Of a stretch of DNA of 64,000 bases, positions 1 through 64,000 are shown one piece after another. Numbering within the stretch: the first letter of the stretch is position 1; every line of letters starts with the position of its first letter. Both the position numbers and the translations under genes were made by a program. Source of the stretch: Streptomyces noursei (GTDB taxonomy: Bacteria; Actinomycetota; Actinomycetes; Streptomycetales; Streptomycetaceae); contig NZ_CP070326.1 of the NCBI RefSeq assembly GCF_016917755.1, positions 434,001 through 498,000 on the forward strand, read 5' to 3'. Below the pieces are notes generated by a model. That model was not told the origin of the DNA and did no database searches. It saw only the letters and a list, made by a program, of their open reading frames with translations.

Positions 1-881
1 TGTGCCGCACTTGATCCCAGCAGGGCGACCACGGGGTACGCGTCCCTCGTGGTTCCCGCTTCCGTACGATCGATGAGATTGATCAGCGGATCGCTGCCCA
101 GGCAGTGCGCGATCCGCCCCACGTTGTCCTGGTAGAGCTGCCGGGGTGCGAAGCCGGCCTCGCCCAGGAACAGCCGCAGGGTGTCCGCGGCGAGGTTGCT
201 GGGCAGGACCGCGGCGACCTCCGGCGGGGTCAGGCCGGTGGCCGACCACAGGTCCTCGAACAGGCCCTGATAGGCCGCGAGTTGGGCCCCGAGGCGGTGG
301 GCGGCGGGGCCGGTCCCGAAGAGGTCGTAGGAGACCTGACGGGCACCGCCGAGGATCTCCCATCCGTGTCGTCGGGCGGAGACGACGGCCGCGGCGGCCC
401 CGTCGCTGGCGACCGCCGAGCCGCCGAGGAGGACCCGGCCGCCCGGCAGCACCGTGCGCACCAGATCTCCCGAGACCACCGCCACGGTCCGGGCCGCGCC
501 CGAACCGACCAGCGCCGCCGCGACGGTGAGGGCCGCGGTGGCCGTGGAACAGTCGGCGAGGCCGAGCGTCAACGGGTAGGCGTGGGACATCCCCAGGTCG
601 CCGAGGAGCTGGGCGACGGCGGTCTGGGACGCCTCGCCCCCGGGCAGCGACTCGGTGGCGAACAGGACGGTGTCCACCGCCGCCGGGGGCGTCCCCGCAG
701 CGGCCAGCGCGTCCTTCAGGGCCGGGCGCAGCAGGTCCGACAGGCCGCCCCGCGCGAGCCGGTACGTGTCGAACCCGGCCCCCGGACGGGGCGGTTCCGA
801 GGCGTATTCCGGCAGTTCGGCCACCTTCCTGCGCAGATCGCCCAGCGCGGCGGCGCAACCGTTGAGATAGGCGGCGCTCAG
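1..881 (-). CDS. KASIII-like (3-oxoacyl-ACP synthase III family) protein, 3' end off the window
   Basis: Thiolase-fold condensing or acyl-transfer enzyme, last gene of the operon visible here; its C-terminus lies beyond base 1. The translation resembles the next gene upstream throughout. Both share an ATxSLPGG stretch, a candidate nucleophile Cys in ADCSTATAAL, an LPSN motif, and NVGRIAHCLGSDPLINL near the end. No ATG or GTG lies in frame near the aligned start. A CTG at 881, seven bases after a GGAGG-rich ribosome site, matches the paralogue's start, so CTG initiation is inferred. FabH-type enzymes carry His in an HQAN motif; here the equivalent reads LPSN, so the His in GRIAHC may take over. 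Role in the pathway (acyl transfer, release or condensation) is not determined. Family confidence is good, start moderate. Confidence 0.8.
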   Translation of the reverse strand, partial: MSAAYLNGCAAALGDLRRKVAELPEYASEPPRPGAGFDTYRLARGGLSDLLRPALKDALAAAGTPPAAVDTVLFATESLPGGEASQTAVAQLLGDLGMSHAYPLTLGLADCSTATAALTVAAALVGSGAARTVAVVSGDLVRTVLPGGRVLLGGSAVASDGAAAAVVSARRHGWEILGGARQVSYDLFGTGPAAHRLGAQLAAYQGLFEDLWSATGLTPPEVAAVLPSNLAADTLRLFLGEAGFAPRQLYQDNVGRIAHCLGSDPLINLIDRTEAGTTRDAYPVVALLGSSAA

Positions 882-922
882 CGCGCCCCCTCCGGCACCC
901 GTGTGGTGCGGGCGGTTGCCGC

Positions 923-1903
923 TCAGAAGGCTCCCTCCGAGGCGTCGGGCAATAGTCGCGCGTCCAGCAGTACGGCCGCCAGGTGCGAGATTCCCGCGCC
1001 GAGCAGCACCAGGTGTTCCGCACCGGTGCCGTCCTTCGTCCCCGGCCCGGCGGGTATGGCGTCGGCGAACCGGTCGGCGAGGTTGATCAGCGGGTCGCTG
1101 CCCAGGCAGTGCGCGATCCGGCCCACGTTGCCCAGGGCGAGCTTGTCCCCGCCGTAGCCGACGTCGGAGAGATAGATCTCCAGCGCCATGCGGGCGAAGT
1201 TGCTGGGCAGGACGGCGCGGACGCTCTCGGGGCGGTGCGGGTGGTGTGCCGCCAGGCGGGCGAACAGCTCGCGGTGTGCGGTGACCTTCGCGGTCAGCTC
1301 CTGTCGCGCCCCGCCGCCGGTGCCGGGGGCGGCCGAGGTGTGGTGGGCCATCCCCAGGATCGGAAGGCCCGCGGCGGTGGCGGACACCAGCGCGGAGGCC
1401 GCCGCGTCGCTCGCGATGGCCACTCCCCCCGCCACGACCCGCTCGCCGCCCGTGGCGTGGTCGGCCACGTCTCCGGAGACCACCAGGACGTGGCGCGCGC
1501 TGCCGTCCCGGACGAGGGAGGCGGCGGTGCCGAGGGCGGCCATGGCGGTGGCGCAGTCCATCAGGCCGAGGGTGCCGGCCGTGGCGCGGGTCAGTCCGGT
1601 CTCGGCGAGGAGTTCGGCGACGTCGCGGTGTGCCGCACGGCCGCCCGGCAGCGAGTCGGTGGCCAGCAGGACGAGATCGACCTCGTCGCCCGGGATCCCG
1701 GCCTCGCCCAGGGTGCACTGGACGGCGGCGGCCATCAGCTCCACGACGGGTGCGTCCGACCAGCGGTAGGTGGCGAACCCGGCGTTGGGGGCGGTCAGTT
1801 CGGCCGCGATGCGGGGGTCGGCCTGGAGCTCCGGCAGTTCGGTCACGGGGGCGGCGTACTCGCCCAGCTCATAGGCGGGGGCGCAGAGCCGTGCGGTGAT
1901 CAT
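923..1903 (-). CDS. KASIII-like (3-oxoacyl-ACP synthase III family) protein
   Basis: 326-residue thiolase-fold protein, paralogous to its downstream neighbour. The candidate nucleophile Cys is at about 117 (LMDCATAMAAL). LPSNFARM and GNVGRIAHCLGSDPLINL follow at about 235 and 265. The usual FabH HQAN histidine is replaced by Leu/Pro-type residues in LPSN, as in the paralogue, so this is not a standard fatty-acid initiation KASIII. Relatives in natural-product clusters can act as acyltransferases that move acyl groups from a carrier protein to an O- or N-acceptor; that role is inferred. ATG at 1903 overlaps the stop of the condensation gene by four bases, indicating coupled translation. A 41-base gap separates it from the truncated paralogue. 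Confidence 0.82.
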   Translation of the reverse strand: MITARLCAPAYELGEYAAPVTELPELQADPRIAAELTAPNAGFATYRWSDAPVVELMAAAVQCTLGEAGIPGDEVDLVLLATDSLPGGRAAHRDVAELLAETGLTRATAGTLGLMDCATAMAALGTAASLVRDGSARHVLVVSGDVADHATGGERVVAGGVAIASDAAASALVSATAAGLPILGMAHHTSAAPGTGGGARQELTAKVTAHRELFARLAAHHPHRPESVRAVLPSNFARMALEIYLSDVGYGGDKLALGNVGRIAHCLGSDPLINLADRFADAIPAGPGTKDGTGAEHLVLLGAGISHLAAVLLDARLLPDASEGAF

Positions 1904-3261
1904 GCCGGTCCCCCTTCGCCGGGTCGGCTCTCCACCGCGCCGCGGGCGGCCTGCTCGGCGAGTGCCGTGAACCGCTCGACGATCCGCCGCGCGGTGCTCT
2001 CCTCGTACAGCTCGGTGTCGTACTCCAGCCAGCCGTCGGCGCCGTCCGGGCCGGGGTAGACGGCCAGCGTCAGGTCATAGCGTGCGGTGCCCTTGTCCAG
2101 GTCGGCGGTGGCCACCTGGGCGCCCTGGATCTCCCGGGTGGCCTCCCCCAGGTTGTCGAAGACGAAGACGGCGTCCAACAGGGGGTGGGTGCCCGGCACC
2201 CTGCGCGCTTCGGCGATCAGTTCGCCGGGGTAGGCGGCGTGCGCGAGTCCTGCCCTGGTCGCGGCGCGGGCGGCCCGGGTGCGGGCGGCGTGCGAGCCGT
2301 CGCCGGCGTCCCGCAGCCGTACCGGCAGCACGTTGAGGAGATAGCCGACGACGTCGGTGCCGCCGGGCCGGTCCCGGCCCGCGGTGAACGTGCCGAGCAG
2401 CAGGTCGTCGCGGCCGCCGTGTTCGGCGAGCGCGGCCCAGGCGACGGCGAGCCATCCGATGTAGGCGGTGGCCGCTTCGCGCTGCGCGGCCGCCAGGATC
2501 CCCTCGGCGACCGTGCGGGACACCGCGAAGGGCACCCGGGCGCCCGCCCGACCGGTGCCTGCCGGGCGCGGCCGGTCGGTGGGCAGCGGCGGCGGGGCGT
2601 CGGCGACCTCGGACGCCCAGTACGCGGCCGCCGCCCGGCCCGCCGGGCTCTCCAGCCAGCCGCGCTGCTCGTGCGCGAAGGCGCTGAAGGCCGGCGCGGC
2701 GGGCGGGTCGGTGTCCGCGGGCCGGGCCAGTTCGTCCAGCAGCAGCTCGAACGACCAGGCGTCGAAGACGAGGTTGGGGACCACCACCAGCAGCCATGCC
2801 TGGTCGGCCGTCGGCCCCTGGGCGAGTGCCACCCGCAGCAGGGGGCCGTTGCCCAGGTCGAAGGGCTCGGCGGCCAGTTCGCGGGCGAGCGCGTGGGCCT
2901 CCTCGGCTCCCGAGCAGCGGGTGCGGATCAGCCCCGGGGGCAGCTGCGCGTGCACGACCGGGCGCACCGCGGCCCCGTCCCCGTCGCTTTCGAAGGTGGT
3001 GCGCAGCGCCTCGTGGGCCGCGACGAAGCCGTGCACGCGCGCGGCGAGCAGGTCGAGGTCGACCGGGGCGCCGGTGAGGTGGACTGCCTGGCAGACCACG
3101 TCCACCGGGCGATCGGCCACCCACTGCCTGGTCTCCCACAGCCGCAGCTGACCGGGGGTCAGCTGGTGCCGGGCGGCTCGTGCCCGGGGCAGGCGGGCGC
3201 GGAGGCGGGCCCGCTGCTCGGGGGTGAGTGCGGCGAGTCGGGCCGCGAGGTCGGCGGTCAT
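1900..3261 (-). CDS. Free-standing NRPS condensation-domain protein with degenerate active site
   Basis: 453 residues forming one condensation-superfamily fold. It begins with a C1-like LTPGQLRLW motif at about 34-42 and has RTTF at about 87. The active-site region reads VVPNLVFDAWS at about 160-170, where the family consensus is HHxxxDG. Both histidines, including the catalytic second His, are replaced by Pro-Asn (162-163), and the last Gly by Ala; the Asp is kept. The rest of the fold looks intact, so this is not a decayed gene. Classical amide or ester bond formation by the His-dependent mechanism is therefore doubtful. Non-catalytic scaffolding, recruitment of a tailoring enzyme, or a different reaction is possible. 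ATG at 3261 overlaps the monooxygenase stop by four bases. Confidence 0.88.
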   Translation of the reverse strand: MTADLAARLAALTPEQRARLRARLPRARAARHQLTPGQLRLWETRQWVADRPVDVVCQAVHLTGAPVDLDLLAARVHGFVAAHEALRTTFESDGDGAAVRPVVHAQLPPGLIRTRCSGAEEAHALARELAAEPFDLGNGPLLRVALAQGPTADQAWLLVVVPNLVFDAWSFELLLDELARPADTDPPAAPAFSAFAHEQRGWLESPAGRAAAAYWASEVADAPPPLPTDRPRPAGTGRAGARVPFAVSRTVAEGILAAAQREAATAYIGWLAVAWAALAEHGGRDDLLLGTFTAGRDRPGGTDVVGYLLNVLPVRLRDAGDGSHAARTRAARAATRAGLAHAAYPGELIAEARRVPGTHPLLDAVFVFDNLGEATREIQGAQVATADLDKGTARYDLTLAVYPGPDGADGWLEYDTELYEESTARRIVERFTALAEQAARGAVESRPGEGGPA

Positions 3262-4289
3262 GCGTAGCGCCTCCGGAGTTCGTTGAGGTGGCTCAGGCTC
3301 TCCGCGACGAGGGCTTCGTCGACGCCGAAGTCGATCAGGCAGGCGATCTCGTCCACACCCATGCCCTGGAAGCGGTCGACGACCTTGGTGCAGGAGTCCG
3401 GGGTGCCGAGCAGCGCGCCCTTCTCGAAGTACTTGTCGAAGGCGAACTTGATCAGCTCGTCCTGGTCGCCGGCCGAGATGTCCCGCACGCCCGCGCCCGG
3501 GGCGAGGTTCTTCTTCTGGGAGTCGATGACGGTGAAGAACGACCGCAGGTAGTCGCTGAACGGCGGCCAGACGGTCTCGCGCACCTCTTCCAGGTCGGTG
3601 CCGATGAAGGTGTGCAGCATCAGCGTGACCGTGGTGCTCTCGGGGTCGTGCCCGTACTGTTCGAGGGTTTCGTAGTAGAGGGCGAGCTTCTCCTCCAGCT
3701 CCTCGTTGGTCATGTCGATGAGCGCGGTCAGCACGTTGCAGCCGAGCCGTCCGGCCGTCTCGAAGGTCTCGCGGCTCTTGGTGCAGGTGAGCCAGATGGG
3801 GAGTTCGGGCTGTACGGGCTGCGGATGCAGTTCCACCTCGACGTGATTGCCCAGGCCGTCCTGGACGTAGACCGGTGCGCCCTCCCACAGTTCGCGGATG
3901 GTGGTGACCGCGTCGAAGGTGCGCTGCCGGCGGTCCTGCCAGCCGTCCGGTTTGATGGCGAAGTCCAACGGGCTGAAGCCGGTGGCCAGCGCGATGCCGG
4001 CGCGACCGCGGGAGAGGTTGTCGACCACCGCCCACTCCTCGGCCACCCGGATCGGGCTGTGCAGCGGCAGGATGACGCTGCCGGCCCGGATCTGCAGGCG
4101 CTGGGTGGCCATCGCCAGGCCGGCGCCGAGCACCGAGGGGTTGGGGTAGAGGCCGCCGAAGCGGTGGAAGTGCCGCTCGGGGGTCCAGATCGCGGTGAAG
4201 CCGTTCTCGTCGGCGTAGCGGGCCGCGTCGAGCACGAAGCGGTACTTGTTCTTCTCGTCGCCGGAGAAGAAGATCAGGCTGAAGTCCAC
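3258..4289 (-). CDS. Luciferase-like FMN-dependent monooxygenase of the NRPS/PKS-associated class
   Basis: 343-residue TIM-barrel flavin monooxygenase. Diagnostic stretches are the N-terminal MDFSLIFFSGDE, ENGFTAIWTPERHFHRFGG at about 30-48, NPSVLGAGLA, and LSRGRAGIALATGFSP at about 92-107. These are typical of luciferase-like monooxygenases found free or fused in NRPS/PKS assembly lines. They use reduced FMN and O2 to oxidise carrier-bound intermediates. The substrate here is unknown; the beta-hydroxy acyl chain on the PKS ACP is the obvious candidate because the gene directly follows the PKS with a two-base gap. Start is GTG at 4289. No flavin reductase is seen nearby, so a general cellular one would be needed. 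Confidence 0.9.
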   Translation of the reverse strand: MDFSLIFFSGDEKNKYRFVLDAARYADENGFTAIWTPERHFHRFGGLYPNPSVLGAGLAMATQRLQIRAGSVILPLHSPIRVAEEWAVVDNLSRGRAGIALATGFSPLDFAIKPDGWQDRRQRTFDAVTTIRELWEGAPVYVQDGLGNHVEVELHPQPVQPELPIWLTCTKSRETFETAGRLGCNVLTALIDMTNEELEEKLALYYETLEQYGHDPESTTVTLMLHTFIGTDLEEVRETVWPPFSDYLRSFFTVIDSQKKNLAPGAGVRDISAGDQDELIKFAFDKYFEKGALLGTPDSCTKVVDRFQGMGVDEIACLIDFGVDEALVAESLSHLNELRRRYA

Positions 4290-4291
4290 GG

Positions 4292-7200
4292 TCAGCGCTC
4301 CTGTTCCTGGCCGGTCCCGCCCTGCCGGGGGGCTTCTTGCTGGGTGACTGGCTGCTGGGCGGCTGCCTGCTGGGCGGTTTGCTGTTGGGCTTCGGCCAGC
4401 AGGCGTTCGACCTCGTCGGGGTCGAGTGCGGCCAGTTCCGCGGCCAGCGCCTCGATGTCGTCGCCGTCGGTCGCCGCCGGTGCCTGTGCCCGGGCGTCGA
4501 TCCGCTCCTGGACGAATCGGGCCAGTGCCCTCGGCGTCGGTTCCCCCAGCACATCGGCGAGCGGCACCTCGGCCGAGAACTGCTCCCGGATGTCGGACAG
4601 CAGACGCACGATCAGCAGCGAGTCACCGCCGAACTCGAAGATGTCCCCGTCCAGCGGCATGTCCTCGCGTCCCAGCGCCCCGCGGACCAGGCGCGCCACC
4701 TGCTCGGTCAGGTCGTCGGCGGCCCTGCCCTGCGCGCCCTCGCCGGTGACGGTGCCGGTGGCCCCGCCGGCCGTGGGCCGGGCGATCCGCTCGTCGCGCA
4801 CCCACTGGTCCAGTCGGTGTGCGATGTCCCAGGTGGAGACGGCGACATGGGAGACGTCGCGGAGCGTCAGCAGCCGGCGGATGGCCTCCAGGCCCTCCTC
4901 GGGCTGGATCGCCTTGTCGTCCATGCTGCGGCCGATCGCGGAGATCGCCCGCTTCTCGTCCTGGTGGTGTTGCCAGACGTCCCAGGCGGCGCTGATCCAC
5001 ACGGTGCGGTCCAGGCCGCGGTTGGCCCGTTCGGCGGCGGCGTCCATGAAGTGGTTGGCGGCGCCGTAGCCGAGCAGCCGCAGCCCGCCGAGGACCCCGG
5101 CCAAGGAGGACAGCAGCAGGCAGAAGTCCACCGGGTGGTCGGCGAGGACCTTCTCCAGCGCGATCTGGCCGTGCGCCTTGGGCGCGAAGTGCCATTGGCA
5201 CTGCTCGACGCTGGCCGCGGTGATCGCCCGGTCCCACTGTTCGCTGGGCAGTCCGGCCGCGTGCACCACGCCGTCGAGCGTGCCGAAGTGTGTGGTGACC
5301 TGGTGCACGGCGTCCCGCAGCGCGTCCTCGTCGGCGACGTCGGCGTGGACCAGGAACGGTTCGTCGCCCTCGGCACCCAGGGCCCGCAGCCGGGTGATCC
5401 GCAGTGCTGTCGGGTCGTCCGCGTCGTGTTCGGCGAGCCAGCTGTCCCACCTCTCGCGCAGTGGCAGCGGATCGCGGGTGAGCAGTGCCAGTCGGGCGCC
5501 GGGGCATTCGCGGCGCAGCCAGTGCGCGATGGTGGAGCCGATCTCGCCGAGTCCGCCGGTGATCAGGTAGACGCCGCCGTCGCGCAGGCGGGAGGCGGCC
5601 TTGGCGGTCCAGTCGGCGCGGATCGGTTCCAGGTCGGCGATCCAGCGGGTGGCGCCGCGCAGTGTGGTGGCGACCTCGGGGCGGCGCAGTCCGGCGAGTT
5701 CGGCGGCCAGGGTGCGCAGCGAGCGGTCGTCGGGGGTGGCGGGGAGGTCGAAGTGGCGGGAGCCGATGTTGCCGTGTTCCTGGCCGATGACGCGGGCGGC
5801 GACGGCGAGGGGGGCCAGTTCGGCGACCGGTTCGGGCTCGGCGGGGCTGATGGCGTAGCCGCCGGCGCTGATCAGGTCCAGCTGCAGGGGCTGGGTGACG
5901 CCGTGCGCACTGACCGCCTTGACCAGGGCCATCAGGCTGTAGAGGCCGTTGTGCTGGGCCTGTTCGAAGCGTTCCTTCCCGCGTTCGGGGGGCAGGGGGG
6001 CGGTGGACCAGGCGTGCACGATGCGGTCCGGGAGGCGGTCCTCGGCGAGCAGGTCGCCGATGAGCCGGGCGTGGTCGTCCTCGGAGTCCGGCCGCAGGGT
6101 CCAGGTGTCGCCGTCGCGTCGGTATTCGCTGCCGGCGGTGACGGTGAGGACCTCGCCCGCGAAGGCGTGCCGGGCCAGCCGTGTCGCGGTGCCCTGGGCG
6201 TCGGCGAAGAGCAGTACGGGGTCGGCGATCGGTTCGGCGGTGGCGTCGAGGGTGCCGACGGCCGGTCGCCACACGGGGGTGGAGAACCACTGGTCCAGCG
6301 GCAGTTTGCGCACGGTGCGCGCGCCGTTGCCGGTGCCGGTGAGGGTCCCGCTGCCGGGTTCGACCCAGTAGCGGGTCCCTTCGAAGGGGTAGGTGGGCAG
6401 GGGTACCCGGGCCCGCTCGCGGTCGGCGTAGTAGCCCTGCCAGTCCACGGTGAGGCCGGCCGCCCACAGCCGGCCGAGTGCGGCGGTCACCGCGGTCAGA
6501 TCGGCACCGGCGTCCCGTCCGCGGGCCGCGGAGGTGATGACCGGCACACCGGTCTCGCGGTCCGGGTGCCGGCGGGTGAAGGTGGCCAGCGTCTGACCGG
6601 GCCCGACCTCCAGGAAGACGTGGTCGCCGTCGGCGAGCACCGTGGTGAGGCAGTCGGCGAACCGTACGGTCTCGCGCAGCTGCCCGGCCCAGTACACCGG
6701 GTCCTGCGCCTCCTCGTCGCGTATCCAGGTGCCGGTGCGGTTGGAGAGGAACGGGGTCTGGGGGCAGCCCAGTTCGACGCCGCGCAGCAGCTCGGTGAAC
6801 GGGCCGACCACGGGGTCCATCATCGCCGAGTGGAAGGCGTGCGAGGTGACGACCTTGCGGTGGGCGACGCCGTCGGCGGTCAGCCGGGTGGTCAGTTCGC
6901 GTACGGCTTCCTTGGGACCGGCGACGGTGCACACGGCCGGCTCGTTGACGGCGGCGAGCGCGACCTCGCCGCCATCGAGGTATGCGGCCAGCTCCTGCGG
7001 CGGGAGCATCACCGCGGTCATCACCCCGCCGGGCAGCTCGTCCATCAGCCGGCCGCGCTCGGCGATCACCCGCAGCGCGTCGGGCAGCCGGAACACCCCG
7101 GCGAGGGTGGCGGCCACGTACTCGCCGACGCTGTGCCCGATCAGGGCGGCCGGGCGCACGCCCCAGGCCGACCACTGCCGGGCGAGCGCGTACTCGACGG

Positions 7201-9136
7201 CGAACAGGGCGGGCTGGGTGAGCCGGGTGCGGCCCACGTCATGGGGCTCGCCCTGGTAGCCGCGGAGCCGGGGGTAGAGGGCGTCCCGCAGGTCCAGGCC
7301 GAGGTGCGGGGCGAGGAGTTCGGCGCATTCGTCGAGTGCCGCGCGGAAGACCGGCAGGTGTTCGTACCAGCCCTGGCCCATGCCGGGGTGCTGGGCGCCC
7401 TGGCCGGGGAGGAGCAGGACCACCGGGCGATCGGCGGGCTGCCCGGAGTCCTGGTGGGTGAAGCGCGGGTCGGCGGTGCGCAGGGCGCGTACCGCCGTCG
7501 CCCGGTCGGGGGCGGTGATCACGGCGCGGTAGTTGAAGGTGCGGCGGCCGGTGGCGAGGGTGTACGCGGTGTCGTCGAGGGCGGTGTCACCGAGGGCGCC
7601 GGTGGGGTCCACCGCGGTGTCGCCGGCCGCGGGCCCGGTCTCCTGGGCGGGTGCTTCGAGGTGGTCGGCCAGCTCCCGGCGCGCGGTCTCCAGCGCGGCC
7701 GGGGACTTGGCGGAGACCGGCAGCAGCACCACCGGCGGTGCGGGCGCGGCGCCCCGGGCGGCCGGGTCCGCCGCCGGGGCCTCCTCCAGGACGACGTGCG
7801 CGGTGGTGCCGCCCATGCCGGTGGAGGTGATGGCGCAGCGCAGCGGTCCGCCGTCCGCTGACCGCCAGGGTTCGGTGCGCGTGCCGATCCGGAAGCGGGT
7901 GCCCGCCACGGCGCACTGGGGGTTCCATGCGGTGAAGTGCGGGGTGGGGACCAGTGTGCGGTGGTGCAGCATCAGGGCGCACTTGATCAGTCCGGTGACA
8001 CCGGCCGCGGTGCTGAGGTGGCCGAGGTTGGCCTTGACCGATCCGATGGTCAGCGGTGGTGCGCCGGCGACCTGGTAGGACTGTGCCACGGCGGCCAGTT
8101 CGATGGGGTCGCCCATCTTGGTGCCGGTGCCGTGCGCCTCCAGATAGCTGACGGTCGCGGGGTCCACGTCGGCGACCGCGAGCGCCTCGGCCAGGACGGC
8201 GGCCTGGCCCGCGACGCCCGGCGCGGTGTAACCGACGCGGTCGGCGCCGTCGTTGCCGACCGCGGAGCCGCGTAGCACCGCCCAGACGGTGTCGCCCTCG
8301 GCGAGCGCGTCCTCCAGCCGCTTGAGGACGACGACTCCGATGCCGTTGCCGAAGAGGGTGCCGTCGGCCGCCGTGTCGAAGGGGCGCACGGTCCCGGTCG
8401 CCGAGGTGATCCCGTCGGTCTCGTGGAGGTATCCGGCCTCCTGCGGGAAGCGCAGCGCCGCCCCGCCGGCCAGTGCCACGTCGCACTCCTGCGACAGCAG
8501 GCTCTGCATCGCCAGGTGCACGGCCACCAGCGAGGTGGAGCAGGCGGTCTGTACCGAGATGCTCGGGCCGGTGAGGTTGAGGTGGTAGGAGGCCCTGGTG
8601 GCGAGGTAGTTGGGGTCGTTGCCCATCAGCGTGGCCAGGTCCTCGCGCATCCGGGGCAGCGAGCCGTCGAAGCCGCGTTCCCCGGTCAGCACGTTGTGGA
8701 GGAGGTAGGTGCTGCTGAGGGCGCCGGCGAAGACACCGATGCGGCCGGGGTACTGCTCGGAGTCGTGGCCGCTGTGCTCCAGTGCGGACCAGGAGGACTG
8801 GAGGAAGAGCCGCAGCTGCGGGTCCATCCGCTCGGCCTCGCGGGCACTGAGGTAGAAGAACGAGGCGTCGAAGAGGTCGGTGTCCTCCAGGACCGAGGCG
8901 CGCGGCACGTAACGGGAGTTGGCGAACGTCTCCGGGGCCACGCCGGCGGCCTGCAGCTGTTCCTCGTCCACGTCGGTGATGTGGGTGGTGCCCGCCACCA
9001 GGTTGCGCCAGAACTCCGTGTGGTTGCGCGCGCCGGGCAGTCGGCAGTCCAGGCCGACGAGGGCGATCCGGCCGTCTGGGGCGGTGTCGGCGGGGGTCGC
9101 CGTGGCGGCCGTCGCACCGCGGGGACGGTCAGTCAC
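4292..9136 (-). CDS. Type I polyketide synthase module, KS-AT-KR-ACP
   Basis: 1614-residue single-module PKS. KS spans about 22-450 with active Cys in TACSTS (about 199) and histidines in EAHGTG and KANLGH. AT spans about 600-900 with GHSVGEY and the SHAFHS motif expected for malonyl-CoA. The KR has an NADPH motif GGLGEIG, the Ser of LLLSSLAG and Tyr of YGAAN, so it looks active; there is no DH or ER. ACP near the C-terminus has FGGDSLL with the phosphopantetheine Ser. A Gln-rich tail after the ACP may be a docking segment. The predicted result is one malonate extension with reduction to a beta-hydroxyl. GTG at 9136 follows AGGAGG and overlaps the previous gene by eight bases. No thioesterase is present. 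Confidence 0.95.
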   Translation of the reverse strand: MTDRPRGATAATATPADTAPDGRIALVGLDCRLPGARNHTEFWRNLVAGTTHITDVDEEQLQAAGVAPETFANSRYVPRASVLEDTDLFDASFFYLSAREAERMDPQLRLFLQSSWSALEHSGHDSEQYPGRIGVFAGALSSTYLLHNVLTGERGFDGSLPRMREDLATLMGNDPNYLATRASYHLNLTGPSISVQTACSTSLVAVHLAMQSLLSQECDVALAGGAALRFPQEAGYLHETDGITSATGTVRPFDTAADGTLFGNGIGVVVLKRLEDALAEGDTVWAVLRGSAVGNDGADRVGYTAPGVAGQAAVLAEALAVADVDPATVSYLEAHGTGTKMGDPIELAAVAQSYQVAGAPPLTIGSVKANLGHLSTAAGVTGLIKCALMLHHRTLVPTPHFTAWNPQCAVAGTRFRIGTRTEPWRSADGGPLRCAITSTGMGGTTAHVVLEEAPAADPAARGAAPAPPVVLLPVSAKSPAALETARRELADHLEAPAQETGPAAGDTAVDPTGALGDTALDDTAYTLATGRRTFNYRAVITAPDRATAVRALRTADPRFTHQDSGQPADRPVVLLLPGQGAQHPGMGQGWYEHLPVFRAALDECAELLAPHLGLDLRDALYPRLRGYQGEPHDVGRTRLTQPALFAVEYALARQWSAWGVRPAALIGHSVGEYVAATLAGVFRLPDALRVIAERGRLMDELPGGVMTAVMLPPQELAAYLDGGEVALAAVNEPAVCTVAGPKEAVRELTTRLTADGVAHRKVVTSHAFHSAMMDPVVGPFTELLRGVELGCPQTPFLSNRTGTWIRDEEAQDPVYWAGQLRETVRFADCLTTVLADGDHVFLEVGPGQTLATFTRRHPDRETGVPVITSAARGRDAGADLTAVTAALGRLWAAGLTVDWQGYYADRERARVPLPTYPFEGTRYWVEPGSGTLTGTGNGARTVRKLPLDQWFSTPVWRPAVGTLDATAEPIADPVLLFADAQGTATRLARHAFAGEVLTVTAGSEYRRDGDTWTLRPDSEDDHARLIGDLLAEDRLPDRIVHAWSTAPLPPERGKERFEQAQHNGLYSLMALVKAVSAHGVTQPLQLDLISAGGYAISPAEPEPVAELAPLAVAARVIGQEHGNIGSRHFDLPATPDDRSLRTLAAELAGLRRPEVATTLRGATRWIADLEPIRADWTAKAASRLRDGGVYLITGGLGEIGSTIAHWLRRECPGARLALLTRDPLPLRERWDSWLAEHDADDPTALRITRLRALGAEGDEPFLVHADVADEDALRDAVHQVTTHFGTLDGVVHAAGLPSEQWDRAITAASVEQCQWHFAPKAHGQIALEKVLADHPVDFCLLLSSLAGVLGGLRLLGYGAANHFMDAAAERANRGLDRTVWISAAWDVWQHHQDEKRAISAIGRSMDDKAIQPEEGLEAIRRLLTLRDVSHVAVSTWDIAHRLDQWVRDERIARPTAGGATGTVTGEGAQGRAADDLTEQVARLVRGALGREDMPLDGDIFEFGGDSLLIVRLLSDIREQFSAEVPLADVLGEPTPRALARFVQERIDARAQAPAATDGDDIEALAAELAALDPDEVERLLAEAQQQTAQQAAAQQPVTQQEAPRQGGTGQEQER

Positions 9137-11096
9137 AAGTGCCTCCTGGTTGCCGGTCGTTCGAGGGGGACGAAGCGTTGCGGGTACGGGCCGCGGCGCG
9201 GCGGCCGCCGTGGGCGGTGCGGCGGCGGGCTCCTCGGGCGGCGCCCGCCGCGGAGTCCTGCCGGTCGTCACCGCCGATGAGCCCCACCAGGCTGCGGAGG
9301 GTGGGGGCCCGGTACAGGTCGGTCATCCGCAGGTCGGGCGCGACGGTGCGGGTGAGCCGTTCGTGCACGGCGGCCATCCGCAGCGAGGTGCCGCCCAGGT
9401 CGAAGAAGTTGTCGTCGGGGCCGACGGTGTCGGTGCCCAGTGCCTCGCACCATGCCCGGGCCACCGCCCGCGCCAACGGTCCGGCTGCCGCAGGGCCGGC
9501 GCTGCCGGGCCCTGCGGTGCTCCGGCCGGGGTCCGCCGCGCTGAGCGCGGGCGGCAGCGCGGCGCGGTCGATCTTGTGGTTGGGCGTCAGCGGCAGGGCC
9601 GCCAGGAGGACGAACGCGGCCGGTACGGCGTGGGCGGGCAGGGTGCCGCGCAGTGCGGCCCGCAGCGCTGACGGCTCGGGGCGTGCGCCGTCGGCCGTCA
9701 CGAGATAGGCGGCGAGCTGCCGCTCCCCCGACCGGTCGTCGAACGGCATCACGACCGCCTCGGTCACCTGGGGGAGGTCCTTCAGCGCGCTCTCCACCTC
9801 GCCGGTCTCCACCCGGATCCCGGAGATCTTCACCTGGAAGTCGCGGCGCCCGATCAGCAGCAGCGTGCCGTCGTCGAGCCGCCGGGCGAGGTCGCCGGTG
9901 CGGTAGGTGCGGCCGTCCGCGACCGCGCCCGGGGCGAGGTAGGGGCTCTCGACGACGATCTCGCCCTCGCCCGGTCCCGCCACCACGCGCCCCTCGGCGT
10001 CCTCCAGCCGTACTTCCGTCTCCGCCACCGCGAACCCGAGCGGGAACACTCCGGTGGGGGGCCGGTAGTTCCGGTCGGCCACCCGGAGCAGGGCGCAGGA
10101 GCACTCGGTGGAGCCGTAGGCGCCGGCGACCCGGCAGTGCCTCCCGAAGGACCGCCGGGCGGCGTCGAGGTCGGCCAGGTGCAGGGTGTCGCCGCCGAGC
10201 GCGAGCATCCGCATCCCGGGCAGCTCGGTGGCGCGCGATGCCATGGCCCGGACCAGTGCCCGGAAGACGGGGAGCGTGGAGTGGTAGACCGTGACGCGTT
10301 CGGCGGCCATCCACTCCAACAGGCCCGTGATGCCGAGGGACTTGAGGTCGACCGGGTACAGCGCGGCGCCGTTGAGCAGCGCGGCGAAGGTGTCCTGGAC
10401 CGCGGAGTCCCAGCTGTAGGCGGACTGGAGGGTGACCCGGTCCAGCGGGCCGATGCCCAGGCCGTCGGTCCAGACCCGGGTGTGGTGCAGCACGTTGAGG
10501 TGGATCTGCGCGACGGGCTTGGGCCGCCCGGTGGAGCCGGAGGTGTAGAGCACGTACGCCTCGCTGTCCGGGCCCACCGGTGGCGCCGGCAGGTCGAGCC
10601 CGTCCGCCGCGTCGGTGCCGGACGGGTCCGTGCCCTTCGTCGGCACCAGGTCCTCGTATGCCAGCACCGGTCGGGTGCCGGCCAACCGGTCGGCGAGCGG
10701 CGCGTTGGCGGCGAGGGCGACCAGTGCGCGGATGCCGGCGTCGTCGGCCATGTAGCGGAGCCGGGATTCCGGGTAGGAGGCGTCCAGCGGCACGTAGGAC
10801 ATGCCGGCGCGCAACACCCCGAGCAGGGCGGCGATCATCTCCGCGCCGTGCGAGAACAGCAGGCCGACGCGGTCACCGGGCCGCAGGCCGGCCGCGGACA
10901 GCGCGGTGGCGACCCGGGCCGAGCGCCCCGCGGTCTCGCGGTAGGTCCAGCGGGCTTCGGGGGTGACCACGGCCTCGCGTTCGGGGTGTGCCGCGGCCTG
11001 CTCCAGGAAGCGGTGGACGAGCGTGCCCGCCTGCTGCGCGGTGGGGAACGGCCGGTGTCCGAAGGCCGCTTCGGACACTGGGGCCTCCTCGGTCAC
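9129..11096 (-). CDS. NRPS adenylation-PCP loading protein
   Basis: 655 residues: adenylation domain (about 1-510) then a PCP with DNFFDLGGTSL (about 555-565). Core motifs include YTSGSTGRPKP, AYGSTE, YRTGD, GRRDFQVKISGIRVE and NHKIDR with the catalytic Lys. The A3 loop has Pro in place of the usual Gly after RPK. The substrate pocket region reads SWDSAVQD, keeping an Asp-235 equivalent that usually contacts an alpha-amino group; the full code could not be assigned to a known amino acid. There is no condensation domain, so it can act as a loading unit feeding the downstream PKS. The C-terminal tail (last 40 residues) is Arg-rich and disordered-looking. GTG at 11096 overlaps the dehydrogenase stop. 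Confidence 0.93.
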   Translation of the reverse strand: MTEEAPVSEAAFGHRPFPTAQQAGTLVHRFLEQAAAHPEREAVVTPEARWTYRETAGRSARVATALSAAGLRPGDRVGLLFSHGAEMIAALLGVLRAGMSYVPLDASYPESRLRYMADDAGIRALVALAANAPLADRLAGTRPVLAYEDLVPTKGTDPSGTDAADGLDLPAPPVGPDSEAYVLYTSGSTGRPKPVAQIHLNVLHHTRVWTDGLGIGPLDRVTLQSAYSWDSAVQDTFAALLNGAALYPVDLKSLGITGLLEWMAAERVTVYHSTLPVFRALVRAMASRATELPGMRMLALGGDTLHLADLDAARRSFGRHCRVAGAYGSTECSCALLRVADRNYRPPTGVFPLGFAVAETEVRLEDAEGRVVAGPGEGEIVVESPYLAPGAVADGRTYRTGDLARRLDDGTLLLIGRRDFQVKISGIRVETGEVESALKDLPQVTEAVVMPFDDRSGERQLAAYLVTADGARPEPSALRAALRGTLPAHAVPAAFVLLAALPLTPNHKIDRAALPPALSAADPGRSTAGPGSAGPAAAGPLARAVARAWCEALGTDTVGPDDNFFDLGGTSLRMAAVHERLTRTVAPDLRMTDLYRAPTLRSLVGLIGGDDRQDSAAGAARGARRRTAHGGRRAAARTRNASSPSNDRQPGGTCD

Positions 11097-12208
11097 GGCG
11101 TCCCCCTCCCCTCGTGCGGGCCGTAGCCGAGGAGGACGGCGGGGTGCGCGGGTCGCTCGCGCAGTTCTGCGTACGCCTGTGCCGCGCGGCCCAGGGGCAG
11201 GCGCGGCAGCCCCATCTCCCGGGGGCGGATGGCACCGATGTCGATCAGGTCCAGGGCCCGCTGGAGGTTCTCGGTGACCGTGCCCTCGCCGGCCGGGGCC
11301 GTCACGTCGCGCAGTCCGCGTGCGTAGGCCGCGTCCCGGTAGCCGGCGCCGCAGCGGGCGGCGTAACGGATGTCGAGGTTGCCCAGTTCCACGCTGAAGT
11401 CGATGTGGGCGGCGAAGCGGCCCACGCCGACCAGCCTCGGCCGGCCCGGCGCCCGGTCCGCCCAGCGGGCCGCCGCCGCGATCACCTCGCCCGCGTCGCC
11501 GGTGCCGCACAAAAAGACGCACCGGCCGCCCGTCGGGCGCGCCTGCGGGGGGTCCGTCGCGAAGAAGCTTCCGCCGTCGGCCGCGTTCAGGCCGAGCGCC
11601 GCCGCCGTGCGCAGCCGTTCGGGGCGGAGATCGACCAGGGTGACCGGTATCCCGCGGGCCGCCGCGGTCTGGGCGACCAGCTGCCCGACCATGCCCGCGC
11701 CGACCACGACCACCTCGTCGTCGGCTTCCAGCACCGCCCGGTCCACCGCGTGCACGGCCGTCGCCGCCAGGCCGGCCACCACCGCGTCCGCCAGGTCCAG
11801 GTCGTGGGGGACATGGCGGCACAGCCGGTAGGGGACGGTGACCGCTTCGCTGTGCACGGCCTCGCCCCAGCCCATCGCGATGACCCGGTCTCCGGGGGCG
11901 TATCCGGGGGCCTGGGGGCCGACCGCCTCCACCACCCCGGCCGAGCAGTAGCCGAGGGGGAAGCGCTCGCCGGTGCGTGCGCTGCGGTCCAGGTAGTGCA
12001 GTTCGGTGCCGGGGCTGACCAGGCTCCACTCGGCGCGCAGCCGCAGCTCGCCGCGGCCGGGCGGTTCCCTGTGGACCTGCTCCGTCAGCGGTTCGGCCGC
12101 CCCGTCCGCGACCAACTGCCGTACCACCAAGGTGGTGGGGGTGGGCTGCCGGACGGCGTCCGGTTCCGTTGTCCGGCCCCCGGTGGGGATTCCGCGCACC
12201 GCGGTCAC
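11093..12208 (-). CDS. MDR-superfamily (zinc-type alcohol dehydrogenase-like) oxidoreductase
   Basis: 371-residue medium-chain dehydrogenase/reductase. Visible parts are an N-terminal GroES-like region with SLVSPGTEL and PLGYCSAGVVEAVG, a hinge YAPGDRVIAMG, and a Rossmann segment VVVVGAGMVGQLVAQ at about 175. The structural zinc cysteine cluster is not evident. It resembles Streptomyces bacteriochlorophyllide-dehydrogenase-like and sugar-alcohol dehydrogenase-like MDRs. Oxidation of a ring hydroxyl to a ketone, the substrate an aminotransferase would need, is the likely role but is inferred from neighbours. GTG at 12208 is preceded by AGGAGG and overlaps the ferredoxin gene stop (GTGA), so I prefer it to further upstream starts. 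Confidence 0.82.
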   Translation of the reverse strand: MTAVRGIPTGGRTTEPDAVRQPTPTTLVVRQLVADGAAEPLTEQVHREPPGRGELRLRAEWSLVSPGTELHYLDRSARTGERFPLGYCSAGVVEAVGPQAPGYAPGDRVIAMGWGEAVHSEAVTVPYRLCRHVPHDLDLADAVVAGLAATAVHAVDRAVLEADDEVVVVGAGMVGQLVAQTAAARGIPVTLVDLRPERLRTAAALGLNAADGGSFFATDPPQARPTGGRCVFLCGTGDAGEVIAAAARWADRAPGRPRLVGVGRFAAHIDFSVELGNLDIRYAARCGAGYRDAAYARGLRDVTAPAGEGTVTENLQRALDLIDIGAIRPREMGLPRLPLGRAAQAYAELRERPAHPAVLLGYGPHEGRGTP

Positions 12209-13422
12209 CTGTCTTCCTCCTGCTCCGGGGCCGCGATCCACTTCTCGTCGGGCACGATTTCCAGCTCCTCCTGATACCCGGGTATCGGTCCCAGCGGCAC
12301 CGGTTTGCCGGACCGCTCGTAGGACGCCCGGCGGTTGCGCTTGCGCTCCAGTCCGAGGTTGAGCCCGGCCAGATCGACCGGCTCGTCGGCGAGCAGTCCG
12401 TGCTCCCGCGCCGCGGCGACCGCTCGGGCACCGGCCCGGGTGCGGATGAACACCCGCCCGTGCTTGGGCTGTTCGGCGCCGGTCACGCTCGCGGCGAAGA
12501 TGTTCGGATCGCCGTCGCTGACACTGATGTCGGCGAGCCCGGACATCCAGTCACCGCAGGACAGGCAGCGGTGCGTCTTGTTCCCCGCGAAGTCCCGCAC
12601 CGCGCGCCAGAATTCCACCCGGTGGTCCGCTCCGTCGTCCGTGCGGATGGCGATGTCACCGGGGTAGGCGCCGTCGCGGTAGCGCAGCCGGACCACGGAG
12701 TCCAGGGGGACGCCCGCCCGCTCGCGGATCACGGCGGCGGTTCCTTCGGGGCGGGTACTGGAGGAACAGGCCGGTTCGACCAGCAGCACCACGTGCTCGC
12801 GCGCCCAGCGGCCCACCTCGGTGTCCATCGCCTGGAGCTTGCGCATCGCCTGGATGTGGCAGGCCACCCCGGACATGGCGACCCGGGCGTCGGGCTCCTC
12901 GATCATCAGGGGCCGTAACGCGCCTAAGTAGGGGGCGAGTTGGTAGGTCGACTGGGCGGTCTCCACCAGGTCGTCCGGGTCTCGCACCAGGGCCGGTGCG
13001 GCCCGCCAGGGCTCCTTCTCGTCCCGCCCCATCGAGAGCACCGCCGTCACCTCCAGCCTGTGCATGGCGGTCTGGAGGAGGGCGGTCAGGCTGCCGCCGC
13101 TGGCGGACGTCTCGTAGACCACCGGGTCCAGGGCGTGCCCGGCGACCACCTCGGAGAAGACGCCGATCCAGCGTTCCCGCGGGGTGCGGGTGCGGCCGAA
13201 CAGGCGCTCCTCGGCCGCCGGGGTGCCGGGGTCGGCTCCCGGGCAGACGTCGAGGCAGTCGGAGCAGTCCGCGCAGTCGGCGGCGGTCCAGGACTCCGTG
13301 GTGAGCACGGGGTCCAGTCCGTCGAAGCCGATCACCCCGGCCGGACAGGCGAGTTCGCAGGCCCCGCACACGGTGCACAGGCCCGGATCCAGCACGTCCT
13401 TCTGGAGCTGCTGGAACGTCAT
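12205..13422 (-). CDS. 4Fe-4S ferredoxin / FrhB-type (coenzyme F420 hydrogenase beta-subunit family) reductase
   Basis: 405 residues. Two complete ferredoxin motifs lie at the N-terminus: CTVCGACELACP (Cys 16, 19, 22, 26) and CADCSDCLDVCP (Cys 50, 53, 56, 60). The remainder is FrhB-like, with ETSASGGSLTALL near 110, SGVACHIQAM, and a third cysteine group CLSCGDWMSGLADIS near 300. Known members include the F420-dehydrogenase beta subunit and the plant/cyanobacterial ferredoxin-dependent reductases of (bacterio)chlorophyll side chains (BciB, HCAR), which reduce C=C or remove an allylic hydroxyl using FAD and Fe-S clusters. In this operon, reduction or deoxygenation of a shikimate-type ring is a reasonable inference. 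ATG at 13422 overlaps the aminotransferase stop by four bases. Confidence 0.9.
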   Translation of the reverse strand: MTFQQLQKDVLDPGLCTVCGACELACPAGVIGFDGLDPVLTTESWTAADCADCSDCLDVCPGADPGTPAAEERLFGRTRTPRERWIGVFSEVVAGHALDPVVYETSASGGSLTALLQTAMHRLEVTAVLSMGRDEKEPWRAAPALVRDPDDLVETAQSTYQLAPYLGALRPLMIEEPDARVAMSGVACHIQAMRKLQAMDTEVGRWAREHVVLLVEPACSSSTRPEGTAAVIRERAGVPLDSVVRLRYRDGAYPGDIAIRTDDGADHRVEFWRAVRDFAGNKTHRCLSCGDWMSGLADISVSDGDPNIFAASVTGAEQPKHGRVFIRTRAGARAVAAAREHGLLADEPVDLAGLNLGLERKRNRRASYERSGKPVPLGPIPGYQEELEIVPDEKWIAAPEQEEDR

Positions 13423-14726
13423 GTTCGACCGCTCCCGTCCGCCTGCGTCACCGCCGTCGCGATCCGCTCCACCAGCCAGCGGTAGTCCGCCTCCTCCAGG
13501 AGGGCCGGCGGGACGATCTTGACCGAGGCGCCCTCCGGGCCGCCGCCGAACAGCAGCAGCCGCTCCCGCAGCGCAGCACCGGTGACGGCCTTGGCCAGGG
13601 CGGGATCGAACCGCCCGTCGGGTACGCAGTCGAAGGCCGCCAGCGCCCCGACGGTGCGCACGGCGCGCATCCACGGGTGGCGGGCGGCCAGTTCCGTCAG
13701 GTCGGCCCGCAGCCGGTCACCGAGCGCCCGCGCCCGGCCCGCCACGTCCTGCCGCTCGACGATGTCGACGACCGCGGCGGCCGCGGCGCAGGAGACGGGA
13801 TGGCCGGAGAAGGTGGAGGTCTGCACGCTCGGCGGCAGCGCGTCCAGCACCGCCCGCTCCCCCACCACGGCGGCGATCGGGAAGCCGTTGCCCAGCGTCT
13901 TGCCGAGCAGCGTCAGATCCGGGGTCCGGGTCATCAGCTCGGCGGTGAACAGCCGCCCGGCCCGCCCCAACCCCGTGTAGATCTCGTCCAACACCAGCAG
14001 CGCGCCCCGGGAGTGCGCCTGCCGCGCGATCTCGTCGAGGATCGCACTGGATACCGGCAGCACCCCTTCGGTCACCTGGACGGGTTCGAGGACCACCGCC
14101 GCGGTGCCGCCACGGCGATCGGCGGCGTCCAGCGCGGCGGCGAGACCGGCCGCGAAGCGGGCCATGCCGTCCGCCTGGTCGCCGAGGCGGGGGTCGGGAA
14201 GCTCCGCGGTGACGACATGGTCGGGTTGCGGTGCGCTGTAGGTCTTGAACTCCGGGCGCCAGGTCAGGGCCAACGCTCCGGCGGTCTTGCCGTGGTAGCC
14301 GTGCCGGAAGGCCACCACCGCCTGGTGTCCGGTGGCCGCCCGGGCGATCTTCAGTGCGGACTCCACCGCCTCGGCCCCGGTCGCGGTGGGCAGCACCGCG
14401 GGCTCCCGGTACGGCGACAGCGCGCCGATCCGTTCGACCATGCGCGTCCGGGCGTCCGAGCCGACCTTGCAGCCGGTGTGGGTCAGGCGGCCGAGCTGGG
14501 CGACCGCGGCGGCGGTCACTTCGGGGTGCTGATGGCCGAGGGTCGCCGCGCCGCTTCCGGACGTGCCGTCGAACCAGGCGGTGCCGTCCTCGGTGTGGAG
14601 CCAGGGGCCGCTGCCGGTGCTGAATTCGGGGCCGAGCGTACTGCCGGTGGACCGCGCCTCCACGGCGCCGGCGCCGTCCCTCCTTCCCCGCACACCGGCC
14701 GCCGCGTCGGTCACTGAGTCGGTCAT
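13419..14726 (-). CDS. Class III PLP-dependent aminotransferase
   Basis: 435-residue fold-type I aminotransferase of the omega/class III group. Landmarks are the N-terminal TGSGPWLHTEDG, GHQHPEV, TGAEAVESALKIAR at about 115, HGYHGKTAGAL, EPVQ, the PLP-ring Asp in VLDEIYTGLGR, the Schiff-base Lys in LLGKTLGNGFPIAAV, and TFSGHPVSCAAA. Class III enzymes transfer amino groups to aldehydes or ketones away from an alpha-carboxylate. Here it could aminate a carbocyclic keto acid made by the neighbouring dehydrogenase. ATG at 14726 overlaps the preceding gene by four bases. The assignment is secure; the substrate is unknown. Confidence 0.93.
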   Translation of the reverse strand: MTDSVTDAAAGVRGRRDGAGAVEARSTGSTLGPEFSTGSGPWLHTEDGTAWFDGTSGSGAATLGHQHPEVTAAAVAQLGRLTHTGCKVGSDARTRMVERIGALSPYREPAVLPTATGAEAVESALKIARAATGHQAVVAFRHGYHGKTAGALALTWRPEFKTYSAPQPDHVVTAELPDPRLGDQADGMARFAAGLAAALDAADRRGGTAAVVLEPVQVTEGVLPVSSAILDEIARQAHSRGALLVLDEIYTGLGRAGRLFTAELMTRTPDLTLLGKTLGNGFPIAAVVGERAVLDALPPSVQTSTFSGHPVSCAAAAAVVDIVERQDVAGRARALGDRLRADLTELAARHPWMRAVRTVGALAAFDCVPDGRFDPALAKAVTGAALRERLLLFGGGPEGASVKIVPPALLEEADYRWLVERIATAVTQADGSGRT

Positions 14727-16192
14727 CGCTGGCTGTCCTCCACGATCCGGGCGCCGACGGCACGTTGCACGTCGGCGAAGTCGGGAAATGACGTGTGGTG
14801 GCAGGCGCCGCCGCGCACGGTCGTGCGTCCGGGGAGGCACATCGCCAGGGTCGCGGCGGCCATCGCGACGCGGTGGTCCTCGAAGCCGGGCACGGTGCCG
14901 GCGCGCAGGGCGGCTCCGCCGCGGACCGTCAGGCCGTCCGCCGCCACCTCGACCCGGGCCCCGAACGCACCGACCATGCGCGCCGTCGTCGTCAACCGGT
15001 CGGTCTCCTTGAACCGCAGTTCCTCGGCGCACCCGATCCTCGACGTGCCGGGCAGGAGAGCGGCGACCACGGCGAGCAGCGGCACCTCGTCGATCAGTGC
15101 GTGCAGCAGGGCGGGATCGTCGACCCGCACCGACTCCAGCCCCTCCAGTCCGCCCCTGGCCACCACCGTTCCGATCGGCTCACCACCACTGGTACGCCGT
15201 TCGTCCTCGTACGAAATGTCGGCACCGGCCCGCCGTAGGACCTCGAAGAACCCCAACCGGGTCGGGTTGAGGCAGACGCCCGGGACGCGCAGCTCGGCGT
15301 CGTCGCCCCACATCAGGTGGGCTGCCACGGGATACGCCGCGAGGGAGGGGTCGGCGGGCACGTCGATGACGGACGGGACGGTGTACGGCCCGCCGTCCCA
15401 GGTGATCGTGCGGTCGCGCTCGTGCAGTCCCGCACCGAACGCGGCGAGCATCCGCTCGGTGTGGTCGCGGGAACGGACCGGGTGCCGCACGGTGGCCGGG
15501 AGCCTGGCCGCGGCCACGGCGAGCAGCACCGCGGACCGGGCCTGGGCGCTTCCCACGGACAACTCCACCGCCGCGGACCGGCACACCGGTGCCCGCACCA
15601 GCACGGGTAAGCGTCCTGCGTCGCCCAAGTAGTCTATTTCCGCGCCGAGTTCGACCAGCGGATCGACGATCCACTCCATCGGCCGGTGGCGCAACACCTC
15701 GTCGCCGTCCACCACCGCACGGGTTCCGGTCCCGGCCAGCAGCCCGATCAGCAGTCGCGCCGCGGCGCTGGATCCGCCGGTCTCCAGATACGGCACGTCC
15801 GCGGGCCAGGCAGTGATGCCGCAGTGCGCGCGAACCGTCTGCGGGACGGGCACCGCGCCATGGCGCACGACGAGCGTGCCGCCCCCCTCGTCGTCCACCC
15901 GCAACCCCAACGCACGCAGCGCAGGCAGCAACGCCCGTACCGCACCGCCCAAGTTGGCGTTGCGGACGGTGAGGACGGCGGGGGCACCGGGTAACAGGGC
16001 GGCCAGCAGCGCCCGGTGACTCACCGACTTGTCGCCTGCCACGGCGACGGTCAACGGGCCGCGGCGCCCCAACTCCCGGCCGCCGTCCACCACGAGGTGC
16101 GCCGCCTCGGTCGCCGGTCTGTCGAATCGCCGGGCACCGTCGTCGACGGCGTCCCGGGCCGTTTCCCGGACGGTCTTCCGCACCTCAGGCAC
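14723..16192 (-). CDS. EPSP-synthase-like (AroA family) enzyme with altered PEP-binding loop
   Basis: 489 residues, first gene of the biosynthetic operon. Conserved family motifs: GDKSVSHRALLAALL (about 53-67), SAQARSAVLLA, RDHTERML, DPSLAA, RFKETDRL, FEDHRVAMA and SFPDF. The family loop LGNAGTAMR, which binds phosphoenolpyruvate, reads TGGSSAAAR at about 138-146, and the Lys of SAQ-K is Arg. An N-terminal extension of about 45 residues precedes the fold. The core is otherwise preserved, so I read this as a pathway-specific paralogue and not the housekeeping AroA. EPSPS homologues occur in pathways making cyclohexane-type acids from shikimate. GTG at 16192, preceded by GGGAG, is preferred over an ATG at 16279 that lacks a ribosome site. 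Confidence 0.88.
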   Translation of the reverse strand: MPEVRKTVRETARDAVDDGARRFDRPATEAAHLVVDGGRELGRRGPLTVAVAGDKSVSHRALLAALLPGAPAVLTVRNANLGGAVRALLPALRALGLRVDDEGGGTLVVRHGAVPVPQTVRAHCGITAWPADVPYLETGGSSAAARLLIGLLAGTGTRAVVDGDEVLRHRPMEWIVDPLVELGAEIDYLGDAGRLPVLVRAPVCRSAAVELSVGSAQARSAVLLAVAAARLPATVRHPVRSRDHTERMLAAFGAGLHERDRTITWDGGPYTVPSVIDVPADPSLAAYPVAAHLMWGDDAELRVPGVCLNPTRLGFFEVLRRAGADISYEDERRTSGGEPIGTVVARGGLEGLESVRVDDPALLHALIDEVPLLAVVAALLPGTSRIGCAEELRFKETDRLTTTARMVGAFGARVEVAADGLTVRGGAALRAGTVPGFEDHRVAMAAATLAMCLPGRTTVRGGACHHTSFPDFADVQRAVGARIVEDSQR

Positions 16193-16692
16193 CCCCTGCT
16201 CCCTTCCCTGAGGCCGCAAGACCCGGAACAGCCGACCGCACCGTCCCCTGCGGCGAATCACACCTGCGCTGACGCACACAACACTCCGAAGCCGTCACTG
16301 AGTTGAGGAGAGGGGATACCCCTGCCGGAGGCGGCCGGGCTGCTCACGGTCACATGGGAATCACGTGTCGGCGCAATCGTTCATGGTGGTTCGGCAACCC
16401 CCAGGGGGACTCGCTGGCGCATTCGACTCAACCACCCCGGCCGAGCGGATGTCAACGAAAGTTGGATCATTCCCTGATAGGCGGTCATCCCCTATAAGCA
16501 CCGAAGAAAGTACCGCTTCCCCTGCGCAAGCTCCCCTAATCACCCAAAATTTGAAAGGATTCCAAGGCGGCTTCGCATGATCGCGCAGCACGTCACCGCA
16601 GGGGGCGCCCCTGGGTCGCGGCGCCCCGACAACACCACCGCGACCAGCGCAACGACGTGCCCGACACCGCCCCAGCACCGCCGGACCACCGC
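16193..16692 (-). promoter_or_regulatory. Upstream region of the biosynthetic operon; no gene seen
   Basis: About 500 bases between the operon's first start codon and the end of the response regulator gene, which reads towards it. Part of it (about 16480-16570) is conspicuously AT-richer than the surroundings. A TTGACA sequence on the minus strand at 16455-16450 could be a -35 element, but no convincing -10 follows at 17-18 bases. Short open frames here lack coding character. The operon promoter must lie in this region because all downstream junctions overlap or nearly so. Confidence 0.45.
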
Positions 16693-17337
16693 CTAGCTCC
16701 CGAGGAAGCGCAGGACCGCCAACACCCGGCGGTTGGTACCGCTGTCCCGCGGCAACCGCAGCTTGTCGAACACCGCGTTGGTGTACTTCTCCACCGCGCT
16801 GGTGGACACGAACAGGCGCCCGGCGATGGCCGTGTTGGTGTGCCCTTGGGCCATGAGGGCCAGCACGGCCTGTTCACGGTCGGTCAGCAGGCCGAGTTCG
16901 TCGGCGTGGCGTGAGCGGGTCAGCATGCGGCGCACCACCTCCGGGTCGAACACCGTCTCCCCCTCGTTCACCCGCTCCAGCGCGGACAGGAATTCCTCCA
17001 CCCGCGCGACCCGGTCCTTCAGCAGGTACCCCAGGCCCCGGGTGTCTGCCGTCAGCAACTCCGCGGCGTACCTGGGCTCGACGTACTGCGACAGCACCAG
17101 CACCCCCACCCGGGGGTGTTCGGCCCGCAGCCGCAGCGCGACCCGCAGTCCCTCGTCGGTGTGACCGGGCGGCATGCGCACGTCCACGACGGCGACGTCC
17201 GGCGGCTCGGCGGCCACCGCGGCCCACAGCGCGTCCGCATCGCCGACCGCGGCGGCCACCTCGTGCCCCTCGTCGGCCAACAGATGGACCAGGCCCTCGC
17301 GCAGCAGCGCCGAGTCCTCGGCAATCATCAAGCGCAC
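16693..17337 (-). CDS. NarL/LuxR-family response regulator
   Basis: Two-component response regulator of about 214 residues. The receiver domain opens LMIAEDSALLREGL, has the phospho-acceptor Asp in AVVDVRMPPGH (about 54), and the conserved Lys in YLLKDRV. The C-terminal LuxR HTH is ELGLLTDREQAVLALMAQGHTNTAIAGRL followed by STSAVEKYTNAVFDKL. GTG at 17337 overlaps the histidine kinase stop, so the pair is co-translated. It lies just upstream of the biosynthetic operon on the same strand and could regulate it, but such pairs are common and no operator was identified. Confidence 0.93.
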   Translation of the reverse strand: MRLMIAEDSALLREGLVHLLADEGHEVAAAVGDADALWAAVAAEPPDVAVVDVRMPPGHTDEGLRVALRLRAEHPRVGVLVLSQYVEPRYAAELLTADTRGLGYLLKDRVARVEEFLSALERVNEGETVFDPEVVRRMLTRSRHADELGLLTDREQAVLALMAQGHTNTAIAGRLFVSTSAVEKYTNAVFDKLRLPRDSGTNRRVLAVLRFLGS

Positions 17338-18413
17338 GGCAGCTCCGCAACCACCCGCGTGGGACCGCCCGTCGGGCTTTCCACGCTCAGATGTCCGTCC
17401 AAGGCACGGATCCGGCGCGCCAACCCGGCCAGTCCCGGCCCCGCGGGGTCGGCGCCGCCGCATCCGTCGTCGCGTACCGATACGCGCACCAGGTCGGCCT
17501 CCTGGTCGATCTCCACATCGATCCGACTGGCACCCGCGTGCTTGGCGGCGTTGGTGAGGGCCTCGCGCACCGTGAAGTAGGCGGCGGTCTCCACGGCCGG
17601 GGCCGGGCGCCGCGCCAGGTCGCCGCTGATCCGGACCGGGACGGGTGACCGTTCGGCGTCCTGGGACAGGGCCTCGCGCAGCCCCGACGCGTCCAGCGTG
17701 GCGGGAAAGACGCGCCAGGCCACCTGACGCAGCTCCTCGACCGCCCGCTCGGCTTCGGCCTGTGCCTGCCTGTACAGTTCCGCGCTGTCCTTGCGACGCG
17801 CTCGTCCCAGCAGCATCGCCACCACGACCAGGCGCTGTTGCAGTCCGTCGTGCAAGTCGCGCTCGATGCGGCGCCGTTCGGCGTCCACGGCTTCCACGAT
17901 CCCCGATCGGGTGGCGGCCAGTTCGTCGATCCGGCGGCGCATCCTGGCCAGTTCGTCCGGGCCGAGAAAGCGGCGCACCAACCGCCGTTCCCACTCGACG
18001 ACGGTGGCCAGTCCCGCCAGGTCCAGGAAGAGCAGGAGCAGGCCGGCGGTCAGGAGGTACCCGACGATCGGCCAGGTCGGGCGCATGCCGTCGACGTCTT
18101 GGCCGGCCAGCCAGCGCGACAGCCCAAAACCGGCCGTCCAACCGCCCACCACCAACAGGAACAACGCCCCGCCACCGAGCAGCCCGACGGGAATGCGGCA
18201 CCACAGATACGCGGCGGCCCGTCGCGGTTCGATGCCTTCCGCACCGGTGGGCTCCCCGCCGAACAGCACGGCCACTCTCCGCTGCTCCAGTGCGGCCGCC
18301 CCGACCACCGGCCCGCTGCACCGCGCCACGCCCCAGGCGGCCAGGGCGGCGAGGGCGGCCCACACCGAGACGGTGCCGAGCACGAGACCGGCGACCGCCC
18401 GCACCGACCTCAT
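17328..18413 (-). CDS. NarL-type sensor histidine kinase
   Basis: 361-residue membrane kinase. Transmembrane segments are visible at about 4-25, 73-93 and 112-134. HisKA_3 dimerisation box is ERRRIERDLHDGLQQRLV with the phospho-acceptor His, followed by an HATPase with EALTNAAKHAGAS and DDGCGG and GLAGLARRI. There is no recognisable extracellular sensor domain. ATG at 18413 overlaps the DedA stop by four bases and the kinase end overlaps the regulator start, giving a three-gene unit. The signal is unknown. Confidence 0.93.
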   Translation of the reverse strand: MRSVRAVAGLVLGTVSVWAALAALAAWGVARCSGPVVGAAALEQRRVAVLFGGEPTGAEGIEPRRAAAYLWCRIPVGLLGGGALFLLVVGGWTAGFGLSRWLAGQDVDGMRPTWPIVGYLLTAGLLLLFLDLAGLATVVEWERRLVRRFLGPDELARMRRRIDELAATRSGIVEAVDAERRRIERDLHDGLQQRLVVVAMLLGRARRKDSAELYRQAQAEAERAVEELRQVAWRVFPATLDASGLREALSQDAERSPVPVRISGDLARRPAPAVETAAYFTVREALTNAAKHAGASRIDVEIDQEADLVRVSVRDDGCGGADPAGPGLAGLARRIRALDGHLSVESPTGGPTRVVAELPCA

Positions 18414-19090
18414 GCGCGGTGCCGGGCGCTCGGGCGGCGACGCAGCCGCACCAGGAACCAACGGCCGACGGCCAGCACGGCCACCGCCACCACCACCTTG
18501 GACACCATTCCCCCGTACTCCTCCACCAGCCGCCAGTTGTCGCCCAGCCAGTATCCCCACAGGACGAACGCGGTGTTCCACACCAGGCTGCCGGCGGCCG
18601 TCAGGGCGGTGAAGGCCGGCAGCGGCATGCGTTGGATCCCGGCCGGAACGGAGATCAGGCTGCGCACCACCGGCACCATGCGCGCCAGCAACACCGCGGC
18701 GCGACCGCGCCGTTCGAACCACGCCTCGGCCCGGTCGATCTCGTGCGGCCGGACGAGGGGAATACGGGCGGCGAGTGCACGAGTGCGGTCGCGGCCCAGG
18801 AGGGCACCCACCCCATAGACAATCCAGGAGCCGACCAGGGAGCCAACGGTGGTCCAGACGATGACGGCCCACAGATTCAGCCGCCCCTGCCCGGCCGCGA
18901 ATCCGGCGACGGGGAGGACGACCTCACTGGGGATGAACGGCAACACGGTGTCAACGAGGTTGGCCAGCCCGGCGCCGGCGGCACCGAGTGCGCCCATGAC
19001 GTCGACGGCCCACCCGGCGATGCCGCCGGCCGGTTCGGCAGAGGATGCGGGAAGCGGCACGGAAGCCAACATGGTGATCATGCGGTCCAC
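18410..19090 (-). CDS. DedA-family (SNARE-associated / VTT domain) membrane protein
   Basis: 226 residues. Typical DedA features are LVDTVLPFIPSEVVLPVAGFAAG at about 46-68, the GSLVGSWIVYGVGALLG helix, and the F-ER-GR-AVLLARMVPVVRSLISVPAGI segment at about 125-155, followed by C-terminal transmembrane helices and a basic tail. DedA proteins are linked to membrane lipid flipping and proton-dependent homeostasis and to tolerance of membrane-active compounds. It is translationally coupled to the downstream histidine kinase, suggesting joint control in an envelope response. ATG at 19090 is chosen; an internal ATG lies four codons later. Confidence 0.88.
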   Translation of the reverse strand: MDRMITMLASVPLPASSAEPAGGIAGWAVDVMGALGAAGAGLANLVDTVLPFIPSEVVLPVAGFAAGQGRLNLWAVIVWTTVGSLVGSWIVYGVGALLGRDRTRALAARIPLVRPHEIDRAEAWFERRGRAAVLLARMVPVVRSLISVPAGIQRMPLPAFTALTAAGSLVWNTAFVLWGYWLGDNWRLVEEYGGMVSKVVVAVAVLAVGRWFLVRLRRRPSARHRA

Positions 19091-19287
19091 GCTAGGCAGC
19101 GCGCCAGGCCCGCACCATGCGGTTCACCGCCCGACCACACTGCGGTTTTCCGCAATTGCCGCCCCCACCGGTCCCGTTCCTCGGCGGCACCGGCGGGGCA
19201 CCGGCGGGGCACCGACACGAACACCACCCACCGTGATCGCGCAATAACCAGATGCAACTTTTCCTGACTTGTCCCTACGCTTCAGCG

Positions 19288-20014
19288 ATGGACTCGGTAC
19301 AGATCGGGCGGATGCACGAGAACGACCTCGTCTCGGCGGAGCGGGCATCGGCGGTGACGTTCTTCGAGGCGGACCAGATCTCCAGGCGGGTCGGCGACCC
19401 GGAAGTCGAACCGCGTTCGGCGACTGCCGCCGGGCAGCGGATCGAGCGCATGCGCTTCTACTTGACCATCGATCCGGCGGGATGCCGGGTCGCGGTGCAG
19501 GAGGCCGGCGGAGCTGGCGGGGCTGGCGAGGTGGTCGGATTCGCCGTTTCACAGAACCGCGGCCGCCTGTGGTTCCTCGCGACCTACGGCGTGCTACCGA
19601 GCCACCAAGGCCGCGGCATCGGGAAGCGGTTGATGGCTGCCGTGCTCGGCCATGCCGGCGACCGCGCCGGCGCCTTTCCCTCCAGCACCCACCCGGGCGC
19701 CACCCGCCGATACCGGCTGGCGGGCTTCTCCCTGCATCCGCAGATGCGGATGGTCGGCACCGTCGACCGGTCCACACTCCCCGCGGTCGACGGCCTTCGG
19801 GAGGGCGGAGCCGACGACTTCGCCTGGATGGACCGGTTGGACGAGAACCTGCGCATCGCGGGGAAAAACTCTGGTCAACTGCATCACCACCCCCAACGAG
19901 TGGGCGATCGACGTCGGCCTCGCGGCCCGACTGGACATCGCGCAAGAGGGCTATCTCGCCGTCCGCGGGATGCCCGTCCCGGCGCCCTACCTCGCCAACG
20001 GGCACTTCCTCTGA
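19288..20014 (+). pseudogene. GNAT-family acetyltransferase, internally deleted and frameshifted
   Basis: The N-terminal 190 or so codons read as a GNAT enzyme with YGVLPSHQGRGIGKRLM (acetyl-CoA loop) and HPGATRRYRLAGF. At about 19860-19875 (run GGGGAAAAACTCTGG) the reading frame changes, and the remaining 45 codons in another frame give TPNEWAIDVGLAARLDI and GMPVPAPYLANGHFL before a stop at 20014. In intact Streptomyces relatives known to me these two parts are separated by a stretch of roughly 80 residues, so the gene appears to have lost its middle as well as its frame. The original function is unspecified N-acetylation. Probably inactive. Confidence 0.75.
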
Positions 20015-20111
20015 CACGCCCCTGCGACGCCCCCCCCGACTCCCCCGCACAAGCCGCCCGGCTGAGGTGCCGACGCGCTGGTGGCACGCGGCCGCCCGGC
20101 CTGGTTCGGCT

Positions 20112-20540
20112 TCACCGGCCGGCGCCGGCCCCCGGATGGAACGTCCTGCTCAGCGCCCACACGATGAGGAGGTCGAACGTCATCACGATGATGGACCACA
20201 CCGGGTAGTACGGAACGAACATGAACTGGGTGATCAAGCTGATCCCCGCCACCACGATGCCGGCCCGGCGCGCCCATCCCTTGTCGAGCAGAATCCCGAC
20301 GCCGACGATGAACAGTGCCACTCCCATCACGAGGTGGATCCAGCCCCACGAGGTGAGGTCGAACCGATAGGCGTACCCGGGCGGGGAGAACACGCTGTCG
20401 CGTGTGATGCCGGTGATGCCCAGAAGAACGCTGAGCGGGCCGGTCACCGTCATCGCCACCCCGGCGAACAGCGCATCGCCCATCACCAATCCGCTGTCGT
20501 AGGCGCTCCGCTGGCGCCCATTGTCAGGCATCGCTACCAT
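20112..20540 (-). CDS. DUF7144-like integral membrane protein
   Basis: About 142 residues with four predicted transmembrane helices: GDALFAGVAMTVTGPLSVLLG, WIHLVMGVALFIVGVGIL, AGIVVAGISLITQFMFV and SIIVMTFDLLIVWAL. The GWIHLVMG and MFVPYYPVWSI stretches are characteristic of a small actinobacterial membrane family. Function unknown. I use ATG at 20540; an ATG at 20531 is an alternative. It stands alone, convergent with the broken GNAT gene. Confidence 0.75.
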   Translation of the reverse strand: MVAMPDNGRQRSAYDSGLVMGDALFAGVAMTVTGPLSVLLGITGITRDSVFSPPGYAYRFDLTSWGWIHLVMGVALFIVGVGILLDKGWARRAGIVVAGISLITQFMFVPYYPVWSIIVMTFDLLIVWALSRTFHPGAGAGR

Positions 20541-20994
20541 GGCCGCCGCCTTCCTGTCCGGCGCGCTCGCCGAGGCACACCGCATGTGCGAGGCGAGCCA
20601 CGCTCTTCTGCCAGCCTCGCGTCAATCCTCCGGCGCCGCGACCGCAACCGCCCTGCGCACGCAGACACCGCACTGTTCGGAAGGCCGACACAGCGCGGCA
20701 CCACCGGCCGCCCCGATGCGGTGACGGTCGGGCAGGGCGGGGCAGCGCAGCCGATCCAGAAGTTACCGACGGGTTGGAGTGCCGGAAAACTGCAGGTGGC
20801 ACCCTCTCCCCCACCCTGAAACCCTGACCGGACACCGGGAACGGCAGCGGGCCGACGGCAGGCCGGCGTGGGCCCCTATGCCTGGTAGGCCGCGGAGATC
20901 TGGCCGACCAGGACGGCGAACGGCATGTCGCACCCCGGCGAAGATCACCTTCTGCCGCCCTGCGGCAACTCGTCGAGCACGGCTGCTCGTACGC
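20541..20994. other. Non-coding stretch, no gene recognised
   Basis: About 450 bases between the DUF7144-like gene and the end of the HAD phosphatase gene. On the minus strand near 20882-20926 a short run reads PFAVLVGQISAAYQA before a stop, which could be the tail of a lost gene, but too little remains to name it. Nothing else with coding character or clear structure was seen. Confidence 0.4.
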
Positions 20995-21681
20995 TCAGGG
21001 AGAGGGGCGAAAGGCACCGCCGCGCCCCAACTCCCTTGCCCAGTCCTGTAGTTCTGGGTCGGTCAGGCTGGTGCCGAGCCAGTCGTGGTCGAGGCCGCCG
21101 CCCGGCAGGGACGGTACGACCGCGACGTGGAGCCCGGCAGCGCGTGCCGCCGCGACACCCGTGGCCGAATCCTCGAAGGCGACGGAGCGCGTAGGGGCCG
21201 CACCGAGTGTCTCGCACGCCGTGAGGTAGAGCTCCGGTGCGGGCTTGGGGGAACGTACCTCGTCGGCGGCGAACGAGTGCGGGAAACAGTCGGCGAGGCC
21301 GGCCGACCACAGCGCCACGTCCAGCAGTTCCCGGGGGCTGTTGCTGGCCACGGCGACGGGTACGGCCGCCCGGCAGGCGCGCACGAGTTCCGCCGCCCCC
21401 GGAAGGGCTGCGGCCCCTCGGGAGAGCTCCTTGCGGACTCTTTCGAGGAGTTCGGCAGCGAGTTCGGCGCCGTCGCCGGGGCAGCCGAGGTACTGGGCCA
21501 TGGACTCCGCCGCGGCCTCGACGGTGCGGCCGATGACCAGGGCTTTCTGCTCATGGCCGAAGGGATGGCCGCGCTCCGCGAAGATCGCGGTTTCCGCAAC
21601 GGTCCAGCAGACTTCGGTGTTGACCAGCAGACCGTCGCAGTCGAAGACCACGGCCTCGGTGTTGGTGGGGAGCACGCGCAT
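20995..21681 (-). CDS. HAD-superfamily hydrolase (beta-phosphoglucomutase/GS1 type)
   Basis: 228-residue HAD phosphatase. Motif I VVFDCDGLLVNTE gives the nucleophile and acid/base aspartates; motif II is VAVASNSP; motif III is RSPKPAPELY; motif IV is VAFEDSATGVAAARAAG. The helical cap between motifs I and II (about 30-90) fits the pseudo-monoester phosphatase / phosphoglucomutase-like group, which act on small sugar phosphates. Substrate not predictable. ATG at 21681 is preceded by a purine-rich site (AAAGGACAG). Confidence 0.92.
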   Translation of the reverse strand: MRVLPTNTEAVVFDCDGLLVNTEVCWTVAETAIFAERGHPFGHEQKALVIGRTVEAAAESMAQYLGCPGDGAELAAELLERVRKELSRGAAALPGAAELVRACRAAVPVAVASNSPRELLDVALWSAGLADCFPHSFAADEVRSPKPAPELYLTACETLGAAPTRSVAFEDSATGVAAARAAGLHVAVVPSLPGGGLDHDWLGTSLTDPELQDWARELGRGGAFRPSP

Positions 21682-21764
21682 GCGGCTGTCCTTTCGCTTC
21701 GGGTGGTGCACGGGTTGTCGGTTCGGCGGCTGCTGGTGGACGTGCGGTTGCGTCGCCCGGTGCC

Positions 21765-22448
21765 TCACTGCCCGAGTGCGAGCCGGATGCCGAAGGCGGC
21801 GATGACCGTGCCGGTGATGCGGTCGAGGCAGCGGCGGGCCGAGGGGCGTTGCAGGCGGTCTCGGACCATGTGCGCGAAGGCGATCAGCGCACAGGCCCAG
21901 ACGACGGCCAAGAGGATGTGCACACCGGCCAGGAACACGCCCAGCGCAGGGCGCGGGGCGCCGGCGGGCATGAACTGCGGGAGCACCGCGACATAGAAGG
22001 CGCCCATCTTCGGGTTGAGCAGATTGGTCACGATGCCCTGTCGCCAACCGCCGAGCAAGGTATCGCCGGCACTCCGCGCGGCCTTGACCTTCCTCGTAGT
22101 TCCAGTCGCGGCCGCGTCCCCAGTCACCGATGCCTGCGGGCTCTCGCTCGACGCCTTGCGCCAGGTGGCCCGCAGCATCCTGCCGCCCATCCACACCAGG
22201 TAGGCGGCACCGACCCAACGAAGAGTCTGGTAGGCGAGGTGAGAGGCAGTCAGCAGCGCGGTCACACCGAGCGACGTGAGCGCGCCCCAGGCCAGCGTGC
22301 CGCACTGGATGCCAAGGACCACGCCCCAGGCTCGACGCCGGCGCCCGAGCGCCGCGGTCCGCAGGATGAGCGCGGTATCCAGTCCGGGCGTGAGGGTGAG
22401 AAGACCCACTATCAGGGTGAAGGTCCCTATTGCGTGCAGGGTGATCAT
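21765..22448 (-). CDS. LysE/RhtB-family amino-acid exporter
   Basis: 227 residues with about six transmembrane segments. Family marks are LTLTPGLDTALILR at about 17-30 (normally TPGPNT), GVVLGIQCGTLAWG, LRWVGAAYLVWMGGRMLR, and GIVTNLLNPKMGAFYVAVLPQF at about 138-159. LysE-type proteins export amino acids and related metabolites by proton motive force. The central loop (about 93-125) is longer and more charged than usual. ATG at 22448. Not obviously linked to neighbours; the HAD gene follows after 83 bases. Confidence 0.9.
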   Translation of the reverse strand: MITLHAIGTFTLIVGLLTLTPGLDTALILRTAALGRRRRAWGVVLGIQCGTLAWGALTSLGVTALLTASHLAYQTLRWVGAAYLVWMGGRMLRATWRKASSESPQASVTGDAAATGTTRKVKAARSAGDTLLGGWRQGIVTNLLNPKMGAFYVAVLPQFMPAGAPRPALGVFLAGVHILLAVVWACALIAFAHMVRDRLQRPSARRCLDRITGTVIAAFGIRLALGQ

Positions 22449-22650
22449 GAGCGATCACCCTAGGTCGGCAATCGACAGAACGTCCAGATTCCTGCCCGAG
22501 ATCGGGCAGGAATTGCGGTATTCATCGTCGATTTCGCACATCACATCTCGAAGGCCAGTCGATTTGCGAAATATGCCCGATGGTTCGATGCCTGGCAGCG
22601 GTCACCCGGCACCACCAGCGGCCGACCGCCGAGGGGACGCCACGGCACTG

Positions 22651-24051
22651 TCATGTGTGCGGCGTGAGGTGGATCAGGGCCGCCGACGCCAACGCAAGGA
22701 CGCCGCACACGCTCCACAGCAACAGGTAGGCCGTCAGCGACGGTTGATGCGTGGACTGGATCAACAGGCCGCTGAAGACCGCGGCCGCCGCGGCTCCGGC
22801 GACGCTGCCGCCGGCCGTCTTGAGGTTGTAGTAGACGGCGGTCGACGCCGCCGCCCGGTCCTGTGGGCTGCCCTCGGTGATGACCGTGGGCAGCCCACTG
22901 ACCGCAAGACCGACGCCCACGCCTGAGAGCAGGTGTCCGCCGTACCACGTCGCCATGACGGCGTGCCCCACGATCTGCACCCCGAATCCGGCGCCGACGA
23001 GGAGGAAGGCGAGGGCGAGCATGGTGCGGTAGCCCAGCCGATGGCCGACGGAAGCCGACGCACCGGCGGCCAGGAAGCTGATCAGGGCCGGGACCGCGAT
23101 CCACAGGCCGATCTGCCAGTGCGGCAGGCCGAAGCCGTAACCGGCCTTCTCGGGGGCGGCGTCGAGGAAGGCGACGGTGATGCCTTGCCCGCCGAGGATC
23201 ACGACGCCCGCGGTGAATCCACAGACGAAGGCCGGCGCGATGGCGCGGCTCGCCATCGCCCGCACGTCGACCAGGGGTTCACTGCTCCGCAGCGAGGAAC
23301 GCACCCACAGCCCCAGGGCCATCGGCGCGAGAAGCAGGCCCCCTACGACCAGCGGGGAGCCCCACCCACTCGTGCTGCCTTGGGCGATGGAGCCGAGCAG
23401 CAGCGTGAGGCCGAGGCCCAGCAGAACGGCCCCCTTCCAGTCCATCCTGCCGCTCGCCAGCCGTCCGGTCTCCGCGATGCGAGGGGTGAGGGCGAGCACG
23501 AAACCCGCGCCGGCCAGCACCACCAGGTTCCACAGCACCGTGCGGCCACCACCGGCAACGGACGCCAGGGGCCCCGCCGTTGCCGTACCGGCCGTCACCC
23601 CGAGGATGAGCGCCGCGGCGAGCAGACTGATCGCACGACGGCTGCCCGCGGTGTCCAGTCGGTCCCGCACCAGTCCCACGGACAAGGGCAGCAGGGCACT
23701 GAGCGGACCGAGCAGGACTCGGCCGGTAAGGAAGAGCGCCAGCGTCGGCGCCAAGGCGCACAGCAGGGAGCCGAGGGTGATCGACCCCAGCGCGACCCGC
23801 AGCATGCGGCGGTGGCCGTACAGATCGCCCAGGCGCCCGAAGGCCGGTACGCACACCGCGGCGGACAGGAACTGTGCCGCGGTGATCCACATGGCCGGGC
23901 CGGTGGTGGTGTGCAACGCGTCGCGGATGACGGGCAGCAGGGAGACGACGCTGCCCTGGATGAACCCGTCGAGCAGGACGAAGGCGAGGAGGGGGCCGAT
24001 AAGAGCTGAGGGAACGGACACGGACATGCTGCGGGCAACAACCGTGCTCAT
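22651..24051 (-). CDS. MFS transporter (DHA2/EmrB-like, drug:proton antiporter)
   Basis: 466 residues with about fourteen hydrophobic segments. MFS motif A appears as GRLGDLYGHRRML at about 71-83, and LLGPLSALLPLSVGLVRDRLD lies at about 113-133. The second half carries GLPHWQIGLWIAVPALISFLAAGASASVGHRLGYR and LLSGVGVGLAVSGLPTVI, typical of the DHA2 family. Likely exports drugs or secondary metabolites across the cytoplasmic membrane. ATG at 24051. It is monocistronic, with no adjacent TetR or MarR repressor. Confidence 0.9.
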   Translation of the reverse strand: MSTVVARSMSVSVPSALIGPLLAFVLLDGFIQGSVVSLLPVIRDALHTTTGPAMWITAAQFLSAAVCVPAFGRLGDLYGHRRMLRVALGSITLGSLLCALAPTLALFLTGRVLLGPLSALLPLSVGLVRDRLDTAGSRRAISLLAAALILGVTAGTATAGPLASVAGGGRTVLWNLVVLAGAGFVLALTPRIAETGRLASGRMDWKGAVLLGLGLTLLLGSIAQGSTSGWGSPLVVGGLLLAPMALGLWVRSSLRSSEPLVDVRAMASRAIAPAFVCGFTAGVVILGGQGITVAFLDAAPEKAGYGFGLPHWQIGLWIAVPALISFLAAGASASVGHRLGYRTMLALAFLLVGAGFGVQIVGHAVMATWYGGHLLSGVGVGLAVSGLPTVITEGSPQDRAAASTAVYYNLKTAGGSVAGAAAAAVFSGLLIQSTHQPSLTAYLLLWSVCGVLALASAALIHLTPHT

Positions 24052-24395
24052 GGCACTCCAGGGGCAAGTTCACAACGGACGGTCGCTGCGGACCGGTCCG
24101 CGGCCCCGAAGACATTGCCCACGCCACTGCCGCAAAACGCGGCGCGCCCACAACAGCGCTCTCCCGGGCGACACGATTGCGCCGTGTGAGTGCTCCACCG
24201 CAGCGTCGGAGCAGCGCCGGAGCCCCGCCCCTCGGGCGACGCTTCCCTCCGCACGGTCAGACACCGGCACGGTTCCGCGTGTCACGAGGCTCCGGTGCCT
24301 GGTTCGGACCGCCCCGGAGCAAAAATCCAGGTGCGTACCAGCCTGTGGCCGTCCCTATACTCATGCGAACTGACGAAGGACAGGACGTACAGACA
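24052..24395. promoter_or_regulatory. Divergent intergenic region between MFS and DIP1984 genes
   Basis: About 340 bases that must hold the promoters of two divergent genes. No coding frame stands out. On the plus strand, GAAGGACAGGAC before 24396 can serve as a ribosome site. No clear operator palindrome was found. Confidence 0.4.
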
Positions 24396-24866
24396 GTGAA
24401 GCTAGCTGAGGCACTGGCAGAACGCGCCGAGGCGACGCGCCGTGTGGAGCAGTTGCGGGCCCGCGTCGTCAGCACCGCGCGGTACCAGGAAGGGGAGACG
24501 CCCGCCGAGGATGCGGCCCAGTTGTTGGCCGAGGCCGGTGAGGTGCTGGACACCCTGGAGACGCTGATACGAAGGATCAACCGGACCAACGCCGCGGTGG
24601 AGATGGGCCCGGACGGCACGCTCACCGACGCGCTCGCACGCCGGGACGTGCTGCGGCTGCGCCATGCGGTGGTCACCGCGGCGGCGGATGCGGCAGCGGG
24701 CACCGGCGAGCGGGGCTACGGGCGGCAGCTGCGGTCGGAGCTGAAGATGCTCGCCGCGCTGCCGGTCGCGGAACTGCGCCGTCAGGCGGATGAACTCGCA
24801 CGCGAGATCCGTGAAATCGACGTGCGGATCCAGCGCACGAACTGGGAAGCCGATCTGCTGGACTGA
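24396..24866 (+). CDS. DIP1984-family protein
   Basis: 156-residue, almost fully alpha-helical cytoplasmic protein. The family shows in KLAEALAERAEATRRVEQL at the start, RYQEGETPAEDAAQLLAEAG, RRINRTNAA and the C-terminal REIREIDVRIQRTNWEADL. Members are predicted to form coiled coils; no biochemical role is established that I know of. GTG at 24396 is chosen because it gives the standard family start; an earlier in-frame ATG at 24363 would add an atypical extension. A strong hairpin lies 64 bases downstream. Confidence 0.9.
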   Translation: MKLAEALAERAEATRRVEQLRARVVSTARYQEGETPAEDAAQLLAEAGEVLDTLETLIRRINRTNAAVEMGPDGTLTDALARRDVLRLRHAVVTAAADAAAGTGERGYGRQLRSELKMLAALPVAELRRQADELAREIREIDVRIQRTNWEADLLD

Positions 24867-24930
24867 GCATCCCGGCGGACAAGGACGATGGGGAGCAGGT
24901 AGCCGTTTCGGAGGCGTGCACACACCGAGG

Positions 24931-24952
24931 GTTGGCGGTTTTCCCAACCCAC
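24931..24952 (+). terminator. Hairpin downstream of the DIP1984 gene
   Basis: Perfect 7-bp inverted repeat, GGGTTGG and CCAACCC, with an 8-base loop containing four T. It is 64 bases after the stop of the DIP1984 gene and could act as its terminator. No T-run follows, as is common in Streptomyces. Confidence 0.55.
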
Positions 24953-24975
24953 TCCTGGTGCGTGAAGAGCAACGC

Positions 24976-25000
24976 GGGGGTTCGATTCCCCTATCACCGT
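24976..25000 (+). other. tRNA-like T-arm and acceptor strand (possible tRNA 3' fragment)
   Basis: GGGGG-TTCGATT-CCCCT has the geometry and GTTCGATTC consensus of a tRNA T-arm (24976-24992), followed by ATCACCG as a possible 3' acceptor strand. No matching 5' acceptor strand, D-arm or anticodon arm could be found in the 90 bases upstream, so it is not a complete tRNA gene. It may be a tRNA 3'-end fragment such as an old attachment site, or a chance match. Confidence 0.3.
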
Positions 25001-25180
25001 GCAGCTCAGCATCGCGCACAGGTAATGGTGCACACCGCACAGCACATCACCACGTGCAGATCCGAACGGCGAGGGTGGGCTCGGGGTTTCCTCCATCGCA
25101 GCATGCGCAGCCTTCGCACAGCCACCTTCATTGGCCGGCAGCTGGCGGGCGGTTGGCGGCAGTTCGCGGGCAGTCGGCCG

Positions 25181-25933
25181 CTAACGATCGGCGGGTGCCT
25201 CGAAGAGGCTCCGCAGATGGGCCAGGCTCCGCTCGGCCAGCGGGCGCAGAGCCGGTGCGGCGGCGCGGGCGTCGGCTCGTAGCCTGTCGACGGCGTCGGC
25301 ACCGAGAGCTTCCTCGGCTTCGGTTGCGAAGGCGGGGTCGGCGAGCCAGTCGTCGAGGAGGCGCGGCGTGACCTCCAGGTGGAACTGCAGGCCCCAGGCG
25401 ACCGGGCCGGCTCGGAACGCCTGGCACTCGGTGGAGTCGGTACGGGCGAGGACGCGGGTCCCGGGATCGGGGACGATGCGGTCACCGTGCCAGTGCAGTA
25501 CCCCGGGGGCGTCGGCCAGCGGGCCGACAACGGGGTCGTCGCGGTCCACGTCGAGCAGCGGCGCCCAGCCGATCTCGCTGCTCCGACCGAGCTCGCTGCC
25601 GGGACGCACCACCAGGCCCCGGGCACGAGCGAGAAGTTGGGCCCCGAGACATACCCCCAGCGTCGGAACCCCGTGCCGGAGCGCGTCGGCCAAGAGCTCG
25701 CGCTCCACCTTCAGGGCCGGATGGCCGGCCAGGTCGTCGGCGTTCATGGGACCACCCATCACGACGAGCCCCGCCAGCTCCGACACCGCAGGCAGGTCCT
25801 TGGCCGAGGCTCCCGGAATGTCGATCAGGTTGCGGATGTCGATGTCGAGTCCGCTGCCGTCCAGGGTGTCGAGGATCATGCCGGGCTTCTCGACTTCGAC
25901 GTGTTGCAGGATCAGGACGGTTCGTGCGGGCAT
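25181..25933 (-). CDS. Class I glutamine amidotransferase-like protein
   Basis: 250 residues with one GATase1 domain. The nucleophile Cys lies in GVCLGAQLLARARG at about 92-105, and the His-Glu pair in WGLQFHLEVTP at about 180. LVVMGGPM near 57 forms the oxyanion region. It matches stand-alone GMP-synthase-like glutaminases with no fused synthetase domain; some hydrolyse gamma-glutamyl compounds. The partner or substrate is unknown. ATG at 25933. Monocistronic. Confidence 0.9.
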   Translation of the reverse strand: MPARTVLILQHVEVEKPGMILDTLDGSGLDIDIRNLIDIPGASAKDLPAVSELAGLVVMGGPMNADDLAGHPALKVERELLADALRHGVPTLGVCLGAQLLARARGLVVRPGSELGRSSEIGWAPLLDVDRDDPVVGPLADAPGVLHWHGDRIVPDPGTRVLARTDSTECQAFRAGPVAWGLQFHLEVTPRLLDDWLADPAFATEAEEALGADAVDRLRADARAAAPALRPLAERSLAHLRSLFEAPADR

Positions 25934-26075
25934 GAGACGGTCTCCGGAGCCGACGAGCAGGTGGGAAACGGTCCGCCTACACCGTAACGTGGCAGGTCAG
26001 GGGGCGGACCGGCGGATACGGTCCAGGCCGACCCGCGAGCCGGGGCGTCAAGGGCCGGGCCTCAAGCGCCGGGCC

Positions 26076-26618
26076 TCAAGGGCGAGGACGGTTTCGCTCC
26101 GCGCCTGTCCGGACCGAGTACTGATCCAGGACGGCGCGCAGCCGATCGACATCAGTCGCTGCGCCGAGTCCGCGCTTGGGCAGCAGCGTCATGGTCGAAG
26201 CGTTCTCGTCCCCGCTCAACAAGAGGAAAATCCCCGGGGTTTCGACGTAGCGGGGCGTCGCCGGCCAGGAGAGGGAATGGGTTGCCTGTGCCGTCGAGAC
26301 GGTGACACCGCACTCGTCGACGACGATGCGCTGCTCGCCCTTGGCGGCCGCGAGCCGGTGGAAGCTGCGGGCCTGCAGACCGGTCTGTCCCAGCATGATC
26401 ACGACGAACACCGCCAGCCCGATGATCAACGGCACATCCAGTCTGCCCTTCTGCGCCAACCCCAGCACCGTCGCGACGGTCAGGCAGACGCCCGTCGCGG
26501 CCAGCAGCCAGCGCGTCCGACGGGCGGATTTCGACGTTCTGGCCCGCGCCCCCAGCGCCTCCTTGAAGTCCTCGACCGTCGGCGTGTACGACAGCTCGAT
26601 CTTTCCCGTCTCCGTCAC
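26076..26618 (-). CDS. YcxB-like membrane protein
   Basis: 180 residues. The N-terminus reads IELSYTPTVEDFKEAL, then two transmembrane helices at about 38-57 and 62-81 (WLLAATGVCLTVATVLGLA; VPLIIGLAVFVVIMLG), then a soluble beta-rich part with IVVDECGVTV and YVETPGIFLLLSG. This is the arrangement of YcxB-family proteins, whose function is not established. ATG at 26618. The 25934-26075 gap holds short GGGCCTCAAG repeats but no gene. Confidence 0.75.
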   Translation of the reverse strand: MTETGKIELSYTPTVEDFKEALGARARTSKSARRTRWLLAATGVCLTVATVLGLAQKGRLDVPLIIGLAVFVVIMLGQTGLQARSFHRLAAAKGEQRIVVDECGVTVSTAQATHSLSWPATPRYVETPGIFLLLSGDENASTMTLLPKRGLGAATDVDRLRAVLDQYSVRTGAERNRPRP

Positions 26619-26792
26619 GATGACGTCCCCCGTGTTCTGCCCGGGCCCCGGCCCTGTCTGGCTCTGTCTTGCCTCTGTCTTGCCTCTGTCCGGCGCTTTC
26701 TGGTGGCAGCGGCCGGCAAGTGATCCTAACGTCGCGGCCGACGGGACCGACTGGCGGTCGATGCCGGACGGCGGTCCTGCCTGGGTCCTGCA

Positions 26793-27628
26793 TCAGGCGT
26801 CGGGCGTCCGGCGAACTTCATGCTCGCCCCGTGGGTCCGTGCGTTTCCCCTGGTCGCCCCGCGCCTGGGTCGGGGCGACGTCGCCACCGCCGGGCCGGAG
26901 GATCGGGGAGCCGAGGCAGCGGCAGGCGAGCAGCGCCATCCCCAGTGCGGTGGGCGCTCGTGGACCGAACGCCCCATGGTCTCCTCCGCCTTGCGGATGC
27001 GGTACTGAACGGTGTTCTTGTGCAGGATCTGATGGCCGGCGGTCGCGGTGTAGCTGCCGCCGGTGGCCAGGAAGATCTGCAGTGTCTCCCGCAGCCGCGC
27101 CGAGTGCTCGTCGTCGGTGGCGAGGCCGCCGAGGACGTTCCACACCCAGGCCCGGGTGCTGCCGATGTCCTGGCACATCAGGGCGATCGGAGCGAACTCG
27201 GTGTAGGCGGTGACCCGGAGGCCGGTGGCGGCGGCCAGCGCGAGTTCCTGTGCACGCGGTGCCTGTCGGTGGGTGCGCCGGACACCGTCGATGCCGGACT
27301 CCACCTCACCCGCGCAGACGCGTGCGGTGGGATCGCCGCCCTCCACCGTGTCCGCCAGCGCGGGCCAGGCGATCTCGCCGCGTGCGCCGAACGGCAGCCA
27401 GGCCCAGGCAAGTGCCCCGTCGCGGACCACGAACAGGGGCTCGCCGGCGCAGTTCAGCTCGGCCGCGATCTTCCCGGTGAGCCGGTCGAGGCGGGCCAGC
27501 GCCGCCCCGCCGTGGCACCGTTCAGGCAGCCACAGCACCAGGCCGACGTGGTGCTGCCGCAGCCGGTAGGCCATCCTGAGGCGGCGGAGGGCCCGCGCTT
27601 CAAGGACTCCGCTAGCCGGCACGTGCAC
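26793..27628 (-). pseudogene. PucR-family regulator, 5'-truncated and frameshifted near the 3' end
   Basis: The minus strand reads as the C-terminal half of a PucR/CdaR-type activator. It contains YRLRQHHVGLVLWLPE at the start, DIGSTRAWVWNVLGGLATD in the middle, and the HTH region ILHKNTVQYRIRKAEETMGRSV. Family members usually carry at least 150 further N-terminal residues, absent here. After MGRSVHERPP the frame continues as non-family sequence, while another frame gives LGMALLACRCLGSPIL, the expected ending, so a one-base indel is likely near 26950-26985. PucR proteins regulate catabolic operons. Loss of the start and the frame makes this a remnant. Confidence 0.7.
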
Positions 27629-27935
27629 TCCGCCGACATCGTCGCGCTGCTGGACCAGGCGTTCGCCAGGCGTCCGCTGGCCGAGTGCCGCACACTGCTC
27701 GACTCCGCCGGGCTCACCTACGGAGTCGTCCAGACACTGGAGGAGAGCGCGGCCGACCCGCAGCTCAAGGCCGACGGAGTCCTCGTGCCGATCGAGTCGG
27801 ACGGCGCCGCCCCCACCTCACCATCGACAGCCCCGTACGGCTCGACCAGGAGCGCAAGGTCCCGCCGCGGTGAGCCGTGCCGCCGGCTCCGGCCCGACCA
27901 CCGCCCGCCCCACCGTCGCTACGGGGAGGAGTAGA
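27585..27935 (+). pseudogene. CoA-transferase family III (CaiB/BaiF) 3' remnant
   Basis: About 70 codons read ADIVALLDQAFARRPLAECR, then LDSAGLTYGVVQTLEESAADPQLKADGVLVPIE, the C-terminal region of CaiB/BaiF-type CoA transferases, which activate carboxylic acids with CoA. After about 27800 the family sequence continues in another frame as LTIDSPVRLDQERKVPPR, so a frameshift is present. The N-terminal 300 or more residues are missing; the remnant begins where the PucR remnant on the other strand begins, marking a rearrangement junction at about 27575-27600. Confidence 0.65.
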
Positions 27936-28779
27936 CGACGAGAACCTGTTCCGGGGCATCGGCGACGGTGAACGCCGCATGGCCGAGGGTCAGCTCGCCG
28001 CGGGAGGGGTGCCGGACGCGCTTGCTGCCGGTGCGGTGCCCGGCGATGTCGTACCGGGGCCACCATGCGTCCGCCTCGGCGCTGCCGGCGCGCAGCTCCG
28101 CGGCGAGCCGGCGGAACCGCTCGTCGCCCGGGTGCCGTCCGGCGTTCGTCCGGAGCCTGGCCAGTACCGACTGCGCCACCGACTCCCAGTCGACCAGTAC
28201 GTGCCTGGCCCCGGGATCGAGGAACACCCAGCGTGCGAGGTTGGGACGGTCGGCGTCCCGTCGTCGGACCAGTCCCGGGAAGAACTCCGCGGCGGCGTCG
28301 TTCCAGACCAGCACGTCGGCGGTGGCCCCGGTGACGTAGGCCGGGGCGGGGGCGACGAGCGCGGGGACTGCGGCGACCTCAGGAGCGACGGTCTCGACCA
28401 CGGGCGGACGGGAGCCCTCGCGGCTGACGGAGCGCCGCTGACCGGCGGCCCCCTCGGCCAGCGCGCGGAGATGAGCCCGCTCCCCCGGCCCGAGCCGCAG
28501 GGTGTCCGCGATCGCCGCCAGGACCTGATCGGACGGGCGCACGTCCCGGCCCTGCTCCACGTACGCGTACCAGGTCGTGCTCACCCCCGCCAGCACCGCC
28601 AGTTCCTCCCGCCGCAGGCCGGGCGTGCGGCGGCGGGCCGATTCCGGAAGCCCCACGTCGGCCGGGCCGATCCGCTCGCGCCGCGCCCGCAGGAACGCTC
28701 CGAGCTCGCGCCGCGCGACCGCCGCCGCGTCCTCCCGTCCGGCGCCCTTCCTGGTACTCCTGGTTCCACCATCAGGCAT
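27919..28779 (-). CDS. XRE-family regulator with MmyB-like C-terminal domain
   Basis: 286 residues. N-terminal helix-turn-helix has LGAFLRARRERIGPADVGLP, GLRREELAVLAGVSTTWYAYVEQGRD (about 55-80) and SDQVLAAIADTLRLG. The MmyB-type ligand-binding part has DVLVWNDAAAEFF, RWVFLDPGARHVLVDWE and RYDIAGHRTGSKRVRHPSRGELTL. These regulators are usually divergent from an oxidoreductase they control, as here: the dehydrogenase starts 40 bases away on the other strand. The ligand is unknown; fatty-acid-like molecules have been seen in this domain. ATG at 28779. Confidence 0.92.
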   Translation of the reverse strand: MPDGGTRSTRKGAGREDAAAVARRELGAFLRARRERIGPADVGLPESARRRTPGLRREELAVLAGVSTTWYAYVEQGRDVRPSDQVLAAIADTLRLGPGERAHLRALAEGAAGQRRSVSREGSRPPVVETVAPEVAAVPALVAPAPAYVTGATADVLVWNDAAAEFFPGLVRRRDADRPNLARWVFLDPGARHVLVDWESVAQSVLARLRTNAGRHPGDERFRRLAAELRAGSAEADAWWPRYDIAGHRTGSKRVRHPSRGELTLGHAAFTVADAPEQVLVVYSSP

Positions 28780-28819
28780 GTCTGGATACCGCCCCTCGCT
28801 TCGTGTGGACTACACAGCC

Positions 28820-29893
28820 ATGAAGGCATGGCAGATGACCACACCCCAAAGCGGCCTGCACCTCGCGGAGTTGCCCGACCCACCGCTCCGCGGTGGCGGC
28901 GCGACGCTCGACGTCCTCGCCGCACAGATCCCTGCGTACACCGACGCTCTCGTGGCCGGAGGACGCGGTGGCTTCCCTACCCCGATCGTACTGGGGGCCT
29001 GTGGGATCGGTCGGGTGACGGCCACCGCTGACGACGTGTTCGGAGTGCGGCCGGGCGATGTCGTCGTCGCCAGTGGGCTGTTCCGGTCCGGGCGCCTTGC
29101 CCACCCGGAAGAGGCGTTGCTGGCCTGGACCGGGATCGGCGGTGCCGGCCGCGCCACACCGACCACCGAGCGGATACGCGAGGTGTGGCGTGACGGACTG
29201 TACGCCGAACGGGCGGTACAGCCGGAGCGGACCCTGGTCGCCCTGCCCGGCGCGGACGCCTACCCGGCGCCCGAGCGGTTCGCGTTCCTGCCCTGGCTGG
29301 GCATCGCGGCCGAAGCGATCGACCGGGCGTCCGTGCGCGCGGGGCACGTCGTCGCCGTGGTCGGCGCGACCGGTCAACTCGGGGCGGCGGCCGTGCTCGT
29401 CGCGCTCGCCCGCGGCGCCGCGGCGGTCGTCGCGGTCGGACGCAACCGCGACTCGCTCGCCGCACTCGCAAGCCTCGATGCGCGGGTGCTGCCCGTGCCG
29501 CTCAGCGGCGACCGCGCGACCGACGGGAGCGCGATCGCGGCGGCGGCCGGGCCGGTCGACGCGGTCGTCGACACGCTCGGCGCGGTGCCGAGCCCGGGCC
29601 CGACGATGGCCGGGTACGACGCGTTGCGCCCGGACGGCTCCTGGGTCCTCGTCGGCGGAGTACGCCAGGACCTGCCGATCCCGTACAGCGACTTCATGCA
29701 CCGCCGGTTGACGCTGCGCGGATCGTGGATATGCCGCAACGCGACCATCCTCGACGTGTGGTCGATGGTCCGCGGCGGCGTACTCGACCTCTCCGCACTC
29801 GACATCACGGTCGTCGGGCTCGACGACCCTACCGCGGCACTCACCGCGGCATCCCAGTCACACGGCCTGGGCGTCGTCGTCCTGGTCCCGTGA
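28820..29893 (+). CDS. MDR-superfamily NAD(P)H-dependent oxidoreductase
   Basis: 357 residues. It begins MKAWQMTTPQSGLHLAELPDP, has GVRPGDVVVASG and a Rossmann motif VVAVVGATGQLGAAAVLVALARGA at about 175-198, then DAVVDTLGAVP. Catalytic zinc ligands are not evident, so it is closer to quinone oxidoreductase or enoyl-reductase-type MDRs. Divergent from the MmyB regulator with a 40-base shared control region. ATG at 28820 is used because upstream frames overlap the regulator gene. Confidence 0.88.
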   Translation: MKAWQMTTPQSGLHLAELPDPPLRGGGATLDVLAAQIPAYTDALVAGGRGGFPTPIVLGACGIGRVTATADDVFGVRPGDVVVASGLFRSGRLAHPEEALLAWTGIGGAGRATPTTERIREVWRDGLYAERAVQPERTLVALPGADAYPAPERFAFLPWLGIAAEAIDRASVRAGHVVAVVGATGQLGAAAVLVALARGAAAVVAVGRNRDSLAALASLDARVLPVPLSGDRATDGSAIAAAAGPVDAVVDTLGAVPSPGPTMAGYDALRPDGSWVLVGGVRQDLPIPYSDFMHRRLTLRGSWICRNATILDVWSMVRGGVLDLSALDITVVGLDDPTAALTAASQSHGLGVVVLVP

Positions 29894-30054
29894 GCGAGCG
29901 CGACCGCGTCGCCGAATCGGACCAGGACAGGCAACCGCAGACCGGGGTGCCGCACGTCGCGGGGGACCGCGATCCCGTGGATCACACCGGACCCGACGTG
30001 ACGGCCGATGAATTGGGTTGCGGCGGAGCGGGTGGGCCCGGGGAGGATGTGTTC

Positions 30055-30447
30055 ATGGACAGTGCGACAGACGACGTGAACCAGGCGATCGCGGGCGAGT
30101 TGCAGCTCATGGACCCAGGGGTCCGCGCCTCGCGGGAGCGCGTCCGGCGGCTCCTGGACCCGGAGTTCGTCGAGGTCGGCGGATCGGGGCGGCGGTGGAC
30201 GTACGAGGCCATGGTCGCCGAGCTGTCCAGCCGTCCGGACCGTTCACCGGATGCCCCCCGCTACGAACCCTCGGACATCTCAGGCGTGCGGCTCGCCCCG
30301 GGGCTGGTGCACCTGACCTTCGAGACCGTACTCGGCGATGTCAGGACCAGGCGTAGCTCGATCTGGCGCAAGTGGGACGACGGGTCGGGCTGGCGGATGT
30401 ACTACCACCAGGCCACACCCGTGCCGCCCGGTGTGGACACGGCGTAG
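30055..30447 (+). CDS. NTF2-like / DUF4440 protein
   Basis: 130-residue cone-fold protein. DUF4440 features are [46 protein letters not shown] and YHQATPVPP at the end, with [18 protein letters not shown] as the last strands. Such proteins bind small molecules or act as simple enzymes; no active-site residues point to a reaction. ATG at 30055 follows GGGGAGGA. It is 161 bases after the dehydrogenase on the same strand. Confidence 0.85.
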
Positions 30448-30560
30448 GGCCTGTCCGAGCCGCCGACGTCACCGGCGCGCTCCGCCGCGTTCTGGCAGGC
30501 GCCCGAGGTGCGCGAAACCCGTTTCGCGTGCTGGCCCGGCGCCTCTACTGTGGCGCGGTG

Positions 30561-31091
30561 ATGACTCAGGTGATCGTTCTCAATGGTGGTTCCAGCTCCG
30601 GGAAGTCCGGGATCGTCCGGTGTCTGCAGGCGGTCCTGCCGGATCCGTGGCTGGCGCTCGGGACAGACACACTGGTCGAGGCCATGCCGGCGTCCATGCA
30701 AACGTCGGACGGCGGAATCGAGTTCGCGTCGGACGGAGAGGTGGTCGTCGGGCCGGAGTTCCGCACGCTGGAGGCCGCCTGGCTCGAAGGGGTGGCCGCG
30801 ATGGCCCGAGCGGGCGCCCGGGTCATCGTCGACGAGGTCTTCCTGGGCGGAGCGGACTCACAGCGGCGTTGGCGGAAAGCCCTGGGCGAACTGCCGGTGT
30901 TGTGGGTCGGCGTGAGGTGTGACGGTGCGGTCGCCACGGGCCGCGAGGTGGCACGAGGCGACCGCATCATCGGGATGGCCGCGTCCCAGGCGGAAGCGGT
31001 CCACCGGGACGTGGAGTACGACCTGGAAGTGGACACCGCGCATGCCGAGTCGATGGAGTGCGCACGGAGCATCGCCGCACACGTCAACTGA
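30561..31091 (+). CDS. Chloramphenicol phosphotransferase-like kinase (CPT)
   Basis: 176 residues, near the length of the Streptomyces venezuelae chloramphenicol 3-O-phosphotransferase. The P-loop is [16 protein letters not shown] (about 7-22), with the catalytic Asp in [14 protein letters not shown] (about 35). [10 protein letters not shown] and [26 protein letters not shown] fit the nucleoside-kinase-like lid region. CPT inactivates chloramphenicol by phosphorylating its primary hydroxyl; distant homologues may have other substrates. No chloramphenicol biosynthetic genes are in the window. ATG at 30561; a GTG one codon upstream is possible. Confidence 0.87.
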
Positions 31092-31181
31092 TCGGCGGGT
31101 CGGCGTCGCCCGCGTTCCGCGCAGTTGGTCGTCCCGCCGGGCTCGGCGGTGGCCCGGCGTCTGATCACGGAGTTCGGCTGC

Positions 31182-31622
31182 TCATCGCGTCCCCATGTCA
31201 TAGGGGGCGCAGCCGGCGACGGCCTGGAGTTTGTCGGGGTTGGCCACGTTGTGGAGGGCGATGATGCGGCCGTCGGCGTCGAAGTCGAAGGTGACGGTGG
31301 CGATCACGCGGTCCGGGGCGCTGAACACCATGCCCAACCCACCGTTGATCACCGCGAGTTCGGCCTTCCTGTCGGCCGGATCGATGCCCTGGTAGGTGAC
31401 GGTGCCGATGGTCAGCTCGGCGAGTTCCTGCCCGGTCGCCGTCATGTGCAGCCGCAGGCGCTCGGTGAACCGCTCCTGCGCGTTGACCACGGTCACCTGC
31501 ACGCCCTGGCGTCGCTTGGTGCGGGCCGCGAGCTGAACGGCCGCGGCCATGCCCGCGTAACCCGCCCCCAGAACCACTACCCGGTGCGCGGACTCCGTGC
31601 CGATGCCCTGCTGTGCGTTCAT
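31182..31622 (-). pseudogene. Chimeric open frame: flavoprotein (NDH-2-like) head fused to SigJ-like tail
   Basis: A 146-codon open frame. Residues 1-70 are the FAD-binding start of an NADH dehydrogenase-like oxidoreductase (VVVLGAGYAGMAAAVQLAAR, then ERFTERLRLHMTATGQ). Residues from about 72 on look like the SnoaL-like C-terminus of an ECF sigma factor of the SigJ group (VINGGLGMVFSAPDRVIATV, ALHNVANPDKLQAV). The junction is in frame. In Streptomyces these two genes often sit next to each other, so a deletion spanning the end of one and the start of the other explains the fusion. It has neither a complete FAD fold nor sigma regions 2 and 4, so neither function is expected. Confidence 0.7.
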
Positions 31623-31743
31623 CGTTCCGTCCTCCTTCCTTCGCTGCTGACGGCCACCAGATGGAAGCTGGCCGCCCATACGTGACATGAGGTCCATGTG
31701 ACGCACAACACCGGCCGCGGAGGGGGCGGTTGGACCGTGCCGG

Positions 31744-32217
31744 TCAGGAGGCGGCGCCGATCCGATCGCGCAGCCCTTCGGCGAAGGTGCGCGCCGCCAC
31801 CAGATCGGCGCCGTTGGGGCGTCCGCTTTTGATGCCGCCGACGAGCTTGAACGGAAACGAGGTGTCGAAGCCGCGGCACGAGAAGGTGTCGCGCACCTCG
31901 AAGCCCTTCCGCTGGAGGAGCCGCACGAGGGGGCGGGTGAACGGCCGGACCCGCAGTGCGGGAAGCCCGCTGGTGGTGAACACGAACGCGTTGCGTCGTG
32001 CACCCGTCGGGAGTGCCTGGACGAACTGGCGCAGCTGCGGATGGACGTTCTGCATGAAGATCCCGGAGCCGAATCCCACCAGGTCGCAGGTGGCGAGTTC
32101 TGCCATATCGACCTGTTCGGGGGCGACGACCCGGGCCTGGAGCACCTGCCCCATGACGTCGGCGATCCTCTTGGTGTTGCCGTGGGACACGGAGGTGCAC
32201 ACGATGACGGCCTTCAT
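31744..32217 (-). CDS. Flavodoxin-family protein
   Basis: 157 residues of flavodoxin fold. FMN phosphate loop is VCTSVSHGNTKRIADVM at about 6-22, with CDLVGFGSGIFMQNVHPQL at about 44-62, the N-A-FVFTTSGLP stretch and GFEVRDTFSCRGFDT. It resembles the flavodoxin-like proteins that often accompany flavoprotein dehydrogenases; likely a one- or two-electron carrier or small quinone reductase. ATG at 32217. It is flanked by an intact and a broken flavoprotein gene on the same strand. Confidence 0.88.
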   Translation of the reverse strand: MKAVIVCTSVSHGNTKRIADVMGQVLQARVVAPEQVDMAELATCDLVGFGSGIFMQNVHPQLRQFVQALPTGARRNAFVFTTSGLPALRVRPFTRPLVRLLQRKGFEVRDTFSCRGFDTSFPFKLVGGIKSGRPNGADLVAARTFAEGLRDRIGAAS

Positions 32218-32303
32218 GATGCGGTTCCTTTCGCTTCGACGTATTCCGTGTGGTGTGGGGCAGATCGGGCCATGCACCCGGTCTGCCCGGGAGTTCTTCC
32301 CGC

Positions 32304-33452
32304 TCATCGGGCTTCGACCGGGGGCGGCACGGGCACTGATCGTGTCGTGCCGGGAAGCCACCGGTAGGCGCGCGGAAACCGCATCGAGGTGACGGTGAAG
32401 CGGCAGACGCGTTCCTTGACCACGGCCGCCGCCCGGCCGGACAGCGCGAACGCCGCGGGGGTGTCGTCCCGGTGCGCGGCCTGGATGAAGCCGTCCCGCC
32501 GACCGAGGCTGATCGCCTGTCCGGTCATGCCGATCGACACGGACGTCGATTGCTGCCCCCGGATCATCGCGAGCACCGTGTCGGCGCCGTGGGCACCCAT
32601 GGGCAACGCCGCCTGGCAGCTCATCCGCAGGTGCGCCCCTACGTGCACGGGCGGCGCGACGGCGTCGCCGACTCCGACGATCCGTCGATGGTGCAGGCAC
32701 ACCAAGGCGTCGTCGGTGCGCAGACGGCCGTGGGCGGCCACCGGAAGGCCACTGCGCAGCGCCAGGTCCGGTACGGCCAACGAGCCCGCCCAGACCGTGC
32801 AGTCGCTGGGCAGCCGGCCGCCGTCGGTGTCGACGCCGTCCGCGCGGATCGCGGTGACCCGCAGTCCGGTGTGCAGCGCAACCCCGGCGTTCGCGAGCTT
32901 GGCGTGGATGCGGGCGCGGCTGGATGCGGGCAGCCCGGCGGCGACCGACCGGGAGACCAGCGCGATGTCCAGGGACGGGTACCGGTAGGCGATTTCGGCG
33001 GCGCTCTCGATCCCGGTCAGACCGCCGCCGACGATGACGACGGGTGCCTGTGCGGGCAGTTGCCGCAGCCGGGTGCGCAACGACTCGGCACCGTCGAGGT
33101 CGGCGATGTTCCAGGCGTGCTCGGACCCGGTCATGCCGCGGGCTGCCGTGCTGCCCACCGCGTACAGCAGATAGTCGAAGTCGAGCGCGCCGCCGTCGTC
33201 GAGCCGCACGGATCGCTCGGCGATCGTGTCCGCCGCCGCCACCCGCAGTCGCACGTCGGGGCGCAACAGACCGCGCAGCGGCCGTATTGCGCGGGGCGCG
33301 CCCGCTGCGTGCTCGTGCAGCCGGACGCGTTCCACGAAATCCGGTCGCGGGTTGACCACCGTGACGTCCACGTCGGACCGCCCCACGGCCGCCAGTCGGT
33401 TCGCGGCCATCACTCCCGCGTAGCCCGCCCCGACGACCACCACTCGCGCCAC
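32304..33452 (-). CDS. NADH dehydrogenase-like (NDH-2 type) FAD oxidoreductase
   Basis: 382-residue two-dinucleotide-fold flavoprotein. The FAD motif is VVVVGAGYAGVMAANRLAA at the start, the NAD motif VVIVGGGLTGIESAAEIAYRYP at about 140-162, and a C-terminal FAD contact RIVGVGDAVAPP near 260. The protein seems to lack the long membrane-anchoring tail of respiratory NDH-2. GTG codons at 33455 and 33452 both follow GGAGGTGG; I use the latter. Streptomyces homologues are often controlled by a neighbouring SigJ-type factor, of which only a tail remains in this locus (31182-31622). Confidence 0.88.
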   Translation of the reverse strand: MARVVVVGAGYAGVMAANRLAAVGRSDVDVTVVNPRPDFVERVRLHEHAAGAPRAIRPLRGLLRPDVRLRVAAADTIAERSVRLDDGGALDFDYLLYAVGSTAARGMTGSEHAWNIADLDGAESLRTRLRQLPAQAPVVIVGGGLTGIESAAEIAYRYPSLDIALVSRSVAAGLPASSRARIHAKLANAGVALHTGLRVTAIRADGVDTDGGRLPSDCTVWAGSLAVPDLALRSGLPVAAHGRLRTDDALVCLHHRRIVGVGDAVAPPVHVGAHLRMSCQAALPMGAHGADTVLAMIRGQQSTSVSIGMTGQAISLGRRDGFIQAAHRDDTPAAFALSGRAAAVVKERVCRFTVTSMRFPRAYRWLPGTTRSVPVPPPVEAR

Positions 33453-33609
33453 CACGACCCACCTCCGTTCAGTTCGACCTGACGCTGTGAGGACATCGCA
33501 GGCCGGGCGATCGTGACAGCAGAGGGGTGTGATGGCAGTCACAATGACGTGGGGGCGGGGTGGGCTTCGGCAGCGGACCGTTGCCGGCGGCCCGGCCCGC
33601 ACCGCGTGA

Positions 33610-34137
33610 TGGAGCAGGCAGCCGCCTGCGGTCTCTTCCGACGAGAGTCTGCTGCGGGTCGCACGGCTCGTGCGGGAGTTCCATGACCTGACGGCGGGCA
33701 CGGCACTGGCCGGGTCGCACGAGGTCGTGTGCCATAACGACCTCTCGCCCAAGAACACGGTCTATCAGCCGGTCGACGGCGCCTTGCGCCCGGTGGCCTT
33801 CATCGACTGGGATCTGGCGGCTCCCGGCGCACGGATCCACGATGTCGCCCATGTGTGTTGGCAGTACCTCGGGCTCGGGCCGGCCGTCCGGGACGTCTCC
33901 GAGGCCGCGCGACGGCTGCGGCTGATCGCCGACGGCTACGGCCCCGTGGATCGGCGTGAGCTGGTCTCCGTGATCTTGTGGTGGCAGGACCGGTGCTGGC
34001 GCGGCATCGAGGCTGCGGCGCACTGCGGAGACCCGTCGATGGTCCGTCTCCGTGACGCCGGGGTGCTGGGGCGGGTGCGGGCGGCCCATCGGTGGGTCTT
34101 CGCTCACCGGGACACGTTGGATCGCGCCTTGCACTGA
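33610..34137 (+). pseudogene. Aminoglycoside phosphotransferase-like kinase, 5'-truncated
   Basis: The C-terminal lobe of an APH-type kinase is intact: VVCHNDLSPKNTVY (catalytic loop with Asp and Asn), FIDWDLAAPGARIHDVAHV (metal-binding Asp), and helical ending to a stop at 34137. The N-terminal lobe that binds ATP is missing. The first usable start is GTG at 33670 (VREFHDL), giving 155 codons against 250 or more for the family, and the in-frame sequence upstream to about 33610 has no start codon. Hence called truncated and presumably inactive. Confidence 0.6.
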
Positions 34138-34333
34138 GTGGTGTCCGGCCCGCATCGGGGCCTTCGGCGGCACGGGCCGAGCGCCTTGCCTGCCCGTCAG
34201 CCGAGGATTTCCGGGCGTCGGGCAGCGCCGCATGCGGCGCGTCGCGCCTCGTGAAGGGCTTGTCTGTCCGGAGCGGACGATCACGGCAGAAGGGCGTACC
34301 CACTCCTTGCCACTCTCAACGTATAGCGCACGG

Positions 34334-34354
34334 GGGGTCTTGCGGCAAGGCCCC
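34334..34354 (+). promoter_or_regulatory. Rifamycin-associated element (RAE)
   Basis: 21-base interrupted palindrome: outer arms GGGG/CCCC, inner arms CTTGC/GCAAG around a central G, with one mismatch pair between the arms. This fits the rifamycin-associated element described upstream of rifamycin-inactivating and protective genes in actinomycetes. It sits 86 bases before the helR start. A CACAAT hexamer at 34365-34370 could be the -10, placing the element over the -35 region. Expression is expected to respond to rifamycins. Confidence 0.85.
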
Positions 34355-34440
34355 AGTCATGCCGCACAATCGCTGACCTCGGCCAGGACCTTCGGCAATG
34401 GGAGCTTTACGAAGTGCGTGTGTTTATCGGAGCCGGTGCC

Positions 34441-36591
34441 ATGAATCCCCTCACCACCAGCGCGTTCGACCTTCCCGACCGCCTCTCCCCCAAGGCCGAC
34501 CCGACCCTGATCGCCGGCGACGAACAGCACTTCGCGGCCATCGCGGAGAGCCTTGAGCAGTCGATGGCCGAACTGTCCGACCGCCTCGACGCCGAGCTGA
34601 AGGCACCCGGCGGCGTCGGCCGGCAGGCCATGGACCGGGATGCGGAGGTCCAGCGGCTGACCGGGCGCCTGCGTGCCCTGCGGCGCTTCGGCCTGGATCT
34701 GTGCCTGGGGCGCGTGGTCGGCGCGGACGACCCCGAGCCCGTGTACATCGGACGGCTCGGCCTCACCGACAGCGCGGGGCGTCGGCTGCTGGTCGACTGG
34801 CGCTCCCCGGCTGCCGCACCGTTCTTCGCGGCGACCCACGCCAACCCGATGGGTCTGGCCAGCCGCCGCAGGTATCGCTGGTCCGGCGGCCGGATCAGCG
34901 ACTACTGGGACGAGGTGTTCACCACGGACGGACTGGACAGGCACGCCGCGCTCGACGACCAGTCCGCCTTCATCGCCAGCCTGGGCAGCACCCGGTCGTC
35001 CCGGATGCGCGACGTGCTCGCCACCATCCAGGCCGACCAGGACGCCATCATCCGGGCGGGTTCCCGGGGCGCCCTCGTCGTCGACGGCGGCCCGGGCACG
35101 GGCAAGACAGTCGTCGCCCTGCATCGCACCGCCCACCTTCTCTACTCCGACCCGCGCCTCGGCCACCGTCGGGGCGGCGTGCTGTTCGTCGGTCCGCACC
35201 AGCCCTACCTGGCCTACGTCGAGGACGTCCTGCCCAGTCTCGGGGAGGAGGGGGTGCAGACCTGCACCGTGCGGGACCTCGTCGCCGAGGGGGCCGGAGC
35301 GGCGGTCGAGGCCGACCCGGAGGTCGCCCGACTGAAGTCGTCCGCGGGCATGGTCGAGGCGATCGAGGCGGCCGTCAGGTTCTACGAGGAGCCGCCGGCC
35401 GAGGGGATGACGGTCACGACCGACTGGGCCGACATCCGACTGAGCGCCGACGACTGGGCCGAGGCGTTCGACGCGCCGGATCCAGGCACCCCGCACAACG
35501 AGGCGCGCGAGCAGATCTGGGACGAGCTGGTCACGATCCTGCTGGACAAGCTCGACGGCGATGTCCCGCCCGACCTGTTCCGACGCTCGCTCAGGCACGA
35601 CGAGGAGCTGGTCACCACCCTCAACCGCGCGTGGCCGCTGCTGGAACCGACCGACCTCGTCGGGGACCTGTGGTCGGTGCCGGCGTATCTGCGGATGTGC
35701 GCCCCCTGGCTCAGCCGCGACGAGGTGCGCACGCTGCAGCGCAAGGAGGCGCCCCAGGCGTGGACGGTGTCCGACCTGCCGCTCCTGGACGCGGCGCGGC
35801 AGCGGCTCGGCGACCCGGAGACGGCGCGACGCACCCGCCGGCAGCAGGCCGCCGTCGACGCCGAGCGCGCCCGCATGGCCGACGTCATCGCCGATGTGCT
35901 GGCGGCGGATGACGACGGTGAGGGCGCGGTGACCATGTTGCGCGGGCAGGACCTGCAGGACAGGCTGATCGACCGGACCGCCCTGCCCGGCATCGATCCG
36001 GACCGCCTCGCCGGCCCGTTCGCGCACATCGTCGTGGACGAGGCGCAGGAACTGACCGACGCGGAGTGGCAGATGCTGCTGTTGCGGTGTCCGTCCCGGA
36101 GCTTCACCATCGTCGGGGATCGCGCCCAGGCCAGGCGCGGGTTCACCGAGTCGTGGCAGGAACGACTGGAGCGGATCGGGCTCGACCGGGTCGAGGTGAC
36201 CGCCCTGGGCATCAACTACCGGACGCCGGAAGAGGTCATGTCGGAGGCCGAGCTGGTCATCCGGGCCGAGTTGCCGGATGCCAATGTGCCGACCTCCATC
36301 CGCAGCAGCGGCGTGCCCGTCGCCCACGGATCCGCTGCGGACCGGGACTCGATCCTCGACGCCTGGCTGGCCGCGCATGCGGACGGGATCGCCTGTGTCA
36401 TCGGCGATCCCACGTTCCGGGCGACGTCCCGGGTGCGGTCGCTGGCCCCGGAACTGACGAAGGGGCTGGAGTTCGACCTGGTCGTCCTCGTCGACCCGGA
36501 GGAGTTCGGCACGGGCATCGAGGGTGCGGTCGATCGCTATGTCGCGATGACCCGGGCGACCCGGCAACTCGTCGTCCTGACGAGCTCCTGA
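34441..36591 (+). CDS. helR: HelR-type RNA polymerase-associated helicase-like ATPase
   Basis: 716-residue UvrD/HelD-like protein. The N-terminal coiled region begins after DLPDRLSPKADPTLIAGDEQHFAAIAESL. Walker A is DGGPGTGKTVVALHRTAHLL (about 218), Walker B VVDEAQELTDAEWQML (about 530), then FTIVGDRAQARRG and a C-terminal ELTKGLEFDLVVLVDPE motif. HelR proteins bind RNA polymerase, displace rifamycins and give tolerance, without acting as true helicases. The RAE upstream supports this over HelD. ATG at 34441 is preferred; GTG codons up to 34414 could add nine residues. It appears monocistronic. Confidence 0.92.
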   Translation: MNPLTTSAFDLPDRLSPKADPTLIAGDEQHFAAIAESLEQSMAELSDRLDAELKAPGGVGRQAMDRDAEVQRLTGRLRALRRFGLDLCLGRVVGADDPEPVYIGRLGLTDSAGRRLLVDWRSPAAAPFFAATHANPMGLASRRRYRWSGGRISDYWDEVFTTDGLDRHAALDDQSAFIASLGSTRSSRMRDVLATIQADQDAIIRAGSRGALVVDGGPGTGKTVVALHRTAHLLYSDPRLGHRRGGVLFVGPHQPYLAYVEDVLPSLGEEGVQTCTVRDLVAEGAGAAVEADPEVARLKSSAGMVEAIEAAVRFYEEPPAEGMTVTTDWADIRLSADDWAEAFDAPDPGTPHNEAREQIWDELVTILLDKLDGDVPPDLFRRSLRHDEELVTTLNRAWPLLEPTDLVGDLWSVPAYLRMCAPWLSRDEVRTLQRKEAPQAWTVSDLPLLDAARQRLGDPETARRTRRQQAAVDAERARMADVIADVLAADDDGEGAVTMLRGQDLQDRLIDRTALPGIDPDRLAGPFAHIVVDEAQELTDAEWQMLLLRCPSRSFTIVGDRAQARRGFTESWQERLERIGLDRVEVTALGINYRTPEEVMSEAELVIRAELPDANVPTSIRSSGVPVAHGSAADRDSILDAWLAAHADGIACVIGDPTFRATSRVRSLAPELTKGLEFDLVVLVDPEEFGTGIEGAVDRYVAMTRATRQLVVLTSS

Positions 36592-37113
36592 CGTCGTCCG
36601 CGGCAAGCCGACCGCCGCCAAGCGCTGCCAGAAGGCGGCTCCACCTGCTTGTGGACCAAGGGCTCCCAAGCCCCGACCGAGCCGCTTCCCAAGCAGTGCG
36701 CCTCCCCCGTCTGGTACAACGGCACCGAATCCCCGGTGCCGTGGACGTTCTCGCTGCACACCTCCTCCGGCTGGTCGAGCCAACTCGGCGTCAGCTTCAC
36801 CTCGGAAGTCGGCGCGGGCTCCGCGAGCCCCGTCCAGGCCAGCGTCAGCCTGACCCTCTCCGGCCAGGTCACCTACGACCTGAAGCAGGACCTGGGCAAC
36901 AGCCTGGTCATCAACGTTCCGTCGCACCAGTACGGCTGGGTGGCGCTGTCGGAGCCGGCCACGAAGGTGACCGGTGAGTGGACCTTCGACGCGAACGGTT
37001 TCCCCTAGAAGGCGAAGGACACCGTCACCGTTCCGCTGAAGAGCGACGACCAGGGCCGGTCGAGCATCTACCTGGCCCAGACGAGCCCCAACTTCACGAC
37101 CTGCCACAGCTGA
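36592..37113 (+). pseudogene. Remnant of a secreted protein with premature stop
   Basis: Directly after helR the plus strand reads a beta-rich, Cys-containing sequence: CLWTKGSQAPTEPLPKQC, then WYNGTESPVPWTFSL, then a TAG at about 37006. The same frame continues after the TAG (KAKDTVTVPLKSDDQG to TTCHS and a stop at 37113) with similar character. There is no start codon with a ribosome site and no signal peptide; an upstream frame (GKPTAAKRCQ) may be the missing part, displaced by a frameshift. Likely a decayed extracellular protein of unknown function. Confidence 0.55.
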
Positions 37114-37289
37114 ACGCACAGCCCGGGTGGGTCCGCCCGCACGCGCCGCCACCACGCGAGCGGGCGGACCCACCTGCTGCTCCCGGGGCTGCGCCTGCTG
37201 TGGCACCCAGCGGCTCCGGGTCTTACGAATCGCTGACGGCCGGGCGCGGGGGGTGGTCGGCGGCCCCGAACCGGTGCTGTGCTGGTCGC

Positions 37290-38006
37290 ATGGTCAGTGA
37301 AAGGCAAGGCAGGCCCGTCGGTCGGCGACTGGTCCTGGGAATGCTCGGGCTCGGCGCCGTGGGCGTGGCGGTCGGGGCACCGCTGCAGGACAGCCTCAAC
37401 GGGGTGTTCGCCGGCGTGCGCGAGAAGGATCCCACCGGCATCACGGGCCTGCTGCCCGGCTCCGGTGACTTCCGGTTCTACTCGGTGGCCCCCTCGGTCC
37501 CGCAACGCACCGCAGCCGACTACCGCCTCGCCGTGGACGGGCTCGTCGCACGTCCGACGGCGTACACGCTGGCGGACCTTCAGGGTCTGCCGCGCACCCG
37601 GATGGTCAAGGACGTGCAGTGCGTCACCGGCTGGCGGGTGCCGCGGACGCCGTTCACGGGCGTGCGGCTGTCCCATCTGCTCGACGCGGCGGGGGTGAAG
37701 CCGGGCGCCAAGGCCGTGCGGTTCACCTGCTTCGACGGCGTGTACACCGAGAGCCTGACCCTGGACCAGGCCCGGCGGCCCGACATGCTGGTCGCCTACG
37801 CGATGGACGACCGGCCTGTGACGCACGCGCACGGCGGGCCGGTCCGGCTGTACGCCGCGCCGATGTACTTCTACAAGTCGGCGAAGTGGCTGTCCGGCAT
37901 CACGGTCACCGACCGCGTGCAGCCCGGTTATTGGGAAGAGCGCGGGTACGACGTGGACGCCTGGGTCGGCCGATCGAACGGGCGGGACGATGCCAGCATT
38001 GACTGA
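37290..38006 (+). CDS. Molybdopterin-dependent oxidoreductase (YedY/MsrP-like, sulfite oxidase fold)
   Basis: 238 residues. The N-terminus, RQGRPVGRRLVLGMLGLGAVGVAVG, has a basic stretch plus a hydrophobic segment, possibly a Tat-type signal or anchor. The molybdenum-binding Cys lies in MVKDVQCVTGWRVPRTPFTGVRL, and MLVAYAMDD and GGPVRLYAAPMYFYKSAKWLSGI complete the sulfite-oxidase-fold signature. Relatives are YedY/MsrP periplasmic reductases. Its partner is the next gene, a membrane cytochrome b, which overlaps it by 17 bases. Together they would form a membrane-linked redox enzyme outside the cytoplasmic membrane. Confidence 0.88.
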   Translation: MVSERQGRPVGRRLVLGMLGLGAVGVAVGAPLQDSLNGVFAGVREKDPTGITGLLPGSGDFRFYSVAPSVPQRTAADYRLAVDGLVARPTAYTLADLQGLPRTRMVKDVQCVTGWRVPRTPFTGVRLSHLLDAAGVKPGAKAVRFTCFDGVYTESLTLDQARRPDMLVAYAMDDRPVTHAHGGPVRLYAAPMYFYKSAKWLSGITVTDRVQPGYWEERGYDVDAWVGRSNGRDDASID

Positions 38007-38616
38007 ACGGCCGGTCCCGGTGCGCCATGCGGAGAGGCTGCGGCGGTTCACCGCCGCGGAGCGGTGGGTGCACCGGGCCACGGCGGCGCTGATGGGCATC
38101 ATGCTGCTCACCGCGGCCTGCCTGTACGTGCCCTACCTGGCCGAACTCGTCGGTCGCCGCAGCCTGCTGGTCACCCTGCACGAGTGGGCGGGCATCGCCC
38201 TGCCGGCACCGTTGCTGGCCGGGCTGGTCTCACGGGCCTTCCGGGCGGATCTGGGCCGGTTGAACCGGTTCGGCCCGCAGGACCGCGGCTGGGTGAGAGC
38301 GGCCCTGCGCGGGCACCACCGTTCGTCGGGAAAGTTCAACGCCGGGCAGAAGCTGTATGCGGCGTTGGTCGCCGGAGCCGCGCTCGTCATGATCGGTACC
38401 GGACTGATCCTGTGGTTCCCGAGCCTGGTGCCGCTGCTCTGGCGGACCGGGGCGACCTTCGTCCACGACTGGATCGCCCTGCTCATCGGCGTCCTCGTCA
38501 TCGGCCATGTGTGGATGGCGGCCCGCGATCCGGAGGCCCGCCGCGGGCTGCGCACCGGCCATGTCTCGCGCGCCTGGGCCAGGCGGGAGCATCCGTTGTG
38601 GGAGGAGGAGTCCTGA
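37990..38616 (+). CDS. Cytochrome b/b6-type membrane subunit
   Basis: 208 residues with four transmembrane helices. Histidines in ERWVHRATAALMGIML, LVTLHEWAGIALP, ATFVHDWIALLIGVLVIGHVWMA are placed to bind two haem b groups. This is the usual electron-transfer partner of YedY-like molybdoenzymes in Streptomyces, carrying electrons from the quinone pool. ATG at 37990 lies within the end of the preceding gene, so the two are co-translated. Confidence 0.9.
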   Translation: MPALTERPVPVRHAERLRRFTAAERWVHRATAALMGIMLLTAACLYVPYLAELVGRRSLLVTLHEWAGIALPAPLLAGLVSRAFRADLGRLNRFGPQDRGWVRAALRGHHRSSGKFNAGQKLYAALVAGAALVMIGTGLILWFPSLVPLLWRTGATFVHDWIALLIGVLVIGHVWMAARDPEARRGLRTGHVSRAWARREHPLWEEES

Positions 38617-38795
38617 GCCGGTCCGGCGGATGAAGGGGGCCGTGGCGACCGGGCAGGCGCAGCGCGCGCAGGTCGTCCACGGCACGGTCGTCGTTGCCGC
38701 GATCCGACTGTGGCTCCGCTGACCAGGTACGAGGGAGCCACTGTCACAGCCGGCCGATACGCTTCCAGCGATTTCCCGCCAGCTGACCGGAAGAC

Positions 38796-39587
38796 ATGAT
38801 GACGCGCAGCTCCAGGCCATCGACCGAAGCGATACTCACCGCGTTGCCCGCGCTCGCTCCCTACGCGCGCGACGCCGTGGTGCTCTGTCCCGAGCGCGGC
38901 GAGCCGGACCCCCGGAACAGCTCGATCGGCGGCCCGCTCCTGTGGCCGAGTGACGAGCCGTGGCCGGAGTGCTCCCTGCCCGACGTGGACAGCCCTGATG
39001 GCGCACCTGCCACGGCGATGGTGCCGGTCGCCCAGATCTTCCGACGAGACGCGCAAGGGCCCTGGTGGCCGGCCGACTTCGACCTCTTGCAGATCCTGTG
39101 GTGTCCCAATGAACACTGGGATCCGCCGGCCCAACAGGCCGACATCAGCCCTGTGGTCGAGATGCGCTGGCGTCGGGCCGCTGAGGTGACGAGCCGGTTG
39201 ACGACCCCGCCGTCGCCCTCGCGCTACGACGAGGACGGCTACCTGCCCCAGGCATGCACCCTCACCGCTCGGCATCTGACCGACTTTCCCTACCGGGAAG
39301 AACTGCCTGCGGACCTCCGCCCGCAACTGGAGGAACTGGTCCGTGCGACCGGTGACGGCAGTGATGTCATCACCCGCGTCGCCGGCTGGAAGCTCGGCGG
39401 CTGGCCGACCTGGCACCTGACGTACCCGGCAGTGTTCGCCTGCGGTGACTGCGGCACGGACCTGACGCTGCTGTTCACCATGGCCAGCGATGCGGAGACA
39501 GGAGTCGTCGTCGGCCGCTCCGGAGACCTGCGGATCTTCACCTGCCCTGCCGATCACCGTCATCCCTTCCAGGTGGACCTGCACTGA
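38796..39587 (+). CDS. DUF1963-like protein
   Basis: 263 residues. The start (ILTALPALAPYARDAVVLCPERGEP) and SSIGGPLLWPSDEPWPEC with VPVAQIFRRDA and LLQILWCPNEHW follow the DUF1963/YwqG pattern; the C-terminal part has a CGDCG pair (FACGDCGTDLTLLFTMA). DUF1963 proteins are widespread and of unknown function; some act as immunity proteins in toxin systems, but no toxin gene is adjacent. ATG codons at 38796 and 38799 are both possible. Confidence 0.75.
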   Translation: MMTRSSRPSTEAILTALPALAPYARDAVVLCPERGEPDPRNSSIGGPLLWPSDEPWPECSLPDVDSPDGAPATAMVPVAQIFRRDAQGPWWPADFDLLQILWCPNEHWDPPAQQADISPVVEMRWRRAAEVTSRLTTPPSPSRYDEDGYLPQACTLTARHLTDFPYREELPADLRPQLEELVRATGDGSDVITRVAGWKLGGWPTWHLTYPAVFACGDCGTDLTLLFTMASDAETGVVVGRSGDLRIFTCPADHRHPFQVDLH

Positions 39588-39728
39588 CCCGGCCCGGCAC
39601 GCGCCGCGGTCCATCAGGAAGAACTGCCAGCTCTCGGGCCGCCGTTCGGCGTCCGCTCCGTGCCCGATCGGCGCCCGATCCGCGGTTCGTCGATTCGGGC
39701 AGGCGGTGATCCGGGGTGGCACCGCCGG

Positions 39729-40643
39729 TCATCGGCGACCGGGCCTCGCGGCGAGGGCGGCCAGGGTGGCGTGTTGGTCATGGCGTCCCGGGCCCGGGCG
39801 GTGCAGTGCCACGAAGGGACGGCCGTCGACCGCCCATCGACCGGCCGGGAGCCAACCCGTCGCGTCGGCGGCATGCAGCAGGGCGTTGGTGCCCAGACGG
39901 GCCCAGGGGAACGGGCGGCCGTGGCGGCCCCGGGCGTCCTCGACGCGCACGGTGAGGCGCTCGTCCACGTCGTGGGGGGCCGCCTCGGCCAGCAGGCGTC
40001 CCCCCGGGGCGACCAGGGTGCGCAGGCGGTCGAGCAGGCCGATCGGATCGCCGCCGATGCCGATGTTGCCGTCCATGAGCAGGACCGTGCCCCACCGGCC
40101 CTCCTGCGGCAGGCGGTCGAAGACGGACCGTCGCACGGCCCGCCCCCCGAGGCGGCGGGTGCGGGCCACGGCGGTCGGGCTGACGTCGATGCCCAGCGCC
40201 GGGACACCTCGGGCGGTCAGCGCGGCCACCAGGCGTCCGGGGCCGCAGCCGGCGTCGAGGACGGGGCCGGCACAGCGCCGCAGCACGCTGGAGTCGGCCG
40301 CGTCGGGCAAGGCGCACCAGCGCTCGACGTCCAGGGGCAGCAGATCGCCCCGCCAACCGGCGCCCTGCGCGGCGTCCGACGGTGACAGGCGGCGCAGGAA
40401 GAGGGGACCGCTGCCGGTGCGCAGGGCGTGCGCGTAGGGCTGGTCCGTCCAGGGGTCACGCCGTTGTGCGGGTGCGGGGCGGCCGGTGGCGGGCGTCGGT
40501 GCGTCGGGTTGGGCAGCCGCCGCGATGTCGGTCGCGCGCCGGCCGTGCGCCAGGCGGTCCGGCACCCACGGCAGTGCCTGGGCCCCGTCGAGGCAGGGCA
40601 GCACGACGTCGACCCGTGAAGGGGAAGGGGATGTCTCACTCAC
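39729..40643 (-). CDS. SAM-dependent methyltransferase with a glycosyltransferase-like N-terminal leader
   Basis: 304 residues. The main body (about 60-304) is a class I methyltransferase: GPVLDAGCGPGRLVAALTARG binds SAM, then GIDVSPTAVARTRRLGG and GTVLLMDGNIGIGGDP. Residues about 11-30, VDVVLPCLDGAQALPWVPDR, look like the first strand and loop of a family 2 glycosyltransferase, and are followed by a low-complexity linker. In Streptomyces a GT2 gene often precedes this methyltransferase near the YedY-type genes, so a deletion may have fused them. Methyltransferase motifs are intact, so it may still work. GTG at 40643. Confidence 0.8.
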   Translation of the reverse strand: MSETSPSPSRVDVVLPCLDGAQALPWVPDRLAHGRRATDIAAAAQPDAPTPATGRPAPAQRRDPWTDQPYAHALRTGSGPLFLRRLSPSDAAQGAGWRGDLLPLDVERWCALPDAADSSVLRRCAGPVLDAGCGPGRLVAALTARGVPALGIDVSPTAVARTRRLGGRAVRRSVFDRLPQEGRWGTVLLMDGNIGIGGDPIGLLDRLRTLVAPGGRLLAEAAPHDVDERLTVRVEDARGRHGRPFPWARLGTNALLHAADATGWLPAGRWAVDGRPFVALHRPGPGRHDQHATLAALAARPGRR

Positions 40644-40756
40644 CCCCCTCACCCTACGAGAGCAAAAGGTACATAAAGGACTTGGTGACCTTACGGAACG
40701 CTGACGTCCCGGGTCTTCGCGGCCGGCCGCCGAAAGAGGATGCAAGACTCGGTGAG

Positions 40757-41494
40757 GTGAAACGCGTACTCGTCGTGGACGACGACCCCACCGTCTCCGA
40801 AGTCGTGGCCGGCTATCTGGACCGGGCGGGCTTCGCGGTCGAGATGATCGCCGACGGCCCGACCGCCGTGGCCCGGGCCACCGCCCAGCCCCCCGACCTG
40901 GTGGTGCTGGACCTGATGCTGCCGGGCATGGACGGGCTGGAGGTCTGCCGGCGCATCCGCGAGCAGGGCCCACTCCCGGTGATCATGCTGACCGCGCGCG
41001 GCGACGAGGAGGACCGCATCCTGGGCCTGGAGTTCGGAGCGGACGACTACGTCACCAAGCCCTTCAGCCCCCGCGAACTCGTCCTGCGGGTGCAGTCGGT
41101 ACTGCGCCGCGCCGGCGTACCGACCACCGCCCGGACGGCACGGTCGGAGCCGTGGCTGCGGGCCGGACCGCTCAGCCTGGACCCGGCCGGCCGACGCGCC
41201 ACCCGTGACGGAACCGAACTCGCCCTGACGATAAGGGAGTTCGACCTGCTGGAGTTCTTCCTGCGGAACCCCGGGCGGGCGACGAGCCGGGAGGAGCTGA
41301 TGCGCCGGGTGTGGGGCTGGGAGTTCGGCGATCTGTCCACCGTGACCGTCCACGTACGGCGACTGCGCGAGAAGATCGAGGACGACCCGGCCCGCCCGCA
41401 CCTGATCAGCACGGTGTGGGGCGTGGGCTACCGCTTCGACGCCGCCCCACCGCCGGAAGGCACCGACGAGCGAGGAGCCCACGATGATCGGTGA
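40757..41494 (+). CDS. OmpR/PhoB-family response regulator
   Basis: 245 residues. Receiver domain: RVLVVDDDPTVSEVVAGYL, phospho-acceptor Asp in VVLDLMLPGMDG (about 53), LTARGDEEDR and DDYVTKPFSPREL. DNA-binding winged helix: TIREFDLLEFFLRNPGRATSREELMRRVWG and DLSTVTVHVRRLREKIEDDP. GTG at 40757 gives the standard start; frames further upstream lack receiver sequence. The end overlaps the kinase start by 11 bases. It is divergent from the methyltransferase, which with the YedY-type genes may belong to the same regulon. Confidence 0.93.
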   Translation: MKRVLVVDDDPTVSEVVAGYLDRAGFAVEMIADGPTAVARATAQPPDLVVLDLMLPGMDGLEVCRRIREQGPLPVIMLTARGDEEDRILGLEFGADDYVTKPFSPRELVLRVQSVLRRAGVPTTARTARSEPWLRAGPLSLDPAGRRATRDGTELALTIREFDLLEFFLRNPGRATSREELMRRVWGWEFGDLSTVTVHVRRLREKIEDDPARPHLISTVWGVGYRFDAAPPPEGTDERGAHDDR

Positions 41495-42596
41495 CGCGCT
41501 GCTCATCGCGCTGTACGCGGCGGTCGGCGCGGGCGCCGCCGGACTGGTCGGCACGGCCGCCCTGCGGCTGCTCCGGAACCGATCGGTCACCCTGTCCCTG
41601 GCCGTGGTCGCCGCCGTCACCGTGGCCGCGATGCTCGCCGGAACGCTCCTGGTCTCCTGGGCCATGCTGCTGTCCGATCACGACCTGTGGGTCGTGACGA
41701 CGGTCTGCGCCATGGCGGCGGTCGTCTCCATGACGGTGGCCCTCGTCCTCGGCCGCCGCGTCGTCAAGGGAAGCCGCGCACTGGCCGAGGCCGCCCGGGC
41801 CCTGGGGGACGACGGCCGCTTCACCCCGCCCGCCGCCGCGCCCACGGCCGAACTCGCCCAGCTGAGCCGGGAACTGGCCGCCACCAGCGCCAGGCTCACC
41901 GAGTCCCGGGAGCGCGAGCGGACCCTGGAAGCCTCGCGCCGGGAACTGGTCGCCTGGATCTCCCACGATCTGCGCACCCCACTGGCCGGCCTGCAGGCGA
42001 TGGCCGAGGCGCTGGAGGACGGCGTGGTCGACGACCCCGGCGTCTACCACACCCGCATCCGCACGGAGGTCGAGCGGATGGGCACCATGGTCGGCGACCT
42101 CTTCGAGCTCTCCCGCATCCAGGCCGGCGTCCTCACCCTGGCCCCCACCCGCATGTCGGCCTACGACCTCGTCGGGGAAGCGATCGCCGGCGTGGACGCA
42201 CTCGCCAGGGAACACGGCGTGCGACTGGTCGGGGACGGCGTCGATCCCGTGCCGATCGAGGTCGACGCCCGCGAGATGTCCCGCGTATTGGGCAACCTGC
42301 TGATCAACGCCATCCGCCGGACCCCCGCCGACGGCACCGTCGCGGTCTCCGCCCGGCGTCAGGCCACCGGCGTCGTCCTGTCCGTGACCGACGGCTGTGG
42401 CGGCATCCCCCCGGAGGACCTGCCCCGGGTCTTCGACACCGGCTGGCGCGGCACCCACGCCCGGACCCCGCCCGCCGGGGCGGGGCTGGGCCTGGCCATC
42501 GTGCGCGGCATCGTGGAGGCCCACCAGGGCCGCGCTGCGGTGTCCAACGTGCCCGGCGGATGCCGCTTCGAGGTCCACCTTCCCGCAGCCGGCTGA
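41484..42596 (+). CDS. Sensor histidine kinase, partner of the OmpR-type regulator
   Basis: 370 residues. Two or three transmembrane helices in the first 90 residues, a HAMP-like segment (RRVVKGSRALAEAARAL), then the H-box ELVAWISHDLRTPLAGLQAMAEAL (about 158), N-box RVLGNLLINAIRRTPADG, and G-boxes TDGCGGIPPEDLPRVFD and GAGLGLAIVRGIVEAHQG. The short periplasmic loop suggests membrane sensing. ATG at 41484 overlaps the regulator end. Confidence 0.93.
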   Translation: MIGDALLIALYAAVGAGAAGLVGTAALRLLRNRSVTLSLAVVAAVTVAAMLAGTLLVSWAMLLSDHDLWVVTTVCAMAAVVSMTVALVLGRRVVKGSRALAEAARALGDDGRFTPPAAAPTAELAQLSRELAATSARLTESRERERTLEASRRELVAWISHDLRTPLAGLQAMAEALEDGVVDDPGVYHTRIRTEVERMGTMVGDLFELSRIQAGVLTLAPTRMSAYDLVGEAIAGVDALAREHGVRLVGDGVDPVPIEVDAREMSRVLGNLLINAIRRTPADGTVAVSARRQATGVVLSVTDGCGGIPPEDLPRVFDTGWRGTHARTPPAGAGLGLAIVRGIVEAHQGRAAVSNVPGGCRFEVHLPAAG

Positions 42597-42669
42597 CCAC
42601 CACCGGCCGGCCGCACCCACGCCACGTACACGCGCACGCGCACGCCGGGGCAGGGCAGGGCAGCCGCAC

Positions 42670-43596
42670 TCACTCCGACGCCGACAGTTCCTCGAACAGC
42701 CCTTCCAACGCCGTGCGGTCGTCCTCGCTGCCGGTGTGCGGCGAGGCGAACCACCGCGCGTACTCCGCGATCTCCGACAATCGCCAATCGAGCGCGAACA
42801 ACTCGACCATCGCCGGATCGTGACGCAGGCGGGCACCGGCGGCGAGCAGATCGCCGTAGTCCCGCTCGCGCGGTGCGAGCACCAGCGATTCCCAGTCGAC
42901 CAGTCGTAGGCCGAAGGCGCCGACGACCTGGTTGGCGTAGTGCGGCTCGCCGTGCGTCGGCACCCACCCCTCCCGGCCGGCGAGCGCGCTCTCCGCCAGT
43001 TCGTGATAGCGGGCCGTCCAGCGTCCGATCTCCTCGCCGCGCGCGGCCAGCGCGGCCCTGGCCTCCTCCCCCAGCGGACCGGACGTCCACGGCCGCGTGG
43101 TCCTGGCCCGCAAGGCGTCGGCGAACGACGGCGCGACCCGCGGAGCCCAGTCCCGCAATCCCCCCGGAGGCTCGGCGTCATGCAACGCGGCCAACGCGGC
43201 GACGACCCCACGGACATGGCCCGGCTCGCACGCCTCCGCCTCCGTCGGAGTGCGCCCGTCCAACCACGGCGTCACGCTGAGCGCCCCGCCCGCGGCCTCG
43301 ACGGTGAACCGCCCGGCCCGATGCGGCAGCGGTGCGCACATCACCTCCAGCCCGCCCGCCGCGAGCGCTGCCGCCCCCGCGTACGCGGCTTCCAGCGACC
43401 CCGCGGTATGCCTGGACCCCAACTCGTCCCATGTCACGAACAAGGCGGTGCCGCCACCGGCCACCCGCCAGTGATGCGCGCCGAAACCCCAGGGCAGATA
43501 GACGACCTCCGCGATCTCGGATGTCTCGGCCGGCCAATGCCCGGCGATCGCACGGGCGATGGCATCGTCGCTGATGGAAGCGGGACGGGAGTGCAT
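42670..43596 (-). CDS. Aminoglycoside phosphotransferase-family kinase
   Basis: 308 residues. The Brenner-like catalytic loop is WVPTHGEPHYANQVV (about 206-220), and the metal-binding region LVDWESLVLAPRERDYGDLL. The N-lobe has VVYLPWGFGAHHWRV and TALFVTWDE. It belongs to the broad APH/choline-kinase group; the substrate may be an antibiotic or a metabolite. ATG at 43596 lies near a purine-poor leader, so expression is probably low or leaderless. Monocistronic. Confidence 0.87.
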   Translation of the reverse strand: MHSRPASISDDAIARAIAGHWPAETSEIAEVVYLPWGFGAHHWRVAGGGTALFVTWDELGSRHTAGSLEAAYAGAAALAAGGLEVMCAPLPHRAGRFTVEAAGGALSVTPWLDGRTPTEAEACEPGHVRGVVAALAALHDAEPPGGLRDWAPRVAPSFADALRARTTRPWTSGPLGEEARAALAARGEEIGRWTARYHELAESALAGREGWVPTHGEPHYANQVVGAFGLRLVDWESLVLAPRERDYGDLLAAGARLRHDPAMVELFALDWRLSEIAEYARWFASPHTGSEDDRTALEGLFEELSASE

Positions 43597-43680
43597 GAGA
43601 CCCGACCCTAATCACGGCCCGGGCCCCACTCACCCGATTTTCCCGCACGGCCGGCCGGCATCGGGGACGTACTGGACGAA

Positions 43681-44346
43681 CTACCAGCCCAGCACCTCCA
43701 CCAGGCGGCGCCGGGCATGGGCATACGTTTCCTGAGCGTCGAGGTCTCCTACGTCCACGCCCAACACGTGCCACGGGGTCTGTGCGAGCAGACGACGGGT
43801 CAGGTCGGCCTCGTAGCGGAGATGAGCGGCGGCCGACGCAAGGTCGCGAACAGCCCGAGTACCAGGGGACCCGGCGAGCTTTCGCACGTACCAGTCCTCC
43901 CAGGCATCGCCCTCTCGCTCGACCGCACGCCGCAGCGCCGTGGCCGGATCGTCATGGACGTACACCACGGTGACCTGTGCCGGCTCCACAGCCCGGGCCA
44001 GCTCATCCATGACGTGGACGAGAGTCCCCTCGTCGTGCCCCCATGCCACAAGGGACGGGATGAACGGCAGCAGGGCATCGGTCACCAGATAGTCCTTACC
44101 CGCCGCGAGTGACTCGGCGACGTAGGCGCGAGTGCACTCGGCCAAGGTCGCAGGCCGGACGGTTCCGTCCCCACCGGCGAACTCTTCGGTCACGGGCCGG
44201 AAGGCGGACCGTGTGAGGATGTCGGCCTCCTCGAAGTGGTCCACCGATGCGCCGGTGTTGCCGAGCCACTCGGCTATCGCACGGCACAGGGTGGACTTGC
44301 CGACACCAGGGCTGCTGCCGATGACAGAGATGAGGTGGAGGGTCAT
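43681..44346 (-). CDS. P-loop kinase-like ATP-binding protein
   Basis: 221 residues. Walker A is SVIGSSPGVGKSTLCRAIAEWL (about 7-28), followed by VDHFEEADILTRSAF, YLVTDALLPFIPSLVAWG and VVYVHDDPATALRRAVEREGDAWEDW, a layout like the uridine/thymidylate-kinase group of small-molecule kinases. Target unknown. ATG at 44346 is the only reasonable start. Downstream (-) the APH-type gene follows after 84 bases, so the two may be co-transcribed. Confidence 0.82.
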   Translation of the reverse strand: MTLHLISVIGSSPGVGKSTLCRAIAEWLGNTGASVDHFEEADILTRSAFRPVTEEFAGGDGTVRPATLAECTRAYVAESLAAGKDYLVTDALLPFIPSLVAWGHDEGTLVHVMDELARAVEPAQVTVVYVHDDPATALRRAVEREGDAWEDWYVRKLAGSPGTRAVRDLASAAAHLRYEADLTRRLLAQTPWHVLGVDVGDLDAQETYAHARRRLVEVLGW

Positions 44347-44457
44347 GGCAGCAGTCTCACACCGCGCGCAGACCTCCACCCGGTATTTCGTCGGAAGGCG
44401 AAGGCCATGAGGGTGTGACGAGAGTGAGGGTCGCAGGGGTGCCGACGAAGTCGGGGT

Positions 44458-44622
44458 CCGGCCGCCCACGTCCACGCTCGCCGGGTGCCAAGCTCCTCTT
44501 CGACACGGGACTGGGCGACCTGTATGTGATGCGCACCGGCGAAGGGCGCCCTTGCCGTGGTCGGCGCCTACCACGCGCTGGACACGGGCACAGTGGAAGT
44601 TCTGGCCGGCGCACCGTCCTGA
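44458..44622 (+). pseudogene. Beta-carbonic anhydrase remnant, central part deleted
   Basis: Two pieces in different frames. The first reads AKLLFDTGLGDLYVMRTGE, which matches the segment just after the CxDSR zinc motif in bacterial beta-carbonic anhydrases. Immediately after, in another frame, ALAVVGAYHALDTGTVEVL and a stop at 44622 match the C-terminus. About 100 residues between them, including the HxxC zinc ligands, are missing, and so is the N-terminus. The 44623-44908 stretch holds nothing recognised apart from the next gene's leader. Confidence 0.55.
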
Positions 44623-44908
44623 ACCAGGCGGACGAAGCCCCGGTCCGCCCTCGACATCCGCCCCCGCCTGACCAGCTGCGGTCGACCGCACCTGCCGACC
44701 GTCTCGGCTCGCGCCAGGCCAGGCGCCGTGCGGTGCCGTGCCGTGCCGTCATGCCGCGCCTCGCCGCGCCCAGGCATGGCCACGCCGCGACCGCCCATGC
44801 CGACTTCCGAGCGAGTAGAGAGCTCGACCGATATCGACCATCAGGGGTAAATAATAGGGAAAATGTTCTGGTAATCTCCCAGTTCAGAGACTCGTGTGAA
44901 GGAACCGC

Positions 44909-45769
44909 ATGACTACGCCCACTCCTCCCGATGGCTCCACGACCACGGGTCGCCAGCCACAGGACCACAACCCGTGGGCCCCACCGGCACACCAATCCGC
45001 CGACGTGCCCCCCGCGACGTACCCGACGCAGATCGGCCAACCCCGTAACGGCATGGGCATCACCGCCCTGGTCCTCGGCCTGGTGGGCGTGGTCCTCGGC
45101 GTGTTCGTCTTCCTGTTCTGGTTGTCCTGGCTCCCTGCCCTGCTGGCTGTGATCTTCGGCGCCGTGGGGCTGAGCCACGCCCGCAAGGGCCGTGCGACCA
45201 ACAAGGGCATGGCCGTCGCCGGTCTCGCCCTGGGCATCGTCGGCCTGCTGATCGCGGCCGGCAGCGCGGTGTTCACCGCGGTGGTGGTCAAGCACGCCGT
45301 CGACGGCGCACGCTCGGAGATCAAGGAAGTCAAGGAGGCCGAGGAGTCGAAGGCGGCCGAGGAGAAGAAGCGGCACCTCTCCTTCGGCGAGGCGTACACC
45401 TTCGGCAACGGCCTGAAGGTCACGGTGTCCAAGCCGACGCCGTTCACCCCGGACGAGTTCGCCAACGGCCACGCCAAGGGCAACAAGGCCGTGGAGGTCA
45501 CCGTCACGGTGGTCAACACCGGTTCCCGGCGCGTGGGCGTCGAGACCGGAATGCCGGACGTCAAGGACGCGGACGGGATCTCGGCACAGCTGGTGATCGA
45601 CGGAAGCGGCCGGCAGAAGGTCATCACCGGCGCCGTCCCGCCCCACGGGACGGTCGTCGGCAAGTACGCCTTCTCGCTGCCGCCGGAGGCCGCCAATCCG
45701 GTCGAGGTGAAGTTCAGCCCGGACGTATCGCAGTGGGACGACGCCTACTGGAGCGGGCCCTCCTCCTGA
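44909..45769 (+). CDS. DUF4190 / DUF4352 membrane-anchored protein
   Basis: 286 residues. A Pro-rich cytoplasmic start (TPTPPDGSTTTG to YPTQIGQPRNG) precedes two transmembrane helices of the DUF4190 type (GITALVLGLVGVVLGVFVF; GMAVAGLALGIVGLLIAAG). A charged helix rich in Glu and Lys (KEVKEAEESKAAEEKKRH) leads into an extracellular DUF4352-like beta domain with FGNGLKVTVSKPTPF and VEVTVTVVNTGSRR. Common in Streptomyces, function unknown. ATG at 44909 after GAAGGAAC. The A/T-richer upstream region (44820-44890) may hold the promoter. Confidence 0.87.
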   Translation: MTTPTPPDGSTTTGRQPQDHNPWAPPAHQSADVPPATYPTQIGQPRNGMGITALVLGLVGVVLGVFVFLFWLSWLPALLAVIFGAVGLSHARKGRATNKGMAVAGLALGIVGLLIAAGSAVFTAVVVKHAVDGARSEIKEVKEAEESKAAEEKKRHLSFGEAYTFGNGLKVTVSKPTPFTPDEFANGHAKGNKAVEVTVTVVNTGSRRVGVETGMPDVKDADGISAQLVIDGSGRQKVITGAVPPHGTVVGKYAFSLPPEAANPVEVKFSPDVSQWDDAYWSGPSS

Positions 45770-45995
45770 CCTGCACGGCAGGCCCCAACCGTAGCGGCAG
45801 ACGCTCGCGGGCAACCGCGACCGGTCTGCCAGTGCGGCCCCCGCACGTCGCCGACTGCGGCGAACGCCTGATTTCCTCCTCTGCGGGCGCGAGCCAAGAC
45901 CGGTCAAAAGCCCGGCACTTCTACAATTTGGCTCCGTACGGTCCGGCGCGCGCCTCACGGCCGGGCCGTACGCCGGCGACGAAGAGGAGGGTCCC

Positions 45996-46568
45996 GTGCC
46001 AGGCCAACGCTCCATCATCGAGGCCGAGAAGCTCGTCGAAGCCAAGCTCGGCGGCGTCCCGATCGGGCACGACCAGATGGCCGTGGTGGCCAACATCCAT
46101 CGGGTGGCCGCGGCCGTCCGGCAACATCTGGAGAATTCCGTACTGCGCGGTTCGGATCTGACCTGGACCGCGTTCGTCGTGCTGTGGGTGATCTGGATCT
46201 GGGGCGAGTCGGAGACCCGATACGTCGCGGAGGAGGTCGGGATCTCCAAGGGCACCCTGACCGGCGTCGCCCGCACCCTGGAGTCCCGCGGCCTGGTCAG
46301 ACGGGCCGGCCACCCCGAGGACGGCCGGTTGGTGCTGCTCGGTCTCACCACGGAGGGCGAGGCGCTGATGCACCGTCTGTTCCCCCAGTTCAACGCGGAG
46401 GAGGTCTTCGTCACCCAACGGCTCGACGCCGAGGAGTGCCGACGGACCGCGGAGATGTTGCGCCGGATCGTGGTGCAGGTCGAGACGCACGGCGAGGAGC
46501 GGCGGGCGGCGCTGCTGGACGGCGCGGAGCCGGCACCCCGCCGCAGCGGACGCCGTTCGAAGTCCTGA
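45996..46568 (+). CDS. MarR-family transcriptional regulator
   Basis: 190 residues. Winged-helix core: RGSDLTWTAFVVLWVIWIWGESETRYVAEEVGISKGTLTGVARTLESRGLVRRAGHPEDGRL reads across about 48-108 with the recognition helix at SKGTLTGVARTLE and the wing at PEDGRLVLLGLT. An extended N-terminal helix (AEKLVEAKLGG) supports dimerisation. GTG at 45996 follows GAGGAGGG. The target is unknown; the nearest downstream gene is a metallo-hydrolase 350 bases away. Confidence 0.9.
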   Translation: MPGQRSIIEAEKLVEAKLGGVPIGHDQMAVVANIHRVAAAVRQHLENSVLRGSDLTWTAFVVLWVIWIWGESETRYVAEEVGISKGTLTGVARTLESRGLVRRAGHPEDGRLVLLGLTTEGEALMHRLFPQFNAEEVFVTQRLDAEECRRTAEMLRRIVVQVETHGEERRAALLDGAEPAPRRSGRRSKS

Positions 46569-46919
46569 CGGGGCGTCGGCGTCCGTTGCCCGGTGCGGGT
46601 CCGCTCGTCCTGGAGCGCCGCACCCAGCCGTCCACCGAGCACCGTGCGAGCGGCCTGGTCGGACAGGTCGTGCGGATGATCGACCGGCGCGGACCTGCCC
46701 GGCCTGCGCGAAGACCCGTACCGGCCGCCCACTTCTCCTCGATCCCGCCAACACCCTCGATCCCGGCCCCTGGGCGTCCCGCGTCGACGCCATCGCCGAG
46801 CGGGGCGACTGACGTCGGTCGACCGGCCGGATCGATGACGCGCGCCGGTCCACAGATCAACATTCGGTCGAACCCAAATCTCTTGCTCGGCCGACGAGGG
46901 GCCTGATGGGATCCTCGGC
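46569..46919. other. Intergenic stretch, possibly with a gene tail remnant
   Basis: About 350 bases. On the plus strand near 46736-46812 one frame reads LLDPANTLDPGPWASRVDAI and ends at a stop, with the character of a protein C-terminus, but no family could be assigned. Otherwise no gene or repeat was recognised; the end of the stretch must contain the promoter and leader of the metallo-hydrolase gene. Confidence 0.35.
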
Positions 46920-47723
46920 ATGACTGTTTCTGCTCCCGGGGCGGGCCCGGCGACGGCGACGCACGACCTGCCGGTTCCGGCTCACTGGTTTGAGCTGCAC
47001 GAACTGGACGACGGAATCGTCCGCATCACCGAACCGCACGTCGACAAGTTGCTGCGGGCCAACCTGTGGTGGCTGCGCGGAACAGATCGCGACCTCGTCG
47101 TGGACGCCGGCCTGGGCGTCGCCGCCCTACGCCAGGAGATCCCGCAGATGTTCACACGGGATCCGCTGGTCGTTCTCACCCACGCCCACCTCGACCACGT
47201 CGGCGGCGCCCACGAGTTCCGCGAACAGGCCGCCCACACCGCCGCCGCCGGACCGCTGGCGGAAGGGGTTGCGGCGAGCCTGTTCGGCGTCGAACTCTAC
47301 GACCAACTCGGCCTCGACGCCGCAGCAGACCCCCCACCGAACCTGCTGATCAACGCACTTCCGCACCCGACCTACGACCCTCGCACCTACCAGGTGGCTC
47401 CCCTGGAGGTGACCCAACAGCTGCACCACGGGGACGTCATCGACCTCGGCGGCCGACAGCTGACCGTCATCCACCTGCCCGGCCACACACCGGGGTGCAT
47501 CGCCCTGCACGAAACGCACACCGGGGTGCTGTACTCCGGCGATGTGATCTACAACGGCGACCTCATCGACGACCTCCCGGAATCGGACCGGTCCGCCTAC
47601 CGCCGAAGTCTGCAACACCTCTTGGACCTGGACGTGTCCGCCGTCCACCCGGGTCACGGCCGCAACTTCACCCGAAGCCGCCTGCACGAACTCCTCCACG
47701 CGAACCTGCGAGACCAGGAATGA
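46920..47723 (+). CDS. MBL-fold metallo-hydrolase
   Basis: 267 residues. Metal-binding motif LTHAHLDHVGGAHEF (about 81-95), then HLPGHTPGCIALH, SGDVIYNGDLIDDLP with the bridging Asp, and VHPGHGRNF, giving a complete dinuclear metal site. It resembles general glyoxalase II/lactonase-like MBL enzymes of Streptomyces; a quorum-signal or ester lactone substrate cannot be told. ATG at 46920. The following sequence is decayed. Confidence 0.9.
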   Translation: MTVSAPGAGPATATHDLPVPAHWFELHELDDGIVRITEPHVDKLLRANLWWLRGTDRDLVVDAGLGVAALRQEIPQMFTRDPLVVLTHAHLDHVGGAHEFREQAAHTAAAGPLAEGVAASLFGVELYDQLGLDAAADPPPNLLINALPHPTYDPRTYQVAPLEVTQQLHHGDVIDLGGRQLTVIHLPGHTPGCIALHETHTGVLYSGDVIYNGDLIDDLPESDRSAYRRSLQHLLDLDVSAVHPGHGRNFTRSRLHELLHANLRDQE

Positions 47724-47822
47724 GAGCTGGAGTCACTGCTCTGGCCGGCGGACCGGGTCTCCGGCTCGGGCCGGATCCATGTTGTGGAAGCCCACTGCCG
47801 CGTCGAGGAGCCACGCACCCGC

Positions 47823-48230
47823 CCCTGACTCCTGCGGAGGTCCGTCGACGGCGACGTTCTCAACGGCTGCTTCGCCGGCAGGGTGGCCACCGTCGCGAGA
47901 CTGCACGAGGCGCTCACCGAGTCCGAGAGTGACGCCGATGCCCCGGTCGTTCTGGAGGCCCACGTCCACCAGATCGGCCTGCTGGGGCCGACCGCCGAAC
48001 GCTTCGTCGCCGCGACGATGCCGGCCGAGTACCTGACCACGGTGGAGCTGACGGACCCCGGATACAACGCAAGACCACGCGCCACGATCCTCGCCGCGGA
48101 GGACAACCGCCTGCAGCGGCTCGCGGACGCCACCGCACCCGAGCTCCGCCTGCGGGCGTTCGCTGAGCACGGCGCCCCGGCCGAGGATCAGCGCACGTCG
48201 ACCGCCGCGGGGGGACGGGCCGGCGAGGCG
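47823..48230 (+). pseudogene. Unidentified coding remnant
   Basis: A plus-strand frame of about 120 codons, VDGDVLNGCFAGRVATVARL followed by LHEALTESESDADAPVVLEA and IGLLGPTAERFVAATMPAEY, has normal coding character but no start with a ribosome site and no family I recognise. It dissolves into Arg/Pro-rich low-quality sequence after about 48180, where it runs into a MarR-type tail in another frame. Probably part of a deleted gene between the metallo-hydrolase and that tail. Confidence 0.35.
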
Positions 48231-48432
48231 CGGAAAGAGCAACGAACGGCAGGTCCTCATCCGCCTCACCGACGACGGCACCCGACGACTCACCGCCATG
48301 CGTACCGAGCTGCGCGCCCGCCAGGCCCAGGCGCTGTCCCGCTTCACACCGCAGGAGCGGCACGCGCTCACCGCACAACTGCACCAGCTCGCCGGCCTCA
48401 TCGCCGACACGATGACCGCAGCGGACCACTGA
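48225..48432 (+). pseudogene. MarR-family regulator 3' remnant
   Basis: About 65 codons reading RQVLIRLTDDGTRRLTAMRT, RARQAQALSRFTPQERHALT, LHQLAGLIADTM and a stop at 48432. This is the wing and the C-terminal dimerisation helices of a MarR-type repressor. The N-terminal helices and the recognition helix are absent, so it is a remnant. The 48433-48736 stretch after it holds no gene I can recognise. Confidence 0.6.
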
Positions 48433-48736
48433 CGAGCCTCAGGTCGGCAAGACGGACGGGACGGTGGCTTGGGCACGAACTCCCCAACACAGGCCGGCAC
48501 TTCGCCGCGGCGCCGTACGCCTCATCGCAGTGCACGAACACGGCGCCATATCCGCGCCGCACGATGCCCCGGGATCGTCGACGGCCACGTTTCAGGATGC
48601 TGGCGAGTCACCGCGGCTCCCGACGAACGGATTTTTGCGCAGGTGACGCGGGGCCCGGGCGATGAGGTGCCTGCCGTGAATGGCCCCGGTGTCGAGCGCG
48701 CGGCTCTTGCGCGGGCGGCGGCGCCCGGCGGCGGAG

Positions 48737-49303
48737 TCAGGCGCCCGTGGCCACGGCTTTGAGTTCGGCGAGCGACTCCCGGATGAGGTGCGCGAAGTCC
48801 TGGTCACCGGATTGCTCGACCCAGCGCTCGAACGCGATCTTGAACACGGCGATGCCCGCCTCGGCCGTCAGGCTCGCGGCCGGTTCTCCCACACCGCGGC
48901 GGCGCAGAGTGTCGGAGAGCGCCGTGGACAGCGAGGCGAACTTGATCAGTTCGCGTTCCTGGAGCTCGGCGTTGGCGGCGATGACGGCTTGCCGGCGGCG
49001 AACCCTGTCGAAGCGCCCCTGGAACTGTGCCGCGGCGGCATCGAGGGCAGCGGCCACCGCGTCGATCGGCGCCGCGGCGACAGGCGCCTCGGTGACGGTG
49101 TCGACGAAGAGCTCCTGGAGTGTGCCGGCGCCGGCGAACAGCACCTCGCGCTTGTCGGGGAAGTACCGGAAGAACGTCCGCTCCGTCAGTCCCGCACGCT
49201 TGGCGATCTCCGCCACGGTGGTCTGTTCGTACCCGCGCTCGCTGTAGAGCTCCAATGCCGCCTGCTCAAGTCGGCCACGCGCGTTGGGCTCCCATCGACT
49301 CAT
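48737..49303 (-). CDS. TetR-family transcriptional repressor
   Basis: 188 residues. N-terminal HTH: RGRLEQAALELYSERGYEQTTVAEIAKRAGLTERTFFRYFPDKREVLF reads across about 9-56. The ligand-binding part has a C-terminal FKIAFERWVEQSGDQDF region. It is divergent from the epimerase-like gene at 49426, and the intervening 120 bases hold two copies of a near-perfect palindrome that fit TetR operators. Autoregulation and control of the epimerase gene are therefore likely. ATG at 49303. Confidence 0.92.
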   Translation of the reverse strand: MSRWEPNARGRLEQAALELYSERGYEQTTVAEIAKRAGLTERTFFRYFPDKREVLFAGAGTLQELFVDTVTEAPVAAAPIDAVAAALDAAAAQFQGRFDRVRRRQAVIAANAELQERELIKFASLSTALSDTLRRRGVGEPAASLTAEAGIAVFKIAFERWVEQSGDQDFAHLIRESLAELKAVATGA

Positions 49304-49320
49304 GTCCCGAATCCTACTCG

Positions 49321-49370
49321 ATGACAGTGACTGACATCGATGCTACCTTTGATGTCAGTGACTGACATCG
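49321..49370. promoter_or_regulatory. Two palindromic operator sites between tetR and the epimerase gene
   Basis: GATGTCAGTGACTGACATC at 49351-49369 is a perfect 9-bp inverted repeat around one base. A second copy at 49320-49338 differs by one base in the left arm. CAGTGACTGACATCG is repeated directly at 49325-49339 and 49356-49370, 31 bases apart (about three helical turns). Position between two divergent genes supports binding by the TetR protein. Confidence 0.8.
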
Positions 49371-49425
49371 GTCCGTCCTCGGTGCACCCTGCGCAGAGGA
49401 CGATGGAGTGCTGGGAGTTCTCCTC

Positions 49426-50346
49426 ATGCGTGTATTCGTCACCGGCGCATCCGGATTCATCGGGTCCGCCGTCGTTCCCGAACTCATCGGCGCGGGCCAC
49501 CAGGTCCTCGGGCTCGCGCGCTCGGACGCCTCGGCCGAGCGGCTGACCGCCGCGGGGGCGCAGGTGCACCGCGGCACACTGGAAGGCCCGGACAGTCTGC
49601 GCTCCGGCGCCGCCGCGTCCGACGGGGTCATCCACCTCGCCTTCATCCACGACTTCTCGCGGTACGAGCACGCGGCGCACACCGATCTGCGTGCCATCGA
49701 GACGCTCGGTGCCGCACTGGAGGGATCCGACCGCCCCCTGGTCGTCGCTTCCGGCACGCTGGGGATCGCCGAAGGGCGGGTGGCGACCGAACGGGACGTC
49801 CCCGTTGCCGACTCGATCGGGGCCCTTAGAGCTCCCTCGGCGCAGGCCACGCTCGCCCTCACCGCGCGCGGGGTCCGCTCGTCAGTGCTGCGGCTGGCGC
49901 CGTCGGTGCACGGCGAAGGTGACCACGGCTTCGTCAAGACCCTCATCGATATCGCCCGCGACAGGGGCGTGTCGGGATACGTCGGCGACGGGTCGAACCG
50001 CTGGTGTGCCGTGCACCGCAGCGATGCCGCGCGCCTGTTCCGGCTGGCCCTGGAGGGGGCTCCGGCCGGGTCGGTGCTACATGGAGTCGCCGAACAGGCG
50101 GTACCGGTCCGTACCATCGCCGAGGCGATCGGCCGGCATCTCGGCCTCCCGGTGGCGTCCGTCTCCCCCGAGGACGCGGAGCGGCACTTCGGCTGGCTGG
50201 GCGCCTTCTTCGGGGCCGACGCACCGACGTCCAGTGCTCTGACCCGCGAACTACTGGGATGGCAGCCGACCCATCACGGACTCATAGACGACCTGGAACA
50301 GGGTCACTACTTCCGGGCCTCGGCGGACCGTTCCACCCTGCCGTAG
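49426..50346 (+). CDS. NAD(P)-dependent epimerase/dehydratase-like SDR
   Basis: 306-residue extended SDR. Cofactor motif MRVFVTGASGFIGSAVVPEL at the start, DGVIHLAFIHDFSRYEHAAH near 65, and WCAVHRSDAARLFRLALE. The usual YxxxK is not in its normal form (APSAQATLAL where YGxSK would be expected), as in many members of this NmrA/atypical group, so catalysis is uncertain. Likely regulated by the divergent TetR protein. ATG at 49426; the GTG/TTG codons upstream are not needed. Confidence 0.88.
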   Translation: MRVFVTGASGFIGSAVVPELIGAGHQVLGLARSDASAERLTAAGAQVHRGTLEGPDSLRSGAAASDGVIHLAFIHDFSRYEHAAHTDLRAIETLGAALEGSDRPLVVASGTLGIAEGRVATERDVPVADSIGALRAPSAQATLALTARGVRSSVLRLAPSVHGEGDHGFVKTLIDIARDRGVSGYVGDGSNRWCAVHRSDAARLFRLALEGAPAGSVLHGVAEQAVPVRTIAEAIGRHLGLPVASVSPEDAERHFGWLGAFFGADAPTSSALTRELLGWQPTHHGLIDDLEQGHYFRASADRSTLP

Positions 50347-50610
50347 CCGAATCCGCCCTGCAGTGGCCCAGGCGTCGGGGCCCGATGGGAGGTGAGAGAC
50401 ACAGCGCTGCATGGACGCGGGGTGGACGCTCTGGACGCATGTGGCGCGGCCGACTACCGGCGGGACAGGGGGCGTTGGAGCGCGAGGAGTGCGAGTGTCG
50501 TCGACGACCGGTCGGGGGAATCCTGCCGGGCAGTCCTGGAGGTTGCCTGCGCAACGCCTCCCGCACCGGCCGAGCCCCATGGCATGTGCGGGAGGCGGGT
50601 CACCGTCGGG

Positions 50611-51243
50611 TCAGTTGGTGCAGGTGTCGAGCATCGAGGCCAGCGCCTTCTTCTCGCCGTCGGTCGTGGTCAACTTCCAGACGGACTTGATGTGGGTGTA
50701 GTCCTTGGCGTACGTGCACCAGAAGGCGTGGTTGGTCGGCTTCCAGTCGGCCGGGCCGCTGTCGCTCTTGGAGCTGTTGGAGGACTCCGAGGCAATCAGC
50801 AGCTGGGGGTCCTTCAAATCGTTACCGAATGCCTTGCGCTGGTCGGCGGTCCACGTGTCGGCGCCGGAACGCCAGGCTTCGGCGAGGGGCACCATGTGGT
50901 CGATGGTGGCCTGCGCGACATCGGTGACGGTGGCGTCGTCATACACGGAATACCACGAACCGCTGGCCGGCTGACAGCTGCCCGGCTTGTCCTGGACGTC
51001 CTTGCCGTCGCGGGCGAGGACCTCCTGGCGGGTGGTGCAACCGTCGGGCTGCTTGGCCCATATGGAGAACTTGTCGCGGGCGTAGCCGTCCATGGAGTGC
51101 GGGGTGGCGACGGTCAGGGCCGTCAGCTCGGCGCGGGCGGTCGATGTCGACGGCGGGGCCGGCGGTTCGGCGAGCGCCGGGGCGGCGGACAGGCCGACGA
51201 CGATAACGGCGGCGGCCGACAGGCCGAGGGCAGCACGAGGCAT
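50611..51243 (-). CDS. Secreted HNH-family endonuclease (DUF1524-like)
   Basis: 210 residues. A signal peptide (PRAALGLSAAAVIVVGLSAAPALA) with cleavage expected after ALA (about 25) is followed by a DUF1524-type domain: the metal/catalytic DHMVPLAEAW (TIDHMVPLAEAWRSGAD), LLIASESSNSSKSDSGPADW and NHAFWCTYAKDYTHIKSVW. Two Cys pairs suggest disulfides in an extracellular protein. Such nucleases degrade DNA outside the cell. ATG at 51243 follows AGGAGACC. The 50347-50610 stretch after it holds no gene. Confidence 0.9.
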   Translation of the reverse strand: MPRAALGLSAAAVIVVGLSAAPALAEPPAPPSTSTARAELTALTVATPHSMDGYARDKFSIWAKQPDGCTTRQEVLARDGKDVQDKPGSCQPASGSWYSVYDDATVTDVAQATIDHMVPLAEAWRSGADTWTADQRKAFGNDLKDPQLLIASESSNSSKSDSGPADWKPTNHAFWCTYAKDYTHIKSVWKLTTTDGEKKALASMLDTCTN

Positions 51244-51499
51244 CAAGGTCTCCTGAAATGTGGGGGGTTGGAGAGACTCCTTTCGAGGAAACCGCACATG
51301 CCGGGGCCTGCGCTACGCGCGTTGAATGGACATGACAATTCTTTTCCCTTCCCGTTACTTGCATTTGAAGGGGCGGGCTTGCCTGCGGTAGATGCCGCAT
51401 GCATCAGGAATGGGCGGCCGGTGAGGCGGCGGGGGGCGACCAGTCGTCACGGAACGCCCCGTTTACCGGGTCCGCAACCAGGCATCCGCGAACTGCTGC

Positions 51500-51892
51500 T
51501 CAGGCGGTGGTGGCCCGTCGTGCGTACACCTCGATCTCGATCTTCATGCGGGGATCGGCGAGCCCGCACACCATCATCGTGGCGGCCGGCCGGACCTCCC
51601 CGAAGCAACGGCGGAGGACCGGCCAGCAGGGCTCGAAGTCCGCGCGGTCGGGCAGCAGATAGCGCACCCGGACCACGTCGGCGAAGGTGCACTTCGCCTC
51701 GGCCAGCGCGGCCTCGATGTTCCGCAGGCACTGCTCGGCCTGCGCCACCACGTCGTCCGAGATCGTCATGGTGGAGTAGTCGAACCCGGTCGTCCCGGAC
51801 ACGTGCACCCAGTCACCGTCGATCACGGCACGGGCGTAGCCGATCTGCTCCTCGAAGGTCGAGCCACTGAGGATCGCGCGTCGCTCTGTCAT
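51500..51892 (-). CDS. RidA (YjgF/UK114) family protein
   Basis: 130-residue trimeric RidA-fold protein. Visible: FEEQIGYARAVIDGDWVHVSGTTG (about 13-36), QAEQCLRNIEAALAEAKCTF, RVRYLLPDRADFEP and ATMMVCGLADPRMKIEIEVYA. The final Arg that binds the substrate carboxylate in RidA (usually in a R-x-AV-x-V stretch) is replaced here by VCGLAD context, so this is a RidA subfamily member and imine deaminase activity is not assured. ATG at 51892. Confidence 0.9.
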   Translation of the reverse strand: MTERRAILSGSTFEEQIGYARAVIDGDWVHVSGTTGFDYSTMTISDDVVAQAEQCLRNIEAALAEAKCTFADVVRVRYLLPDRADFEPCWPVLRRCFGEVRPAATMMVCGLADPRMKIEIEVYARRATTA

Positions 51893-51959
51893 GCGCCGAA
51901 CGCTAAGTGGTCCGGGCCGCTACGTCCATTGCCGGTATCCGGGAGGGCGGGCGAGCCGA

Positions 51960-52604
51960 TCAGCCCTGCTGGACGGGTACGACGACCAGTTCGGCGCCGT
52001 TGACGTGTGCGGGGACGGAGACGGCGAAGGCGATGGTGCCGGCGATGTCCTCTGCGGTGAGCGGGCGGAGGTCGGTCCGCATGCGGGGCAGGGAGGTCTG
52101 CATGCTGATGTCCCGCATGTCGTGGCCCAGTTCCGTGACGGTGACGCCGGGTTCGATGTTCTTCCCGCGGACGCCGCGGGGGCCCAGTTCGGCACGCAGA
52201 TTGCGGGTCAGGTGGGCCACGGCGGACTTGGTGGCGCAACAGACCGACCAACCGGGGTAGAGACTGTGGCCGGCCACGGAGCCGACGTGCACCAGATCGG
52301 CGGGGCCGAGGGTCGCGGTGATGGTGCGGGCGGCGGTGTCGATGGCCTTGGGGTCGGCCAGGTCGGTGGTCACCAGGAGGATGGGCGCGGTGGTTGTGGG
52401 GCCGAGTTCGTCGGCCAGGGCTCGCAGGCGCTCTGCGCGACGGCCCAGGAGGGCGACCGCGGCCCCGTCGGCTGCCAGGCGGCGGGCGGTGGCTGCGCCG
52501 ATGCCGCTGGAGGCGCCGGTTACGACGGCGACCCTGCCGGTCAGCCGCTGAGCGCTGTGCCCGGCATGGGTGTCGCGGGCGAGGGAGGGAGACGAAGAAC
52601 TCAC
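51960..52604 (-). pseudogene. Short-chain dehydrogenase with deleted core and lost catalytic Tyr
   Basis: 214 codons, open throughout. The cofactor motif VTGASSGIGAATARRLAADG is intact, and the C-terminal half (AVAHLTRNLRAELGPRGVRG) is typical of an SDR. However LGPADLVHVGSVAGHSL joins two parts that are normally about 50 residues apart, so the NNAG segment is gone. The catalytic YxxxK reads CCATK, with Cys in place of Tyr. Both changes point to an inactive protein. It is divergent from a broken MmyB-type regulator, which may have controlled it. GTG at 52604. Confidence 0.65.
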
Positions 52605-52734
52605 GGCTTGAGCCTGCGACGGTGAGCGCATCCCTGACCAGGCAGGGATTCTCCCGGGAGGCACGATCGTAGGAGTGCCACGGCCACCCTCCGCGGTGCC
52701 GCACCTCACTCGCCCGTGTCTAAGGTTGCGGGCA

Positions 52735-53482
52735 TGGGCAGCGCGAACCCGCTCGGGCAGTTCTTGCGTACCCGCCGCGCCCTGATCACCCCCCGAGGAC
52801 TCAGGACTGCCGGTCTCTCCTCGGCGCCGGGTCGCCGGGCTGCGCCGCGAAGAGGTCGCCATGCTGGCCGGGGTCAGCTCCGATTACTACGTGCGGCTGG
52901 AGCAGGGGCGGGAGCGGCACCCCTCCGTGCAGGTCGTCGATGCCCTGTCCCGGGCCCTGCACCTGGACGGGGACGCGACGGATCATCTACAGCGGCTGGC
53001 GCGACCGATTGCGGGGCGGGGCCGTGCGGGACTGTGGGCAGAGGCGCCCGGAGACCGTCAGTCCGGTCCTGTTGCGGATGATGGCGGGCCGGCACCGCAC
53101 ACCGGCCGTGGTCCTCGGGCGCTGTCTGACGGTGCTGGCCCATAACGCCCTGGGCCGAGCCTGTTCGCCGGCCATGCCTACAGCGGCGACCTGGTGCGGT
53201 TGGTGTTCCTCGACCCGGACGCGCGCGAGTTCTCTCCGGACTGGGAGCAGGTGGCGGCCAACACCGTGGGCGGGCTGCGCTCGGCGGCCGGGACCGACAC
53301 CGACGACCCCCAACTTGTCCGGACGGTCGGTGAACTGTCGCTGAAGAGCGCGGAGTTGCGTCGCCTGTGGGACCGCCACGACATCCGCCAGGAGACCCAC
53401 GAGGCCAAATGCTTCCGACATTCGGGGGGGCGGGCGGCTCGGCCACCGCCACCGCCACCGGCATCCCACTCGCCGGCACTTT
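52735..53482 (+). pseudogene. XRE/MmyB-type regulator broken by several frameshifts
   Basis: Pieces of one regulator appear in successive frames: MGSANPLGQFLRTRRALITP, then VAMLAGVSSDYYVRLEQGRE and DALSRALHLDGDATDHLQRL, then LLRMMAGRHRTPAVVLGRCL and TVLAHNALG, then FAGHAYSGDLVRLVFLDPDA and LWDRHDIRQETHEAKCFRH. At least three frame changes are needed to join them. An intact relative is at 27919-28779 in this window. It lies divergent to the dead SDR gene. The 53483-53745 region holds nothing further. Confidence 0.82.
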
Positions 53483-53745
53483 GACTGGTGGCAATCGCAA
53501 CGACGGCCTTCCTCACCCTCGGATGCCCAGTCATCTGCTGACGACACCTCAACGCGTCGCAGGGGTAGCAGATCAGGTCTACGACGTCGGCTATCCGCCG
53601 CCTCCTTCAGCCAACGACCAGATGAGAACATCGTTCGTGGTGGGTGATCGCATCGCCCTCGAAGCCACCCAACTACCTTTCCTTGAAGACCATTTCGTTA
53701 GGGCGCTCCTCTGGCTCGTTGAGAAAGGCCGGTATTGACGAATGG

Positions 53746-54603
53746 TCAGGTGTTGGCCAGCAGGAAGTCCTCTCCGCTCGACGGGCGGAGGCCGTCGGTG
53801 CGATCGGCGAAGTAGCGATCGGCGAGCGAACCCCCCGACACGTGGCGGGCCTCGCCGAAGCCGGCTTCACGGGCCAGTGCCAACATCTCGGGCGGAGTGT
53901 AGAAGCTGATGAACGGGGTGCCGGATGCCTGTGCGCCTTCCTTGCTCGTCCGGAGGCCGCGGCGGTCCGCGTCGTCGATGAGTTCGGGCGGCAGCAGGAA
54001 GGTCATGGCGAGCGTCGAGCCGGGTGCCAGCCCGGCGATCTGGCGGAGAGTGGCCACGGTGGCGTCCTTGGTGAGGTACATGGTGACGCCGGTGGAGACG
54101 ATGACCGCCGGTCGGCTGGAATCGAAGCCGGCAACGGTCAGCTGTTCCAGCCAGTCTTCGCTCGCCTCGAAGTCGACCGGCACCAGGTGCAGCCAGTCGG
54201 GAATGTCGTAGCCGAGTTCGACCAGGCGGCGACGCTTCCATGCCTGGGTGGCGGGCTGGTCGACCTCGAAGACCTGTAGGCGGGAGGCGACCTCCGGCCG
54301 GCGCTGGGCAAAGGTGTCCAGGCCGGCTCCCAGGATGACGTACTGGGTGACGTCGTGGTCGACCTGCTCGGCGACCAGGTCCTCGATGAAGCGAGCGCGG
54401 GCCACGATGGCCGCTCGGAATCCCCCGGTGGCATCCGGGTCCATGTCGGGACGGCTGCGCCAGTCGTCGTCGGGAGCCGCCAGCTGGAGGCCGATCTCGT
54501 CGTCGAGCACATGCGGTGGTGGGTCCACCTGGACGTGCACGGCTCGCCAGAGGGCGGTCCGCAGCGCGGTGTTGTCCGGTGTCCCGGTCGGCTCGCCTGT
54601 CAT
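53746..54603 (-). CDS. Class I SAM-dependent methyltransferase (TIGR00027 / leucine carboxyl MT-like)
   Basis: 285 residues. The family shows in ARARFIEDLVAEQVDHDVTQYVILGAGLDTFAQRRP (about 68-103), the VFEVDQPATQAWKRRRL motif II, VPVDFEASEDWLEQL and VIVSTGVTMYLTKDATVATL. These proteins are SAM-dependent methyltransferases, often O-methylating, some in secondary metabolism. ATG at 54603 gives the standard start; an upstream ATG exists but adds non-family sequence. The VOC gene is 26 bases upstream, so these two and the RHH gene may form one unit. Confidence 0.87.
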   Translation of the reverse strand: MTGEPTGTPDNTALRTALWRAVHVQVDPPPHVLDDEIGLQLAAPDDDWRSRPDMDPDATGGFRAAIVARARFIEDLVAEQVDHDVTQYVILGAGLDTFAQRRPEVASRLQVFEVDQPATQAWKRRRLVELGYDIPDWLHLVPVDFEASEDWLEQLTVAGFDSSRPAVIVSTGVTMYLTKDATVATLRQIAGLAPGSTLAMTFLLPPELIDDADRRGLRTSKEGAQASGTPFISFYTPPEMLALAREAGFGEARHVSGGSLADRYFADRTDGLRPSSGEDFLLANT

Positions 54604-54629
54604 GGTGTTCCCTTCCGGCGCCGTTGTGG

Positions 54630-54974
54630 TCAGTTCTGGGCGGGTGCTTGGAGGCTCCACAGTCGCCCGTCGGGATCGCGGACGGTCATCTCCTTGGTTC
54701 CGTAGTGGGTGTCCTCGAACGGCGTGACCACCTCGACGGCAGGATCGGAGCGGAACGCGTCCGCGTCCGCCACCTTCAGCACGATCTGCGTCTGAGGCTC
54801 TTGGTCTTCCGGGACCTCGGCGATGAAGACGTACGGCCCGTCGCCGTTGCGGAGCTGACCGGAGTTGTGGTCGGTCGAGAACTCCAACTCGTAGCCCAGC
54901 GACTGGAAGAACTTCGCCGCCCTGCCCCAGTTGTGGGTCGTCAAGTGCACGGCCTCGATTCCTTCGGTCGGCAT
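54630..54974 (-). CDS. VOC-family (glyoxalase/bleomycin-resistance fold) protein
   Basis: 114 residues forming one VOC half-barrel pair. GIEAVHLTTHNWGRAAKFFQSLGYELEF opens the domain, then QIVLKVADADAFRS and EMTVRDPDGRLWSLQAP closes it. Metal-binding residues His and Glu positions are partly present. Substrate unknown. The start ATG (54974) abuts the stop of the RHH protein gene by a single base, so the two are co-translated. Confidence 0.88.
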   Translation of the reverse strand: MPTEGIEAVHLTTHNWGRAAKFFQSLGYELEFSTDHNSGQLRNGDGPYVFIAEVPEDQEPQTQIVLKVADADAFRSDPAVEVVTPFEDTHYGTKEMTVRDPDGRLWSLQAPAQN

Positions 54975-54975
54975 A

Positions 54976-55158
54976 TCAGCTCTCCCTCTCCGTCGCTCGC
55001 TCGTTGTCCGTGCCCTCGGCGTCGTCGAGATAGGCGCGCAGCGCTTCGGCGACCAGTGCCGACAGCGACATCCCCGATTCGATGGCGTGGTACTTGACCT
55101 GCTTGATCAGTCCGATCGGCAGGTACACGTTGAACTGCTTGACTTCCTCATCACCCAC
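54976..55158 (-). CDS. Ribbon-helix-helix (CopG-like) DNA-binding protein
   Basis: 60 residues. [20 protein letters not shown] forms the beta-strand and first helix; [20 protein letters not shown] the second helix, a standard RHH dimer. Such small proteins act as repressors or antitoxins. Here it precedes a VOC gene with a one-base spacing; no toxin-like partner is evident, so local autoregulation of the pair is the simplest role. ATG at 55158. Confidence 0.82.
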
Positions 55159-55354
55159 AGAAGCGATGCTAGCATCCTAGCAAGCTAGCCGTTCGAAGCA
55201 ATGCGCATCGCCCGAAGTCCGCGGGACCGCCCCCGGCGCCTGCCGTGACAGCGTGCCCGGGGTCGGGCAGGGCGGCGCCCTACGTCGCCCCGTATGTCTG
55301 CGACCACCTGCGGGGCCCACGCCATCCACGCATCGCCCAACTGCCGCCCGCCGT

Positions 55355-55832
55355 ACCGGACTTCTGCGAGTCCGTGACGGAGGCGTCGGCGCTCTACCAT
55401 CCGCTGCTCGCCGACCGCCGGATGCTCGTTGCACTGGACAACGCGGGCACCGCCGAACAGGCACGCCCCCTGCTGCCCGCGACGCCGGACTGTCTGTCGA
55501 GCAACGCTGCCCGGCTCTTCCGCTTCCTGGGTCTGCACCCCGGCCCGTGCGTCGGCGACCACCACGCCAGCGTGCTGGTCGGCGGGGACGTCGAGGGCCG
55601 CCGTCGCCATCTCAACGAACCGCGCGACGCCCACCTCCTCGAGGAACGTGCCCATGGACACTATGTGCGGTCGGAAATGGTGCGCATCTACGCCGCGCAA
55701 CGCGTCGCGGTGGAGGAGCCCCGTTGGGCTCAGGACCAGGCCGTACAGCGGCTGCTCGCCTTCATAGCCCAACGCCGGGTGGCCCCTCCGACCTCTCGTT
55801 CGGATCTTGCCGGCTCGGACACCTCCCGCTGA
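55355..55832 (+). pseudogene. AfsR/SARP-type NB-ARC regulator remnant
   Basis: One frame contains ALYHPLLADRRMLVALDNAG and AEQARPLLPATPDC, which corresponds to the Walker B part of an NB-ARC ATPase in AfsR/SARP regulators. It is joined directly to ARLFRFLGLHPGPCVGDHHA and later segments resembling the winged-helix region. The Walker A half, the DNA-binding and the BTAD domains are missing, and about 100 residues between the two joined parts are absent. No start codon in context. Interpreted as an internally deleted remnant. Confidence 0.55.
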
Positions 55833-55890
55833 TCCGGATCGATCCGACGTGATGCCGCCTGATCCGATGTGATCCGGCCTGATCCGGCCG
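55831..55890. repeat. GATCCG-rich short repeat block
   Basis: GATCCG or close variants (GATCC, TGATCCG, TGATGCCG) occur six times in 60 bases, in irregular spacing, ahead of the secreted hydrolase gene. Each unit is partly self-complementary. It may be a regulatory repeat or residue of slippage; nothing supports a specific role. Confidence 0.5.
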
Positions 55891-56012
55891 GCCGCCGAGG
55901 GTCGGAGTCCGCCTGGAGTCGGACCAAGATGGCCCTGAAGGAGGATTCGTCGGCACTTGCTCGTACGAAATGGTCGTTCTTTCCGGCAAGTTGACGGGAA
56001 GGAAGGCATTTC

Positions 56013-57593
56013 GTGCGAATACGACGCTTAGCGGCCGTGCTGGCGGTCGGGGTCACGGCGACGCTGGTCCCCGCCCTGTCCCCGGCGCAGGCATCCGCCG
56101 CGGACCCGCTGCACGGGTTCCACAACCAGCGCCCCGCCTGGCACCGTTGCGACACCTCGATGCCCGCCGCGTACCAGTGCGCGACGATCGATGTGCCGCT
56201 CGACTACAGCCGGCCCACCGGCAGGACCATCAAGCTGGCCATCTCCCGGATGAAGGCCGGCGGCTCGGCCGAGCGGCACGGCGCGATCCTGTTCAATCCC
56301 GGTGGGCCCGGCGCCAACGGCCTGGCCATGCCGGTCGCGATGAACGACACGATGCCCAAGGACGTCCGCGAGCGTTACGACCTGATCGGGTTCGACCCCC
56401 GCGGAGTGGGCCGGAGCACCCCCGTCACCTGCGGCCTGACGGCCGCGGAGCGGAAGGTCGAACACCCCTACCGGCCCGAGACGTTCAACCATGATGTGAC
56501 TTGGGCACGGTCCGTCGCCGAGAAGTGCCGCACCGAGAACGGCGACGTGCTCCGGCACATCACCACCCGCAACACCGCCCGTGACATGGACGTCATCCGC
56601 GCCGTACTGGGCGAGAAGAAGATCTCGTACCTGGGCTTCTCGTACGGCACCTACCTCGGCGCCGTCTACACGCAGATGTTCCCCCAGCGGACCGACCGCT
56701 TCGTACTCGACAGCGCGGTCGACCCCGCCCGGGTCTGGCGCGGCATGATCCAGGTGTGGGCAGAGGGCGCCGAGCCGGCGTTCGCCCGATGGACGAAGTG
56801 GACCGCTCAGCGCGACCGGGCCTATCACCTCGGGAGCACGCCCGCCGCGGTCAAGGCGTCGTTCTGGGACCTGGTCGCCCGAGCCGACCGCGACCCCATC
56901 CCGTATGAGAACCAGAAGCTCAGCGGGGACGACCTCCGGGCCGGTCTGCGTCCCCAGTTCTTCAGTCCGATCGAGGCCGCCGAGACCGTCGCCGCGCTGA
57001 AGGCCGCCGCCGATGGGAAGCCCACCTCGCACCGCATCGTGGGGCTGGACGGCGCGCCGGCTCCGCGGAGCCCCGGAGAAACCGACGCGCAGCCACCGGC
57101 CGACAACGGCTCCGCGGTGTTCTGGTCCGTCGTCTGTGGCGACACCGCGGCCTGGCCGCGTCGCATCGACCAGTACCGCCGTGATGCGATCCAGGACAAG
57201 GCCAGGCACCCGCTGTACGGCGACTTCGGCTCCAACATCACGCCGTGCGCCTTCTGGACCGGACCGGCCGAGCCCGTCACGACCGTGCACAACGATGTCC
57301 GTCTCCTCACCGTCCAGAACCAGTGGGATCCCCAGACACCTCTGGTCAGCGGTCTGGGCATGCACCGCACCCTGACGGCTTCGCGCATGGTGTACGTCGA
57401 GGGCGGCGAGGGCCACGGCGTCTACTCCGGGGACCCGCGCGCCTGCGCCAACCGTGCCGTCAACGCCTATCTGAGCACCGGCCAGCTCCCGACACGGGAC
57501 CTCACCTGCGAGGCGTCCGGCAGCCAGAACGCCGGCCTGGGGAAGAGTACGGTCCCGATTCCGCACCGCGTACCGGGAGCGCCCGGCTTCTGA
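56013..57593 (+). CDS. Secreted alpha/beta hydrolase (tripeptidyl aminopeptidase-like, SlpD/E family)
   Basis: 526 residues. Signal peptide RIRRLAAVLAVGVTATLVPA-LSPAQASA, cleavage likely after ASA (about 29). The catalytic Ser is in ISYLGFSYGTYLGAVYTQMFP (about 216); FNPGGPGANG gives the oxyanion region; the Asp is near VQNQWDPQTPL and the His in GEGHGVYSG. Two Cys pairs are spaced for disulfides. The family releases N-terminal peptides from extracellular proteins. GTG at 56013 follows GGAAGGA. It stands alone and converges on the DUF5682 operon. Confidence 0.92.
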   Translation: MRIRRLAAVLAVGVTATLVPALSPAQASAADPLHGFHNQRPAWHRCDTSMPAAYQCATIDVPLDYSRPTGRTIKLAISRMKAGGSAERHGAILFNPGGPGANGLAMPVAMNDTMPKDVRERYDLIGFDPRGVGRSTPVTCGLTAAERKVEHPYRPETFNHDVTWARSVAEKCRTENGDVLRHITTRNTARDMDVIRAVLGEKKISYLGFSYGTYLGAVYTQMFPQRTDRFVLDSAVDPARVWRGMIQVWAEGAEPAFARWTKWTAQRDRAYHLGSTPAAVKASFWDLVARADRDPIPYENQKLSGDDLRAGLRPQFFSPIEAAETVAALKAAADGKPTSHRIVGLDGAPAPRSPGETDAQPPADNGSAVFWSVVCGDTAAWPRRIDQYRRDAIQDKARHPLYGDFGSNITPCAFWTGPAEPVTTVHNDVRLLTVQNQWDPQTPLVSGLGMHRTLTASRMVYVEGGEGHGVYSGDPRACANRAVNAYLSTGQLPTRDLTCEASGSQNAGLGKSTVPIPHRVPGAPGF

Positions 57594-57751
57594 CCACCTT
57601 GGGCACCGGACAGCGCACGCGTGGGGTCCTGGCCGTGACGATGGCCGGGGCCTCATGCCTGGGTCGGCACATCCCGGTCCGGATCGTCGGCCTCACCGAC
57701 GTTGGCCACCCATGCAGTTGGCGGCCCGTTGGCGGCGGTGTGTCTCGTGTC

Positions 57752-57787
57752 CGTCGGGGCGCCCGTGGGTTCGGGCGCCCCGACGGG
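57752..57787. terminator. Strong bidirectional terminator hairpin
   Basis: Perfect 15-bp inverted repeat, CCGTCGGGGCGCCCG and its complement, around a 6-base loop. It sits between two convergent genes (secreted hydrolase ending at 57593 and DUF5682 gene ending at 57819), as expected of a bidirectional factor-independent terminator in a high-GC genome. Confidence 0.85.
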
Positions 57788-57818
57788 GGCCGCGGCCGGG
57801 GGCCTGCTCCCGGCGGAG

Positions 57819-60638
57819 TCATCGGCCGGCCAGCAGTGCCTCCAGTGCGATGGCCGTGTCCGGGTGGGCCCTGGTCAGTGTCGCGCCGTGCGGGGCGGGT
57901 GGCGCGGTCTGCCAGGTACCGTCGCAGCCGAGCAGGCCCGCCAGGGCGTCGCACGTCGCGGGGTGGGCGGCGAGGAGGGTGACGCCGTGGCCGGTGTCCG
58001 CGCCCGGTGTGGGTTCGGCGGTGTGCGCCTCCGGTTGGCTTCGCCACGGTGGTGTCCAGGCGTCGAGCGCCGCGAGTCGGCCGGGGAAGATCCGACCGGC
58101 CTCGCGGATCAGCAACGGGGCGAGCTCGGCGCCGTCCGAGCGCAGGGTGCCGATCAGGGTCGGCAGCCACGGCAGGAGCACCGGGTCGGGCAGTCGCCCG
58201 AAGGCGTTCGACACCGCTTCCACGACGAAGTCGGCGAGGCCGGGGACGGGCTCCAGGGCGTGCAGGAAGCCGCTGAGGTAGCGCGGGTAGGCGGGCACCA
58301 CCAGGGGGTTGCCGAGCAGTGCGTCGCACTTGGCCCGCAGGTCGGCGCGGGAGAGGTGGCCGAGCTGGGTCCGGGCCGCCCACAGCAGTGCCGTCTTGGA
58401 CGGGTCCTCGGGGTGCGACTGGCTGACCGCCAGCTCCAGTTGGGTCCGGTCGCAGCCGAGCGACAGCGCCAGGCCCTCCATGCTGAACAGGAAGCCCAGC
58501 ATGGCCGCCACCTGGCGGACGGTGGCGTCTTCGTCGGTGCAGGCCGTAGGCAGCAGCGTGCAGTAGTGCGCGTACCCGGTCTTGACGAAGGACTCGATCC
58601 ACTGCGGCAGCACCGGTTCGCTGGTGCGGTAGTGCGACAGCAGCCGGCGTACCCGGCGGAGTACCTCCGGTGCGCCGTCGACGCTGCGTTCGGCGGCCAG
58701 CACCTCCAGGGCGCGGGTGCCCAGTTCGTCGGCGAGCCGGCGGCTGCGCAAGTACAGTGCCGCGTCCTCGACGGTTTCCAGGACCGTCGCCGTGGTGGCC
58801 TGTGAGCCGTACGCCGTGCGGCGCAGGCGTTGTTCGAGGACCTGCTCGATGCTGACGCCCTCGTAGCCCAGCTCGATGAGCGCGCGCTGGTGGGTACCCA
58901 GTGCCAGGTCCCAGGATTCCTGGATGGGGCGTTCGCCGAGCTTCCGCTCTCCCATGATCGGGCGGGCGGCGCCGTGCGGCATGAGGTAGCGCAGCATCCA
59001 CAACACGTCGGAGCAGCGCTCCAGTTCCGGCTGGGCGGCTATGTCCAGCAACGCCCGCTGGACGCCGCGCTGCTGGAGCTTGAGTTCGAGCGGTGCCAGG
59101 CGGTCGTGGACGTCGCGTGCCAGGGGTGGCAGGGCGTCGTAGCCGACCTGGCCGGTCCGGTCGCCGCCCATCATGATGTCCACCAGGCGGCGCACGTCGC
59201 GCCGGCCGGGCACGGTGTCCTTCTCGATGCAGGTGACCGCCGCGTCCTGGAAGTCGTACGGCGTCGGCTTGGCCCGGTCCCGCATTCCGGCGAGCAGGAT
59301 CGAGGTCTCGAACACCGCGATGGCGTCGGCGGTGGACGCGAGGTAGCCGTTGCGGCGCGCGGCGCGCACGATCTCCACCGACCAGCCGAGGAGTTCGGCC
59401 TCGTCGAGCCCGTCCAGGACCGGCGGTTGTCGGAGGAATCCGGTCAGCTTGTCGGTGGGCGGCGATGTCTGTGGCACGGGGGCGAGGGCGACCGCGGTCT
59501 TCCTGGGCCGTGCCGGCTTCTTCGTGCCGGTCTGCCCGTCCAGGCGGTAGGGCTGTACGCGGGTGCGTTTGACGTTCTTCGCCCAGACCGTGGCGGCGAT
59601 CGACACCGAGCCGGCGGCGAGGCCGAACTGCGCCTCGATCGCCGCGTGGCTTGACGGGATCAGGCCGTGCTGCCATGTGGTGGCGGTGCGCGGGCCGATC
59701 TCGAAGGTGTCGGTGCCGTGGACGCCGAACTCCGCGACGCGGCTGGCCGCATGGAAGGCGCCGCAGACGTAGAGGCAGTCCGCGGGATCGGCGCCGGTCG
59801 CGGCCAGGTGCGCGCGCATCCTCGTCCACATGTAGCGCTCGCGGTCCTCGTCCACGCGCACCCGGTTCGGTTCACCCGGTGCCAGGCGCCGGAAGAGGCT
59901 GCCGATCAGCAGCATGACCTGGCGGTAGGTGTCGTGGTCGCTGTCGCCGAGCGGCACTTCGACGTACTGGTGCCACCACTCCGACCAGTGCCGCACCTTG
60001 CCGTGGCGCAGCAGGTGTTCCTCCAGCTCGGCGAAGCGGGGCCGCAGGTCACCGATCTCCACGCCGACCGCGTCGCCGTGCAGCGCGGCCTCCTCCTCGG
60101 CGGGTGGGGCGTCCGCTCCCCCGTTCTGGGCGGGGGGCTCGGCGGAGTGCGTGCCGCGGGCGTCCCACTGGAAGACGTGGTCCGAGGAGCGGTCGACGAG
60201 GACCAGCTCGACGCCCGGGGTGTCCAGTGCGTAGGCGATCGCCTGGTACTCGGCCGACGCCTCGGTGATCGGTGCGACCACCGACAGCGGGGACCACTCG
60301 GCGGGGAAACCGTCGATCTCGGTCGCGAACGCCTGGACCGCCACCGGGAGCCTGCAGTTGCGGAGTTCGGTGAGCAGCGGGGCCATGTCCTCGCACAGCT
60401 CCAGGTAGACGACCTTCGGCTGCTTCTCCCGCAGGCGGCGGGCCATCGCGAGGGCGGAGGCGGGCGAGTGGTGGCAGACAGGGAAGATCTCCAGCGGTTC
60501 GCGGACCGCGCGGTCGACGTCGTCGACGATGCCGAGCAGGATGCCCTCCAGGGCGTCGGGCCCGTCGGCGAACGCGGCGGCGGCCTCCTGCAACTGTCCG
60601 CGCAGCCCGGCGAAGGTGCTCTCGTGCGCGCCGCTCAT
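57819..60638 (-). CDS. DUF5682-family protein of a MoxR-VWA system
   Basis: 939 residues. N-terminal third has FPVCHHSPASALAMARRLRE (about 50-70) and ELCEDMAPLLTELRNC, with LVLVDRSSDHVFQWDARG, features of DUF5682. DPADCLYVCGAFHAASRVAEFG (near 305) and the following ATVWAKNVKRTRVQPY are conserved-looking. The rest is helical, repeat-like, with no known catalytic motif. DUF5682 genes accompany MoxR ATPase and VWA genes in actinobacteria; a role as effector or adaptor is inferred. ATG at 60638 overlaps the ATPase stop by four bases. Confidence 0.78.
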   Translation of the reverse strand: MSGAHESTFAGLRGQLQEAAAAFADGPDALEGILLGIVDDVDRAVREPLEIFPVCHHSPASALAMARRLREKQPKVVYLELCEDMAPLLTELRNCRLPVAVQAFATEIDGFPAEWSPLSVVAPITEASAEYQAIAYALDTPGVELVLVDRSSDHVFQWDARGTHSAEPPAQNGGADAPPAEEEAALHGDAVGVEIGDLRPRFAELEEHLLRHGKVRHWSEWWHQYVEVPLGDSDHDTYRQVMLLIGSLFRRLAPGEPNRVRVDEDRERYMWTRMRAHLAATGADPADCLYVCGAFHAASRVAEFGVHGTDTFEIGPRTATTWQHGLIPSSHAAIEAQFGLAAGSVSIAATVWAKNVKRTRVQPYRLDGQTGTKKPARPRKTAVALAPVPQTSPPTDKLTGFLRQPPVLDGLDEAELLGWSVEIVRAARRNGYLASTADAIAVFETSILLAGMRDRAKPTPYDFQDAAVTCIEKDTVPGRRDVRRLVDIMMGGDRTGQVGYDALPPLARDVHDRLAPLELKLQQRGVQRALLDIAAQPELERCSDVLWMLRYLMPHGAARPIMGERKLGERPIQESWDLALGTHQRALIELGYEGVSIEQVLEQRLRRTAYGSQATTATVLETVEDAALYLRSRRLADELGTRALEVLAAERSVDGAPEVLRRVRRLLSHYRTSEPVLPQWIESFVKTGYAHYCTLLPTACTDEDATVRQVAAMLGFLFSMEGLALSLGCDRTQLELAVSQSHPEDPSKTALLWAARTQLGHLSRADLRAKCDALLGNPLVVPAYPRYLSGFLHALEPVPGLADFVVEAVSNAFGRLPDPVLLPWLPTLIGTLRSDGAELAPLLIREAGRIFPGRLAALDAWTPPWRSQPEAHTAEPTPGADTGHGVTLLAAHPATCDALAGLLGCDGTWQTAPPAPHGATLTRAHPDTAIALEALLAGR

Positions 60639-61747
60639 GACAGGGTGGCGATCGCGTCGCGGCCGCCCGCCAGGAATTCCGGCCATGATCCGCCCTCTTC
60701 CTTGCTGCGCGGCTCGACGACACCATGCAGGTATTTGTTGAGGATGGCCAGGTCCTCGGGCTCGCGTCGGGCCAGTGAGCCGACGAGCGAGGAGGCCAGC
60801 GTGTGGGCGGTCAGGGCACGCTCGCCGAAGAAGTTGCTGTGCAGGACGGCGTCCTCGAGGACGCCGATCTGTTCGGCGGTGGACAGGGCGGACTCCAGCT
60901 TCTCGTCGTCACTGCCGGCCGCTGCGGCCGAGGCGCGCAGGTCGGCGAAGCTCTGCAGCAGGACGTCGAGCAGGTTCGGCGGCACGTCCAGCTCGATCTG
61001 GTGGCGGCGCAGCAGTTCCTCGGTGCGGAAGCGGACGATCTCCGCCTCGCTCTTCTTGTTGGTCACCACGGGGATGCGGACGAAGTTGAAGCGGCGCTTG
61101 AGTGCCGAGGAGAGGTCGTTGACGCCCCGGTCGCGGCTGTTGGCGGTGGCGATGATCGAGAAGCCGGGCTTGGCGAAGACGATGTTGTCGCTGTCCAGTT
61201 CGGGAACGGAAATGTACTTCTCGGACAGGATCGAGATCAGCGCGTCCTGGACGTCGCTGGTGGAGCGGGTGAGTTCCTCGAACCGGCCGATCGCGCCGTT
61301 CTCCATCGCGGTCATGATCGGCGAGGGGATCATCGACTCCCGCGACTGGCCCTTGGCGATGACCATGGACACGTTCCAGGAGTACTTGATGTGGTCCTCG
61401 GTGGTGCCGGCGGTGCCCTGCACCACCAGCGTGGAGTTGCGGCTGATCGCTGCGGACAGCAGCTCGGCCAGCCAGCTCTTGCCGGTGCCGGGGTCGCCGA
61501 TGAGGAGCAGACCGCGGTCGGAGGCGAGCGTGACGATGGCGCGCTCGACGAAACTGCGGTCGCCGAACCACTTCTGCGGGATCTCCCGGTCCAGGCCGTC
61601 GGAGCGCTCCGAGCCCAGGATGAACAGACGGATCATCTTCGGGGACAGGCGCCAGGAGAAGGGCTTGGGGTTGTCGTCGACGGACTCCAGCCAGTCCAGT
61701 TCTTCGGCGTACTTGATCTCGGCGGGGGCGCGCAACAGGTCAGACAT
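60635..61747 (-). CDS. MoxR-type AAA+ ATPase
   Basis: 370 residues. Walker A is LLLIGDPGTGKSWLAELLSAA (about 82-102), Walker B-like region IGRFEELTRSTSDVQDALISIL (about 155-176), sensor 1 SIIATANSRDRGVNDLSSAL, and the arginine-finger segment KRRFNFVRIPVV. This is the MoxR class that acts as a chaperone-like remodeller with a VWA protein. It is translated with DUF5682. The VWA gene is upstream, separated by 108 bases. ATG at 61747. Confidence 0.92.
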   Translation of the reverse strand: MSDLLRAPAEIKYAEELDWLESVDDNPKPFSWRLSPKMIRLFILGSERSDGLDREIPQKWFGDRSFVERAIVTLASDRGLLLIGDPGTGKSWLAELLSAAISRNSTLVVQGTAGTTEDHIKYSWNVSMVIAKGQSRESMIPSPIMTAMENGAIGRFEELTRSTSDVQDALISILSEKYISVPELDSDNIVFAKPGFSIIATANSRDRGVNDLSSALKRRFNFVRIPVVTNKKSEAEIVRFRTEELLRRHQIELDVPPNLLDVLLQSFADLRASAAAAGSDDEKLESALSTAEQIGVLEDAVLHSNFFGERALTAHTLASSLVGSLARREPEDLAILNKYLHGVVEPRSKEEGGSWPEFLAGGRDAIATLS

Positions 61748-61855
61748 CTCAGGGCCTTTCGCTATAGGGGCATGCTGAAACGGGAGGGGTGATGCGGGAG
61801 ACGTGACACGTGAAGGGTGATGTGCAGGTAAGCGGGCGGGCGGCCCCGCGAGCGC

Positions 61856-63427
61856 CTACGTGAGGAACGTCTTGAGTTCGTGGACGAGCTTGCGGATGTG
61901 ACCGGATATCACCGGTGTGCCGAGATCCTTGAAGTGCTCACGGAACCACGGATTGACGCTGCCGCGGCCGGAGCTGGTCACCGAGCCGACCGGGATGAAC
62001 TTGGCTCCCGAGCGGTGGATGGCGGCCATGCTCTCGAACAGCGGCTCGGACTGCCATTCGTAGAAGTCGGAGATCCACACCACGACGGTGTTGCGGGGCT
62101 CGGCGATCTTCGGCTGGGCCAGCGCCATGGCGACCGTGCCGTCGGTGCCGCCCCCGAGGTTGGTGCGCAGCAGGGTCTCGAAGGGGTCGTGCACCCATGG
62201 CGTGAGGTCGAGCGCCTGGGTGTCGTACGCGATCAGGTGGACGTCGACCTTCGGCAACCCGGCGAAGATCGAGGCCAGGATGGTGCAGTTCACCATCGAG
62301 TCGACCATCGAGCCCGACTGGTCCACGACGACGATCAGCCGCTGTGGTGTCGTCTTGCGGGCGGTGTGCCGGTAGTAGAGGCGGTCGACGTACAGCCGCT
62401 CCTCCTCCGGGCTCCAGTTGGTGAGGTTCTTCCAGATCGTCCGGTCGAGGTCGAGGTTGCGGAACACGCGCTTGGGCGGGACGGAGCGGTCCAACGCCCC
62501 CACGGCGGCCTTCTCCACCTGGGTGCGCAGCACTTCGGCGACCTCGTCGACGAACCGGCGGATCAGGTCCTTGGCGTTGGCCAGGGCCACGCCCGAGAGG
62601 TTGTTCTTGTCCTGCAGCAGCTGCTCGATCAGCGACATGCTGGGGGTCAGCTGCGCGGCGAGCCGGGGATCGGCCAGCACCTCGCGCAGGCGCATCCGCT
62701 TGACGAGGTCGGCCTCGATGGCGCCCAGCTCCGGGCCGATCGCCGGGATCAGCCGGCTGAGATCGGGGGCGGTGCCGCGACCGCCGGTGCCGGTCGGGCT
62801 GACGCCCGGCCCTGCGGCGCCGGCCCCTCCCCCGGCGCGACCGCCGCGCAGGTCGCCGGGTGCACAGCCGAGTGCGCGCTCCAGCCAGCCCGCGTCGGAC
62901 TGCCAACGGGCCAGCTCTCCGGCGCTGACCGCGCCGGATCCGGTAGTGAAGACATTGAGCAGCACCTTCGACACCAGCGCGGCGCGGCGCACTTCGGCAG
63001 CCCGGTCGCGTGCGTCGTCACCGTCACAGTCACCGTCTCCGTCACAGTCACAGTCACAGTCGTCGGCTTCGACTTCGGCTTCGACTTCGGCTTCGGCTTC
63101 GGCTTCGGTGGGATCCGGGGCCATCAGCCCGTCCAACTCCGCGGCCAGTTCCGGGTGGCGCTGCACGACCGAGTCGACCGAGGTCTTGGGGTCCAACAGG
63201 GCGGGCGGCAGGCCGATGTCCTTGACGACGGCGAGGCTCGCCGATTCCAGCGCGGCCTGCTCCTCGGGGTCGAAGAGGCGGGCGAGGAGCCGCCAGTACA
63301 GCACCTGCCGGCGGTTGTCGTGCGGGTCCACGGCCGGGTGGGCCGGGAGGGAATGCGTGGTCGCGCGCTCGGACGGCCCGGGGGCCTGCTCGGGTTCGGC
63401 CGGTTGCGCGGTGGTCCGGTCCGTCAT
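61856..63427 (-). CDS. VWA-domain (MIDAS) protein
   Basis: 523 residues. An N-terminal helical part (QVLYWRLLARLFDPEEQAAL) is followed by an acidic low-complexity stretch at about 105-140 made of Glu-Ala and Cys-Asp/Gly-Asp repeats, then a Gly-rich linker. The helical domain continues with LTPSMSLIEQLLQDKNNLSG. The VWA domain has MIDAS DQSGSMVDSM (about 355), the Thr in GGGTDGTVAMAL and the Asp in VVWISDFYEW. Works with the MoxR ATPase. ATG at 63427 overlaps the upstream stop by four bases. Confidence 0.92.
   Translation of the reverse strand: MTDRTTAQPAEPEQAPGPSERATTHSLPAHPAVDPHDNRRQVLYWRLLARLFDPEEQAALESASLAVVKDIGLPPALLDPKTSVDSVVQRHPELAAELDGLMAPDPTEAEAEAEVEAEVEADDCDCDCDGDGDCDGDDARDRAAEVRRAALVSKVLLNVFTTGSGAVSAGELARWQSDAGWLERALGCAPGDLRGGRAGGGAGAAGPGVSPTGTGGRGTAPDLSRLIPAIGPELGAIEADLVKRMRLREVLADPRLAAQLTPSMSLIEQLLQDKNNLSGVALANAKDLIRRFVDEVAEVLRTQVEKAAVGALDRSVPPKRVFRNLDLDRTIWKNLTNWSPEEERLYVDRLYYRHTARKTTPQRLIVVVDQSGSMVDSMVNCTILASIFAGLPKVDVHLIAYDTQALDLTPWVHDPFETLLRTNLGGGTDGTVAMALAQPKIAEPRNTVVVWISDFYEWQSEPLFESMAAIHRSGAKFIPVGSVTSSGRGSVNPWFREHFKDLGTPVISGHIRKLVHELKTFLT
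63016..63108. repeat. Low-complexity coding repeat within the VWA gene
   Basis: On the given strand, GTCACAGTCACAGTCACAGT-type triplet pairs at 63016-63060 and CTTCGGCTTCGACTTCGGCT-type units at 63063-63108 encode the Cys-Asp/Gly-Asp and Glu-Ala runs. The six-base periodicity allows in-frame length change by slippage. It would alter only a linker between the helical part and the rest of the protein. Confidence 0.85.
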
Positions 63428-64000
63428 TTCCGCAACAGCCTTCCCGCGCGCTCGCGCAGTACGGCCACGGCGTCGGTGGCGGTTTTCTCCGCCTTGACGC
63501 CGGCCTTGTCGGTCGTGCCGCCGACCCATCCGCCGGCATGCAGGGCGACCGTCTTCTTGCGGACGGTCCGCTCGACGGCCAGGGGTTGGACGATGAAGGC
63601 ACCGGCATCCCAGCGGAGCAGTCCGATGCAGGCGGCGGACGACGCGACGGCATCGGGGGTGAGCGGACCGGCGGTCGGTAGGCGGTCGGTGTCGACGACC
63701 AGTGGGCGTCCGGCGACGGTGAAGGTCAGCGCGGCATCGTGGGTGGCACCCTTATCGTCCTCGTCCGGCTCGCCGCCCTTGCCCTCCGCGTCGGCCTGGT
63801 GGGCCGTGTAGCCCTCCAGGAAGACCGGGACGGCGATGCGCGCCGGGTGCCGGTCCAGGGGCGCGATCGCGGGGTCGGTGGCGGTGGGCAGGGCGACGCG
63901 GGCGGTGGTGAAGGTGTCGGCTGGCTCGCTCTGGCGGGCGTGTTCGTCGCTCCAGAGCAGGTCGCCCTCCGGGGTGATCGGCATGTCGGAGAGCTCCATG
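63424..64000 (-). CDS. Hypothetical protein upstream of the VWA gene, possibly incomplete at its start
   Basis: At least 192 codons, first Met at 63999, and the window ends one base later, so the true start may be outside. Sequence: MPITPEGDLLWSDEHARQ at the start, a charged stretch EGKGGEPDEDDKGATHDAAL, LTFTVAGRPLVVDTDRLPT, and CIGLLRWDAGAFIVQPLAVE. No motif I know. It overlaps the VWA gene by four bases, so it belongs to the same operon. No function assigned. Confidence 0.6.
   Translation of the reverse strand, partial: MELSDMPITPEGDLLWSDEHARQSEPADTFTTARVALPTATDPAIAPLDRHPARIAVPVFLEGYTAHQADAEGKGGEPDEDDKGATHDAALTFTVAGRPLVVDTDRLPTAGPLTPDAVASSAACIGLLRWDAGAFIVQPLAVERTVRKKTVALHAGGWVGGTTDKAGVKAEKTATDAVAVLRERAGRLLRK

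What the first reader, a model, noticed from the sequence alone, without database searches (positions are those of the whole stretch)
1..16192. Coupled operon for a compound predicted to be built from an aminated shikimate-type ring and one malonate
Ten genes are read as one unit with overlapping stops and starts at almost every junction. The order (EPSPS-like, aminotransferase, FrhB-like reductase, dehydrogenase, A-PCP, KS-AT-KR-ACP, luciferase-like oxygenase, C-like, KASIII-like, KASIII-like) suggests a dedicated supply of an amino-carbocyclic acid, followed by loading, malonate extension, ketoreduction and oxidation. I could not match this gene set to a known product.
Basis: partly seen in the sequence, partly recalled or inferred. 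Interest (0 to 1): 0.85.

Follow-up and report, generated by a model that had tools for sequence, protein, structure and literature searches.

The report
Operon with a repurposed shikimate enzyme
A Streptomyces-type bacterium carries a tight run of genes in which an altered copy of a shikimate-pathway enzyme sits beside an aminotransferase and two oxidoreductases, a gene block that recurs in four bacterial phyla and is predicted to make an unusual amino-bearing carbon ring that assembly-line enzymes would then lengthen into a small, likely bioactive, compound.

Summary
Ten minus-strand genes fill bases 16192 to 1, 7 of 9 junctions overlap, and the run continues 9.3 kb past base 1 with seven more genes, including an exporter and a second NRPS protein. 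Of 28 homologous loci, 26 hold the whole block EPSPS-like / class III aminotransferase / FrhB-like / dehydrogenase, in Actinomycetota, Pseudomonadota, Bacteroidota and Cyanobacteriota. The EPSPS-like proteins form one clade beside housekeeping AroA: shikimate-3-phosphate and catalytic residues stay, but Gly/Ala96-Thr97 of the PEP loop became mostly Ser-Ala. The window's genome has a separate AroA. The neighbouring adenylation domain keeps one code pattern across phyla, so it probably loads the block's product. Best reading: a dedicated route to an aminated cyclohexene/diene carboxylate, loaded, extended by one malonate, ketoreduced and alpha-hydroxylated. Product and chemistry are inferred, not shown. 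Ten paper searches found no matching cluster in an open-access library. The main rival is that the EPSPS-like gene is a resistant target copy.

The parts
14723..16192 (-). EPSP-synthase-like protein with remodelled PEP loop (first gene of the operon)
   Evidence: PF00275 233 bits; TIGR01356 aroA 277.3 bits, just below its 287.25 cut-off; loop residues; GTG at 16192 gives 489 aa, the length of its 98% relative P0121
13419..14726 (-). class III (PLP) aminotransferase
   Evidence: PF00202 269 bits; nearest solved structures are 4-aminobutyrate aminotransferases
12205..13422 (-). FrhB-like iron-sulfur flavoprotein with N-terminal 4Fe-4S ferredoxin domain
   Evidence: PF04432 74.8 and PF04422 53.1 bits, both over cut-off; family alignment A1
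11093..12208 (-). medium-chain dehydrogenase-like oxidoreductase (BchC-like)
   Evidence: NCBIfam bchC 41 bits and 6-hydroxycyclohex-1-ene-1-carbonyl-CoA dehydrogenase 32 bits, both far below cut-off; found with FrhB in 26 of 28 loci
9129..11096 (-). A-PCP: adenylation domain (code DSQHAGACAK) and carrier protein
4292..9136 (-). one-module PKS: KS-AT(malonyl type, HAFH)-KR-ACP, no DH hit
   Evidence: Pfam domains; active-site motifs by eye in the translation
3258..4289 (-). FMN luciferase-like monooxygenase, MupA/Atu3671 family
   Evidence: TIGR04020 459.9 bits over cut-off 244.45; nearest solved structure PuwE 6ket, 364 bits
1900..3261 (-). free-standing condensation-like protein; HHxxxDG replaced by PNLVFDA
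   Evidence: PF00668 159 bits; motif
923..1903 (-). KASIII-like protein 1 (Cys-Ser-His in place of Cys-His-Asn)
   Evidence: weak PF08545 26 bits; AlphaFold2 model pLDDT 90 with KASIII fold; triad
1..881 (-). KASIII-like protein 2, probable CTG start at 881, runs on left of base 1 to L006:19964
   Evidence: open frame and homologues

Best explanation
The operon holds a conserved four-gene block, an altered EPSP synthase relative, a class III aminotransferase, an FrhB-like iron-sulfur flavoprotein and an alcohol-dehydrogenase-like protein, that is predicted to turn a shikimate-type ring into an amino-ring carboxylic acid, which the neighbouring A-PCP would load and the single PKS module likely lengthens by one malonate. 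Committed mechanism (steps marked). Shown by sequence: the EPSPS relative keeps the residues that bind shikimate-3-phosphate and do the chemistry, and has lost Gly/Ala96-Thr97 of the PEP loop. Inferred: it therefore binds shikimate-3-phosphate or an analogue and, without normal enolpyruvyl transfer, helps an elimination or displacement at the ring; the FrhB-like protein supplies electrons to remove or reduce a ring position; the dehydrogenase oxidises a ring alcohol to a ketone; the aminotransferase, a relative of GABA aminotransferases, aminates it at a position gamma to the carboxylate, giving an amino-cyclohexene or -cyclohexadiene carboxylate of the gabaculine kind. Inferred: A-PCP loads it, KS-AT-KR-ACP adds one malonate and leaves a beta-hydroxyl, the TIGR04020 monooxygenase hydroxylates the alpha carbon, and the odd C-like and KASIII-like proteins transfer or release the C9 unit. 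In the window the chain is probably joined to a Val-like residue by the second NRPS protein and exported; the GNAT could be self-protection by N-acetylation.
For: Block recurrence: of 28 loci found by homology to the FrhB-like protein, EPSPS-like and aminotransferase hits lie in 27 of 28, dehydrogenase in 26, an A-PCP in 24 (at 27-33% identity in the Pseudomonas/Agrobacterium loci), PKS and LLM in 13, leaving out one partial PKS hit in L030 (L024 is a 3.8-kb contig with FrhB alone). In those 13 (11 Actinomycetota, Halothiobacillus, Flavobacterium) the C-like and KASIII-like genes are there too, 13 of 13. In the window's genus 10 of 392 genomes hold the FrhB-like gene at E<=1e-60, and the aminotransferase and dehydrogenase flank it in 10 of 10; six of these are loci already counted, one is the window, three are new. 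As a small control, three generic FrhB stretches from two genomes have neither neighbour. EPSPS divergence: Ser at E. coli position 96 in 27 of 28 cassette copies and Ala at 97 in 26 of 28, against Gly/Ala-Thr in 18 of 18 AroA-type rows read from 16 of 17 cassette-holding genomes; Ser96 in 98 of 98 readable rows among the first 102 database relatives and in 0 of the next 18. One clade in the tree. The A1 code keeps D235, H278, G301, K517 in 23 of 23 loci read. LLM nearest PuwE. Passages of PMC8739492 describe TIGR04020 enzymes as alpha-hydroxylases; passages of PMC12159101 tell of an EPSPS homologue re-used in secondary metabolism.
Against: No product is known and no enzyme of the block has been assayed here. 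The order of ring steps, the starting compound and the amine position are guesses from families. The score is only just under the aroA cut-off (277.3 against 287.25) and databases name the relatives 3-phosphoshikimate 1-carboxyvinyltransferase. PEP-site residues Lys22, Arg124, Arg344 and Arg386 are kept (5 of 94 Ser-Ala database rows have Gln at 124), so a PEP-like ligand may still bind. Asn94 is no marker: 7 of the 18 AroA-type rows lack it too, and sites 313 and 340 align as Glu and His in the actinobacterial AroAs. The two substrate-binding Arg of GABA aminotransferase (recalled) seem to be Lys here (by eye). The A1 code keeps Asp235, which in most A domains binds an alpha-amino group (recalled); a gamma-amino ring acid would need another geometry. 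In Lysinibacillus (L032) the EPSPS relative keeps Asn94 and Thr97 and an SDR stands where the dehydrogenase would be. PMC8739492 passages also give chain shortening as an LLM outcome. Tree support for the whole cassette clade is 84 (99 without L032), with long branches.
Confidence: 0.53

Rival explanations
1. The EPSPS-like gene is a resistant copy of the target: the product inhibits EPSP synthase or binds its PEP site, and the altered loop keeps aromatic synthesis going in the producer. The ring precursor then comes from elsewhere.
For: The clade-specific changes include positions 96 and 97 of the PEP loop, where glyphosate-insensitivity changes are known (recalled), while shikimate-3-phosphate and catalytic residues stay. 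Target copies inside antibiotic clusters are common (recalled).
Against: The gene is found with the aminotransferase and FrhB genes in 27 of 28 loci even where the downstream machinery differs, which fits a pathway step better than an add-on; a GNAT that accompanies most of these clusters could already give protection. Neither point is decisive.
Confidence: 0.22
2. The EPSPS-like gene and the chorismate mutase-like gene only raise flux to chorismate and prephenate, and the building block is an aromatic or prephenate-derived amino acid.
For: A chorismate mutase-like protein (NF005894, 47.6 bits, below its cut-off of 73) lies downstream in the window's operon.
Against: The chorismate mutase-like gene is found in only 2 of 10 further actinobacterial regions read downstream (L056, L058), whereas the EPSPS relative is in 27 of 28 loci; a flux booster would be expected to keep the PEP loop; no prephenate decarboxylase or aromatic aminotransferase family appears among the 15 of 17 genes scanned with Pfam.
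Confidence: 0.08
3. The EPSPS relative moves an enolpyruvyl group to or from an unusual partner, as proposed for BsnM of the bisenarsan cluster, and the amine-bearing unit is built from that three-carbon group rather than from the ring.
For: BsnM precedent (passages of PMC12159101); PEP carboxylate-binding arginines 344 and 386 are kept.
Against: No mutase or decarboxylase family like those of the bsn cluster appears among the 15 of 17 genes scanned with Pfam; BsnM sequences were not obtained for comparison.
Confidence: 0.1

Closest known systems
EPSP synthase (AroA, TIGR01356)
   Same: Family; residues that bind shikimate-3-phosphate and the catalytic Asp313, Lys340, Glu341 are kept.
   Different: Gly/Ala96-Thr97 of the PEP loop became mostly Ser-Ala; separate clade; score just below the curated aroA cut-off.
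BsnM of the bisenarsan cluster (EPSPS homologue re-used in secondary metabolism; passages of PMC12159101)
   Same: An EPSPS homologue needed for a secondary metabolite in a cluster with a PKS.
   Different: There it works with a phosphoglycerate mutase and a phosphonopyruvate decarboxylase homologue on arsenate; here with aminotransferase, FrhB-like and dehydrogenase genes.
Aminoshikimate (AHBA) pathway, rifGHIJKLMN (passages of PMC8788734)
   Same: Supplies an aminated C7 carbocyclic acid to an assembly line.
   Different: No such gene among the 15 of 17 genes scanned with Pfam; the nitrogen here would be added by a class III aminotransferase.
Cyclohexanecarboxylate supply of ansatrienin (recalled; a PMC8788734 passage, says only that labelled shikimate enters that moiety)
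   Same: Shikimate-derived ring stripped of oxygens for a PKS.
   Different: Gene sets could not be compared here; I saw no sequence of those clusters.
PuwE / TIGR04020 luciferase-like monooxygenases
   Same: Family membership over cut-off; PKS-linked.
   Different: Acts, if as predicted, on a ring-bearing ACP-bound C9 unit.
KASIII-fold acyltransferases ChlB3, DpsC, CerJ, NatS (their roles recalled)
   Different: Cys-Ser-His at the FabH positions 112/244/274; 66 relatives at E<=1e-10 among 7999 scored candidates.

Membership tests
EPSP synthase (AroA) | EPSP_synthase family score | tested here: met
   PF00275 233 bits against cut-off 22.8
EPSP synthase (AroA) | shikimate-3-phosphate and catalytic residues | tested here: met
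   K22 S23 R27 R124 S169 Q171 D313 K340 R344 R386 in 28 of 28 cassette copies, E341 in 27; all eleven in 85 of 94 Ser-Ala database rows
EPSP synthase (AroA) | Gly/Ala96-Thr97 of the PEP loop | tested here: not met
   Ser96 in 27 of 28, Ala97 in 26 of 28 cassette copies, the window among them; 18 of 18 AroA-type rows have G/A-T
EPSP synthase (AroA) | curated aroA equivalog score | tested here: not met
   TIGR01356 277.3 bits, cut-off 287.25
EPSP synthase (AroA) | enolpyruvyl transfer activity | not testable with these tools
   needs an assay
Aminoshikimate (AHBA) pathway | amino-DAHP synthase, amino-DHQ synthase, amino-DHQ dehydratase, AHBA synthase genes | tested here: not met
   no such domain among the Pfam hits of 15 of the 17 genes; KASIII-like 2 and the free PCP were not scanned in frame
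FrhB family flavoprotein | FrhB_FdhB N and C domains over cut-off | tested here: met
   53.1 and 74.8 bits against 22 and 23.3
F420 hydrogenase subunit FrhB (TIGR03289) | equivalog score | tested here: not met
   60.4 bits against 331.5
Class III aminotransferase | PF00202 over cut-off | tested here: met
   269 bits against 30.5
GABA aminotransferase (TIGR00700) | equivalog score | tested here: not met
   216 bits against 507, though GabT entries are the nearest solved structures
MupA/Atu3671 luciferase-like monooxygenase (TIGR04020) | subfamily score | tested here: met
   459.9 bits against 244.45
Ketoacyl synthase III (FabH) condensing enzyme | KASIII fold | tested here: met
Ketoacyl synthase III (FabH) condensing enzyme | Cys-His-Asn triad | tested here: not met
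NRPS condensation domain (lone C protein) | HHxxxDG motif | tested here: not met
   PNLVFDA in the window; Asn for the second His and Ala for Gly in the copies of all 13 nine-gene loci; L030's C domain, of another NRPS, keeps HH
Cyclohexanecarboxylate pathway | kinship of its EPSPS homologue with the one here | not tested
   sequences of those clusters were not obtained

The most novel reading that the evidence does not exclude
A horizontally spread pathway cassette has turned EPSP synthase from enolpyruvyl transfer to ring deoxygenation of shikimate-3-phosphate, and together with an FrhB-like iron-sulfur flavoprotein, a dehydrogenase and a GABA-aminotransferase relative it makes gabaculine-type amino-cyclohexadiene acids; bacteria of at least four phyla build these GABA mimics into antimetabolites, in the window as an alpha,beta-dihydroxy C9 unit joined to a Val-like residue.
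Probability: 0.25. Interest if true: 0.87.

Novelty: new variant of a known kind. Interest (0 to 1): 0.72.

Why it matters
If right, a central enzyme of primary metabolism and the glyphosate target has a widely scattered secondary-metabolic branch with a changed active site, and a new shikimate-derived building-block route can be mined by a two-residue signature (Ser96-Ala97). The product class would be amino-ring antimetabolites, possibly acting on PLP enzymes or on EPSP synthase itself. It also gives a defined set of odd assembly-line parts (C-like without the catalytic His, KASIII-like with Cys-Ser-His) that travel together in all 13 nine-gene loci and are ready for testing.

Tried and rejected
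AHBA/aminoshikimate origin: rejected, no such genes among the 15 of 17 scanned with Pfam. EPSPS-like as the genome's only aroA: rejected. Plain flux boost: rejected as main reading because the chorismate mutase-like gene is rare among relatives. Known cluster: ten paper searches (53 was aimed at the monooxygenase) gave no matching gene set. I saw listings only, cut to 20 of 451, 15 of 25 and 15 of 158; the one paper (PMC12144821, ichizinones) and the six were not opened. Most subscription papers and MIBiG are not held, so absence there is weak. The paper PMC11043010 (a shikimate review) was not held. Passages of PMC11153758 proved unrelated. The FrhB-like protein was not found on 72,556 plasmid records at E<=1e-40. 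Promoter and terminator scans gave nothing useful: at the operon's right end none; at its left end one minus-strand promoter-like site beyond the last gene and one terminator-like site on the plus strand. The suspected amidinotransferase of the cyanobacterial loci was not confirmed by Pfam. Foldseek and VIA-align do not separate FabH from ChlB3/DpsC/CerJ for the KASIII-like model; a fold match shows no function.

Changed on re-checking: I had counted loss of Asn94 against the resistance rival, but 7 of 18 AroA-type rows lack Asn94 too, so I dropped that argument and moved the odds from 0.55/0.20 to 0.53/0.22. I had called the genus sample independent; six of its ten places are loci already counted (L009, L010, L011, L014, L015, L035, by coordinates).

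Rows dropped before counts: of 34 loci five gave no tblastn hit (L003, L074, L089, L090, L092), six were unlike AroA at the key sites and taken as MurA-like (L004, L070, L072, L079, L087, L093), one was a fragment (L098) and four were cassette copies (L002, L084, L097, L099); 18 rows remain, three of them (L075, L077, L094) extra AroA-type homologues rather than plain housekeeping copies. One search returned only 30 loci of its longer match list. In one search, 4 of 102 cassette-type rows are truncated at the loop, and the split after row 102 follows the residue and a drop in score (271 to 239 bits). In one search, L008 was too short to read an A code.

Full report
The window is bases 434001-498000 of a single-contig 9.86-Mb genome. 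Its nearest named relatives for two cluster genes are Streptomyces sp. 769 (EPSPS-like, 98%) and S. noursei ATCC 11455 (KASIII-like, 96%). Seven of nine junctions overlap. I extended the region left of base 1: the run goes on with the rest of KASIII-like 2 (to L006:19964), a free PCP (L006:19703-19957, read by its motif), an MFS exporter (18372-19691), A-PCP-C (15268-18375), a chorismate mutase-like protein (14951-15271), an FMN-dependent hydroxyacid dehydrogenase (13731-14930), a CocE/NonD-type hydrolase (11752-13734) and a tandem GNAT (10724-11686), with 4-nt overlaps or gaps of 6-20 nt at these junctions but the last (65 nt).

Relatives. A search with the FrhB-like protein gave an alignment used to scan GTDB species genomes by peptide patterns: 28 loci, not an exhaustive list. 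Mapping the operon's proteins onto them: EPSPS-like 27 of 28, aminotransferase 27, dehydrogenase 26, an A-PCP 24, PKS 13, LLM 13 (one partial PKS hit in L030 left out). The 13 are 11 Actinomycetota, a Halothiobacillus MAG and Flavobacterium salmonis; all 13 also hold the C-like and KASIII-like genes, so nine genes form a core that crosses three phyla. KASIII-like matches were found in 15 of the 17 genomes searched for them. Pseudomonas, Agrobacterium vitis and cyanobacteria keep the four-gene block and an A domain, but no PKS or LLM hit lies in the fetched stretches. Lysinibacillus keeps FrhB, EPSPS-like and aminotransferase, with an SDR, a creatininase-like, a PhzF-like, a FemAB-like and ATP-grasp proteins. 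The second KASIII-like, PCP, MFS and A-PCP-C set occurs in 5 of 10 further actinobacterial regions read downstream, the chorismate mutase-like/FMN dehydrogenase/hydrolase trio in 2 of 10, and a GNAT hit in 8 of 10, the other two having one upstream (L012, L013). In the genus, 10 of 392 genomes carry the FrhB-like gene, always with aminotransferase and dehydrogenase neighbours; six of these places repeat loci above, one is the window and three are new. In a sample of 396 genomes of the phylum only the window's own reached such a score; the other matches, three stretches in two genomes at about E 1e-63, have none of the neighbours.

The EPSPS relative. The genome holds four PF00275 proteins; the one at 6403553 is an AroA with GNAGT. 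In the cassette copies the shikimate-3-phosphate and catalytic residues are kept, but the PEP loop is changed: Ser at position 96 in 27 of 28 copies, Ala at 97 in 26 of 28; the exceptions are L030 (Ser-Cys) and L032 (Ala-Thr, with Asn94 kept). AroA-type proteins from 16 of 17 genomes that hold the cassette have G/A-T in 18 of 18 rows; Asn94 is absent from 7 of them, so it is no marker. Among the 120 listed database relatives, the first 102 have Ser96 in 98 of 98 readable rows (94 Ser-Ala, 4 Ser-Thr); the next 18 have Gly or Ala. A scan for columns that differ between the two groups lists 16, among them 96, 97, 128, 172, 173 and 339, next to active-site residues as I recall them. In a tree of 47 rows the cassette copies are one side of a branch (support 84; 99 without Lysinibacillus), next to the AroAs of Pseudomonas, Scytonema and Lysinibacillus.

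What the block makes. The aminotransferase's nearest solved relatives are GABA aminotransferases, though it is far below their equivalog cut-off. The dehydrogenase is distantly like BchC and 6-hydroxycyclohex-1-ene-carbonyl-CoA dehydrogenase. The FrhB-like family is distantly like 7-hydroxymethyl chlorophyll a reductase (5dqr, E 2e-10) as well as, more closely, F420 hydrogenase subunits. An oxidised, aminated and partly deoxygenated shikimate-type ring is the simplest product of these families together; that is inference. The adjacent A domain has the code DSQHAGACAK; 17 of 23 loci read have DSQH.G...K and the six Pseudomonas/Agrobacterium loci DAMHVGATAK, so the substrate is likely the same across phyla and likely the block's product. 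The second A domain's code (DALWLGG..K; two positions came out differently) resembles valine codes (recalled).

Assembly. KS, AT, KR and ACP motifs look intact and the AT carries the malonyl-type HAFH motif (by eye, motif meanings recalled). The LLM is over the TIGR04020 cut-off and closest to PuwE; passages of PMC8739492 say such enzymes alpha-hydroxylate, or in CalD and MndB shorten chains by a Baeyer-Villiger-type step. The lone C protein has Asn for the second His of HHxxxDG and Ala for Gly in the copies of all 13 nine-gene loci. The KASIII-like protein folds as KASIII but has Cys-Ser-His at the FabH triad positions: Cys 21 of 21, His in place of Asn274 21 of 21, the usual His244 in 0 of 21. 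Both may transfer or release the acyl unit rather than condense; this is inference.

Rivals and limits. A resistant EPSPS copy is the strongest rival, because the changed loop is also where glyphosate-insensitivity changes fall (recalled). The constant company of the gene, across clusters with different downstream enzymes, argues for a pathway step, but only an assay can decide. Ten paper searches found no cluster with this set, in a library without most subscription journals. PMC12159101 passages give the one precedent found for an EPSPS homologue re-used in secondary metabolism, BsnM, with different companions.

Noticed in passing
window 881 (minus strand): KASIII-like 2 has no ATG/GTG/TTG at its expected start; CTG at 881 follows GGAGGGGG, suggesting a rare CTG start.
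   Followed up: partly
L075, L077, L094 (genomes G010, G006, G004): Extra EPSPS homologues, 39-41% identical to E. coli AroA, with an altered first half of the loop (R-x-x-G/A-T); they may be BsnM-like (not tested).
   Followed up: no
L032:9992-18903: Lysinibacillus locus joins FrhB, EPSPS-like and aminotransferase genes to SDR, creatininase-like, PhzF-like, FemAB-like and ATP-grasp proteins, which looks like a ligase-built peptide pathway using a related ring.
   Followed up: partly
L023:16317-17462, L022:8917-10062: Cyanobacterial loci carry a protein that looks like an amidinotransferase by eye next to the aminotransferase; Pfam gave no support for the L023 copy.
   Followed up: partly
L006:11752-13734 (left flank): CocE/NonD-type S15 hydrolase with an apparent signal peptide (by eye) near the end of the operon; could be an extracellular prodrug-trimming enzyme.
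   Followed up: no
L006:10724-11686 and relatives: A GNAT (tandem in the window) accompanies most of the clusters, a candidate self-resistance acetyltransferase.
   Followed up: partly
window 16693-18404: A LuxR-type response regulator and, by eye, a histidine kinase lie just upstream of the operon on the same strand, a possible regulator.
   Followed up: no
P0103: In Breoghania the FrhB-like protein is fused to a creatininase-family domain, the same family as the creatininase-like gene in the Lysinibacillus locus.
   Followed up: no
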